Shown here piece after piece: positions 1 through 64,000 of a stretch of 64,000 bases of DNA; the stretch's first letter is position 1, and every line of letters starts with the position of its first letter. A model generated the notes under the pieces. The model had not been told where the DNA came from, ran no database searches, and saw nothing but the letters and a program-made list of their open reading frames with translations. The translations under genes were made by a program, and so were the position numbers. The stretch spans positions 53,100-117,099 of the forward strand of contig RQOL01000813.1 of assembly GCA_013076295.1 (NCBI GenBank). Direction: 5' to 3'. Source of the stretch: Sanderia malayensis. Lineage: Eukaryota; Cnidaria; Scyphozoa; Semaeostomeae; Pelagiidae.

Positions 1-447
1 CTGTCTGTGCTGGAATAAGTTAGAATTAAGTCGAGAATTAAGTCTTTCACTTGATGTGATAAGTCATTCTTTGGAGTCAGACAACAGCGTTCAGACATTG
101 TTACAGGATCCATCATTAGGTGTGAATCTGGTGTGTTCGGCATGGGAAAAATGAAGTTCGGCATGTCTTCTTTAGACGAAGTGCATATCTGTTGTGGCAG
201 AATTACGTTGTCCAGTGCATCGTGTGCTTCTTGCTTGTTGCCAAGTCTGAGAAGCCATTCTGAGAATTCACGGTATGAATCATCTTGAACGGCTCTCATG
301 TTGGTGTGTAAGCGATGCTGGTGAAACTTTGTCCATAGATCAATGATCTGGTGTGATTTTAGAGTCTCTGCTACAATTCTTTCCCTTCCTGCTTTCGTGA
401 CGACAGGTAGAACTTGTCTGAAGTCACCGCCAAGTAGCATGAACTTG
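1..447 (-). pseudogene. PIF1-type helicase fragment of Helitron A
   Basis: The minus strand reads as the middle of a PIF1-like helicase: a GGDFRQ-type motif near 420-440, then the segments that in unit C run from about 55690 down to 55234. It keeps the bases whose loss shifts the frame in unit C (for example near 405 and 168). It is cut on the right by the inversion breakpoint and on the left by the window edge. The Walker A and B part is missing here because of the A deletion. Confidence 0.8.
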
Positions 448-606
448 ACACTTCTCTTTCAACAATATTTGGTGGACGCATACACCAAAATAAAAGGAAA
501 CAAGCTCAACTGGATTTTGCACAATCAACGGCAATTACGTGCTGACAGTTATCGAGGCCTGATGGATCACCTGAACAGAAGGGCTGAAATCGAAAATCAA
601 ATGGCC
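448..606 (+). pseudogene. inverted Rep N-terminal fragment inside Helitron A
   Basis: This 159-bp stretch reads in the plus direction as the Rep segment that reads in the minus direction everywhere else (LLFQQYLVDAYTKI and on to RRAEIENQMA; compare 58115-58275 minus in unit C). It sits exactly at the join between the helicase fragment on its left and the Rep N-terminal exon on its right. It is a rearrangement scar, not a gene. A plus-strand reading frame through 343-609 exists only because of it. Confidence 0.88.
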
Positions 607-1149
607 TGACACGGTGGTTACGATCAGGATTTTCCTGGTCTTGTCCTCGACGTGCAGGTAGACGTTGAAGGTCCAAGCTGTAACCCCGATCACCCTGAAA
701 GAACAATAATGGATAGGTTAGAGAATCCGCGACGGGATCTAATGCATTAATCTTCATAAGATTACCACGCCTTGTTCGAATTTGAAGCTCTCTATCCTCT
801 GGATTAGGAGCACCGCCATTGCGTGTAGTGTACACTGCTGCAATTTCTCTGGCAGTAGGATTGTCATATCTTCGATCTTGTTCTGGGCGACAGGTAATAA
901 TCATCTTGAACTTGGGAACTGGCTGATCATTGGCAATAGCTTGCTGCCTTTGCTCTTCCAGTACTTCTCCCATTGTTTTAAAATGTTGAGCAAAGCGATT
1001 TACTGCCATCAATTCGTTTTGCAGCAGCGCTACCATGTCTAGGTCCAAGTTTTGTTCTCTGGCTGTGTTCTGGCGTTCTTGCAGTGCTTGTTGAGTGTCC
1101 ATAATATATAATTCTGCATATTTTCTGGACCTGTCGGTTTCAGTTACCC
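607..1149 (-). pseudogene. Helitron A exon 5, Rep N-terminal part (truncated)
   Basis: The exon starts after a splice acceptor at 1151-1150 and reads GVTETDRSRKYAELYIMDTQQ and on to YSLDLQRLP, the Helitron_like_N region. The frame is open to the inversion breakpoint, where homology stops. The catalytic HUH motif and all of exon 6 are missing, so this copy cannot make a nuclease. Confidence 0.85.
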
Positions 1150-1274
1150 CTTTGAATGCAAGGAAACATTGTAAATTGAAATTCGTTATGTCAACTGTAA
1201 TTTTCAATGCAGCAAGTGCTTTGTTATAAAAGCATCATAAAGCGCCTTGATTTTCGATTCGACAACCATTAATA

Positions 1275-1893
1275 GGGAGTTTAAGCACGCGCAACCTAAA
1301 CGTTAACGTTATCGTTAGCTGCTAAGGTTTTCAGAAATTGTTTGCACTTCCCTCCAGCTTCCACGCTTCCCGCATTTTAAAGCCGTAAAACACTGAAGCC
1401 AAAACTTCTCTTAGCAATGAATAACCAGGGTTTCTCAACCACCTAAATGTCTTCATTGAATAAATTCACATTTGTTAGTCATTCTTAGCAACTCAAATGA
1501 AAATTATAACTAAATATCTCAAATATATGACATTAATACTGCCATCGCTGTTGATGAGTTTTGGGCCTAAATTTGATCTAAAATTGAACGCATGTATTTT
1601 CACGAGTTAAACAAAAATATAGCAGTTTAATACCATATAATTTATCTACTAGCCTTCTATAAGGTCGACACAGTTGTCTGAGAATCCATATAAATACAAT
1701 AAACAATTTTTCCAAACAGAAAGTGCAAAAAGAAGTTAACGTTTTGACAAAACGTTACGGATGCTGACCTAAGGACACAGATTGCTGCCTAAAACGTTAG
1801 CAGAATTGGGATGTCCCTTTGCGCTTGCGCAATGCGGAAAATTTGGGAGCTAACGTTTACGTTTACGTTAGCGTTGTGGTTGCTTAAACTCCC
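1275..1893. mobile_element. 619-bp non-autonomous TIR DNA transposon nested in Helitron A
   Basis: The two ends are inverted repeats of 46 bp with about 9 mismatches; the outer 13 bp (GGGAGTTTAAGCA) are identical. It is flanked on both sides by TAATA (1270-1274 and 1894-1898), a 5-bp target duplication. The same intron in unit C (near 59005-59010) has one TAATA and no insert, which gives a clean empty site. There is no coding capacity. The superfamily is not clear from the ends. Confidence 0.88.
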
Positions 1894-2041
1894 TAATATC
1901 AAGGCAAGGATATAGAGTTAATCCATTGTAGATTGGGTGGGAAAGGACGTGAGCGTTCTGTTAGCATCTGTTTCATCACGTGAAGCTATTATTTGAAAAT
2001 GTAGCATAATATAAGAGATAAGAGACGGATATTATATTTAC

Positions 2042-2564
2042 CTGTCATATGGTATGCACTTCCGTGTATGGTGATGACTGGTGGTCCTGCATTAGCGTGT
2101 CTTACAACGTTAGCTGTCCAGGATGCCATAGCCATTAGTGAATTGTATCTACGGAAATTTTTGAGAAAATATTTAGATTCATCAGTAGTTCCAGTGTATA
2201 AATGCATCACATTTGCCGGGGGTGGTTGAATGGGATCAAGAGTTATTAACCCTCCCATACAACATTTGTTGTATTGCCTTCTGGAGTTGAGTTCCTGTCG
2301 GAAGTACTTCGGTTCACAGTGAATACATGTCCTTGTCATTCTGCCAAGATGATGAGGCATTGGGGAGAATTGAGGAATTTCAAGAATAGGTTGATTTACT
2401 TCCCTTTCTTGATGTTGGATGGTTTGGGGGACATCATCTTGGTGTTGTGGTTGGATTTCGTGTTGCATTTCAACTTGTTGTGGTTGTACCGCTATTTCAT
2501 TCTCTTCATTCTCATTTTGAACATTGGCTTGCAATTGCATAGCAGCAGGCAATATTTGTGGATC
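2042..2564 (-). pseudogene. Helitron A exon 4, zinc-finger-like N-terminal domain
   Basis: Acceptor at 2566-2565 and donor GT at 2041-2040 bound a 523-bp exon. It encodes a Q/N-rich start, then CIHC with a downstream CC pair (CIHCEPKYF, YNKCCMGG) and the block LYTGTTDESKYFLKNFRRYNS that is typical of animal Helitron N termini. The exon is open here; the homologous exon in unit C is also 523 bp. It ends in HMT plus one base (phase 1) and continues into exon 5. Confidence 0.85.
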
Positions 2565-2734
2565 CTGAAATGCAATGTAATGTAAGTTAATATAATTCAA
2601 TCATGTGTTTTGAAATGCATAAAACTGAAACTTGTGAAGATATGTCTATTTAGAGAGCAAAATAGTTTCATGACATGGTCTTATGAAGAATGACTGGTGT
2701 ATTTTAAAGCAATTGTGATGGTAGTCTGTTTTAC

Positions 2735-2857
2735 CTGATTATCATGTGGAATGGGAATGTGTTGTTCCACGTTGATTTCATCAGGTTGTGAGGGCCTTTC
2801 AATTTCATTATTTTGATTTTCAATATGTGTTTCGGGTTGCATCTGCATTGGCCGTAT
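2735..2857 (-). pseudogene. Helitron A exon 3, 41-codon Q/E/N-rich exon
   Basis: A 123-bp exon bounded by acceptor CAACAG and donor CAG|GTAAAA, phase 0 at both ends, encoding a low-complexity stretch that starts IRPMQMQP and ends PHDNQ. Unit C has the same exon with the same length and borders (59843-59965). I see no catalytic role. Confidence 0.72.
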
Positions 2858-3078
2858 CTGTTGATAATGAAAATTAAATGAAATTAGTTATTGTGATTAT
2901 TAATTATTAGAAATTTTAATGTCATTACTGTGTGATTATGTAAATTGATATATATATACATGGAAAGTTATAAAACATGTCTCAAATAGGCAAATTACAT
3001 GAGGCATTTGGGCTATGGAAAATGGAACTGCCTAACTGTACTTAGCTTGTGTTAATAATGTTAATAATTTTAATTTAC

Positions 3079-3201
3079 CTCATTGTGAATTTGAGCTTGA
3101 TTTACATTAAGCATCTCCACATCTGCCGTTTGTATTGCTGCTTGACCTTCATGATTACGATTCAGAAGGGGTGGTTGCAACTGCATAACCATCGGCGGTA
3201 C
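3079..3201 (-). pseudogene. Helitron A exon 2, 41-codon exon
   Basis: A second 123-bp, phase-0 exon between CTGCAG and GAG|GTAAAT. It encodes a hydrophilic stretch starting VPPMVMQLQ and holding QAAIQTADVEMLNVNQ. It is conserved in unit C at 60173-60295 and missing in unit B, where exon 1 runs straight on. Confidence 0.72.
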
Positions 3202-3337
3202 CTGCAGATGAAAAAATATTGACAATTTGGTAAATATAATAACTGGTTTGGGTTTGGTTGTTGTTAATTTTCAATAGTTTTATAATATATAGTTATTTTA
3301 TTTTGAAAAGATTAGCAGAAATTATAGAGTTGTGTAC

Positions 3338-3682
3338 CTGAAGTTGAGGGGCCAGTGCTGCAGGATATTGTAAGCCATTGTTTATTGGTTGTGGAACTGC
3401 TATAAGTCTGTAGTGGGGAAGCATCGCAGGTAGTTGCCATGGCATATACAATGCCTGCATCTGTGGATAATGAACTGGGAGTGGTTGATATTCTGGGGCT
3501 GGTTGCTGAGGGTATTCTTGCTGCAACTGGTGAAGATCATTCACTGCTCCCTGTACCGTATTATCAGGTGGTAAATCAACTGGATGAGGCTGTTCGTTAT
3601 TCGCACCACTTCGGCGATTTGCTTTCCATAATTTATCCCAGCGCTTAATGCCGGTGATGTTTTTTCTGGCTTTTTTTGGCAT
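3338..3682 (-). pseudogene. Helitron A exon 1, start of Rep/helicase protein
   Basis: It starts at ATG 3682 with a basic N terminus (MPKKARKNITGIKR) that could act in nuclear or DNA targeting, then turns P/Q-rich (QQPAPEYQPLP). It ends at donor CAG|GTACAC. The unit B protein starts the same way (MPRKVKRSITGVGRR), which supports this start. The 115 codons are open. Confidence 0.75.
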
Positions 3683-5555
3683 TTTGCAAGAGGTGATATA
3701 AAAAAAAGGAAAAAATGTGTTTTATATGCAACCCAATTTAAGTGAAAATGTTAAAACTTGAAATAAGAGTGATTTTTGTGAGCAACTGCATGGGTTAATG
3801 TTGTTTTGTGGTGAACTGCAAGATAAAATAAATAATTTAAAACATAATTGTAAGAAATGTTTGGAATTACCCTTGATCGTTGAATGAAATTATTGGTTAT
3901 TTTAAAGTTTGCAAGTAAAAATATTGCAGCACTTTATCTTGTCACCTACATCATCCTTTCTATTGTGTTCTTTAGCAACTAAAAGAAAGACAGTGGTGAT
4001 AAAATATTAAGTGGAAAGGTTAATCATCCATTTCATGTTGAGAAAGAAAAATGCATAATCCTACATTTGATGTGTTTGTACAGGCTAGATTTTATTTGCA
4101 TTGTGCAGTAAGTTTGCTTTCTATTGATCAAAAATTGTTGCAATTGTTATTACCACTTTAAATATAGTAGCTAAGCTTCAGTTTTGGGATATGAATGTGA
4201 ATGACAGGGTGAGGCATTTAAATATTAATGAATTAGGCTTTGTATAGGAACAATTGTTGTCACACTCACGAAATATTCAGAGGAATCAACTTTTTTGAAA
4301 CCCTGTTTTTGCAAAAGAAGAAAGATGTTTTGGATGAATTGATTATCTTGAATACTTACGTTATAAAAAAATAGAATTAATTCAATACTTACTTTATAAA
4401 AAAACTTTACTTTACTTTACTTTTTCAATAAGAAAACTGGCTAGATATCAGCTAAGAAACCAGTTGAGCAATGCAGCAGGATATATAAGCAATGCTAAAA
4501 AAGGCAATGAATTGCGATGTAATGAAAATAAAAGTTGCTTTAAAGAAGACGTTGTCAGTGTATATAAGGAGTGTTTAGGAAAGATAAATTTTGACATTCA
4601 ACTTACCAATAAGGAAGTAAAACGTTGTCGAGTTATCTTTTTGACAATATTTAATATATTTATTTTTTCTGGCAATTTCTTCAAACGTTAGACGTTGGAC
4701 AAAAAATTTTACATTTGCTATAGGAACAAAGTGAAGACGCAATTGCTATTTTAAATTCGCGCCAATTCGGCGGCGTGCCTCGTTGTTATTATTATTATTG
4801 TCATGATGATCCATTCGATTCGACAGACAGAAAGGCAGTTGAACACAACAACAGCAAGAGCATGTACTTGGCACCGAACCGAAGAGAAAAACGGCGTTGG
4901 TCTTCGTTGATGATGGGGAGAAGTGTGGTTGTGGAGGGGAACCTCTAAGTATGAGAAGAAATAATTTAGTAGACTTTATTATGCATGATATCTAGAAATA
5001 CATCATTTCTCGGACACATGGAGAATGAAGTGCATTGATTTTTGGTGATCTGTTATATCTTCAGAAATATTGCTGCTGGTAAAAATACCAATAATAAAAT
5101 TAGGCCGTGGAAGGTTGACAAAAGGTAAGAAGGTTTAATACGTTTTTTGACTGGGTGAATACATGAGGTGGATGTAATTAATTAATGATTTGCAGTTACA
5201 ATAAATTACTTACATTTACAGACTTCCAGGCCACATGAAAAGAACCAAGATGAGCCAACATGCTATAAAGTATATTACATAATTTTTTCTTGTTTTTCAG
5301 GTGCCCAGGCCAGACATAAAGTGAATGTTTGTGGTCATTCCTTGTGAACATTATTATAGCCAGGTGAGTTAATTTTAAGATTGTTAATTGAAGATCATTT
5401 GTTGAAAGAGAAGGACAGTGTCTGTTTTGCAGTGATCTTTTTTGAAGAATTACAAAAGTTAGAAATTAGAAGCATTACATATTAACATTAACATACTTAC
5501 TATAGATACTATACATAAATATATACATCAATACATACCCTATATACTATATATA
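3683..5555. other. 5-prime flank of Helitron A gene, with opposite-strand exon signals
   Basis: No long reading frame. Minus-strand donor-like sites near 4265, 4357 and 4390 could belong to 5-prime UTR exons of Rep/helicase. On the plus strand there is a donor after 5124 (AAAG|GTAAGAAG) and a small exon 5301-5363 between a strong acceptor and GTGAGT; the exon has stops, so it would be non-coding. Unit C keeps the same plus-strand signals. A two-way promoter near 4740-4930 is possible but only inferred. Confidence 0.4.
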
Positions 5556-6106
5556 AATATTATACATAATATACATACCTTACATACATACCCTACATAC
5601 ATACCCTACATACATACATACATACATACATACATACCCTACATACATACCCTACATACATACCCTACATACATACATACATACCCTACATACATACCCT
5701 ACATACATACATACATACATACATACATACATACATACATACATACATACATACATACATACATACATACATACATACATACATACATACATACATACAT
5801 ACCCTACAATACATACCCTACAATACATACCCTACGATACATACCCTACAATACATACCCTACGATACATACCCTACAATACATACCCTACAATACATAC
5901 CCTACAATACATACCCTACGATACATACCCTACAATACATACCCTACATAACATACACTACATAACATACCCTAAAATACACACCCTACATAACATACCC
6001 TACAATACATACCCTACATAACATACCCTACAATACATACCCTAGAATACCTACCCTACAATACATACCCTACAAAACATACCCTACAATGCATACCCTA
6101 CCATAC
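5556..6106. repeat. (CATA)n and CCCTACAATACATA minisatellite of unit A
   Basis: The left part is (CATA)n broken by CCCTA; from about 5803 it becomes 14-bp units with CAA/CGA variants. There is no L block inside, unlike units B and C. Stages between the two repeat types can be seen (CATACATACCCTA), which suggests the 14-bp unit arose from the tetranucleotide. Confidence 0.95.
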
Positions 6107-7129
6107 TTCCCCCTGGCAAGCGACCACCCAGCGCCCACCCTGGCGCCCCCCTAAAAGCCGTTTCTTCTGAAAGTGAAAAAATGAATTCATCAAGGTACTT
6201 TAAAAACACTAAAACTTTCAAATTAAATTAACGTGGCCAACTTTTGTCCTACACAACCCACGAAAATATCAACATGAAGCTAATAGCTTGGCGAACATTT
6301 ATCGAAAGTATTTAGGTGAAAAAAACAAAGTTTTGGCCGGTTAAAAATTAATTTTCGCAAATGCAAAACACACGCGTGTTGGGTGAAAATTTCGTGTTTT
6401 CCAGCAAAATCCAAACTCGGCTAAAACTGTCCAAAAACAGAGGAAAATCAACAAAACAAAAAAAACAAAGCCATATAACTTTAGTTCTTGTATAAATAAA
6501 CAGTTATCGAAAGTTTAAATGGAGAAAATTGGCCCAGAACGACCCGAGTAAATCAAAATTGTCTTCGTGTTTTGGTTAGGCCCTCGAGCCGAAAGAAAAA
6601 CGTGAGGTTAAACAAAACAAAACTCGTGCTATTTTCAGCTAAAAACAATTGAATAAAGGAAATACTTTGAAATAATTGTCCACCAATTGTCTCCACAGGT
6701 CTTGACAACAATTGACAGGTCTTTACAATTGATTTCCGACATGTATTCATGCTTAAATCCGAGCAACTTGCCACCCGTTCAACTAAAAAAACACGTGCTT
6801 CTCCCTGCTCGTTTTGCATCTCATTAACTCCGTCCTCGGAACTTTCTAGAAAGTCGGAACACAAAATGGGCCATAACTCCCGAACAGCTTGGAGTAGAAA
6901 TTAGCCACACACTTTACTGTCATCAGGACAATGCAGCGATCATTTCTATACCCATTTCCACCCTTATTGACCCCCAGGAAAGAAGCCTTTTTGATCACAA
7001 CGAAATTCCTTTGATCCCATTGTTTGGTCGAAGGTTGCCATTGTTTTTTCAAACGTCGATTGTTCCGGAGACAATGGGCATTGTTCGCAGTCGGCGGGTC
7101 ATGTGTCGACGTAGATTATATAATGGAGA
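6107..7129 (-). repeat. Helitron 5-prime core c1 (short type III)
   Basis: This is the 5-prime terminal region of unit A. It begins at the CTTCCCCCTGGC side without the first internal repeat that longer cores have, as do c7 and c12. It holds a perfect heat-shock-type site GAAnnTTCnnGAA at 6839-6851. Its 5-prime end is TCTCCATTATATAATC, a variant of the TCTATATATACTA end. Confidence 0.8.
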
Positions 7130-8380
7130 CTAGCCGGGGGCGCTCGCTTCGCTCCCTCCCCGGAGCCCGTCAAGTACACAAAGCTTAATCTGGTTGGCGC
7201 GCTTTGCGCGCTGCATTCGCTGCTGCTCATGCCCATACATACATACATACCCTACAATACATACCCTACAATACATACCCTACAATACATACCCTAAAAT
7301 ACATCCCTTACAATGCATACCCTACAATACATACCCTACAATACATACCCTACAATAAATACCTTACAATACATACCCTACAATAAATACCTTACAATAC
7401 ATACCCTACAATACATACCCTACAATACATACCCTACAATACATACCCTACAATACATACCCTACAATACATACCCTACAATACATACCCTACAATACAT
7501 ACCCTACAATACATACCTTACAATACATACCCTACGATACATACCCTACGATACATACCCTACAATACATACCATACGATACATACCCTACGATACATAC
7601 CCTACGATACATACACTACAATACATACCCTACAATACATACCCTACAATACATACCCTACAATACATACCCTACAATACATACCCTACGATACATACCT
7701 TACGATACATACCCTACAATACATACCCTACAATACATACCTTAGAATACATACCCTACAATACATACCCTACAACACATACCCTACATAACATACCCTA
7801 CAATACATACCCTACAATACATACCCTACAATACATGCCCTACATAACATACCCTACAATACATACCCTAGAATACATACCTTACAATACATACCCTACA
7901 ATAAATACCCTACGATACATACCCTACGATACATACCCTACAATACATACGCTAAGATACGTACCCTACGATGCATACCCTACATAACATACCCTACAAT
8001 ACATACCCTACATAACATACCCTACTACACATACCCTACAATACATACCCTACAATACATACCCTACAATAAATACCATACAATACATACCCTACAATAA
8101 ATACCCTACAATACATACCCTACAATACATGCCCTACATACATACCCTACAATACATACCCTACAATACATACCCAGAATACAAACCCTACAATAAATAC
8201 CCTACAATACATACCCTACAATAAATACCCTACAATAAATACCCTACAATACATACCCTACAATAAATACCATACAATACATACCCTACAAAAAATACCC
8301 TACAATACATACCCTACAATAAATACCATACAATACATACCCTACAAAAAATACCCTACAATACATACCCTACAATACAT
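7130..8380. repeat. U2 terminal L block and minisatellite
   Basis: The L block 7130-7234 has the inner hairpin with a TTT loop (GGCGCGCTTTGCGCGC). It joins directly to the 14-bp array with only a short (CATA) run between. Variants CCTTACAA, CCCTACGA and CAATAAA are clustered, not random. Confidence 0.9.
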
Positions 8381-9877
8381 ACTACGACGCAACATTTCTA
8401 AAGAAAGTAAAGGTGGGAGGTCGGATCTTGCCCCCTGGCAATCGACCGCCCAGCGCCCACCCTGCCGCCCCCCTGAAAGCCGAAGGTTGATAGCTTCAGT
8501 GTGAAGTTTGAAAAAAAAAGTTCCTTCAAAAATTTAATCAATCCTGGAAAATTTAAACTCAATCTCTAATAAAAATTATATCAAACTGTAGCTGAGGAAA
8601 CAGCGAATCCGATAAAAGTATTCACATTTCTTAACAGTGTTGTTTTGAATTTTAAGGGAGTATTTAGTGGAGCCCAACAACAAAGGCGTGAAAAAATTTA
8701 TTCAGCAGCCAACTTTAAAAACACAAAAATTCCCCGAACTTGGTCAAACTTTGTCCATTTTAACTCAAATTACACCAACATGAAGCAGTTACCTTGGCGA
8801 AAAAGTATCGACAGTAATTGGGTGCATTTGAAATGCTTTTCGCAATTTTAGTTGGGTATTTTTGAAGCTCAAGACATTATTTTCTTGATCAAAAATAGCC
8901 GTGAAACCAAACCCATGCAAAAAATAGGAATTGAAACACGATTCACCAACTTTCAAATTCAATTAGCGTGGTCAATTTTTGTCCTACACACCCCATGAAA
9001 ATATCAACATGAAGCTCATAGCTTGGCGAACATTTATCGAAAGTATTGGGGTGAAAAAAAACAAAATTTTGGCTGGTTAAAACTTAATTTTCGCGAATGC
9101 AAGACACACGCGTGTTGCGTGAAAATTTGGGGTTTTCCAGCAAAACCCAAACTCGGCCAAAACTGTCCAAAAACAGAGAAAAATCAACAAAACAAAAAAA
9201 ACAAAGCCATACAACTTTAGTTCTTGTGTAAATAAAGAGTTATCGAAAGTTTAAATGGAGAAAATCGACCCAGAACGACCTGAGAAAATCAAAATTGTCT
9301 TCGTGTCTTGGTTAGGCCCTCGGCTGAACACAAAAAACATGAGGTGAAACAAAACAAAACTCGTGCTATTTTCAGCCGAAAACAATGAAATAAAGGAAAT
9401 ACCTTGAAATAATTGTCCACCAATTGTCTCCACAGGTCCTGAGAACAATTGACACGTCTTTACAATTGATTTCCGGCACGTATTCACGTTTAAACCCGAG
9501 CAACTTGCCGCCCGTTCAACTACGAAAACACCTGTTTCTCCCTGCTCGTTTTGCATCTCATTAACTCCATCCGGGGAACTTTTTAGAAAGTCGGAGCACA
9601 AAATGGGGCATAACTCCGGAACCGCTGGGGTTAGAAATTAGCCAAATAGTACACTGTCATCAGCACAATGCAGCGATCATTTCTATACCAATTTGCACCC
9701 TTATTTGCACCCCAAAAAAAAGCCTTTATGGATACAACGAAATTCCTTTGATCCCATTGTTTTTCGAACGTCGATTGTTAAAGAGACAATGTTTTTCGAA
9801 CGTCGATTGTTCCGGAGACAATGACCCATTGTTTGGTCCCTCCGGGTCACGTGTGATCACATTTTATTATATATAGA
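8381..9877 (-). repeat. Helitron 5-prime core c2 (long type)
   Basis: A full-length core of about 1.5 kb. It has two diverged internal direct repeats of ~230 bp, centred on TGAAGCAGTTACCTTGG (8779 on) and TGAAGCTCATAGCTTGG (9009 on). The heat-shock-type site near 9575-9590 has one change (TTC to TTT). Confidence 0.8.
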
Positions 9878-11055
9878 CTAGCCGGGGGCCCGGTCGCTAC
9901 GCTCCCTCCCCGGAGCCCCCCAAGCAACAAAAGCTTAATGTGGTTGGCGCGCTTTGCGCGCTGCATTCGCTCCCGCTCATGCCCATACATACATACATAC
10001 ATACATACATACATACATACATACATACATACATACATACATACATACATACATACATACATACATACATACATACATACATACATAAATACATGGGCCG
10101 GGTTCGGTCACTTCGCTCCCTCCCCGGAGCTCGTCAAGTACACAAAGCTTAATCTGCTTGGCACGCTTCGCGCACTGCATTCGCTGCCGCTCATGCCCAT
10201 ACATACCCTACAATAGATACCTTACAATGCATACCCTACACTACATACCCTACAATACATACCCTACAATACATACCCTACAATAAATACCCTACAATAC
10301 ATGCCCTACATAACATACCCTACAATACATACCCTACAATAAATAACCTACATAACATACCCTCCAATACATACCTTACAATACATACCCTACAATACAT
10401 ACCCTACAATACATACCCTACAATACATACCCTACAATACATACCTTACAATACATACCCTAAAATACATACCCTACAACACATATCCTACATAACATAC
10501 CCTACAATACATACCCTACAATACATACCCTACAATAAATACCTTATAAAACATACCCTACAATAAATACCCTACAATACATACCCTACAATGCATACCC
10601 TACATACATACCCTACAATACATACCCTACAATACATACCTTACAATACATACCCTACAATACATACCCTACGATACATACCCTACAATAAATACCCTAC
10701 AATACATACCCTACAATACATACCCTACATACATACCCTACAATACATACCCTACAATACATACCCTACAATACATACCCTACGATACATACCCTATAAT
10801 AAATACCCTACAATACAAACCCTACAATACATACCCTACATACATACCCTACAATACATACCCTACAATACATACCCTACAATACATACCCTACGATACA
10901 TACCCTATAATAAATACCCTACAATACATACCCTACATAACATACCCTACCATACATACCCTACAATACATACCCTACATTACATACCCTACAATACATA
11001 TTCTACATAACATACCCTACTATACATACCCTACAATACATATCCTACAATACAC
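9878..11055. repeat. U3 L blocks, (CATA)n and minisatellite
   Basis: The terminal L block is 9878-9984, followed by about 110 bp of pure (CATA)n. An internal L copy is at 10095-10198, and the 14-bp array runs to 11055. The internal L copy lacks CTAG and begins GGGCCGGG. Near 10720-10960 a ~110-bp block of units repeats three times as a higher-order repeat. Confidence 0.9.
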
Positions 11056-12309
11056 ACTACGACGCAACATTTCTAAAGAAGGTAAAGGTGGGAGGTCGGA
11101 TCCTCCCCCCTGGCAATCGACCGCCCAGAGCCCACTCTGCCGCCCGCCTGAAAGCCGAAGGTTGATAGCTTCAGTGTGAAGTTTGAAAAAAAAGTTGCCT
11201 TCAAAAATTTAATCAATCCTGGAAAATGTAAACTCAATCTCTAATAAAAATTATATCAAACTGTAGCTAAGAAAACAGCGAATACGATAACAATATTCAC
11301 ATTTCTTAACAGTTTTGTTTTGAATTTTTAGCGAGTATTTAGTGCAGCCCAAGACAAGAGCCGTGAAAAAATTTATTCATCAGCCAACTTTAAAAACACG
11401 AAATTTCCCCTAACTTGGTCAAAATTTGTCCATTTTAACTCAAATTACACCAACATGAAGCTGATACCTTGGCAAATAATTATCGAAAGTATTTGGGTGA
11501 AAAAAACAAAGTTTTAGCAGCTTAAAATTTAATTTTCGCGAATGCAAAATACACGCGTGTTGCCTGAAAATTTCGTGTTTTCCAGCAGAACCCAATCTCG
11601 GCTAAAACTGTCCAAAAACAGAGGAAAATCGGCAAAACAAAAAAACAACCCCAGATAACTTTAGTTCTCGTGTAAATAAACAGTTATCGAAAGTTTAAAT
11701 GGGCGAAATCGGCCCAGAACGACCAAAGAAAATCAAAATTGTCTTCGTGTTTTGGTTAGGCCCTGGAGCCGAAAGAAAACGTGAGGTTAAACAAAACAAA
11801 ACTCGTGCTATTTCCACCCAAAAACAATTGAATAAACGAAATACCTTGAAATAATTGTCCACACATTGTCTCCACAGGTCCTGAGAACAATTGACACGTC
11901 TTTACAATTGATTTGCGGCACGTATTCGTGCTTAAACCCGAGCAACTTGCCGCCCGTTCAACCAAAAAAACATGTGCTTCTCCCTGCTCGTTTTGCATCT
12001 CATTAACTCCGTCGTCGGAACTTTCTAGAAAGTCGGAACACAAAATGGGCCATAACTCCCGAACGGCGTGGAGTAGAAATTAGCCAAATACTTTACTTTG
12101 ATCAGCACAATACAGCGATCATTTCTGTACCAATTTGCACCCTTATTCGCACCCCAAGAAAAAGCCTTTATGATATCAAGCCCCGTTCCTTTGATCCCAT
12201 TGTTCAGTCGAAGGTTGCCATTGTTTGGTCGAACGTCGATTGTTCAAGAGACAATGGAGCATTGCTTGGCGGGTTGGGGTCACGTGTGACCATAGAATAG
12301 TATATATAG
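11056..12309 (-). repeat. Helitron 5-prime core c3, internal-repeat hybrid
   Basis: This core lacks one of the two ~230-bp internal repeats. It starts as the first repeat (TTACACCAACATGAAGCTG) and, after TATCGAAAGTA near 11485, continues as the second (TTTGGGTGAAAAAAACAAAG). This is what unequal exchange between the two repeats would give. The heat-shock-type site is intact near 12018-12030. Confidence 0.78.
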
Positions 12310-13362
12310 CCTCCCCGGAGCCCCTCAAGCAACAAAAGCTTAATGTGGTTGGCGCACTTGGTGCGCTGCATTCGCTCCCGCTCATGCCCATACATACATA
12401 CATACATAAATACCCTACAATATATACACTACAATACATACCCTACAATACATACCTTACAATACATACCCTACAATAAATACCCTACAATACATACCCT
12501 ATATAACATACCCTACAATACATACCCTACAATACATACCCTACAATACATACCCTGCAATACATACCTTACAATACATACCCTACAATAAATACCCTAC
12601 AATACATACCTTACAATACATACCCTACAATACATACCCTACATTACATACCCTACAATACATACCCTACAATACATTCCCTACGATACATACCCTACAA
12701 TAAATACCCTACAATACATACCCTACATAACATACCCTACCATACATACCCTACAATACATACCATACAATACATACCCTACAATACATACCTTAAAATA
12801 CATACCTTACAATACATACCCTACAATACATTCCCTACAATACATACCCTACGATACATACCCTACGATGCATACCCTACAATAAATACCCTACAATACA
12901 TACCTTACAATACATACCCTACAATACATACCCTACAATACATACCCTACAATACATTCCCTACGATACATACCCTACAATAAATACCCTACAATACGTA
13001 CCCTACATAACATACCCTACCATACATACCCTACCATACATACCCTACAATACATACCATACAATACATACCCTACAATACATACCTTAAAATACATACC
13101 TTAAAATACATACCCTACAATGCATACCCTACAATACATACCCTACATAACATACCCTACAATACATACCCTACGATACATACCCTACATACATACCCTA
13201 CAATACATACCTTACAATACATACCCTACAATACATTCCCTACAATACATATCCTACGATACATACCCTACGATACATACCCTACAATAAATACCCTACA
13301 ATACATACCTTACAATACATACCCTACAATACATATCCTACAATACATACCCTACAATACAT
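12310..13362. repeat. U4 truncated L block and minisatellite
   Basis: The L block remnant is 12310-12389, with the hairpin changed to GGCGCACTTGGTGCGC; both arms changed together. It is followed by only four CATA units and then ~970 bp of the 14-bp array. Part of this array (13000-13360) is nearly the same as the right end of the U8 and U9 arrays. Confidence 0.88.
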
Positions 13363-14670
13363 ACTACGACGCAACATTTCTAAAGAAAGTAAAAGTGGGA
13401 GGTCGAATCCCCCCCTGGAAAGCGACCACCCAGCGCCCGCCCTGCCGCCCCCCTGAAAGCCGCTTCTGAAAGGTGATAACTTCAGTGTGAAGTTTGAAAA
13501 AAAAGTTGCCTTCAAAAATTTAATCAATCCTGAAAAATTTAAACTCAATCTGTAATAAAAATTATATCAAACTGTAGCTAAGGAAACAGCGAATTCGATA
13601 AAAATATTAACATTTCTTAACAGTGTTGTTTTGAATTTTAAGAGACCATTTACTGCCGTGAAACACAAAACCCGTGAAAAAATTTATTCATCAGCCCACT
13701 TTAATAACACAAAATTTCTCCTAACTTGGTCAAAATTTGTCCATTTTAACTCAAATTACACCAGCAGGGAACTGATAACTTGGCGAATAAGTATCGAAAG
13801 TAATTGGGTGCATTTGAAATGCTTTTCGCAAATTTAGTTGGGTATTTTTGAAGCTCAACACATGATTTTCTTGATCAAAAATTGCCTTGAAATCAAACCC
13901 CTGGAAAAAAACAGCAATTTAAACACGATTCACCAACTTTCCAATTCAATTAGCGTAGCCAATTTTTGTCCTACACACCCCACGAAAATATCAACATGAA
14001 GCTAATAGCTTGCGAACATTTATCGAAAGTATTTGGGTGAAAAAAAACAAAGTTTTGGCACGTTAAAAAATAATTTTCGCAAATGCAAATCACACGCGTG
14101 TTGCTTGAAAATTTAATGTTTTCAAGCAAAATCCAAACTCGGCTAAAACTGTCCAAAAGCAGAGGAAAATCAACAAAACAAAGCCATATAACTTTACTTC
14201 TTGTGTAAATAAACAGTTATCGAAAGTTGAAATGGAGAAAATCGGCCCAGAACGACCCGAGAAATTGAAAATTGTCACGTCTTTACAATTGATTTCCATC
14301 ACGTATTCACGCTCAAACCCGAGCAAGTTTGCCGCCCGTTCAAATAAAAAAACACGTGCTTCTCCCTGCTCGTTTTGCATCTCATTAACTCCGTCCTCGG
14401 AACTTTCTAGAAAGTCGGAACACAAAATGGGCCATAACTCCCGAACCGTTTGGAGTAGAAATTAGCCACATACTTTACTGTGTTCAGCGCAATGCAGCGA
14501 TCATTTTGATACCAATTTGCACCCTTATTGACCCCCAGGAAAAAAGCCTTTTTGATCACAACGAAATTCCTTTGATCCCATTGTTTTTTCGAACGTCGAT
14601 TGTTCAACAAACAATAGCCCATTGTTCACAGTCGGCGGGTCACGTGTGATCGTAGAATAGTATATATAGA
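13363..14670 (-). repeat. Helitron 5-prime core c4 (type I)
   Basis: Nearly identical to c8 and c9. All three share a deletion of about 190 bp around 14270 (AAAATTGTC joined to ACGTCTTTAC), compared with c2 or c5, which marks a common ancestor. A perfect heat-shock-type site is at 14400-14412. Confidence 0.82.
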
Positions 14671-16602
14671 CTAGCCGGGGGCCCGGTCGCTACGCTCCCT
14701 CCCCGGAGCCCCCCAAGCAACAAAAGTTTAATGTGGTTGGCGCGCTTCGCGCGCTGCATTCGCTCCCGCTCATGCCCCTTTCAACCCCACGTACAATGGG
14801 TTAGCTCGCTGCGCTCGCCTGTGGTTGGCGCACTTCGTGCGCTGCATTCGCTTATGCTCATGCCCATACATACATACATACATACATACATACATACATA
14901 CATACCTACCTACATACATACATACATACATACATACATACATACATACATACATACATACATACATACATACATACATACATACATACATACATACAAA
15001 CATGGGCCGGGTTCGGTCGCTTCGCTCCCTCCCCGGAGCCAGTCAAATAGACAAAGCTTAATCTGGTTGGCGCGCTTCGCGCGCTGCATTCGCTGCCGCT
15101 CATGCCCATACATACATACATACATACATACATACATACCCTACATAACATACCCTACAATACATACCCTACAATACATACCCTACAATACATACCCTAC
15201 AATACATACCCTACAATACAAACCCTACAATACATACCCTACAATACATACCCTACAATACATACCCTACAATACATACCCTACAATACATACCCTACAA
15301 TACATACCCTAGAATACATACCCTACAATACATACCGTATAATACAAACCCTACAATACATACCTTACAATACATACCCTACAATACATACCCTACAATA
15401 CATACCCTACTATACATACCTTACAATACATACCCTACAATGCATACCCTACAATACATACCCTACAATACATACCCTACAATACATACCCTACAATACA
15501 TACCCTACAATACATACCCTACAATGCATACCTTACAATACATACCCTACGATACATACCCTACGATACATACCTTACAATACATACCTTACAATACATA
15601 CCCTACAATACATACCCTACATAACATACCCTACAATACAAACCCTACAATACATACCCTACAATACATACCTTACAATACATACCCTACAATACATGCC
15701 CTACATACATACCCTACATACCATACCCTACGATACATACCCTATGATACATACCCTACCATACATACCCTACAATACATACCCTACAATACATGCCCTA
15801 CATACATACCCTACAATACATACCCTACAATACATACCCACAATACATACCCTACAATACATACCCACAATACATACTCTACAATACATACCCTACAATA
15901 CATACCCTACAATACATATCCTACAATACATACCCTACAATACATACCCTACAATACATACCCTACAATACACACCCTACAATACATACCCTACAATACA
16001 TACCCTACAATACATACCCTACAATACATACCCTACAATACATACCCTACAATACATACCCTACAATACATACCCTACAATACATACCTTACAATACATA
16101 CCCTACAATACATACCATACAATACATACCCTACAATACATACCCTACACTACATAACCTACAATACATACCCTACCATACATACCCTACAATACATACC
16201 CTACAATACATACCCTACAATACAAACCCTACAATACATACCCTACAATACATACCCTACAATACATACCCTACAATACATACCCTACATACATACCCTA
16301 CAATACATACCCTACAATACATACCCTACAATACATACCCTACAATACATACCCTACAATAAATACCCCTACAATACATACCCTACAATACATACCCTAC
16401 AATACATACCCTACAATACATACCCTACAATACATACCCTACAATACATACCCTACAATACATACCCTACAATACATACCCTACAATACATACCCTACAA
16501 TACATACCCTACAATACAAACCCTACAATACATACCCTACAATAAATACCATATAATACATACCCTACAAAAAATACCCTACAATACATACCCTACCATA
16601 CA
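14671..16602. repeat. U5 L blocks, (CATA)n and long minisatellite
   Basis: L block 14671-14777 runs into a second partial L segment ending at 14865. That segment includes CCCACGTACAATGGGTT, also found in unit C near 47398, and a hairpin with paired arm changes (GGCGCACTTCGTGCGC). Then come (CATA)n, a third L block 15001-15107, and about 1.5 kb of 14-bp units. The long open frames here (14-residue period YIPYNTYPTIHTLQ) come only from the 14-bp period. Confidence 0.92.
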
Positions 16603-18065
16603 TACTACGACGCAACATTTCTAAAGAAAGTAAAGGTGGGAGGTCGGATCTTCCCCCCTGGCAATCGACCGCCCAGCGCCCACCCTGCCGCCCCCCTGAA
16701 AGCCGAAGGTTGATAGCTTCAGTGTGAAGTTTGAAAAAAAAAAGTTGCCCTCAAAAAATTTAATCAATCTTGGAAAATTTAAACTCAATTTCTAATAAAA
16801 ATTATATCAAACTGTAGCTAAGAAAACAGCGAATCCGATAAATGTATTCACATTTCTTAACAGTGTTGTTTGAATTTTAAGAGAGTATTTAGTGCAGCCC
16901 AAGACAAAAGCCGTGAAAAAATTTATTCATCAGCCAACTTTAAAAACACAAAAATTCCCCTAACTTGGTCAAAATTTGTCCATTTGAACTCAAATTACAC
17001 CAGCATGAAGCAAATACCTTGGCAAATAAATATCGAAAGTAATTGGGTGCATATGAAAGCTTTTCGCAATTTTAGTTGGGTATTTTTGAAGTCCAAGACA
17101 TGATTTTCTTCATCAAAAATAGCCGTGAAATCAAACCCGTGAAAAAAATAGCATTTAAAACACGATTCACCAACTTTCAAATTGAATTAACGTGGCCAAT
17201 TTTTGTCCTACAGAACCCACGAAAATATCAAAATGAAGCTAATAGCTTGGCGAACATTAATCGAAAGTATTTGGGTGAAAAAAACAAAGTTTTGGCAGGT
17301 TAAAATTAATTTTCGCAAATGCAAAACACACGCGTGTTGCGTGAAAATTTCGTGTTTTCCAGCAAAACCCAATCTCGGCTAAAAACTGTCCAAAAACAGA
17401 GAAAATCAACAAAACAAAAAAACAAAGCCATATAACTTTAGTTCTCGTGTAAATAAACAGTTATCAAAGTTTAAATGGAGAAAATCGGCCCAGAACGACC
17501 CGAGAAAATCAAAATTGTCTTCGTGTTTTGGTTAGGCCCTCGAGCCGAAAGAAAAACGTGAGGTGAAACAAAACAAAACTCGTGCTATTTAAAGCCAAAA
17601 AACAATTGAATAAAGGAAATACCTTGAAATAATTGTCCACCAATTGTCTCCACAGGTCTTGACAACAATTGACACGTCTTTACAATTGATTTCCGGCAGG
17701 TATTTCCGTTTAAACCCGAGCAACTTGCCGCCCGTTCAACTAAAAAAACACGTGCTTCTCCCTGCTCGTTTTGCATCTCATTAACTCCGTCCTCGGAACT
17801 TTCTAGAAAGTCGAAACACAAAATGGACCACAACTCCCGAACCGTTTGGAGTAGAAATTAGCGGAAAGCTTTACTGTGATCAGCGCAATGCAGCGATCAT
17901 TTTGATACCAATTTGCACCCTTATTGACCCCCAGGAAAAAAGCCTTTTTGATCACAAACGAAATTCCTTTGATCCATTGTTTGGTCGAACGTCGATTGTT
18001 CAAAAGACAATGGGCATTGTTCACAGTCGGCGGGTCACGTGTGATCGTAGAATAGTATATATAGA
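16603..18065 (-). repeat. Helitron 5-prime core c5 (long type)
   Basis: Full-length core with both internal repeats, most like c2. The minus strand keeps the two overlapping frames seen in other cores, but the first has an indel near 17960. The heat-shock-type site is kept near 17800-17815. Confidence 0.8.
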
Positions 18066-19567
18066 CTAGCCGGGGGCCCGGTCGCTACGCTCCCTCCCCG
18101 GAGCCCCCCAAGCAACAAAGCTTAATCTGGTTGGCGCGCTTCGCGCGCTGCATTCGCTCCCGCTCATGCCCATACATACATACATACATACATGGGCCGG
18201 GTTCGGTTGCTTCGCTCCCTCCCCGGAGCCCGTCAAGTAAACAAAGCTTAATCTGGTTGGCGCGCTTCGCGCGCTGCATTCGCTACCGCTCATGCCCATA
18301 CATACAAACATACATACATACATACATACATACATACATACATACATACATACATACATACATACATACATACATACATACATACATACATACATACATA
18401 CATACATACATACATACATACATACATACATACATACATGAGCCGGGTTCGGTCGCTTCGCTCCCTCCCCGGAGCCCATCACATAAACAAAGCTTAATCT
18501 GGTGGGCCCGCTTCGCGCGCTGCATTCGCTACCGCTCATGCCCATACATACATACATACATACATACATACATACCCTACAATACATACCCTACAATACA
18601 GACCCTACAATACATACCCTACATAACATACCCTACTATACATACCCTACAATACATACCCTACTATACATACCCTACAATACATACCCTACATACATAC
18701 CCTACAATACATACCCTACAATACATACCCTACAACACATACATACCCTACAATAAATACCTTACAATACATACCCTACAATAAATACCCTACAATACGT
18801 ACCCTACAATACATACCCTACATACATACCCTACAATACATACCCAACAATACATACCCTACAATACATACCCTACAATACATACCCTACAATACATACC
18901 CTACAATACATACCCTACAATACATACCCAACAATACATACCCTACAATACATACCCTACAATACATACCCTACAATACATACCCTACTATACATACCCG
19001 ACAATACATACCCTACTATAAATACCTTAAAATACATACCCTACAATACATACCCTACATAACATACCCTACAATACATACCCTACAATACACACCCTAC
19101 ATAACATACCCTACAAAACATACCCTACAATACATACCTCACAATACATACCCTACCATACATACCCTACCATACATTCCCTACAATACATACCCTACAA
19201 TACATAACCTACAATACATAACCTACAATACATACCCTACAATACATACCCTACAATACATACCCTACAATACATACCCTACAATACATACCCTACAATA
19301 CATACCCTACAATACATACCCTACAATACATAACCTACAATACATACCCTGCAATACATACCCTACCATACATACCCTACGATACATACCCTACGATACA
19401 TACCCTACGATACAGACCTTACAATACATACCTTACAATACATACCTTACAATACATACCCTACAATACATACCTTACCATACATACCTTAACATACATA
19501 CCCTACAATAAATACCCTACCATACATACCCTACAATACATACCCTACAATACATACCCTACAATAC
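18066..19567. repeat. U6 three L blocks, (CATA)n and minisatellite
   Basis: L blocks lie at 18066-18169, 18191-18297 and 18438-18542; only the first carries CTAG. The third has an arm mismatch (GGCCCGCTTCGCGCGC). The array to 19567 includes CCCAACAA and CATAACCTACAA variants in clusters. Confidence 0.9.
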
Positions 19568-21026
19568 ACACGACGCCACATTTCTAAAGAAAGTAAAGGT
19601 GGGAGGTCGAATCTTCCCCCCTGCCAAGCGACCGCCCCGCGCCCACGCTGCCCCCCTGAAAGCCGCTTGCGATAGTTGCTAGCTTCAGTGTGAAGTTTGA
19701 AAAAAAAAGTTGCCTTCAAAAATTAATCAATCTTGGAAAATTTAAACTCAATCTGTAATAAAATATATCAAACTGTAGCTAAGGAAACAGCGAATCCAAT
19801 AAATATATTCACATTTCTTAACAGTGTTGTTTTGAATTTTAAGAGAGTATTTAGTGCAGCACAACACAAAAGCCGTGAAAAAATTTATTCATCAGCCAAC
19901 TTTAAGAACACAAAAACTCCCCTAACTTGGTCAAAATTTGTCCATTTGAACTGAAATTACACCAGCATGAAGCTATACCTTGGCAAATAAATATCGAAAG
20001 TACTTGGGTGCATATGAAAAGCTTTTCGCAATTTTAGTTGTAAATTTTTGAAGTCCAAGACATGATTTTCTTCACAAAAAAATAGCCGTGAAATCAAAAC
20101 CCTGCAAAAAATAGCAATTGAAACACGATTCACCAACTTCAAATTAAATTAACGTGGCCAATTTTTGTCCTACACACCCCACGAAAATATCAACATGAAG
20201 CTAATAGCTTGGCGAACATTTATCGAAAGTATTTGGTGAAAGAAACAAAGTTTTGGCAGGTTAAAAATTAATTTTCGCAAATGCAAAACACACGCGTGTG
20301 GCATGAAAATTTCGTGTTTTCCAGCAAAACCCAAACTCGGCCAAAACTGTCCAAAACAGAGGAAAATCAACAAACAAAAAAAACAAAGCCATATAACTTT
20401 AGTTCTGGGTAAATAAACAGTTATCGAAAGTTTAAATGGAGAAAATCGGGCCCAGAACGACCCGAGAAAATCAAAATTGTCCTCATGTTTTTGTTAGGCC
20501 CTCGACTCCAACACAAAAAACGTGAGTTGAAACAAAACAAAACTCGTGCTATTTTCAGCCAAAAACAATGAAATAAAGGAAATACCTTGAAAATAATTGT
20601 TCACCAATTGTCTCCAGAGGTCTTGACAAAATTGACACGTCTTTACAATTGATTTCCGGCACGTATTCACGTTTAAAACCCGAGCAACTTGCCGCCCGTT
20701 CAACTAAAAAAACACGTGCTCTCCTTGCTCGTTTTGCATCTCATTAACTCCGTCCTCGGAACTTTCTAGAAAGTCGGAACACAAAATGGGCCATAACTCC
20801 CGAACCGTTTGGAGTAGAAATTAGCGGAAAGCTTTACTGTGATCAGCGCAATGCAGCGATCATTTTGATACCAATTTGCACCCTTATTGACCCCCAGGAA
20901 AAAAGCCTTTTTGATCACAACGAAATTCCTTGATCCCATTGTTTTTCGAACGTCGATTGTTCGAAAGACAATGGGCATTGTTCACAGTCGGCGGGTCACG
21001 TGTGATCGTAGAATAGTATATATAGA
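19568..21026 (-). repeat. Helitron 5-prime core c6 (type II)
   Basis: It starts with CACGACGCCACATTTC on the array side instead of TACGACGCAACATTTC, a marker shared only with c10. It has both internal repeats. A perfect heat-shock-type site lies near 20758-20771. Confidence 0.8.
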
Positions 21027-22466
21027 CTAGCCGGGGGCACTCGCTTCGCTCGCTTCCCGGAGCCCCGAAGCAACAAAAGTTTAATGTGGTTGGCGCGCTT
21101 CGCGCGCTGCATTCCCTCCCGCTCATGCCCATACATACATACATACATACATACATACCTACATACATACATACATACATACATACATACATACATGGGC
21201 CGGGTTCGGTCGCTTCGCTCCCTCCCCGGAGCCCGTCAAGTAAACAAAGTTTATCTGGTTGGCGCGCTTCGCGCGCTGCATTCGCTCCCGCTCATGCCCA
21301 TACATACATACATACATACCTACATACATACATACATACATACATACCTACATACCTACATACCTACATACATACATACATACATACATACATACATACA
21401 TACATACATACATACATACATGGGCCGGGTTCGGTCGCTTCGCTCCCTCCCCGGAGCCCGTCAAGTAGACAAAGCTTAATCTGGTTGGCGCGCTTAGCGC
21501 GCTGCATTCGCTGCCGCTCATGCCATACAATACATACAATACATACCCTACAATACATACCCTACGATACATACCCTACGATACATACCCTACGATACAT
21601 ACCCTACGATACATACCCTACGATACATACCCTACAATACATACCTTAATAATACATACCCTACAATACAAACCCTACAATACAAACCCTACAATACATA
21701 CCCTACAATACATACCCTACAATACATACCCTACGATACATACCCTACGATACATACCCTACGATACATACCCTACGATACATACCCTACGATACATACC
21801 CTACAATACATACCTTATAATACATACCCTACAATACAAACCCTACAATACAAACCCTACAATACATATCCTACAATACATACCCTACAATACATACCCT
21901 ACAATACAAACCCTAATATTCATACCCTACAATACATACCTTACAATACATACCCTACACTACATAACCTACAATACATACCCTACAATACATACCCTAC
22001 TATACATACCCTACAATGCATACCCTACAATACATACCTACAATACATACCCTACAATACATACCCTACAATAAATACCCTACAATAAATACCTACAATG
22101 CATACCCTACAATAAATACCCTACTATTCATACCCTACAATACATACCTTACAATACATACCCTACACTACATAACCTACAATACATACCCTACAATACA
22201 TACCCTACTATACATACCCTACAATGCATACCCTACAATACATACCCTACAATACATACCCTACAATAAATACCCTACAATAAATACCCTATAATACATA
22301 CCCTACAATAAATACCCTACACATAAATACCCTACAATAAATACCTTACAATACATACCCTACAATACATACCCTACATAACATACCCTACAATAAATAC
22401 CCTACAATACATACCATACAATACATACCCTACAATACATACCCTACAATACATACCCTACAATAC
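21027..22466. repeat. U7 L blocks, (CATA)n and minisatellite
   Basis: L blocks are at 21027-21130, about 21195-21298 and 21420-21522, with (CATA)n carrying CCTA interruptions. In the array a block of about 180 bp near 21540-21690 is repeated near 21690-21870. A further block with CTATTCATACC and CACTACATAACC repeats near 21910-22010 and 22120-22220. Confidence 0.9.
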
Positions 22467-23453
22467 TTCCCCCTGGCAAGCGACCACCTAGCGCCCACCC
22501 TGCCGCCCCCTAAAAGCCGTTTAAAAATGAATTCATCAAGGTACTTTAAAAACACTAAAACTTTCAAATTAAATTAACGTGGCCAATTTTTGTCCTACAC
22601 ACCACGAAAATATCAACATGAAGCTAATAGCTTGGCGAACATTTATCGAAAGTATTTGGGTGAAAAAAACAAAGTTGTGGCAGGTTAAAATTTATTTTTC
22701 GCGAATGCAAAACACACGCGTGTTGCTTGAAAATTTCGTGTTTTCCAGCAAAATCCAAACTCGGCCAAAACTGTCAAAAACAGAGGAAAATCAACAAAAC
22801 AAAAAAAAACAAAGCCATATAACTTTAGTTCTTGTGTAAATAAACAGTTATCGAAAGTTTAAATGGAGAAAATCGGCCCAGAACGACCCGAGAAAATCAC
22901 AATTGTCTTCGTGTTTTGGTTAGGCCTCGAGCCGAAAGAAAAAACGTGAGGTTAAACAAAACAAAACTCGTGCTATTAAAGCAAAAAACAATTGAATAAA
23001 GGAAATACCTTGAAATAATTGTCCACATATTGTCTCCACAGGTGTTGACAACAATTGACACGTCTTTACAATTGATTTCCGGCAGGTATTCATGTTTAAA
23101 ACCCGAGCAACTTGCCGCCGGTTCAACTAAAAAAACACGTGCTTCTCCTTGCTCGTTTTGCATCTCATTAACTCGGTCCTCGGAACTTTCTAGAAAGTCG
23201 GAACACAAAATGGGCCATAACTCCCGAACCGTTTGGAGTAGAAATTAGCGGAAAGCTTTACGGTGATCAGCGCAATGCAGCGATCATTTCTATACCCATT
23301 TCCACCCTTATTGACCCCCAGGAAAAAAGCCTTTTTGATCACAACGAAATTCCTTTGATCCCATTGTTCGGTCGAACGTCGATTGTTCAAGAAACAATAG
23401 ACCATTGTTTAGAGTCGGCGGGTCACGTGTCGACGTAGATTAGTATATATAGA
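22467..23453 (-). repeat. Helitron 5-prime core c7 (short type III)
   Basis: Begins CTTCCCCCTGGCAAGC like c1 and c12, with only the second internal repeat. The 5-prime end is TCTATATATACTAATCTACGTCG. The heat-shock-type site is intact near 23183-23196. Confidence 0.8.
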
Positions 23454-26042
23454 CTAGCCGGGGCACTCGCTACGCTCGCTTCCCGGAGCCCGTCAAGTAC
23501 AAAAAGTTTAATGTGGTTGGCGCGCTTCGCGCGCTGCATTCGCTCCCGCTCATGCCCATACATACATACATACATACATACATACATACGTACATACATA
23601 CATACATACATACATACATACATACATACATACATGGGCCGGGTTCGGTCGCTTCGCTCCCTCCCGGAGCCCGTCAAGTAAAGAAAGCTTAATCTGGTGG
23701 GCGCGCTTCGCGCGCTGCATTCGCTGCCGCTCATGCCCATACATACATAACATACCCTACAATACATACCCTACAATACATACCCTACATAACATACCCT
23801 AAAATACATACCCTACATACAAACCTACAATACAAACCCTACAATACATACCCTACAATACATACCCTACAATACATACCCTACATAACATACCCTACTA
23901 TACAAACCCTACAATACATACCCTACATAACATACCCTACAATACATACCCTACAATACACACATAACATACCCTAAAATACATACCCTACAATACAAAC
24001 CTACAATACAAACCCTACAATACATACCCTACAATACATACCCTACAATACATACCCTACAATACATACCCTACATAACATACCCTACTTTACAAACCCT
24101 ACAATACATACCCTACATAACATACATACATACATACCCTACAATACATACCTTACAATACATACCCTACAATACATACCCTACAATACAAACCCTACGA
24201 TACATACCCTACCATACATGCCCTACGATACATACCTCACAATACATACCCTACAATACATACCCTACAATACATACTTACAATACATACCCTACAATAC
24301 ATACCCTACAATACATACCCAACCATACATACCCTACAATACATACCCTACAATACATACCCTACAATACATACCCTACAATACAAACCCTACAATACAT
24401 ACCCTACAATACATACCTACAATGCATACCCTACGATACATACCCTACAATACATACCCTAAACACATACCCTACGATACATACCCTACTATAATACCCT
24501 AAAATACATACCCTACAATACATACCCTACAATAAATACCCTACAATAAATACCCTACAATAAATACCCTACAATACATACCCTAATAACCTACCCCACG
24601 ATACATACCCTACACATACATACCCTACAATACATACCTACAATACATACCTACAACACATACCCTACGATACATACCCTACAATACATACCCTACAATA
24701 CATACCCTACAATACATACCCTACAATACATACCCTACGATACATACCCTACAATACATGCCCTACAATACATACCCTACAATACAAACCCTACAATACA
24801 AACCTACAATACATACCTACAATACATACCCTACAATACATACCTACAATACATACCCTACATAACATACCCTACTTTACAAACCCTACAATACATACCC
24901 TACATAACATACATACATACATACCCTACAATACATACCTTACAATACATACCCTACAATACATACCCTACAATACAAACCCTACGATACATACCTACCA
25001 TACATGCCTACGATACATACCTTACAATACATACCCTACAATACATACCCTACAATACATACCTTACAATACATACCCTACAATACATACCCTACAATAC
25101 ATACCCAACCATACATACCCTACAATCAATACATACCCTACAATACAAACCTACAATACATACCCTACAATACATACCCTACAATGCATACCCTACGATA
25201 CATACCCTACAATACATACCCTACAACACATACCCTACGATACATACCCTACTATAAATACCCTAAAATACATACCCTACAATACATACCCTACAATAAA
25301 TACCCTACAATAAATACCCACAATAAATACCCTACAATACATACCCTACATAACCTACCCCACGATACATACCCTACAATACATACCTACAATACATACC
25401 CTACAATACATACCTACAATACATACCCTACAATACATACCCTACAATACATACCCTACGATACATACCCTACAATACATGCCCTACAATACATACCCTA
25501 CAATACATACCCTACGATGCATACCCTATAATACATACCCTACAATACATACCCTACACTACATACCTTACAATAAATACCCTACAATACATACCTTACA
25601 ATACATACCTACAATACATACCCTACAATACATCCTACAATACATTCCCCACGATACATACCCTACAATAAATACCCTACAATACGTACCCTACATAACA
25701 TACCCTACCATACATACCCTACCATACATACCCTACAATACATACCATACAATACATACCTACAATACATACTTTAAAATACATACCTTAAAATACATAC
25801 CCTACAATGCATACCCTACAATACATACCCTACATAACATACCCTAAAACATACCTACGATACATACCCTACATACATACCCTACAATACATACTTACAA
25901 TACATACCCTACAATACATTCCTACAATACATATCCTACGATACATACCCTACGATACATACCCTACAATAAATACCCTACAATACATACCTTACAATAC
26001 ATACCCTACAATACATATCCTACAATACATACCCTACAATAC
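23454..26042. repeat. U8 L blocks, (CATA)n and minisatellite
   Basis: L blocks at 23454-23556 and about 23633-23739, then 2.3 kb of array. A marker CATAACATACATACATACATACC starts near 24118 and again near 24903, showing an internal duplication of about 785 bp that U9 and U10 lack. Many units read CCTACAA instead of CCCTACAA. Confidence 0.9.
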
Positions 26043-27342
26043 ATACTACGACGCAACATTTCTAAAGAAAGTAAAAGTGGGAGGTCGAATCCCCCCCTGG
26101 CAAGCGACCACCCAGCGCCCGCCCTGCCGCCCCCTGAAAGCCGCTTCTGAAAGGTGATAACTTCAGTGTGAAGTTTGAAAAAAAAGTTGCCTTCAAAAAT
26201 TTAATCAATCCTGAAAATTTAAACTCAATCTGTAATAAAAATTATATCAAACTGTAGCTAAGGAAACAGCGAATTCGATAAAAATATTAACATTTTTAAC
26301 AGTGTTGTTTTTGAATTTTAAGAGACCATTTACTGCCGTGAAACACAAAACCCGTGAAAAAATTTATTCATCAGCCCACTTTAAAACCACAAAATTTCTC
26401 CTAACTTGGTCAAAATTTGTCCATTTTAACTCAAATTACACCAACAGGGAACTGATAACTTGGCGAATAAGTATCGAAAGTAATTGGGTGCATTTGAAAT
26501 GCTTTTCGCAAATTTAGTTGGGTTTTTTGAAGCTCAACACATGATTTTCTTGATCAAAAATTGCCTTGAAATCAAACCCCTGGAAAAAAACAGCAATTTA
26601 AACACGATTCACCAACTTTCCAATTCAATTAGCGTAGCCAATTTTTGTCCTACACACCCCACGAAAATATCAACATGAAGCTAATAGCTTGCGAACATTT
26701 ATCGAAAGTATTTGGGTGAAAAAAAACAAAGTTTTGGCACGTTAAAAAATAATTTTCGCAAATGCAAATCACACGCGTGTTGCTTGAAAATTTAATGTTT
26801 TCAAGCAAAATCCAAACTCGGCTAAAACTGTCCAAAAGCAGAGGAAAATCAACAAAACAAAGCCATAATTTACTTCTTGTGTAAATAAACAGTTATCGAA
26901 AGTTGAAATGGAGAAAATCGCCCAGAACGACCCGAGAAATTGAAATTGTCACGTCTTTACAATTGATTTCCATCACGTATTCACGCTCAAACCCGAGCAA
27001 GTTTGCCGCCCGTTCAAATAAAAAAACGTGCTTCTCCCTGCTCGTTTTGCATCTCATTAACTCCGTCCTCGGAACTTTCTAGAAAGTCGGAACACAAAAT
27101 GGGCCATAACTCCCGAACCGTTTGGAGTTATAATTAGCCACATACTTTACTGTGATCAGCGCAATGCAGCGATCATTTGATACCAATTTGCACCCTTATT
27201 GACCCCCAGGAAAAAAGCCTTTTTGATCACAACGAAATTCCTTTGATCCCATTGTTTTTTCGAACGTCGATTGTTCAACAAACAATAGCCCATTGTTCAC
27301 AGTCGGCGGGTCACGTGTGATCGTAGAAATAGTATATATAGA
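26043..27342 (-). repeat. Helitron 5-prime core c8 (type I)
   Basis: Nearly identical to c4 and c9, with the same ~190-bp deletion. It differs mostly by single-base losses in runs (for example near 26522, 26873 and 26945). Confidence 0.82.
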
Positions 27343-29164
27343 CTAGCCGGGGCACTCGCTACGCTCGCTTCCCGGAGCCCGTCAGTACAAAAAGTTTAAT
27401 GTGGTTGGCGCGCTTCGCGCGCTGCATTCGCTCCCGCTCATGCCCATACATACATACATACATACATCACATACATACGTACATATACATACATACATAC
27501 ATACATACATACATACATACATACATGGCCGGGTTCGGTCGCTTCGCTCCCTCCCCGGAGCCCGTCAAGTAAAAGAAAGCTTAATCTGGTGGGCGCGCTT
27601 CGCGCGCTGCATTCGCTGCCGCTCATGCCCATACATACATAACATACCCTACAATACATACCCTACAATACATGCCCTACATAACATACCCTAAAATACA
27701 TACCCTACAATACAAACCCTACAATACAACCCTACAATACATACCCTACAATACATACCCTACAATACATACCCTACATAACATACCCTACTATACAAAC
27801 CCTACAATACATACCCTACATAACATACCCTACAATACATACCCTACAATACACACATAACATACCCTAAAATACATACCCTACAATACAAACCCTACAA
27901 TACAAACCCTACAATACATACCCTACAATACATACCCTACAATACATACCCTACAATACATACCCTACATAACATACCCTACTTTACAAACCCTACAATA
28001 CATACCCTACATAACATACATACATACATACCCTACAATACATACCTTACAATACATACCCTACATACATACCCTACAATACAAACCCTACGATACATAC
28101 CCTACCATACATGCCCTACGATACATACCTTACAATACATACCCTACAATACATACCCTACAATACATACCTTACAATACATACCCTACAATACATACCC
28201 TACAATACATACCCAACCATACATACCCTACAATCAATACATACCCTACAATACAAACCCTACAATACATACCCTACAATACATACCCTACAATGCATAC
28301 CCTACGATACATACCCTACAATACATACCCTACAACACATACCCTACGATACATACCCTACTATAAATACCCTAAAATACATACCCTACAATACATACCC
28401 TACAATAAATACCCTACAATAAATACCCTACAATAAATACCCTACAATACATACCCTACATAACCTACCCCACGATACATACCCTACAATACATACCCTA
28501 CAATACATACCCTACAATACATACCCTACAATACATACCCTACAATACATACCCTACAATACATACCCTACGATACATACCCTACAATACATGCCCTACA
28601 ATACATACCCTACAATACATACCCTACGATGCATACCCTATAATACATACCCTACAATACATACCCTACACTACATACCTTACAATAAATACCCTACAAT
28701 ACATACCTTACAATACATACCCTACAATACATACCCTACAATACATACCCTACAATACATTCCCCACGATACATACCCTACAATAAATACGCTACAATAC
28801 GTACCCTACATAACATACCCTACCATACATACCCTACCATACATACCCTACAATACATACCATACAATACATACCCTACAATACATACTTTAAAATACAT
28901 ACCTTAAAATACATACCCTACAATGCATACCCTACAATACATACCCTACATAACATACCCTACAATACATACCCTACGATACATACCCTACATACATACC
29001 CTACAATACATACCTTACAATACATACCCTACAATACATTCCCTACAATACATATCCTACGATACATACCCTACGATACATACCCTACAATAAATACCCT
29101 ACAATACATACCTTACAATACATACCCTACAATACATATCCTACAATACATACCCTACAATACA
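27343..29164. repeat. U9 L blocks, (CATA)n and minisatellite
   Basis: L blocks at 27343-27444 and about 27527-27629. The array order of variant units matches U8 almost unit by unit but with one copy of the CATAACATACATACATACATACC marker (near 28012). Confidence 0.9.
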
Positions 29165-30470
29165 TACTACGACGCAACATTTCTAAAGAAAGTAAAAGTG
29201 GAGGTCGAATCCCCCCCTGGCAAGCGACCACCCAGCGCCCGCCCTGCCGCCCCCCTGAAAGCCGCTTCTGAAAGGTGATAACTTCAGTGTGAAGTTTGAA
29301 AAAAAAGTTGCCTTCAAAAATTTAATCAATCCTGAAAAATTTAAACTCAATCTGTAATAAAAATTATATCAAACTGTAGCTAAGGAAACAGCGGATTCGA
29401 TAAAAATATTAACATTTCTTAACAGTGTTGTTTTGAATTTTAAGAGACCATTTACTGCCGTGAAACACAAAACCCGTGAAAAAATTTATTCATCAGCCCA
29501 CTTAATAACACAAAATTTCTCCTAACTTGGTCAAAATTTGTCCATTTTAACTCAAATTACACCAACAGGGAACTGATAACTTGGCGAATAAGTATCGAAA
29601 GTAATTGGGTGCATTTGAAATGCTTTTCGCAAATTTAGTTGGGTATTTTTGAAGCTCAACACATGATTTTCTTGATCAAAAATTGCCTTGAAATCAAACC
29701 CCTGGAAAAAACAGCAATTTAAACACGATTCACCAACTTTCCAATTCAATTAGCGTAGCCAATTTTTGTCCTACACACCCCACGAAAATATCAACATGAA
29801 GCTAATAGCTTGCGAACATTTATCGAAAGTATTTGGGTGAAAAAAAACAAAGTTTTGGCACGTTAAAAAATAATTTTCGCAAATGCAAATCACACGCGTG
29901 TTGCTTGAAAATTTAATGTTTTCAAGCAAAATCCAAACTCGGCTAAAACTGTCCAAAAGCAGAGGAAAATCAACAAAACAAAGCCATATAACTTTACTTC
30001 TTGTGTAAATAAACAGTTATCGAAAGTTGAAATGGAGAAAATCGGCCCAGAACGACCCGAGAAATTGAACATTGTCACGTCTTTACAATTGATTTCCATC
30101 ACGTATTCACGCTCAAACCCGAGCAAGTTTGCCGCCCGTTCAAATAAAAAAACACGTGCTTCTCCCTGCTCGTTTTGCATCTCATTAACTCCGTCCTCGG
30201 AACTTTCTAGAAAGTCGGAACACAAAATGGGCCATAACTCCCGAACCATTTGGAGTAGAAATTAGCCACATACTTTACTGTGATCAGCGCAATGCAGCGA
30301 TCATTTTGATACCAATTTGCACCCTTATTGACCCCCAGGAAAAAAGCCTTTTTGATCACAACGAAATTCCTTTGATCCCATTGTTTTTTCGAACGTCGAT
30401 TGTTCAACAAACAATAGCCCATTGTTCACAGTCGGCGGGTCACGTGTGATCGTAGAATAGTATATATAGA
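29165..30470 (-). repeat. Helitron 5-prime core c9 (type I)
   Basis: Nearly identical to c4. Both overlapping minus-strand frames are open (30422 down to 30207, then 30249 down to 29890), the second shortened by the type I deletion. The heat-shock-type site is intact near 30200-30212. Confidence 0.82.
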
Positions 30471-31977
30471 CTAGCCGGGGGCACTCGCTACGCTCGCTTC
30501 CCGGAGCCCGTCAAGTACAAAAAGTTTAATGTGGTTGGCGCGCTTCGCGCGCTGCATTCGCTCCCGCTCATGCCCATACATACATACATACATACATACA
30601 TACATACGTACATACATACATACATACATACATACATACATACATACATACATGGGCCGGGTTCGGTCGCTTCGCTCCCTCCCCGGAGCCCGTCAAGTAA
30701 AGAAAGCTTAATCTGGTGGGCGCGCTTCGCGCGCTGCATTCGCTGCCGCTCATGCCCATACATACATAACATACCCTACAATACATACCCTACAATACAT
30801 AACCTACATAACATACCCTAAAATACATACCCTACAATACAAACCCTACAATACAAACCCTACAATACATACCCTACAATACATACCCTACAATACATAC
30901 CCTACATAACATACCCTACTATACAAACCCTACAATACATACCCTACATAACATACCCTACAATACATACCCTACAATACACACATAACATACCCTAAAA
31001 TACATACCCTACAATACAAACCCTACAATACAAACCCTACAATACATACCCTACAATACATACCCTACAATACATACCCTACAATACATACCCTACATAA
31101 CATACCCTACTTTACAAACCCTACAATACATACCCTACATAACATACATACATACATACCCTACAATACATACCTTACAATACATACCCTACAATACATA
31201 CCCTACAATACAAACCCTACGATACATACCCTACCATACATGCCCTACGATACATACCTTACAATACATACCCTACAATACATACCCTACAATACATACC
31301 TTACAATACATACCCTACAATACATACCCTACAATACATACCCAACCATACATACCCTACAATACATACCCTACAATACATACCCTACAATACATACCCT
31401 ACAATACAAACCCTACAATACATACCCTACAATACATACCCTACAATGCATACCCTACGATACATACCCTACAATACATACCCTACAACACATACCCTAC
31501 GATACATACCCTACTATAAATACCCTAAAATACATACCCTACAATACATACCCTACAATAAATACCCTACAATAAATACCCTACAATAAATACCCTACAA
31601 TACATACCCTACATAACCTACCCACGATACATACCCTACAATACATACCCTACAATACATACCCTACAATACATACCCTACAATACATACCCTACAATAC
31701 ATACCCTACAATACATACCCTACGATACATACCCTACAATACATGCCCTACAATACATACCCTACAATACATACCCTACGATGCATACCCTATAATACAT
31801 ACCCTACAATACATACCCTACACTACATACCTTACAATACATACCCTACAATACATACCCTACATACATACTCTACAATACATACCCTACAATACATACC
31901 CTATAATACATACCTTACAATACATACCCTACAATACATAACCTACAATACATACCCTACCATACATACCCTACAAT
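30471..31977. repeat. U10 L blocks, (CATA)n and minisatellite
   Basis: L blocks at 30471-30574 and about 30654-30758. The array follows the U9 variant order until about 31850, then switches to a different series ending in CACGACGCCAC. Confidence 0.9.
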
Positions 31978-33444
31978 ACACACGACGCCACATTTCTAAA
32001 GAAAGTAAAGGTGGGAGGTCGAATCTTCCCCCCTGCCAAGCGACCGCCCCGCGCCCACGCTGCCCCCTGAAAGCCGCTTCCGATAGTTGCTAGCTTCAGT
32101 GTGAAGTTTGAAAAAAAAAAGTTGCCTTCAAAAATTAAATCAATCTTGGAAAATTTAAACTCAATCTGTAATAAAAAATATATCAAACTGTAGCTAAGGA
32201 AACAGCGAATCCGATAAATATATTCACATTTCTTAACAGTGTTGTTTTGAATTTTAAGAGAGTATTTAGTGCAGCCCAACACAAAAGCCGTGAAAAAATT
32301 TATTCATCAGCCAACTTTAAGAACACAAAAATTCCCCTAACTTGGTCAAAATTTGTCCATTTGAACTCAAATTACACCAGCATGAAGCTAATACCTTGGC
32401 AAATAAATATCGAAAGTACTTGGGTGCATATGAAAAGCTTTTCGCAATTTTAGTTGTAAATTTTTGAAGTCCAAGACATGATTTTCTTCATAAAAAATAG
32501 CCGTGAAATCAAACCCTTGCAAAAATAGCATTTCAAACACGATTCACCAAGTTTCAAATTAAATTAACGTGGCCAATTTTTGTCCTACACACCCCACGAA
32601 AATATCAACATGAAGCTAATAGCTTGGCGAACATTTATCGAAAGTATTTGGGTGAAAAAACAAAGTTTTGGCAGGTTAAAAATTAATTTTCGCAAATGCA
32701 AAACACACGCGTGTTGCTTGAAAATTTCGTGTTTTCCAGCAAAACCCAAACTCGGCCAAAACTGTCCAAAAACAGAGGAAAATCAACAAAACAAAAAAAA
32801 CAAAGCCATATAACTTTAGTTCTTGTGTAAATAAACAGTTATCGAAAGTTTAAATGGAGAAAATCGGCCCAGAACGACCCGAGAAAATCACAATTGTCTT
32901 CGTGTTTTGGTTAGGCCCTCGAGCCGAAAGAAAAACGTGAGGTGAAACAAAACAAAACTCGTGCTATTTAAAGCCAAAAACAATTGAATAAAGGAAATAC
33001 CTTGAAATAATTGTCCACACATTGTCTCCACAGGTCCTGACAACAATTGACACGTCTTTACAATTGATTTCCGGCAGGTATTCACGTTTAAACCCGAGCA
33101 ACTTGCCGCCGGTTCAACTATAAAAACACGTGCTTCTCCTTGCTCGTTTTGCATCTCATTAACACTGTCCTCGGAACTTTCTAGAAAGTCGGAACACAAA
33201 ATGGGCCATAACTCCGGAACCGCTGGGGTTAGAAATTAGCCAAATAGTACACTGTCATCAGCACAATGCAGCGATCATTTCTATACCGATTTGCACCCTT
33301 ATTTGCAGCCCAAAAAAAAGCGTTTATGGATACAACGAAATTCCTTTGATCCCATTGTTTGTTCGAACGTCGATTGTTCAAGAGACAATCGAGCATTGTT
33401 TGGCGGGTTGGGGTCACGTGTCGACGTAGATTATATAATAGAGA
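31978..33444 (-). repeat. Helitron 5-prime core c10 (type II)
   Basis: Matches c6 on the array side. Its last ~230 bp (33205-33444) resemble c2 instead (CCGGAACCGCTGGGG, TTATTTGCAGCCC). Its 5-prime end TCTCTATTATATAATC is like that of unit A. This core is therefore mosaic. Confidence 0.78.
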
Positions 33445-33548
33445 CTAGGGGTCATCACTCGCTTCGCTCGTTCGCCCCAGCCCGTCAAGTAAAAAAAGCT
33501 TAATCTGGTTGGCGCGCTTCGCGCGCTGCATTCGCTCGCGCTCATGCC
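33445..33548 (-). other. terminal L block and 3-prime end of Helitron B
   Basis: On the minus strand it ends with a GC-rich hairpin, then CTAG|TC. The outer stem differs from other units: GGGG pairs with CCCC next to CTAG, where others have CCGGG with CCCGG. Pairing is kept although the sequence changed. The inner hairpin GGCGCGCTTCGCGCGC is present near 33520. Confidence 0.72.
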
Positions 33549-36210
33549 CATCGCAGATTGTTATTGTTGTTGAGATTAGTTAACTGGTTGGGACGAATGC
33601 GCCGTGTTCTATTCGCTTTCGCTTAGGCTTATGCTTTTCTAGTAGTACAGCATACTTTTGGGGGTGTGTGAATGGAGTTTGACATATTAGCCTCGTTTTG
33701 ATAAAAGTAGCCTCGTATTGGTGGACAGATAAAAATGGATCATATAGTGGCAATACACCTCTAAAAATACAATACTTTTGATGAAAGGTTAGTGAAAAGC
33801 TAATTAACGTAAATCGTAAGTTAACTTTAACTTGACTAATATATATATATGTCATAACGATGAGGTTTGATATTGGGCAAGTATTTTATTTGAATCACAA
33901 TGATGTAGGTAATACATTGCCACTTTAGCAGTTTCCCATTTCAGTCAATTACTATGAGGCAATAGCCTGTCACAAAAGGCTAGTGGAATTAAATCGTGAT
34001 TGAAACTTACCTAGACAGAATTCTCTTTCCATGACTTTGTTAAGGATTCCATTGACTCTTCATATATGTTGTAGTAAATGTTTGTTTGAGCCATTTGACA
34101 ATTGCATGGTGTGAATAGCAAACATTAGTGACATTGACAGCTTTGGTTTATCACTTCAGCATTTGTTTCACTAAGTACCATATGGGGAAAAAGAAATAAT
34201 TAATAACAAAGTTAAATGAACATATAAAGGTGATAAATAATAAAGAACAATGTAACAATATGATAGTTGTGAAGCTGCATTCATTGATTCCCTTTTTGGA
34301 TTATTTGAAAAACATGTTTGAAATGCAAATTCTGTGAAAATTTCTTTATGTTCTCCTACATAACTTGATGTACTAATAGAAAGAGGTAGATAGAGATTGT
34401 TTATCAATTAGTGGAAACAAACTTTCATGTTGTTGTAATATATTCTCATTGGCTTTATGCACTTGTGCATTAAGAGGTTGGTAAATGTCAATTGTTAAGT
34501 GTTCACGTAATGCATGAAATATTAATTAGATGACCTGACAGTGTGTGTATGTAACATCCAGGTTAGTTTTCCTAGAGCTTAAAAAATTATTACTGTAAAC
34601 ATCATTACAGTAGTTTCCTTGACATACAACAATGAAAGTAAACAGGAAAAGCCTTTGAAGATGATTTTTAGGTCATTCATCATTAATATTGGGAAAAAAC
34701 TTTAGTTTCAAGAAGATGTTGATGTATGTAACACATAGAGAGGAGGCAATGAACACAAAAGAATCCATAAAGTGGCAAATAAAATACTGGAAGAATTATT
34801 TTGAGTCCAAGCTTGCACTCGTAGGCACATATATATAGTCAGGGCACCAGAAATTTATTTTTGAATCAGCGAAACTGTAAAGTTGTAAAACAATTGTTGA
34901 GGTTTGCATGGCCTAACCGAAGAAACTGTCGTGTCGTGTGGGGGCAATGAGTTAAGTTTAGATGGCCTAACCAAAATTTAGCTGGTGATTGAATTGCAAA
35001 TAGTTAAATATAAGATGTAAATGTATTCACTTACCTGTAAGATACATTGAAAATGTTCTCTGTAAATCTGGAGATAGTTTTCGAACTTTAAGTTGTCATC
35101 TTGATAAAATTTTGTGATGCCAAAGTTAAGCTGTTTCTTGAATGAAATTCATATTTCATATGGGCCATTTCAAATGTTAGCGGTGCCATTGATGGAAATG
35201 AGGCCAAAGTCTTTTTCAATTTAATACAATGGCCTCGCTTCAATGTCAAATAAACTGCTATTATTGGTTAAGATAAACTACAGAAATGCATCTTATTAAA
35301 AATGAACATTGATGAAGCTTATTAGATACTAACAGAGAGTAGATTAATCCTGCAATTTTGTTATATATGATACATTAGTACAAAAATAGTAATCAATTAA
35401 TTATTATTCTTGACAGTTATCAATAGATGGTGAAGATGAATAAGAATAATTGGTGCCGTCTGTAGATTGTACTAATGTCTTCATTCATCATGTGGAGTGT
35501 TCGGCGACGTTGACAGCATTGTTCAATATCAAATTCACACTCGCATCGCACAAATCAACGACACGGATGTCTGTTCTCTTGATGCTTCGTGCATTTTCAC
35601 CATTAATTTTGGTCATAGTAAAAAAAGAAGATTGCCGGTTACATTAGTTTAAAGCTCGAACACCAACTTCAAGGGGTAACCTTTGTTCGAGGTTTCCTTG
35701 GTGTTCATGAAAACTGCAATTTTAATTTGGAATATGTAATACTACATATTCAAGAGTTAAGTTTAATAAGTACATTAATTATCATTAGTTATTGGGATGA
35801 GAGAGTGATAATCTTAATGTTATATGCAATTTCTTATCAGAAAAAACTATTGTCAATGGACAGATTGCAGTTTTCACAGAGAAAAGGAAAGCCATACTCC
35901 CATAGGCAATATCGGAGAGCATGGCAAAGCATATCTCTTTTGATACAGGCGCTACGCAGGACCCAGATCGTGTTGTTGTTGATAAACACCCCCGGACACT
36001 GGAGTGTTGTGAAAGTGTCCGGATCGTTCTTGGTGGATCTTAATAACTGGAGTGGCGTGGCAAACCAGGAATGAATGTTCATCACACTATAGAGTGCAAC
36101 AAAGCCGATCCGGTAGAACCACAATCTGAGCCCTCGTGATATGTGTGTGTGTATTTTAGTAGACGCCTTTGAGAGCAACGCGATTTATGCTCTATGGTTT
36201 GTGAAGGCCT
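33549..36210. other. 3-prime flank of Helitron B
   Basis: 2.7 kb between the helicase stop and the terminal L block. No recognised domain in long frames. On the minus strand there is a small ATG exon just right of 34012, ending in GTAAGT. Further left, a frame (33855-33580) with acceptor TTTTTAG near 33765 contains VHQYEATFIKTRL; unit C has a matching HQYEA segment near 47525. On the plus strand 35727-36074 encodes a frame with PGHWSVVKVSG, of unknown meaning. A second, fast-evolving gene is possible but not shown. Confidence 0.35.
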
Positions 36211-36630
36211 TTACAGGACTTCTTGGAAGACAATATTTTTTGTCTTCATGTGTGTTTCCTCTGGGAGGAATACTTTAAGCCCGTCAAATGATGTTGCTCT
36301 TGACATGGCCACATATAACTGACCATGTGTGAACACGGGCTCTGGTAAATACAAACCAACATACCTGAGAGATTGTCCCTGTGCCTTGTTGATAGTAAGG
36401 CAGTATGCTAGTCTGACTGGAAATTGCCGTCGTTTGATGTTGAACGGCATCTCAGTGTCTTGTGTTGACAATGTTATTCTGGGAATCATGACCTGCTGGC
36501 CTCTGTGTTCCTTCGTGATGATCTCTGCTGTGATCACGTTCCGTCGGAGATGGCGTACAATAAGTCTTGTGCCATTGCAAAGACCTTTCTTTGGATTTAG
36601 ATTCCTCAGAAGAATGATTGTTGCACCAAC
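36211..36630 (-). CDS. Helitron B last exon, helicase C-terminal motifs
   Basis: 420 bp, the same length as in unit C. It encodes VGATIILLRNLNPKKGLCNG, then RRQFPVRLAYCLTINKAQGQ and LYVAMSRATSF, the PIF1 motif V/VI region with the arginine finger. It ends QEVL and a stop at 36213-36211. The splice acceptor, CATTAG in unit C, reads TATGG here, so normal splicing should fail. Confidence 0.85.
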   Translation of the reverse strand, partial: VGATIILLRNLNPKKGLCNGTRLIVRHLRRNVITAEIITKEHRGQQVMIPRITLSTQDTEMPFNIKRRQFPVRLAYCLTINKAQGQSLRYVGLYLPEPVFTHGQLYVAMSRATSFDGLKVFLPEETHMKTKNIVFQEVL

Positions 36631-36740
36631 CCATAATAAGGAATGTTCGAGATTACGATGTGTATCATCGAAGGACCATTATTAATATTTAAAATAAGTG
36701 TAGAATTAATGTATAATTAGTACATATAGGTAAATTATAC

Positions 36741-37770
36741 CTTGAGTCTAAGTCGATGTAATGGCATTCCGTTAGGAGTTAGATTGTTGATAAACTCAAT
36801 TGGATATGCCGCCTCCTCATCTGGATCCTCTGTTATCACACTGTCTGTGCTGTAGTATGTTCTGTCAGGAGTCTGTAGTCTTTCCAGAATGATGTCATTG
36901 ATTTGATGTGAGAAGTCATTCTTTGGAGTAAGACAACAACGTTCTGACATGGTTACCGGATCCAGCATGAGGTGGGACTGTGGTGTATTAGGCTGGCGAT
37001 ATATGAAGTTGAGCATTTCCTCTTGCGAAGATGTGCATATTTGATATGGCAAAGTGATATTGTCAAGTGCATCATGTTGTTCTTGTTTGTTGCCGAGTCT
37101 TAGAAGCCATTCTGAGAATTCTCTGTAAGATTCATCTTGGACAGCTCTCATGTTTGTGTGCAGGCGATGTTGTTGAAACTGTGCCCACAAATCACTGATT
37201 TGATATGATTTAAGACTCTCTGATACGATTTGCTCTCTTCCTGCCTTGGGAACAACCGGTAGAACTTGTCTAAAATCGCCACGAAGTAACATGAATTTGC
37301 CACCAAATGGCTTGTCAACTCTTGTGATATCCCGAAGCAGTCTGTCAACTGCTTGTAATGCCAATGCTGGTATCATTGAAGCTTCATCCCATATGAACAG
37401 GGTTGTTTCACGCAACACTTGCGCTCTTCGGCTCGTCTCTTAACATTGCATGTTGATTCCAGCTTCAATGGTATTGGAATTTGGAATTGTGAATGCGATG
37501 TTCTGCCATTGATAAGCAGTGTTGCTGCAATTCCTGACCAAGCCATACACTGAACTTTGTGCCCAGAAGTATTGAGGTGGCGAACCAACGTGTTGTAGAG
37601 AAATGTTTTCCCTGTGCCAGCTGGTCCGTCGAGAAAGTGACAGTTCTGCTCTGATTGTGCCTCAATTGCTTCAATAATGGCTGTGAAAACAACTCGTTGT
37701 TCTGGATTCAATGCAGCTCGCATTTGTTCTCCTTGCTCTCTTTCAATTTCAACATCCATGTGATCTTCCT
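36741..37770 (-). CDS. Helitron B exon with Walker A/B helicase core
   Basis: 1030 bp between TTTTCAG and CAAG|GTATAA. Walker A GPAGTGKT lies near 37609-37632, Walker B LFIWDEAS near 37378-37402, and a GDFRQ motif near 37265-37285. The frame changes near 37440 because one base is missing relative to units A and C. The residues after Walker A match PIF1 helicases of animal Helitrons. Confidence 0.88.
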
Positions 37771-37863
37771 CTGAAAACATAACAATAGTTTATTTTGGTA
37801 TAAGTAGAAGTATATCTTGGCTAAATTATACAGTGATTGTCATCATGTTAAATTGTAAATCAC

Positions 37864-38999
37864 CTTGTTCGGGAATGACAAAGTCGGCCGGTAGCTGAGG
37901 AAGGTGGTCGTAATTCGTGATGGACAAACCATGAACCTTCAAATTGTTGTCAATATCATGTAGACATTGATACATGTGTCTGTCTTGAAAGGTTATGTCT
38001 GGATTGTTGAGTTGATCACGTCTGACAAAGTCTTCACTCAACGCTTCTTTGAAGGTGTCGAAGAGTGTTCTTATGTCTGAAGGCGTTTGAAAGAGTAGCA
38101 ATGTGGCAAACAACTGTCTGAGTTGTGGTGGCATATTAAAGATGACTGCGTCTTGTAAACAGCGTGTGATTTCGGCATCATCTTCGGAATTTTTGCTCGC
38201 AAGGTCTAGGCTGCACTTGAGTTATTCTACCAATGACTGGCATTATTCTTCGTTGTCTGGGTGTCCATGTTTTTGAACGCTCCTGGAAGACATAGTGCTC
38301 TGGTATCTCATGGTAGAGGTACTGATGTGCAGCTGGATCTTGCTGGTTGAGTTCAAACCATGCTGTGAGTGTTGTTCTATCACCAATGTTGTTGAGCCTT
38401 TGTTCGTCATCATTGTCATGAAAGATGACTTGTTGCTCAAAGGGTAGATGAACAGAAAGCCGTTTGATTATGTGGCTTTTTTCGTGCATGGGGAACTGCA
38501 GAAGCCGATGGACAGCTTCATGTGGTCCAACATATCTTGCGTTGATGTATTGGCGCACCTCGTCGTGTTCAATGTCTTGAGGTACTTGCTGTTGATTTTC
38601 TTCAAGAACTTCAACATGTGCCATATCGTGACCTTTGTGGATATATTTGAAAATGTACTTCACGCTTTTAACAGTACTGCATATTTCCAGGTTGATATGG
38701 CACTGATATTTGATGAGTAGGTGTCTGTTGTGTGGCACTACCCAGGTATCATCCAAAATGCGATTATTCACATTGACTGGATGAAGACCGCGTCGTCTGT
38801 AGAGAGGATAGCCGTTGACATTAATTTGAGTTTCAGCAACTTGTTCTTTCGGAAAGTGCTTTTTGCATTTGTTATTTTCCATGCACACGCATCGAGGATT
38901 TAAAACTCCACAGGGTCCATGTGTCATGTGTTTTAGGACCAACTTGTGGTATTTTGAATCCTGTGGGTCTGGAATCTCTGCTGATATCAGTTGATCCAC
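37864..38999 (-). CDS. Helitron B exon with Rep paired-Tyr motif
   Basis: Starts VDQLISAEIPDP after acceptor ATCAG. It has the cysteine-rich HGPCGVLNPRCVC and the motif KYIFKYIHKG, with the two tyrosines at codons 38657-38655 and 38645-38643, three residues apart. Helitron Rep uses such a pair to cut and join single strands. Near 38200 about 38 codons present in unit C are missing and the frame shifts; the remainder continues as DDAEITRC and ends VIPEQ. Confidence 0.88.
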
Positions 39000-39120
39000 C
39001 TGATAATGAATATGATAATCAACAATTTTATAATAGAAATGACGTACAGAATAGTTGTACTGTGCATTGGATATAAATTTAAAAATGAGAGAAAGAATTA
39101 TTAGTGTTTGCAAATATTAC

Positions 39121-40304
39121 CTGTTGTGGTGTTCGTGGTTTATCAGCTTGCGAAAGAAACAGGATCATGTGTGCGTGTGGTAGTCCTCTCTTCTGAAATT
39201 CTATGACATACACATGTGCAGTGACATGTCCAAGAATGTTGTTGTGTAGTATGTCTTCGAGTAGTTCTTTGAGTTTCAGTTGAAATACTCTTGTGACAAT
39301 GTCCGGTCGATCATTGGCCGTCTGATACGGATGAATATTTTCTTCAATCTCCTTCCATTTAGGATTGGCAGTCATTGTGAGGAAGATGTCTGGCTTGCCA
39401 TACTTCCTTACGATTGTCATTGCATCTTGAAAATGTTGATACATGTTTCTTTGGCTGCCTGGAAAGGATGATGGTAGAATGATAACACGGCCAACATCGA
39501 TATGGATGGGCTGATTCGGATTATTAGCCCTGGCCATCTGGTTCTCAAGTTCAGCTCCTCTGTTGAGATGATCCATCAGGCCTCGATACGTGTCAACACG
39601 AAGTTGACGTTGATTGTTCATAATCCAGCTCAGTTTATTGCCTTCTACTTTTGTATATGCATCTACCAGATACTGTTGAAAGAGAAGTGACGCAATGTGG
39701 ATGGTTGAGAATGCGTCCCTGACCTGGATTCTGTATGAGTAGTATTCGGTGAGGGTTAGTTTTGTACGACGTTGACGATTGTTGTGCTGTTCACCTCCTA
39801 CGTTTGCTGTTGGCAATCGTTGAAGGTCCAAACTGTATCCGCTGTCACCGTGAAAGAACATCAATGGATACGTAAGAGGATCGGCAATGGGATTAGTTGC
39901 GTAAATCTTCATGAGATTACCGCGTCTTGTTTGAACTTGCAGTTCTCTGTCGTCAGGATTTGGTGCACCTCCATTTTGTACAGTATATATAGCTGCAATT
40001 TCTCTGGCAGTTGGATTATCGTATCTGCGATCTTGTTGTGGGCGACCTGTTATGATCATTTTGAATGTCGGAACAGGCTGATTGTTTGCAATAGCTTGCT
40101 GCCGCTGTTCCTCCAATATTTCACCCATGCTTCGATAATGTTGCGCAAATCGATTGACTGCCATTAATTCATGCTGTAGAAGTGCAACAATGTCCAAATG
40201 AAGACATCGTTCTCTTGCAGTGTTTTGCCGTTCCTGCAATGCTTGTTGCGTATCCATGATGTAAAGTTCTGCATATTTTCTGGATATGTCTGTTTCTGTT
40301 ACAC
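39121..40304 (-). CDS. Helitron B exon with HUH nuclease motif
   Basis: 1184 bp, fully open. It starts GVTETDISRKYAELY and has the Helitron_like_N region, motif FLTMTANPKW, and the metal-binding HUH motif as GLPHAHMI. Counted from the in-frame Met at 40257 these are at about residues 292-301 and 361-363. The exon ends TPQQ at donor CAG|GTAATA. It is the best kept catalytic exon in the window. Confidence 0.92.
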
Positions 40305-40429
40305 CTGTTAATGATCCAACAAACCATAAGTTTGGGAATTAGAAATTACACTGCATCAACAATAATGAGGGAGTTGATATTTAATGTTGAATGGAATTAT
40401 TTTAAGTGTAAACATATTCTATCAGTTAC

Positions 40430-41566
40430 CTGTCATGTGATATGCCTTCCCGTGAATTGTGATCACTGGTGGTCCAGCTCTAGCATGATGTACAATATTA
40501 GCCTTCCATGATGCCATGGCCATTAATGAGTTGTATTGGCGGAAGTGCTTTAAGAAATACTTTGATTCAGCAGTATCACCAGTATATAAATGCATGACAC
40601 TGTTTGGAGGTGGTTGAATTGCATCCAGAGTGATTAAACCTCCCATGCAACATTTGTTGTAACGTTTTTTTGTGTTAAGTTCTTCTTTGAAGTATTTTGC
40701 ACCACAATGAATGCATGTTCTGTTCATCTTGTTCAAGTGGTGTGGTAGTGGGGAGAAGGGGATGAGGTTTTCAGCTTCAATGTTCCCAGGGACAGGATTG
40801 CCAACTTGGATTTGCTGATCTTCAAGGTGTTCTGGTATCTGATTTTCATCAGGTACTGGAACTGCGTGTTGCATCTCAATGTCTGCAGGTTGTTCTCTTG
40901 CTTGAAGCTCTTGGTTCAGAATGGAAGCTCTTGGTTCTGAATGGGAAGCTCTTGGTTCTGAATAGGAAGCTCTTGGTTCTGAATAGGAAGCTCTTGATTC
41001 TGAATGGGAAGCTCTTGGTTCTGAATGGGAAGCTCTTGGTTCTGAATGGGAAGCTCTTGGTTCTGAATGGGAAGCTCTTGGTTCTCAATTGGAAGCTCTT
41101 GGTTCTCAATTGGAAGCTCTTGGTTCAGAATAGGAAGCTCTTGGTTCAGAATGGGAAGCTGTTGGTTAAAAATGAGAAGCTGTTGGTTCAGACTGGGAAG
41201 CTGTTGGTTCAGAATGGGAAGCTGTTGGTTCAGAATGGGAAGCCGTTGGTTCAGAATGGGAAGCCATGGGATCTGAATGGGGAGCTGTGGGATCTGAATG
41301 GGAAGCTGTGGTTCCATGCCCATCTGCATTGGCTGTATCTGTAAAAGGGGATACTGTGCAGGAAACGGTTGATATTCAGGGGCTTCTAGCTGACGGTTTT
41401 CAAGCTGCAATTGCTGAAGATCGTTCGCTGCTGCAAGTTCTGCATTGGTGGACTCTGCCTCCGGAAGCTGAGGTTGTTCGTTCTGCTGTCTTTGACGCTG
41501 ACGATACTGCCTCATCTGATTTCTACGTCCCACTCCTGTGATACTTCTCTTGACCTTGCGCGGCAT
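40430..41566 (-). CDS. Helitron B first exon, Q-rich repeats and zinc-finger-like domain
   Basis: Starts MPRKVKRSITGVGRR at 41566. After a Q/P-rich part come 18 repeats of seven residues (QELPIQN type), then CIHCGAKYF, YNKCCMGG and LYTGDTAESKYFLKHFRQYNS. One G of a GGG run is missing near 40921, so the repeat frame ends in a stop at 40918-40916 and the downstream part is in another frame. Units A and C spread this region over four exons; here it is one. Confidence 0.85.
40916..41305 (-). repeat. 21-bp coding minisatellite in Helitron B exon 1
   Basis: Eighteen tandem 21-bp units encode LPIQNQE and variants (LPILNQQ, LPIENQE, LPIQIPQ). The seven units at the gene-distal end are identical at protein level, the others drift, which suggests recent growth at one side. 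Period three keeps the frame. Units A and C lack it. Confidence 0.93.
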
Positions 41567-44500
41567 GGTGCAAGTTGTAATGTAAAAAAGAAGTATTAAA
41601 GTATGAGATATACAATTAGGCCAAATTATTGTAAATGTTATTGCTTGTTGACAATGGTCTTAATAGTAACAACAATGGAATAATTATGGCCTTGTGTAAA
41701 GCTAAAACAAAAAGAAATAAATATGATATTTTTCAAGGGTTCCATAATGATAAGGTAAAATTAGTACTAAAGTAAATGGAAAAGTATTGCTATATTAATA
41801 TAATGTATGTTAAATGAATATACTTACGTTTAAACTGTGGTCGTTCTGTTGGGTAAACAGTCACTAAAATGGAATAGAGTAAATTTATAGTTGAAAAAGA
41901 AATGAATAATGGACAAAAGCTCAGAATACCTGAATAAATAAAATGAACTGTTTGAATCAAGTGCAGCAGTTTTTTAATAATCTGTTGAAACACGATTTGA
42001 GAATTTGTTGTTAATAAACTTACTATCCATGAAAGAAACACTGAATTAACGAAATAGTTTCTTGTACAGAGGCTCATTTGGAAAGAGAGAAATAAAACAC
42101 AAAAATATAAGTTTATTGTGGAGATGAGTTTGTGAAGAGAAGTGTCCGTTATTTGAAAATAGATTTAGCTGGGCCTTTATTTATAAGAAAAACACACAGT
42201 TAAAGAGTAAAATAGATCAATGAGCAAGGAAAACTGTCGTCAAACAATAAATATCTTACCGAGCCTTGTGTCTTTAAAATCTATGGATAGAAACAAAGAG
42301 AAATCAGAATAGTTGTAAACTTAAAATATTTGATAAAGAAATGATACCTGCACAACACGTAACCCGTCTTTGCAATTAAAAGCATACGAAAAAAACAATA
42401 ATTTTCGTCTTATGAGGCGAAGTAGTGATAAGTAATTGGCTAGCTTGTAGTTATTAAACATGTTGAAAGTAGGTATACTTACTCAGCGATAAATAAGATA
42501 AGATAATTATAGCCTTTAGTAAATTTGGCCCGGTTAAAAATAGACAAAGTCTAATTTTAGAGGCGGGGATTTCTATTGTACTACATCGCCTCTGTGATGG
42601 TTTAACGCATCACGTGACAATAAGGAGGGAAAATTCTCGTGGAAAGGGATTTCCCCTTCATCCTTCTGACTTTTAAAGGTGGGAAGGAGAAGATTAGCAC
42701 GTGACAGACTGGTTGTCTCAAAGAGATAAGAGATAAAATAAGAAACATTATAATTAAAATATTATGTTATGTTCATTTTACTGAATATTTACAGTTGGTT
42801 TAACAATATTAATACTTTTTAAACAATATATTATCATTCAATTGGGCAAGTTTATGGAGATCACAGGGTTCTGATGCATCAAGTTGATAAAAAGTGGCCG
42901 ATAGCGTCTGGAGTGTAAGCCTCGTTAACACTATGGGGCAGGCACGTGTGCACGTCTCCTCTGTCCCTGCAAGGAGAAGACAAAGGAAAAGAAGAAAGAC
43001 AAATGAAACATTGTAACAATCTCTCACGTGCCAGACAGAAGTTATTCGCGAAATTATTATTATTATTATATTGTAAAATGAATTTGAAAAGAAGCCTCGG
43101 CCTCGGCAGATAGCGTTGACGATGAAGAGAGCCGATCAAATCGGAGGAATAACATAAATGGTAATAATATAATTTGATCTTTGTCAATCTTTTCAATCAA
43201 ACACCATTAAGCAAACTATAATGAGTTATGGTGTGTTTAACTTGAATTGTTATCTATCAATTATAGAATTTCGACATGTTGGAAGAGAATATGCATCCTT
43301 TCATTAAAAATAGTCAACATGCATGGCAGGCCTGGGTAAGTTTGTTACTCTAGTTTTTGTATGAAATAAGACAAAAAGGCAAATTCAAAGCAGTTGCATA
43401 GGAATAATGGAAATCTGCTCCCCTTCTGTGTTTCGGTGGGCTAGCTCATACTGCTATAAGCAATGAGTTGGCATTGCTGTAACCTGGAAAGTATTCTGAA
43501 TTATTGAAACTCTGTGTTTGGTTAATGGTTTCACTTAATTTTATTGTTGCTTGCAGGTGCTGATAGCTGAACAGAAAAGGAAAGGATGTCCCTACTTGGT
43601 TTTTTGTGTGGTAAGTGTCTAATTAATATGTGGGTTTTAAAATTAGAACAATAATATATCTATGGAACTGAATATTACGATGAACTGAATTTGGAACTAT
43701 TTAAACAGGAAAAAGCATTGACCATGCATAATATGAGAAATTTGTGAGATTGATTGCTAGGCCGAAAAAAGGTAATTATTATTAGTATGAATAATTCATG
43801 CATGATCAAGGCCACTAAGCTACAAAACAACAGAACTACAAACTATCAAAGTACATAAGTTAACTACAAACTATCGAACAGCATAACTACTTAACTACAA
43901 ACTATTTACAAACTATCTACAAACAGTAAAAACCTGCATATAACATCCTCCATCTTATTTTGTAGGCTATTTTGGTTGTGAAGAATGAAAAACAATGGGT
44001 AAACTATAAGACAATATCATGTAAATATGACTATGAAAAAATACATTGAAAAATGGAATATTAGGTGTTAGGTTGTTAAAAGTAGGAGGTTGTTATATGC
44101 AGGTTTTTACTGTATAACTATGTACAATATCTACATATTAAAATATGAGATTTTCACAATTTTGGCACCACGTGCCAATTGGGCCTGCTCAGCCGTCAGT
44201 TGGTGGGAAGGGTTTTGGGCAACCACCTTCCCACCCTCCTTTTTGCCAGGCTTTCTTTTTTGTTGGCCTTTGCCAATTCTAATGAAAGCCTCTTTTTGTG
44301 TTCTGTAAATTAACACACATAAGATTGATATGTTAAAGGTTGTTAAAATTTTGTAAAAAGATGCAATGCCATTGTATAAGTGTGTATGATAAACATGTGA
44401 AATACAATGTAAAAAGGTGTACATACACAATTTCATTTGTTGGGATTCTTCTCCCAGTGGCAAATACAAAATTAAAACGTTTGCCGGCCAATTCCGGGAA

Positions 44501-45719
44501 TTGGTCGGCACAGTTTCTCTTTAGAGTAGAGATACTACTATATGTTATTTCCTAGGAGAAAAAGAGGATGCAAAGAATAATGGTTGATAGCAGTTATGAA
44601 GATGGGAAATTTACTAATAAATATATTAATGTATTTAATATAATTACTTTGGTTTCTTTTCCGAGGGTTATAGCAATTTGATTGTCCTTTGGCTTTGCAT
44701 TTGCCATGTTGAAATGTTCTTAAAATGAAATGTTGAAATGCATGTAAAATTAGTATAGGTAATAAGGTTAATTGAAAATGCTGGTAAAGGAGAAATATGA
44801 AGAATTCTAAAATGTTGTATATCTCAATTAACAATATTGTGATAATATTGTCGGAATTTGCGGGAATTAATATATGAAGAGCAATGATTGAAAATGGTAA
44901 TAATAGGAAAGATACTCACAAATCTTTGATTTGGGCGCGTAAGACAAAAGTAAGGAATGCTGAAGTAAACAAAGGTAAGTAGTGTCAAAAATTGGTACAC
45001 AATAACTGTAAACTTGTTATTAATAACTATGGATACATTTAAGGACCTTTTAGTTAATCTGCGTTTGTTTTCTTTAATGTTAAAACTTGGAAAAGATATT
45101 TAGAAAATTTTTTCACTTACTTCAAATTTGTACGATCGAGATCTGAAAGGTTTTTCGCGCGCTCAAGTAAAAGCTATTGTCTTTCGAAACTATAGCAACA
45201 ATATCAAGATGGCCCCACGAAAAAGAATGAGATCGAGGTCCTGCGGACGTATGGAATCAATGTGGTGTTGGGTCAATTGTGATGTTGCAATAATTCTGCA
45301 TAGCCAAAGTAAGAATGGCAAGGACTATAGAATAGAGTGAACTACGAATTGGTGTAAAAATATAGAGGGTATGTTAAGTTGAATAATAGTAACGAATGGC
45401 ATAAGTAGCCATAAATTGGGATAAAATTGCAGTTGACTCCCACACTAAATAATGCTATGATGATTCAGTAAATTTCTTTCATTTTGCTACAAATTGCTAT
45501 GAAATTTAAACACTATTTAGTATCAAAATTCACATGCTAGAAGTTATAATATATTTCTGACCTTATTATATATTATTTATTGTTTGATGGATTGTTATTT
45601 GATTGTCTTTCTTTATTATGTAAACAAAATACAATATTTTCTCAATCACTGTTTTGAATGTGTAGTTTTCTGCAAGGTATATAACTTGTCTGTTCTCTAC
45701 TGTACCATACTATAAATTT
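41567..45719. other. 5-prime flank of Helitron B
   Basis: No long recognised gene. Minus-strand mini-exon signals: 41828-41868 and 42256-42295 lie between AG acceptors and GTAAG donors and may be 5-prime UTR exons. A minus acceptor with a long pyrimidine tract precedes 42966. A minus frame near 44131-44511 includes KGQQKRKPGKKEGGKVV, and 44482-44510 is a 29-bp near-perfect palindrome. A GGGATTTCCCC site (42646-42656) lies between two CACGTG boxes (42611, 42698), a possible promoter. Confidence 0.35.
43267..43747 (+). other. candidate plus-strand three-exon mini gene
   Basis: Exons 43267-43335, 43557-43610 and 43709-43747 have good borders (CTGG|GTAAGT, TTGCAG|GTGC, GTGTG|GTAAGT, AACAG|GAAA) and share one open phase. 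From ATG 43276 they would give about 50 residues (MLEENMHPFIKNS start, TMHNMRNL end). I do not recognise it. It is short, so chance is possible. Confidence 0.28.
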
Positions 45720-46475
45720 CATTATGTTATACATTACTATAAATTAATATACATACTATACTATACTTACTATTACTACATACTATACATTACCATACCT
45801 ACTATAAAAAGATCCTATACCCACTATACCTACTATACAAACATACTATACCTACTCTACCACTATAAAAATACTATACCTACCATAAAATATACTATAC
45901 CTACTATACAAACATACTATACCTACTCTACCTACTATAAAACATATACTATACCTACAAACATAAATACATACCTACATACCTACCTACATACCTACAT
46001 ACATACATACATACATACATACATACATACATACATACATACATACATACATACATACATACATGAGCCGGGTTCGGTCGCTTCGCTCCCTCCGGAGCCC
46101 ATGAAGCAAGAGAAGCTTAATGTGGTTGGCGCGCTTCGCGCGCTGCATTCGCTTTCGCTCATGCCCATACATACATACATACATACTTTACCTACATACT
46201 ATACCAACATACTATACCTACATACTATACCAACATACTATATACCTACTATAAAAACATACTATACCCATACCTACATACTATACCATATACTATATAC
46301 CTACATACTATACCTACATACTATACCAATACTATACCTACTATACAAACATACCATACCTACATACTATACCTACATACTATAACAACATACATATAGA
46401 TACCTACTATAAAAACATACTATACCTACTATACCTACTATAAAAACATACATAACTACTATAATAACATACAAA
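45720..46475. repeat. Helitron B array: ACTATACC repeats, (CATA)n and internal L block
   Basis: A diverged array of ACTATACCTACAT-type units with (CATA)n at 45985-46063 and an L block at 46064-46166 (without CTAG). Position and order match the arrays of the other units although the repeat unit differs. It shows the array is a lasting part of the element. Confidence 0.88.
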
Positions 46476-47287
46476 CACTTGTCGAAAGTTTAAATGAGGA
46501 AAATGGTGCAAATAGCGCCTGAAAAATTCATAACTTTGACTTTGTTTTCATTGGGCCTAAGCGTTGCAAGCATGCCGAAGCAACCCTACTGCAAAAACTA
46601 TAACTATTTCAATTCAAAATTCAAAACAAAGCTATCACCTGTGTTCCCAATTGTTTCCTGCAACTGTCCAGGGTCTTTGAAACAATTAGCAGCTCTTTAC
46701 AAAGATAATTCAGCTCGTAAAACACTTTGAAGGGCGCCTTTGTGTGCAAAAAAAAACATGCGTCTTCTCCAAAAGTACCTGCTGCAACCGATGGCGAATA
46801 ACGAAAAACGACGGAAAATTCGCATGGGTCGCCTGCAAGCCGAGGACGAAAAACGAAATTGGATCGACATCCACGTGGGTCGCGCGAAAAGAGCCAATCA
46901 AATTGCAGGAAAAGGCGAAACGGGTCACGTGAAGAGCGAATACTCTTTTCGAATTTGGAATCGGGGACGCTAATTTGGAAGTTTCGCCAGCGTAAACTGT
47001 CGTTTTTTCGTGATAGCCAATTAGGCGAACAAAAATAAAGAATTTCCAAACCTTTTAGTCGAAACTGTGAGATCTCATATAGATAACTTTTTGGTTCAGC
47101 CGGCAAAGAACAACTAACTTAAAAATAGGGCAGATTGAGGGTCTCCAAAAAAAGCCTTTATGGATACCTCGTTCGCCGTTTCGGCCCATTGTTTTGGGGC
47201 GTTCGACCTATTGTTTCGGGTCGAATCTATTGTTTCAGCGTAGTTTCGAGCCCTTGTCACGTGACGACGCAGAATAGTAATATTAGA
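46476..47287 (-). repeat. diverged Helitron 5-prime core c11
   Basis: Only patches align with the other cores: GTCGAAAGTTTAAATGAGG, AGCCTTTATGGATAC, and the 5-prime end TCTAATATTACTATTC with CACGTG near it. The heat-shock-type site of the other cores is not present. A minus-strand frame runs 47106-46621 without known domains. Confidence 0.75.
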
Positions 47288-47450
47288 CTAGCCGGGGGCG
47301 CTCGCATACGCTCGCTTCCGGAGCCCGTCAAGTACAAAAAGTTTAATGTGGTTGGCGCACTTTGTGCGCTGCATTCGCTAACGCTCATGCCCTTTCCCAC
47401 CCCACGTACAGTGGTTTGGCTCGCCCTCGCTCCCCTGTCTATCTATTGTC
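47288..47450 (-). other. terminal L block and 3-prime end of Helitron C
   Basis: L block 47288-47391 with CTAG and an inner hairpin in which both arms changed (GGCGCACTTTGTGCGC). It is followed by CCCACGTACAGTGG, the extension also seen in U5 near 14785. Confidence 0.75.
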
Positions 47451-48533
47451 ACGATTGTAGTTTTTAACATGCATGGAAATTGGTTTTAGCGATCAGCCTC
47501 GTTTTCATTTGAAAATCTTCGTTTTCATCAGGTAAGCCTCGTACTGATGGTACAGTAGGTAAGATGCAACGTGAAAGTTTGTTATGTTGTAGGGACAACA
47601 ACAATTAGCCTGCTATTAGTTGAGTGCATGCATTGACACTTGGCTGTGGTCCTTTGTATACAAACAGTAAAGGAACATCTATAATGAGCATCCAGAATTT
47701 AAATTAATGTTGACTTACAGAGGTATGATTTTGTTTCCATGATAAGATGACACTGATGCATTGAATTTTGATAAAGTAATAGGTATGAAGTCTCCAATAC
47801 TTGCATTTGTACAATGATGTACATCAGTAGATCTACAAAGTGAAAGAGTCAAATTATATTCTATTTAACATGTTGGTATATTACTATCAAGGTTAATAAA
47901 GAATTAGGTTTGGATAAGATAGCCGTTGGGAGGTGAATATGTTGTTATCGAAAAATTGCTCTTTCATAATTAGGGACTTTGTTTAACTGGAATAACAATT
48001 GGGACTTTCTTCACTGTATTGTAAGGTAGTATTAGGAATATATTAAAAGCCCTCATAGCAAAAAGTAAGTTTGACTCAAGTAACAATAGTTTCCTTTCCT
48101 TCACATGATTAAGAGGGTCCATTTAACGTGGATGAATAAATATAAAATGAGGAATTGAAAAAGGCTGCTTTTCACCATGTGCTGTTTGCTGGTGTGGTTA
48201 TTATAGGATAGCAATCAGCACTTGGTAAACAATAGGATACAATAGGAAGGTGGGGAAATTTATGGATCTGCCTGAATATAGGTCACAGAGACCATGACAT
48301 CTTAAGTTCAGAAATAATCTTAAATAAGGAGAGAATCTGTCGAGTTTAATTTTCCGTTGATGTTGATTTAATGTATGTCAATATGAAAAGAAATAAAGAA
48401 ATTAATATTGATCAGTATGACATGATATTACAGAATGACATTACAGACAAAACCGATCATACAATTGGCCTAAGAAATTTGTAGTTTAAATGTCAACTTG
48501 AATGGGGTGAAACTAAAAGTAAACTCTACTTAC

Positions 48534-48841
48534 CCCTCAGCTACGCAAAAATGAATGTTTCTCTCAGCTTTATTTTGTCTTATTTCAGCATCAAGTTCCC
48601 TTGCGATCCAAGATTTCGGAAACGAATATTGGGACAGGACAGCACATGCAAACCACCAATATGAAAAATTGCTGCGTTGATGAAACACAGCATAAATCAA
48701 AATCATACAACAAATTCTATTGTTATGCAGTCTCGTTTTGACGTAATTTTCTGATTGAGCTGGATTGGACTGAACTGAACAAAGAACATGCTGACCGGCA
48801 GTGCGTCCTTCCTTTCGTCTTTCTGTTCCTGAGTGGGTCAC
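48534..48841 (-). other. candidate first coding exon, minus strand
   Basis: An open frame of about 102 codons from ATG 48841 (MTHSGTERRKEGRT) to a strong donor GGG|GTAAGTAG. The end, WIARELDAEIRQNKAERNIHF, resembles a second minus-strand frame at 52773-52480 (LDIREFDTQMRENIAHIH). No family is recognised. A plus-strand donor-like site ATG|GTAAGTAGG just to the right suggests two-way transcription. Confidence 0.3.
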
Positions 48842-49117
48842 TGGCGATGGTAAGTAGGTTTTCCAGATCGTATTATATCATTGCGATCTTTCAAGTGACA
48901 TCTTTAAAATAAATCTGTAACGTTTCTGTGAAGGTTTTGATTCATTTTTCCAGCGTATAAGACTTTAGGAAATATAGTATTTGACCAGGATCCCTTGAGA
49001 ATAGGCCACATTTAAGAAAAACGGATGCTAGAGATAAGATACATTGTCTGTGTTGGAAGATGTGATAAGATTCTGTTCTTTTTACGTTTTATTACATGTA
49101 CTATTCGTGCATTTTAG

Positions 49118-49694
49118 GTAGTGCATAACTTGTGTTGCACCATGTTAATGGAGGCAGTTGTTGACTGTTCTTCAGGTAAGTATTGAATTATAGGAGATCA
49201 TTATGCATCCGAAAGGCCATCTAGTTCATTTATAAAGACGGGTTTTTGAAATGCATTTCTTGCAAATTTTTAGGGTTTGTGTCACAGCATGTGAAAGAAG
49301 TACTGTTGGTGATAATTTTTTGGCAAATGCATGGTTTTTCAAAGGTAATAGTCTTGTTATTTTTCCACAATGTTATTATTATTAATTACTATTCTAATCT
49401 GTTCTAACAATTTAACAATAACAAAACAAACAAATAACAAAGACAAACACACAAAAAGAGTGAAAGAAAACCAACAAAAGACAAACATTAACATATACAC
49501 TTAAATACTTTTGTCTGTCCTGCCCCTAACTAAATATAAATTTCTTTTGTGGGCACATCTGCCCACATGCACCTCTGTGGCCTTCCACTTTATTTTTTTT
49601 TTTTTTTGTTGTTTTTTGAATTTTTTTTCGTAAATTTTATATTTATTTGTCAGATGTCCTGTAGAGAAGAAACATTGTTACAGAAGGAGTTAAA
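49118..49694 (+). other. candidate plus-strand exon series
   Basis: Exons 49118-49175 (with ATG 49142), 49274-49344 and 49654-49694 have AG/GT borders including TTCAG|GTAAGT. The joined reading would be a short protein with a hydrophobic middle (KEVLLVIIFW). Not recognised; may be a captured gene piece or chance. Confidence 0.22.
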
Positions 49695-52600
49695 GTAAGC
49701 AATATGTTATACACACAGATGAGATGGGAATTTGCATTGCAACTTACGCTATTTCATCCTTTGTTAAATATATATTAATTTATTAATATATTAATATTTA
49801 TTACTCTCTATTGGGATGAAGCTTCCATTAATTATTGTATATTATATTATTTATTGTATGTTTCACAGATGAGATGGGAATTTTGCATTGCAACTTACGC
49901 TATTTCTTCCTTCGTCAAATGCCTGCCTTCGGTGCTGACAAGTGAAATTTGTGCCTCTTTTAATGGCATTGAATTTCAAGGCACATTGCCTTTTTAGTGA
50001 CGCAATATCACTAAAGTCGATTAGCTAGGATTAATATGACAACAATATATTAAAAACAGTGACTTGCATAGGATACAATTGTGTTTCCTTGTAAAGCAGT
50101 TTGATAATCTATGCATAACATTTATTTGATTTATCAATATATGGATGAAAGTATTTTTCAATGCTACCTTAGTTTCTTCTCCACAATAAACCACTGTGTT
50201 CTTTGCCAGTGTTGGCAACTCGGGCTCACTTTGCTCAACTTCATTTCTTGAACTTCATTTTCTTCGTTCATGGAACTCATTTTCAGTCTCCATGTTTACA
50301 CTATATATAAATATATTGTATTGTCATTCAATGAAAGGTGAGTTAATAAGGTATCAGTTGTTTGAATTTGCCTCAGTTTCTGTTGATGTTACAATAATAT
50401 ATACTTTTAATGTATTAATATGACACACTTTATTTTCTGCAGATAATGAATAATAATTATCTTTCTTACAATGAAGAGGAGAGACTAAAGGCAGGCAGAA
50501 AACGCAGAACTGAATACATGAACTTACGGTAGCAGTAGTCAAAAATTATGTATTTCAAGTGAACCTGTTAAGGATAAAATTGTTATTGTGATAATATCCA
50601 CTGCAATGGCAATTGTGACATAAAATATAGCACTTTGAGCTTTTTTAAAGCTGTTTAGTTATAAATAGCCTGTATTTTCATGTGAAAGTAAAAGCAACAT
50701 TAAAAATACATGTACTTACGTAAATTGTTGTTTTTCTTGTGGTGAGTTTAAAAAATTTTTACGCACGCTAAGTCCTCTATGACGCAAGAGAAATTTTAAA
50801 TTTCGCGCCGCTATTGTTGTTGCTAGGACGCCGAAATTCCCGTGAAAATCTGATGATAATAGTATTAGCTCCAGGACATTACGTGGTGCTGCATTGATTG
50901 TATTGTGATTGTAGTTTTCAAGAGCAACAAAACTTGGAATTATGCGATTACTATTAGAATTACAATTGCGATGAGAATACACGTTCTTTTATAAGGAACC
51001 TAGCTGAGGGCCTAGTTGTTTAAGTTCGTTATTTGAGATCCTTTGACCACTTTGTAGTTGTAAAAGGTCTTTAATTTTAAGTTTGGCATTTGGTGGACAT
51101 TATTAGTAGAGACGCAAGAAAAGCATTCAAATTCATCGTTTTGCTGTGTGAAAGGATAAGAGGTTAACACATGAAGAAGCTTCATATAATGTAAAAGTAC
51201 TGAAAATCAATGGAACCGGCTTCCTAATTTTGAATATGCGGAAATATTAATATACTCAAAATGAAAAGATGCTTAGTGATTTGGCCTGTAGTAGTAAACG
51301 TTCCTTAAGTTTTCTACCTGATACATGTAGGTTCCTTATAAAAAAGTTTGTAACTTCAATTGCCATTATGTTGTAATTGTTCTGAGGATTCAATGAGTTT
51401 GTGTGCTTGCATGTTAATTGTATGGCAAAGCTCTTTATGATATAAGACACATTGTAAGATGGTATTACCGTTCATGCAATACAGTGTCTATATACTGAAA
51501 ACATAAGCAAGTGTCAATGATATATACAATTAGAATGTTATGATTAAAAACAGAAATACTTAGTCAAGCACTTTCACAGTGATGAATGAGGAGACACCAT
51601 ACACTATGAGGTTCTGGTTAAAAAGATATCTACAATGGGAAACTATCACAACTTATCATGCAAGACTCTCAATATTCAAGTAAGATAACAAAGACATATT
51701 TATGCAGATATAGATTATTAAAATGCATTAATAATGTTTGCTTTGTGGTAAGAGCCATCTTAGCTTGTTTTGTCAGTTTATGGAGGATTCTATCAGTGAT
51801 TGATACAATGTATGCTTGCCACTAAATTTGAAAATGTTGTGGTGTAATGGTTGTGAAATGATTGCCGTCTGTGGCTGGCACACATCTGCCTGATAAGGAA
51901 CATTATTAAGTGACAATGTGGAAGAATTAGTATCCATAGGTTTAGAATACTGTAAGTGATTTGTTAAGAAAACATTTAGTGGTAGTCAATGTAGAAATAT
52001 TATTTACCCTTTATTTATTCAGTCTGCTTTTCAAGCAAGGTGCATTAATTGATTTATCTATTCATATGGAACAGAGAGCATCATACCTTGAATATTATAC
52101 CTGATACCTGACTTGGGAAATAATTTGAAGAGAACATTTTGAACCATTGATTGAATTTTCCATTGCCTTTGACTAAATGAATCTGTAAAAAAAGGAAAAG
52201 AGCATTAATGAGTGTGGCACACAAAGAGATATGCAATGAATGTGCAATGAGGAAGGTGGTAAGTATTGAAATGCACATTTATTCTGAAAACAAAGTAGTG
52301 AAAAAAGCATTGCAGAATTTCCAGAATTCTGGCCTAACAAATTATAATTTAAACCGCGAGTAAAGTAGAAGGGGGGTAAGCTAAGCAATTGCCACTGAAC
52401 ATATCAAATTGAAAGGGATGAAAATGAAGATATACATTGTTGACCTCTGATTCACAGCAGGCTAGTTGTCTCCTTAAAGTCAATAAGGGTGTATGTGAGC
52501 TATATTTTCTCTCATTTGAGTATCAAATTCCCTTATATCTAAATGTCCATTGTTTGATTGTGCAAAATGAAAATGAGCCTTATCTACCTTTGGTGAAGAG

Positions 52601-53754
52601 CAAGTTAGTTGTGTCCTTTGAGCCAGGAAGGCTTTATGAGGTATAATTTCATTGAGTTCAGCAACAAATTCCAACTCGATGTTATTTGTTGGTAGACAAA
52701 AACTTAGAGCCGATAGGCAACAATAGTGCGATGATGAGACATAACATAGATGAAAATCATACATAGACAGCACAAAGGCGTTTGAAATGAGAGACAGAAG
52801 TTTCGCCTCCTTTGAATGATCTTAGCAGAAATGCATCTAATTAAAAACCAAGTCAATAAATTTTGTTATGATATTATTGAATGGAGATTTACATGGGACA
52901 AATACACAAATATATGAATATTGAAACTGTAAGGATAGATAAAATATGTATCTCCTGGCTATCTACTATTGAAAACATAAATCGCTAATTTAAAAACCTT
53001 ATCATTAATGCGGAAGATCTGAAAGATATACACTACAGTACAAAAAACATGTTTTGAAAGGACGTGGATAGATATTTGTATTGTATGCGAGGTACGAATG
53101 CAAAAGGTTGAGTCATGATAGAGTTTACTATTCAAATTGGTCAATTGTCAATATCAATAAAAATTGATCCATACAAGCCGTAGTTCAGGTTGCAAAATTG
53201 ATTGGTTAAGCGACGTGTTTAGCCAAAATGACAGTACCTCAATTGGATTCTTCAATGGCACTTCATTTTGAGCAAGCATACATCTGTGCCACGGCGTGAA
53301 TGTATTCTTTCAATAACCGCGGTCGTTTGTTTTGAGGATTACGTTTGAACATAGCAAAAAAAAGAATAAGATTGCCGGTTACATTAGTTAAAAGCTCGAA
53401 CACCAGCGTCAAGGAGTAACCTTTGTTCGAGTTTTCCTTGTTGGTGAAAAGTGCAATTGAAATTTGGAAGTATATAACAGTAAACACTAAAGGGGCCTCT
53501 ATACCTTAAAGACTAAGTTTTCATGTATTAAAAGGAGAGGGGGGGGATGTTATTGATAATGCGATGCTTTACAAAAAGTAACTATCCTTAAGGGACAACT
53601 TGCAGTTTTCACAGAGTAAGGAAATCCACTTTCCCATAGGCAATATCGGAGAAAATGGCAACGCATAACTCTTAATAATCGGGCGCTACGCAGGATTCAG
53701 GACTGTGCCGACTGCTGTGTGTGGTGCAGTCACCCCTGGACATGTGGATGGTGT

Positions 53755-54424
53755 AATGTCCAGTTGGTCTACGCAGATTGAAACTGCTCTTATTTTACCC
53801 CATATAGATTACTGTAGTGAGGTTTGGAGTTCTGCTTCAAATGCATGTTTGAAAAAAGTTGCAAGTGTCTATAACCGCTCATTAAGACTGTTAGATGGAA
53901 AGAACGATAAGTATTGCAATCTAAATAGCCGACTGGAGAAGAATATTCTGAAGATGATGTTTAAGATCGTGAACAAGATCAGTCCAGTATATCTGCGAGA
54001 ACGAATCAAGCTAGCAAATGAAATTCATTCGAGAACAACAAGATCTGCGCTGTCAAAGAAAATTTCCATTGAGAAAAAAAACAATAAGTCAGAGGCCAAA
54101 CTGTTCACGACAAGGGCAGCAAGTTTATGGAATTCGTTGCCTTATGAATTGACTTCCTTAGATAGCTTTTTAAGATTCAAAGTTGGTATAGAAGACTATT
54201 ATCGAGATAAAAACAGAACATAGTAACTAGTTAAAGAACTTTTCTTTATTTATTTATTAATTTTTTATTTATTTAAGGGTTTTTACAGATACACTTTATT
54301 CATTAAATTTTTATGTTCTTTTTAACTTTTTGTTGTCAGTGGGCCCTTTTGTAAAGAACTGTTTACACCGGTTATCAAAGGCTACCCACTTTAAACATGA
54401 TATATTATTATTATTATTATTATA
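53755..54424 (+). mobile_element. 5-prime-truncated non-LTR retrotransposon (LINE) fragment
   Basis: The plus frame 53780-54221 encodes ALILPHIDYCSEVW, LKKVASVYNRSLRLL and FTTRAASLWNSLPYEL, the C-terminal end of reverse transcriptase ORFs of CR1/L2/Jockey-like elements. It ends with KNRT and a stop, a short 3-prime UTR, and an (ATT)n tail at 54409-54424, as such elements often have. It is absent from the matching place in unit B, so it inserted into the Helitron C lineage. The catalytic domain is missing. Confidence 0.82.
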
Positions 54425-54607
54425 GATCAGTGTTATCTAGAATGAATGCATACTAGAAGGGTGCTGGTAACGGCTGTACATCACACTTATGTGCGACGTG
54501 ATCTGCGTTGACACACAATACCCGTACCCTTGAATGTGTGTATGTGCATTTTGGTAGGCAGCCCTCTGTAGAGCAACCGTGCAGATGGTCGCTCTAAAAT
54601 GAAGCCT

Positions 54608-55027
54608 TTACAGGACTTCTTGGAAAACAATGTTCTTTGTTTTCCTGTGTGTTTCCTCTGGGAGGAATACTTTGAGCCCGTTAAATGATGTTGCTCTTGA
54701 CATGGCCACATATAACTGACCATGTGTGAACACGGGCTCAGGTAAGTACAAACCAACATACCTGAGGGATTGCCCCTGTGCCTTGTTGATTGTCAAGCAG
54801 TATGCAAGTCTGACTGGAAACTGTCGGCGTTTCATTTTGAACGGCATTTCCGTGTCCTGAGTGGAGACTGTGATCTTGGGAATCATGACCCATTGTCCTC
54901 TGTGCTCCTTGGTAATGATCTCTGCTGTTATCACGTGACGTCGCAGATGCCGAACTATGAGTCTTGTTCCGTTGCAAAGACCTTTCTTTGGATTGAGATT
55001 CCGCAGAAGAATGATCGTTGCACCAAC
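54608..55027 (-). CDS. Helitron C exon 8, helicase C-terminal motifs
   Basis: Open over all 420 bp, with a good acceptor CATTAG. It encodes the same NKAQGQ and YVAMSRATSF motifs as unit B and ends at the same QEVL stop. In contrast to B this exon looks functional. Confidence 0.87.
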   Translation of the reverse strand, partial: VGATIILLRNLNPKKGLCNGTRLIVRHLRRHVITAEIITKEHRGQWVMIPKITVSTQDTEMPFKMKRRQFPVRLAYCLTINKAQGQSLRYVGLYLPEPVFTHGQLYVAMSRATSFNGLKVFLPEETHRKTKNIVFQEVL

Positions 55028-55131
55028 CTAATGCAATGAATATTATTGTGATTAATGACGGCTTTTTTGTGGTGCACCCTTTGCACATAATAATTTAATG
55101 TTAATAGGATGAAAGATTGTACTCTTCCTAC

Positions 55132-56161
55132 CTTGAGTTTAAGTCTGTGCAATGGCATTCCATTCGGAGTGAGTTGGTTGAGAAATTCAATGGGGTAGGC
55201 CTCTTTCCTCATCTGGATCGTCTGTGACAACACTGTTCTGTGCTGTAATAAGTTCTTTCGGTGTTTGAAGTCTGTCCAGAATTAAGTCGTTTACTTGATG
55301 TGATAAGTCATTCTTTGGAGTCAGACAACAGCGTTCAGACATTGTTACAGGATCCATCATTAGGTGTGAATCTGGTGTGTTCGGCCTGGGAAAAATGAAG
55401 TTCAGCATGTCTTCTTAGACGAAGTGCATATCTGTTGTGGCAGAATTACGTTGTCCAGTGCATCGTGTGCTTCTTGCTTGTTGCCAAGTCTGAGAAGCCA
55501 TTCTGAGAATTCACGGTATGAATCATCTTGAACGGCTCTCATGTTGGTGTGTAAACGATGCTGCTGAAACTTTGTCCATAGATCAATGATCTGGTGTGAT
55601 TTTAGAGTCTCTGCTACAATTCTTTCCCTTCCTGCTTTCGTGACGACAGGTAGAACTGTCTGAAGTCACCACCAAGTAGCATGAACTTGCCACCAAATGG
55701 TCTGTCGACATGTGTAATGTCTCGAAGCAGTCGGTCGACTGCTTGTAATGCAAGTGCGGGAATCATGGAAGCTTCATCCCATATAAAGAGAGTAGTTTCG
55801 CGCAATACCTGTGCTCTCCTGCTCTGTCTCTTGACATTACACGTTGATTCAGCTTGAAGTGGTATAGGAATTTGAAAGGTAGAATGTGAAGTTCTACCAT
55901 TTATGAGCAGTGTTGCAGCAATTCCTGACCACGCCATGCACTGAACTTTATGTCCATTGGCTTGCAGATTGTGAACCAACGTGTTGTAAAGGAAAGTTTT
56001 CCCGGTTCCAGCCGGCCCGTCAACAAAGTGACAGTTCTGTTCGGATTGCGCGTTGATAGCATCAGTGATTCCCGTGTATATGGCTCGCTGTTCAGGGTTC
56101 AATGCGGCCAGCATTCGTTCTCCTTCCTCTCTGGCATTGCCAACATCCATGTCATCTTCCT
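55132..56161 (-). CDS. Helitron C exon 7, helicase core
   Basis: Exactly as long as in unit B (1030 bp). Walker A GPAGTGKT is near 55995-56018 and Walker B LFIWDEAS near 55765-55790. One base is lost near 55656 after GGDFRQ, one near 55414, and one is gained near 55203; each changes the frame. The first two bases are kept in unit A. Confidence 0.86.
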
Positions 56162-56316
56162 CTGTAATAATAAGTGAAATATATTGCAATAAAATTGGAA
56201 AGAAAGCTAGGAGAATCAATGTGAAAAATACGTAAATGCCCTTGTCTGCACGATGTTAGGATACATTATTATATTCTTACTAATACAGTACATATTTGAA
56301 AATAACACATTAGTAC

Positions 56317-57565
56317 CTCGTTCAGGAATGACATAGTCGGCTGGAAGTTGAGGAAGGTCAGCATAATTAGTGATCGATTGACCATGTACTTTCAAATTTT
56401 CGTCAATGTCATGTAGACATTGATACATGTGTCGGTCTTCAAAAGCTATGGCCATATCTGGATGATTGAGTTGATCACGTCGTACAAAGTCTTCACTAAT
56501 GCTTCTTTGAACATGTTGAAGAGTGCTGCGATATCTGAAGGTGTTTGAAAAAGGAGTAATGTGCAAACAACTGTCTCAGTTGTATTGGCATGTTAAAAAT
56601 AACTGCCTCCTCCAAACAGCGTATGATTTCAGCATCATCTTCCAACAGACCTAGAGCTAAAGCAGCGTCTTTGAAGGAATTGCATAGGTTTCCTTCTATC
56701 GTGCGAAGATCTTCAAACGACGTGGCACCTCGTTTATGGAGAAGCAATAGTCTCAGTGCGAATCTTTGCTCACATGGTCGTGGGTGAACTTGATATATTC
56801 TGCCTATGACAGGCAGTGTTCTCCGCTGTCTTGCTTTCCATGTTTTGGTGCGCTCGTTGAAAACATAGTGTTCAGGAATCTCGTGATAGAGATATTGGCG
56901 TGCAGCCGGGTCTTGTGCATTCAATTCAAACCAAGACGTCAGTGTGGTTTTTTCATTGATGTTTTGTAATTGTTCGACACCATTATCCTGAAAGTATACG
57001 GTCTGCTGATCAGGTAGATGAACATGCAGACGTTTGATAGTGTGACTTTTCTCGTGCATGGAAAATTGGAATATTCTGTGAACAGCTTCATGAGGTCCAA
57101 TATACCGGCGTTGATGTATTGGCGTACTTCATCGTGCTCAATATCTTGAGGTACTTGTTGCTGCTGTCCTTGAGAATTTCCACGTGTGCCATGTCTTGTC
57201 CTTTATGAATATATTTGAAAATATATTTCACGGACTTCACAGTGCTACATATTTCCAGATTAATGTGACACTGATACTTGAGTAGAAGATGGCGATTATG
57301 TGGCACAACCCATGTATCATCTAGAAGTCGATCTTCCAGATTGACTGGGTGACGACAGCGTCGTCTGTAGAGGATAACCATTCGCATTGACTTGTGTTTC
57401 GGCAGTGCGATCTTTCGGAAATCGTTTCTTGCATTTGTTATTCTCCATGCAAACACATCCGGGGTTTATATCACCGCATGGTCCATGTGTCATGTGCTTC
57501 AGTACTAACTTGTGATATCTTGCATCCTGTGGGTCCGGAATTTCAGCTGATATGAGTCGATCTAC
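56317..57565 (-). CDS. Helitron C exon 6, Rep paired-Tyr region and linker
   Basis: Starts VDRLISAEIPDP. KYIFKYIHKG lies near 57205-57235. It includes the segment RLLLLHKRGATSFEDLRTI that unit B has lost. Small indels break the frame near 57370, 57165, 57105 and 56500. It ends VIPER at donor GAG|GTACTA. Confidence 0.84.
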
Positions 57566-57717
57566 CTGTAGGTTTCGAGGAAAAATAACATGTAAGTTCT
57601 AGACATGAAATGATTGTTTTTACTAAGCAATACAACTGATGATAATATTTCATACTAATAATAAATGTATAATAAATCTATCTTTACTCTATAATAAATT
57701 ATTGCTATAGATGTTAC

Positions 57718-58887
57718 CTCTTCAGGTGTTCGTGGTCTATCAGCCTCAGAGAGGAACAGAATCATGTGAGCGTGTGGTAGTCCTCTCTTCTGAAATTCGA
57801 TGACATATACATGTGCAATAGTGTGTCCAGAATGTGCTTGTGAAGGACATCTTCCAGTAGTTCTTGTAGTTTTGTTGAAATACTCGTGTGACGATGTCAG
57901 GCCGGTCATTCCTTCTGGTGTGGTAGAATGTTCTCTGAAATCTCCTTCCATTGGGATTGGCCGTCATGGTTAGGAAGATGTCAGGCTTGCCATACTTTCT
58001 TACGATGGTCATTGCATCTTGAAAGTTCTGGTACATATTTCGTTGACTGCCTGAAAAAGATGAGGGAAGTATGACAACACGACCGACATCAATATGAAGG
58101 GGTTCGTTGGGATTGTTTGCCCTGGCCATTTGATTTTCGATTTCAGCCCTTCTGTTCAGGTGATCCATCAGGCCTCGATAACTGTCAGCACGTAATTGCC
58201 GTTGATTGTGCAAAATCCAGTTGAGCTTGTTTCCTTCTATTTTGGTGTATGCATCCACCAAATATTGTTGAAAGAGAAGTGTTGCCCTGTGGATGGTGGA
58301 CAGTTGATTTCTGACTTGTATTCGGTACGAATAATATTCGGCGATTGTAAGTGGTACGGTTACGATTAGCATTTTGCTGGCCTTGTCCTTCACGTGTAGG
58401 TAGACGTTGAAGGTCCAGCTGTATCCACGATCACCCTGAAAGAACAACAATGGATAGGTTAGAGGATCCGCAACAGGATCTAGGCATTAATCTTCATAAG
58501 ATTACCACGCCTTGTTCGAATTTGAAGCTCTCTATCCTCGGGATTAGGAGCACCGCCATTGCGTGTAGTGTAGACTGCTGCAATTTCTCTGGCAGTAGGA
58601 TTATCATATCTTCGATCTTGTTCTGGGCGACCGGTAATAATCATCTTGAACGTGGGAATAGGCTGATCATTGGCAATGGCTTGCTGCCTTTGCTCTTCCA
58701 GTACTTCTCCCATTGTTTTAAAATGTTGAGCAAACCGATTTACTGCCATCAATTCGTTTTGCAGCAGCCACCATGTCTAAGTCCAAGTTTTGTTCTCTGG
58801 CTGTGTTCTGGCGTTCTTGCAGTGCTTGTTGGGTGTCCATAATGTATAATTCTGCATATTTTCTGGACCTGTCGGTTTCAGTTACCC
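57718..58887 (-). CDS. Helitron C exon 5, Rep N-terminal and HUH nuclease
   Basis: Contains IMDTQQALQERQ, YSYRIQVRNQ, IFLTMTANP and the HUH motif GLPHAHMILFLS (near 57755-57790). Frame breaks: near 58768 (two bases lost against unit A), near 58483, and several between 57830 and 57960. It ends TPEE at donor GAG|GTAACA. Confidence 0.86.
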
Positions 58888-59152
58888 CTGTTGAATTGAA
58901 GAAACATTGTAAATTGTACTTCGTTATATCAACTGTAATTTTCAATGCAGCAAGTGCTTTGTTATAAAAGCATCATAAAGCGCCTTGATTTTCGATTCGA
59001 CAACTCTTAATATCAAGGCAAGGATAGAGAGTTAATCCATTGTAGATTGGGTGGAAAGGACATGAGCGTTCTGTCAACATCCGTTTCATCACGTGAAGCT
59101 ATTATATGAAAATGTAGTATAATATAAGAGTAAGAGACAGACGTTATATTAC

Positions 59153-59675
59153 CTGTCATATGGTATGCGTTTCCATGTATGGTGATGACTGGTGGTCCTG
59201 CATTAGCGTGTCTTACAACGTTAGCTGTCCAGGATGCCATCGCCATTAGTGAATTGTATCTATGGAAATTTTTGAGAAAATATTTAGATTCATCAGTAGT
59301 TCCAGTGTATAAATGCATGACATTTGCCGGGGGTGGTTGAATGGGTCGAGAGTTATTAATCCTCCCATACAACATTTGTTGTATTGCTTTTTGAGTTGAG
59401 TTCCTCTCGGAAGTACTTCGCTTCACAGTGAATACATGTTCTGGTCATTTTCCCAAGATGATGAGGCATTGGGGAGAATTGAGGAATTTCAACAATAGGT
59501 TGATTTACTTCCCTTGCTTGTTGTTCGATGGGTTGTTGAGGGACATCATCTTGGTGTTGTGGTGGGATTTCGTCTTGCATTTCAACTTCTTGGAGTGTAC
59601 CGCTATTTCATTCTCTTCATTGTCATTTTGAACGTTGGCATGCAATTGCATAGCAGCAGGCAATACTTGTGGATC
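59153..59675 (-). CDS. Helitron C exon 4, zinc-finger-like domain
   Basis: Same 523-bp length and borders as unit A exon 4, but with balancing and unbalanced indels near 59345, 59395 and 59600. CIHCEAKYF and LYTGTTDESKYF are readable. The next intron (58888-59152) is the empty site of the TIR element found in unit A. Confidence 0.84.
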
Positions 59676-59842
59676 CTGAAATTCAATGTAATCTAGTTAA
59701 TATAATTCATCATGTGTTTTGAAATGCATAAAACTGAAACTTGTGAAGATATGTCTATTCAGAGAGGAAAATAATTTCCTGACATGTGCTATAGAGAATG
59801 ACTGGTGTATTCTAAGCCAATTGTGATGGTAGTCTGTTTTAC

Positions 59843-60295
59843 CTGATTAACATGTGGAATTGGAATGTGTTGTTCCACATTGATTTCATCAGGTTGTCCC
59901 GGCCTTTCAATTTCATTATTTTGATTTTCAATATGGGTTGGTGGTTGCATCTCCATTGGCCGTATCTGTTGATAATGAAAATTAAATGAAATTAGCTATT
60001 TTGGTTATTAGTTATTAGAAATTTTAATGTCATTACTTGTCATATGTAAATTGATATAATATACATGGAAACTTAGAATACATGTGAAATAGGGAAATTG
60101 CATGAGGCATCTGCGTTATTGAAAATAGACTTCTCTAACTGTAGTTAGGTTGTGTTAAAAAGTTTATTTCACCTCATTGTCATTTTGAGCTTGATTTACA
60201 TTAAGCATCTCCACATCTGCCGTTTGTATTGCTGCTTGACCTTCATGATTACGATTCAGAAGGGCCTGTTGCAAGTGCATAACCATCGGCGGTAC
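59843..60295 (-). CDS. Helitron C exons 3 and 2 (two 41-codon exons)
   Basis: Exons 59843-59965 and 60173-60295 are both 123 bp and phase 0, as in unit A. They encode low-complexity Q/E/N-rich text. Keeping size and phase in two copies supports these as real exons. Confidence 0.72.
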
Positions 60296-60431
60296 CTGCA
60301 GATGGAAAAATATTAATAATTTGGTTGATATAATAACTGGTTTGGTTTTGATTGTTGTTAATTTGAAATAGTTCTATAATATATAGTTATTTTAATTTGA
60401 AAAGATTAGCACAAATTATTGAGTTGCGTAC

Positions 60432-60767
60432 CTGAAGTTGAGGTGCCAGTGCTGCAGGGTATTGCAAACATTGTTTATTAGTTGTGGAACAGCTATATTT
60501 CCATAGTGGGGGGCATCGCAGGTAATTGCCATGGCACATAGAATGCCTGCATCTGTGGATAATGAAGGGGCAGTGGTTGATATTCTGGGGCTGGTTGGTG
60601 AGGGTATTCTTGCTGCAACTGGGGAAGATCATTCACTGCTCCCTGTACCATTTTCAGGTTGTAAATCAGCAGGAGGGGGCTGTTGGTTATTCTCACGGCG
60701 GTGGCGAGCTGCATCCTGCATTTGATTGCGACGACTGGTGCCGGTGATGCCTTTTCTTTTTTGGCAT
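60432..60767 (-). CDS. Helitron C exon 1
   Basis: Starts MPKKKRHHRHQ at 60767, with a basic start as in A and B. The exon is nine bases shorter than in unit A and has indels (near 60512 and 60470) that shift the frame. It ends at donor CAG|GTACGC. Confidence 0.7.
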
Positions 60768-62640
60768 TTTGCGAGATGTGATATTAAAAAAGAAAAAAAA
60801 TGTGTTTTATATGCAACCTAAGTGAAGTGAAAATGTTAAAATATGAGATAAGAGTGATTTTTGTGAGCAACTGGATGAGATTGTTGTTTTGTGGTGAACT
60901 GCAAGATAAAATAAATAATTTAAAACATAATTGTAAGAAATGTTTGGAATTACTCTTGATTGTTGAATTAAATTATTGGTTATTTAAAGTTTCCAAATAA
61001 AAATATTATCTTATGACCTACATCACTCTTTCTATTGTGTTCTTTAACCACTAAAAGGAAAACGGTTGTGATATTGCATAAAGTGCAAAAGTTATTCATC
61101 CATTTCATTTTAGCAAAGAAAAATCCATAAACCTACATTTGATGTGTTTGTAAGGGTAGATTTTATTTGCATTATGCAGTAAATTTGCTTTCTATTGATA
61201 AGAAATTGTTGCAATTGTTAAGCTAAGTACCTAAGCTTCAGATTTGGGATATGAATGTACATTACAGGTTGAGGCATTTAAACATTAATTAAAATACGCT
61301 TTGTAAGAACAATTGTTGAGATATTCACGAAAATTTTGAGGTATCAACTTTGTTGACACTTTTTTGATTATCTTCTAAGAAAAAGTTGCCATTAATAGTA
61401 AGGAATGTTTAACATGTTTAACTTGTATATTATTGTGAAGAAATAAGAATAAAATGTCATGCTGAAGTAAATACTTACTTTATAAAAAAACTTCACTTTA
61501 CTTACTTAGTTAAAACAAAACTGGCTGGACAGAACGGAGAAGCCAGATGACAGAAAGACTAAAAAATCAGATGACAGAAACGCTGAAAAGGACGATTTAA
61601 TGCATGCGATGTAATGAAATTACAACGTTGCTTTAAAGAAGACGCTGTCGGTGTAAATGAGGATTGTTTATGAAAGGTAAATTTCAACATTCAACTTACC
61701 AAAACAAAGTAAAACAATGTTTCAAACAATGCTTTTGTCAATATATATATAAATATGATATAATTAACGTTAGATATTGAACAATATTGATACAATTTCT
61801 AACAACGTTGGATATTGTTCAAAAAATTTTACATTTCGTATAGCAAGAAAGTAAAGACGCAATTGCTATTTTAAATTCGCGCCAATTTGAAAGTTTGTAG
61901 CCTCTATTCGGCGGCGTGCCTCGTTGTTTTTATTATTCTAATGATGATCCATTCGACGACCATTGTTGTTCGTTGATGATGGGGAAAAGTGTCGTTGTGT
62001 GATCTCCAAGTATAAGAAATAATTTTGGACTTATTATGCATGATATCTAGAAATTGATCATTTCTCACCATGGCGTTGTGGGATTTTGATGGTGATGATG
62101 TATTAGACAGAGGTTGTTGACACACAACAACTGCAAAAACATATTCCACCACGGACACATGGATGAGAATGAAGTACATTGATTTTGGTGAGCTTTATAT
62201 GTTCAGAAATATTGCTGTTGGTAAAATACCAATATAATAAGAGTAGCCATGGAAGGGTGACCAAAGGTAAGAAGAAGGTAAATACGTTGTTTGACTGGTG
62301 AATACATGAGGTGGAGGTAATTAATTAATGATTTGCAGTTACAATAAATTACTTACATTTACAAACTTCCAGGCCACATGAAAAGAACCAAGATGAACCA
62401 ACATGCTATAAAGTAGACTACATAATTTCTTCTTGTTTTTCAGGTGCCCAGACATAAAGTGAATGTTTGTGGTCATTCCTTGTGAACATAATTATAGTCA
62501 AGTGAATTCATTTTAAGATTGTTAATTGAAGATCATTTGTTCAAAAAGAAGGACAGTGTCTGTTTTGCAGTGATCTTTTTTGAAGATTTACAAAGTTAGA
62601 AATTAGAGCATTACATATTAACATTAACATACTTACTATA
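60768..62640. other. 5-prime flank of Helitron C gene
   Basis: Aligns with 3683-5555 of unit A over its whole length. It keeps the plus-strand donor after 62266 (CAAAG|GTAAGAAG) and the exon at 62444-62501 behind a strong acceptor. GCGCC-rich text near 61880-61925 may hold a promoter. No protein-coding frame is supported. Confidence 0.4.
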
Positions 62641-63120
62641 GATACTATACATAAATATATACATCAATACATACCCTACATACTATATATAGATACTATA
62701 CATAATATACATGCCCTACATACATACATACATACATACATACATACATACATACATACATACATACATACATACATACATACATACATACATACATACA
62801 TACATACATGAGCCGGGTTCGGTCGCTTTGCTCACTCCCCGGAGGCCTTCAAGTAAACAAAGCTTAATGTGGTTGGCGCGCCACGCGCGCTGCATTCGCT
62901 GCCGCTCATGCCCATACATACATACATACCCTACGATACATACCCTACGATACATACCCTACGATACATACCCTACGATACATACCCTACGATACATACC
63001 CTACGATACATACCTACAATACATACCCTACAATACATACCCTACGATACATACCCTACAATACATACCCTACGATACATAGCTTACCATACATATACCC
63101 TACAATACATACCCTACCAT
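62641..63120. repeat. Helitron C array with internal L block
   Basis: (CATA)n to 62808, L block 62809-62913 whose hairpin loop is CAC (GGCGCGCCACGCGCGC), then about 200 bp of 14-bp units rich in the CCCTACGA form. The order minisatellite, L, (CATA)n is the same as in the short units, which supports their origin by internal deletion. Confidence 0.9.
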
Positions 63121-64000
63121 ACTTCCCCCTGGCAAGCGACCACCGACGCCCACCCTGCCGCCCCCCTGAAAGCCGTTTCTTCTGAAAGTGAAAAAACTGA
63201 ATTGATCAACGTACTTTACAAAACTAAAACTTTCAAGTTCAATTAGCGTGGCCAATTTTTGTCCTACACACCCACGAAAAAATCAACATGAAGCTAATAG
63301 CTTGGCGAACATTTATCGAAAGTATTTGGGTGAAAAAAAAAAAGTTTGGCAGGTTAAAAATTAATTTTCGCAAATGCAAGACACACGCGTGTTGCTTGAA
63401 AATTTCGTGTTTTGCAGCAAATCCCAAACTCGGCTAAACTGTCCAAAAACAGAGGAAAATCAACAAAACAAAAAAAACAAAGCCATATAGCTTTAGTTCT
63501 CGTGTCAATAAACAATTATCGAAAGTTTAAAGGGAGAAAATCGGCCCAGAACGACCAGAGAAAATCAAAATTGTCTTCGTGTTTTGGTTAGCCCTCGAGC
63601 CGAAAGAAAAACGTGAGGGTAAACAAAACAAAAACTCGTGCCTATTTCAGCCAAAAACAATTAATAAAAGAAATACCTTGAATAATTGTTTCACAATTGT
63701 CTCCACAGGTCTTGACAACAATTGACACGTCTTTACAATTGATTTCCGGCACGTATTCACGTTTTTAAACCCGAGCAACTTGCCGCCCGTTCAAACTAAA
63801 AAAACACGTGCTTTCTTCCTGCTCGTTTTGCATCTCATTAACTCCGTCCTCGGAACTTTCCAGAAGGTCGGAACACAAATGGGCCATAACTCCCGAACCG
63901 CTTTGGGTTAGAAATAATTAGCGGATTGCTTTACTTTGATCAGCACAATGCAGCGATCATTTGATACTAATTTGCCCTTATTGAGCCCCAGAAAAAAAGC
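63121..64000 (-). repeat. Helitron 5-prime core c12 (short type III), cut by window edge
   Basis: Same left border as c1 and c7. The heat-shock-type site near 63855-63868 keeps GAAnnTTCnnGAA although bases in the spacers changed (CA for TA). The TC end lies beyond 64000. Confidence 0.78.

Follow-up and report, generated by a model that had tools for sequence, protein, structure and literature searches.

Rolling-circle transposition predicts tandem products, and most Helitrons are reportedly solitary, according to the 2016 plant-array study of Xiong, Dooner and Du; this study is said to have explained the tandem Helitron arrays of plant centromeres by rolling-circle replication, with many of the arrayed Helitrons reportedly having several 5' ends and a single 3' end. 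In the account given in PMC5148889, the plant centromeric arrays are cited as tandem insertions of truncated Helitrons, and tandem or nested Helitrons are listed for bat, Drosophila, rice, maize, Fusarium and Metarhizium (the animal and plant cases as cited there). The bat element Helraiser/Helibat, as described in PMC4778049 and PMC5876387, resembles the jellyfish elements considered here in its TC and CTAG ends, its A|T target, its RepHel transposase and its exact CTAG|TC join. The join is present in just this form in Helraiser circles (PMC4778049), and read-through is reported to occur when the terminator fails (PMC4778049, PMC5876387). In in vitro work with single-stranded oligonucleotides, cutting is described for the plus strand alone, and it falls exactly at the join (PMC5876387).

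Helitron units in the window

The window, a 64,000-nucleotide stretch of Sanderia malayensis DNA, contains Helitrons, as the original prediction had stated. They are canonical ones, bounded by TC and CTAG and including a Rep part together with a Pif1-type helicase. The Rep part has HUH and two-tyrosine motifs and is accompanied by the helicase (Helitron_like_N and PIF1 matches; motifs HAH, YIFKY and GPAGTGK). Ten CTAG|TC joins had been claimed on the minus strand, and all are present, at +7129, 9877, 14670, 18065, 21026, 23453, 27342, 30470, 33444 and 47287; the eleventh, near 12309, is damaged as proposed, with GGGAGG replacing CTAG at +12309 and the T of TC gone. The count of three gene-carrying and nine short units was also right: the short units (2361-3889 bp) lie between 7130 and 33444, and one gene-carrying unit is complete (13,843 bp, 33445-47287), the other two being partial, below 7129 and above 47288. 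TCT starts the units at ten joins and CTAG ends them at ten; the two complete units with a defective terminus share the damaged join. When a 20-base version of the join was searched for, allowing at most three mismatches, the window gave seven matches (six intact joins and the damaged one), versus none in 100 dinucleotide shuffles. The features are as follows.

47288..64000, minus strand: 3' part (about 16.7 kb) of a gene-carrying, autonomous-type Helitron unit, CTAG at 47288-47291; Helitron_like_N at 57746-58450, PIF1 at 55614-56219
47284..47291, minus strand: join CTAG|TCTA (ATATTACTATTC)
33445..47287, minus strand: complete 13,843-bp autonomous-type Helitron unit, TCTAATATTACTATTC...GATGACCCCTAG; Helitron_like_N (E 7e-62) in 39082-40338, PIF1 at 37376-37789 and 36735-37418, Pif1_2B at 36214-36678; HAH near 39186, YIFKY in 38181-39116, GPAGTGK near 37627
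30471..33444, minus strand: short unit 1, hybrid; 5' part 78-95% and 3' part 99-100% identical to its downstream neighbour
27343..30470, minus strand: short unit 2, type A
23454..27342, minus strand: short unit 3, type A with a longer satellite; identity to unit 2 of 0.989 over the first 380 bp
21027..23453, minus strand: short unit 4
18066..21026, minus strand: short unit 5
14671..18065, minus strand: short unit 6
12310..14670, minus strand: short unit 7, hybrid, 3' terminus damaged; first ~1790 bp type A at ~99%, then divergent
9878..12309, minus strand: short unit 8, 5' T gone at the damaged join
7130..9877, minus strand: short unit 9
1..7129, minus strand: 5' part of the third gene-carrying unit, TCTCCATTATATAATC from 7129 down; Helitron-like reading frames at 3-3721, by eye
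27642..29167, plus strand: example of the 14-bp satellite (ATACATACCCTACA)n, one array in each of the nine short units
7243-8382, 10199-11054, 12394-13364, 15108-16605, 18544-19568, 21535-22466, 23750-26046 and 30769-31980: the other 14-bp satellite arrays

Contig C303 holds a complete 17.1-kb unit to which the upper gene-carrying unit aligns piecewise, at 83-94% identity; judged from this alignment, the 5' TC end of the upper unit lies about 120 bp past the window edge. In the 13,843-bp unit, the coding parts are spread over several frames, with reading frames in pieces (introns or decay); Tandem Repeats Finder (score 200) listed no 14-bp array in it, only a 13-bp and other repeats. Two frames of the third gene-carrying unit were scanned (506-1207 and 1989-2600), with no Pfam match.

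Joins and orientation across the genome

In the 184 Mb of host genome searched, the 3' end GCCCCCGGCTAG occurs at 1134 places and, like the CTAG at the ten window joins, has the CTRR form of Helitrons. T, as in the host A/T target, directly follows CTAG at 1120 of the 1134 places, and TC follows at 837. For one exact 5' end, the base just before it is G at 225 places and something else at 30; exact CTAG adjoins 97 of the first 100 listed G-preceded ends, compared by eye. Among the 30 others, 19 have Helitron sequence upstream, ten do not and one is at a contig end. Ends other than TC and CTAG in isolated copies had been named as a possible refutation. In the nine complete isolated copies examined (0.7-1.2 kb), TC again opens the element and CTAG closes it; seven have A just before TC and eight have T just after CTAG.

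The exact end-to-end joining and single orientation originally proposed are supported. The genome search yielded no exact 5'-5' join of the commonest 5' end and no exact 3'-3' join, and 43 of the 44 cases of neighbouring TC joins less than 6 kb apart (98 of the 837 places) shared a strand; imperfect inverted arrangements are present at two loci (L080 and L081). This bears on the idea that units were inserted independently at the A|T left at a Helitron's own 5' boundary (host A, element T), so that ordinary target choice would leave no host base between them. The T after nearly every 3' end fits, as do the bases before ten array-type 5' ends with non-Helitron DNA upstream (A before TC in seven, T in three, by eye) and the left array edge at C303:5284555, on a 5.9-Mb scaffold, which reads A|TC with non-Helitron DNA upstream. 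However, A|T reads identically in either direction, so that roughly half of the joins would be expected to be inverted, whereas the exact inverted form was not found against 225 direct, G-preceded ends. Insertion at A|T next to an older copy, without regard to orientation, is therefore unlikely, and the orientation counts already disfavour the idea, unless another step imposes orientation; we regard it as highly improbable.

It is harder still to credit that the joins are assembly artefacts, with repeats collapsed or misjoined. The region is rich in repeats, the C303 array has one 100-N gap, and some small contigs may be uncollapsed alleles (C31 and C147 share two unusual joins with similar spacing), but the window contains no N, the joins recur across many contigs, and PacBio reads are described for what is likely the assembly used (PMC7305137).

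A comparison of solo-type with joined places gave a Fisher p of 0.0015 for [[2,5],[96,15]], within contigs C7-C160 and with one solo-type place (C112), in neither list, dropped. In the 1.4 kb upstream of the 3' end, the 14-mer was found at 12 of 20 array-type versus 2 of 16 solo-type loci, all picked by hand; at one of these two solo-type loci (L068), it is upstream of the element's own 5' end. Terminator strength was considered as a cause of arrays and set aside: DNA folds of four 3' ends, which looked for the hairpin expected near a Helitron 3' end (-11.1, -6.6, -9.6 and -3.0 kcal/mol; z -0.70, 0.29, -1.14 and 0.64 versus shuffles), separate array from solo 3' ends unconvincingly.

Mixed arrays, hybrids and concatemers

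Over 380 bp of the 5' end, mean identity was 0.888 among window units (36 pairs), 0.907 among C303 units (21 pairs) and 0.899 between the two arrays (63 pairs). The comparison covered 9 of the 11 window and 7 of the 9 C303 5' ends; the distinctive 5' end W0, the damaged 12309 end, C303:5306046 and C303:5328856 fell to the filter. Adjacent units were no more alike (0.904, 12 pairs) than all within-array pairs (0.895, 57 pairs; permutation p 0.17). As units are equally unlike within and between arrays, and neighbours no more alike than others, the window array is not accounted for by simple rolling-circle read-through from a single element. The near-identical successive units of a rolling-circle concatemer are absent from the window and C303 arrays, except for the two adjacent type A units, but present at C45, where seven copies of a two-element composite (query included) are 99-100% alike over 500 bp and spaced 4.24-4.34 kb apart; the composite also occurs in C522 at 98% (40 of 1909 candidates scored). 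Local copying, rather than the joining of strangers, is what the type A pair (98.9% alike) and the C45 array suggest. The three routes originally offered fare differently: read-through of one element is not supported for the window array, concatemers are supported at another locus, C45, and repeated joining at the same end could still apply if it is orientation-specific.

Read-through from a circle or donor might nevertheless have deposited one-element concatemers in single insertions, with later unequal crossing-over in the satellites mixing units of different concatemers. The C45 array, the type A pair and the known circles with a CTAG|TC join (PMC4778049) agree with this, as do the two hybrid units, U30471_33444 and U12310_14670, which switch inside the 14-bp satellite (in the former near unit base 1600 in pairwise and 2124 in three-way alignment, the satellite spanning 1469-2664; in the latter the satellite begins at unit base 1314). 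We find this history rather doubtful, however, as neighbours are no more alike than other units, both arrays are as mixed as the family, and the 13.8-kb unit, with no listed 14-bp array, joins other types on both sides, which satellite mixing does not easily give.

The 3' and 5' types across joins showed no association over 34 joins (Mantel r 0.045, p 0.35), the set left after the exclusions given next and the removal of two more near-duplicate joins. An apparent association (r 0.637, p 0.002, n=40) was due to one distant row, L077; without it r was 0.129 (p 0.11, n=39), and without L077, L068 and the near-copies L054 and L056 it was 0.075 (p 0.25, n=36). Restricting the test to window and C303 joins gave r 0.13 (p 0.19, n=19); dropping W0 and C8 as well gave 0.23 (p 0.12, n=17). 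The GATGACCCC-type 3' end occurs five times in the sequence examined: three are joined to a TC end (window 33444, L031 and L088), each the short-unit 5' end of another type, and two (L020 and L047) are followed by T and then other DNA.

These data also bear on the possibility that excised Helitron circles enter a resident copy by homologous recombination, which would give one orientation, a ready-made CTAG|TC join and hybrids on both sides. It accords with the lack of exact inverted joins in the search, the hybrid switches in the satellite and the excess of the 14-mer near array-type 3' ends. The within-unit association of 5' and 3' types (r 0.65, p 0.028, n=18) disappears without W0 (r -0.02, p 0.50, n=17), and such uncoupling suits recombination, although with W0 included the positive association speaks against it. 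Circle entry should, moreover, yield same-element joins, but the three GATGACCCC-type TC joins go to other types; we judge it unlikely.

Nested insertion at TCTA|TATATA in a resident 5' end was rejected. Joins lacking 2-4 bp of the 5' end occur at 14 places (seven of them CTAG|TATATACTATTC) and joins with an extra TCTA at six, but the two classes never share a contig, and no reciprocal pair proving such insertion was found. With these half-signatures unpaired, small indels or alternative start points are equally likely.

Proposed mechanism and comparison with known systems

The account that we favour, with about an even chance of being correct, is that the transposase links different copies in head-to-tail order, the arrays being reshaped by recombination and, at times, by concatemers. 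A CTAG 3' end set free on one copy would be attached to the TC 5' end of another copy already resident in the chromosome, by the chemistry that closes a Helitron circle, here acting between two elements. Newcomers would share one orientation because the enzyme would cut one strand, exactly at the join, and every added unit would leave another reusable join. Recombination inside the 14-bp satellite of the short units could swap 5' and 3' halves, remodelling the arrays, and occasionally a two-unit composite might move as one element and be deposited as a homogeneous concatemer. From what is directly observed (the joins, their number and single orientation, two mixed arrays, two hybrids and one homogeneous composite array), we infer that the transposase most likely made the mixed joins, and that events most likely took this order. 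The GATGACCCC-type joins to other types and the one-strand cut reported for the Helraiser join (PMC5876387) also speak for it. As a counterpoint, if recombination shuffles halves, concatemers of hybrid elements could also yield mixed joins; the lack of a reciprocal pair of half-signatures, the signs of local copying in the type A pair and at C45, and the imperfect inverted arrangements weigh against it too.

More tentatively, the CTAG|TC join may be a self-renewing, oriented landing site, the transposase cutting one strand at any join or resident TC end, inserting an unrelated family member and making a new join; one Helitron lineage would then have shifted from scattering to chain-building, while its satellite-free sister lineage still scatters. 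With a single genome containing both these hundreds of exact joins and a sister lineage of solo elements, read-through, targeted joining and recombination become distinguishable, array formation is directly testable, and a route from transposon to satellite-like array DNA is shown.

For Helraiser, the join is described in a circle to which a single element gives rise, either in cells or in vitro (PMC4778049, PMC5876387), whereas the jellyfish joins are fixed at hundreds of chromosomal places and, in the arrays examined, lie mostly between unlike units. Unlike the truncated, multi-5'-end Helitrons of plant centromeric arrays, eight of the ten complete window units have both ends intact, and full-length gene-carrying units are included. 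The cases in PMC5148889 are alike in having tandem copies, insertion at or near the 5' end of another copy, and composites; the fungal cases given there are single (three tandem copies in Metarhizium, and one FoHeli4 2 bp upstream of part of another). DINE-1/Helentron elements and the Helitron-borne satellites of Drosophila and oysters are likewise Helitron-like carriers or spreaders of tandem repeats, but the tandem unit in those cases is apparently an inner repeat, whereas in the jellyfish whole elements are in tandem as well. Tandem Helitrons were already known; the exact CTAG|TC chains of mixed units in the jellyfish are a new form.

Joins and units in the window

All ten CTAG|TC joins predicted on the minus strand, in which the CTAG 3' end of one Helitron unit directly meets the TC 5' end of the next, were found in place, and reading of the window sequence bore out the prediction that an eleventh is damaged. 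A 20-base form of the join, with up to three mismatches allowed, matched the window seven times (six intact joins and the damaged one), versus no match in 100 shuffles. The tally of nine short and three gene-carrying units also stands: the short units measure 2361–3889 bp between joins, one complete gene-carrying unit measures 13,843 bp, and two others are cut by the window edges. The 13.8-kb unit encodes HAH, two-tyrosine and Walker A motifs along with Helitron_like_N and Pif1-type helicase domains; a 17.1-kb unit of another array has a Helitron_like_N piece and a PIF1 domain together with two of these motifs, HAH and Walker A. The best match of the Rep piece bearing an organism name was to the jellyfish Rhopilema esculentum (55% identical). 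A 21-bp tandem repeat coding for a repeated peptide (40904–41314) lies within a reading frame that, in the 13.8-kb unit, comes immediately before the Rep part. The upper gene-carrying unit contains a plus-strand open frame (53669–54220) that seems to resemble a non-LTR reverse transcriptase in its C-terminal part.

Each short unit contains 0.9–2.3 kb of a 14-bp satellite (ATACATACCCTACA; 7243–31980 and 62922–63122), and often CATA repeats near its 3' end. The strong GC skew of the region is probably due to this content.

Pattern searches found no exact 5'–5' joins of the commonest 5' end and no exact 3'–3' joins, the exact search passing over imperfect forms such as that of two loci on contig C848 (L080 and L081), where CTGGGGGCCC, an imperfect inverted 3' end, directly follows CTAG. 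Among 98 listed TC joins, neighbours less than 6 kb apart were on the same strand in 43 of 44 cases, in keeping with the single orientation originally proposed.

Ends across the genome

The genome searched comprised 184,004,477 bases in 918 contigs; a published assembly of the jellyfish Sanderia malayensis, made from PacBio reads, has 970 scaffolds totalling 184,371,355 bases, 0.03% of it gaps (PMC7305137). Repeat counts for the whole genome are lower bounds, and uncollapsed alleles may be among them. Directly after the 3' end GCCCCCGGCTAG, TC stands 837 times (some may be host TC), T with a different second base 283 times, and a base other than T 14 times. Before the exact 5' end TCTATATATACTATTCTACG, G was counted 225 times; the other 30 cases have A (25) or T (5). 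Helitron sequence lies just upstream in 19 of these 30, mostly as shortened or lengthened joins, other DNA in ten (seven with A, three with T), and one (L010) is at a contig end. Joined copies of TCTATATATACTATTCTACG thus far outnumber host-flanked ones.

A second 3'-end lineage, beginning CTTGCCCCCCTCCGGG and present at 230 exact places, is mostly flanked by host DNA where comparable. In contigs C7–C160, TC follows this solo-type end in 2 of 7 cases, versus 96 of 111 for other ends (p 0.0015). Of 16 solo-type loci, 2 have the 14-bp satellite in the 1.4 kb preceding the 3' end (at one, L068, outside the element); of 20 chosen array-type loci, 12 do. A check of isolated copies for other ends gave the ones originally proposed:

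L039, L040, L046–L049, L062, L066, L069: nine isolated copies, 0.7–1.2 kb, complete from TCTAAT... to CTAG

A precedes TC in seven of the nine (G and T in the other two), and T follows CTAG in eight. Eight have a 3' end of the solo type or close to it, L046 a shortened one; at the 5' end, these copies are similar to the 13.8-kb unit.

Several joins are unusual. In L009 (C43) and L029 (C763), two of the 19 with Helitron sequence just upstream, a partial second 5' end precedes the TC end, with non-Helitron DNA common to the two contigs beyond it; this doubled 5' end is perhaps one locus present twice. In L014 and L065 (C255) and L022 (C509), CTAG and the following TC end are separated by a short inverted repeat of a Helitron 5' end (TATCTATATATAATAAAATGTGATC...). 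In L070 and L071 (C109), near-identical and 2.8 kb apart, CTAG is followed by DNA resembling, by eye, Helitron helicase coding sequence (IWDEAS region), as if a copy had landed in the helicase gene of another. The same unusual joins are found in the small contigs C31, C92, C125, C133 and C147 (L041, L042, L052–L056), recurring at similar spacing in C31 and C147, and represent either uncollapsed alleles or copied segments.

Composition and remodelling of arrays

Over 380 bp, mean 5'-end identity was 0.888 within the window array (36 pairs; 9 of 11 ends), 0.907 within the array of contig C303 (21 pairs; 7 of 9 ends) and 0.899 between the two (63 pairs). Adjacent units were not significantly more alike (0.904, 12 pairs) than all within-array pairs (0.895, 57 pairs; permutation p 0.17). 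With neighbours no more alike and identity within arrays close to that between them, read-through of one element, one of the routes originally suggested, is not supported for the window array; both arrays sample the family rather than repeat one element. Within the window, only type A departs from this, a group of short-unit 5' ends (30470, 27342 and 14670) that are 0.989–0.995 alike. In the C303 array, one unit of 8.9 kb includes a 100-N gap (C303:5321328).

Some units are hybrids. Comparison of the short unit U30471_33444 with its neighbour U27343_30470 shows unlike 5' parts but 3' parts that are 99–100% identical (last 1.4 kb in pairwise alignment, about 0.85 kb in three-way alignment), and U12310_14670 is of type A over its first ~1790 bp and divergent thereafter; both switch points lie inside the satellite. 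No association was found between 5' and 3' types within units (r -0.02, n = 17; one distinctive window 5' end, W0, left out) or between 3' and 5' types across joins (r 0.045, n = 34). On contig C45, an autonomous-derived piece is linked to a short unit through a damaged CCAG|TC. With 40 of 1909 candidates scored, this composite was present seven times (query included), 99–100% identical over 500 bp and 4.24–4.34 kb apart, with a 98% copy in C522; C744 and C767 together have three matches to nearly the whole query at 84–85%. Bypass of an end followed by concatemer formation would give such a seven-copy array. An origin of the arrays in general from concatemers plus recombination is a serious rival to the one proposed below, though less likely.

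Proposed origin and known systems

The genomic joins have the same CTAG|TC sequence as the circle junction of Helraiser (PMC4778049), the transposase of which, on single-stranded oligonucleotides, cuts only the plus strand of this junction, at the join itself (PMC5876387). A transposase that cut a single strand at TC ends or joins already in place would insert unlike units, all in the same orientation. Joining of unlike units by such an enzyme is the most likely origin of the arrays, a reading held with about even confidence; the products are visible in the data and the reaction is proposed from sequence. Integration of circles by homologous recombination is a further serious rival, though not a likely one.

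No paper found on Helitrons with jellyfish and Scyphozoa concerns such arrays, judged by title and opening of the abstract, and among the matches listed from the mostly non-subscription literature searched there was no report of full-length mixed arrays with this number of joins. Data mining in plants and bats points to head-to-tail junctions as well as tandem arrays (PMC5876387), and tandem insertions are cited for bat, Drosophila, rice and maize, with single cases in fungi (PMC5148889).
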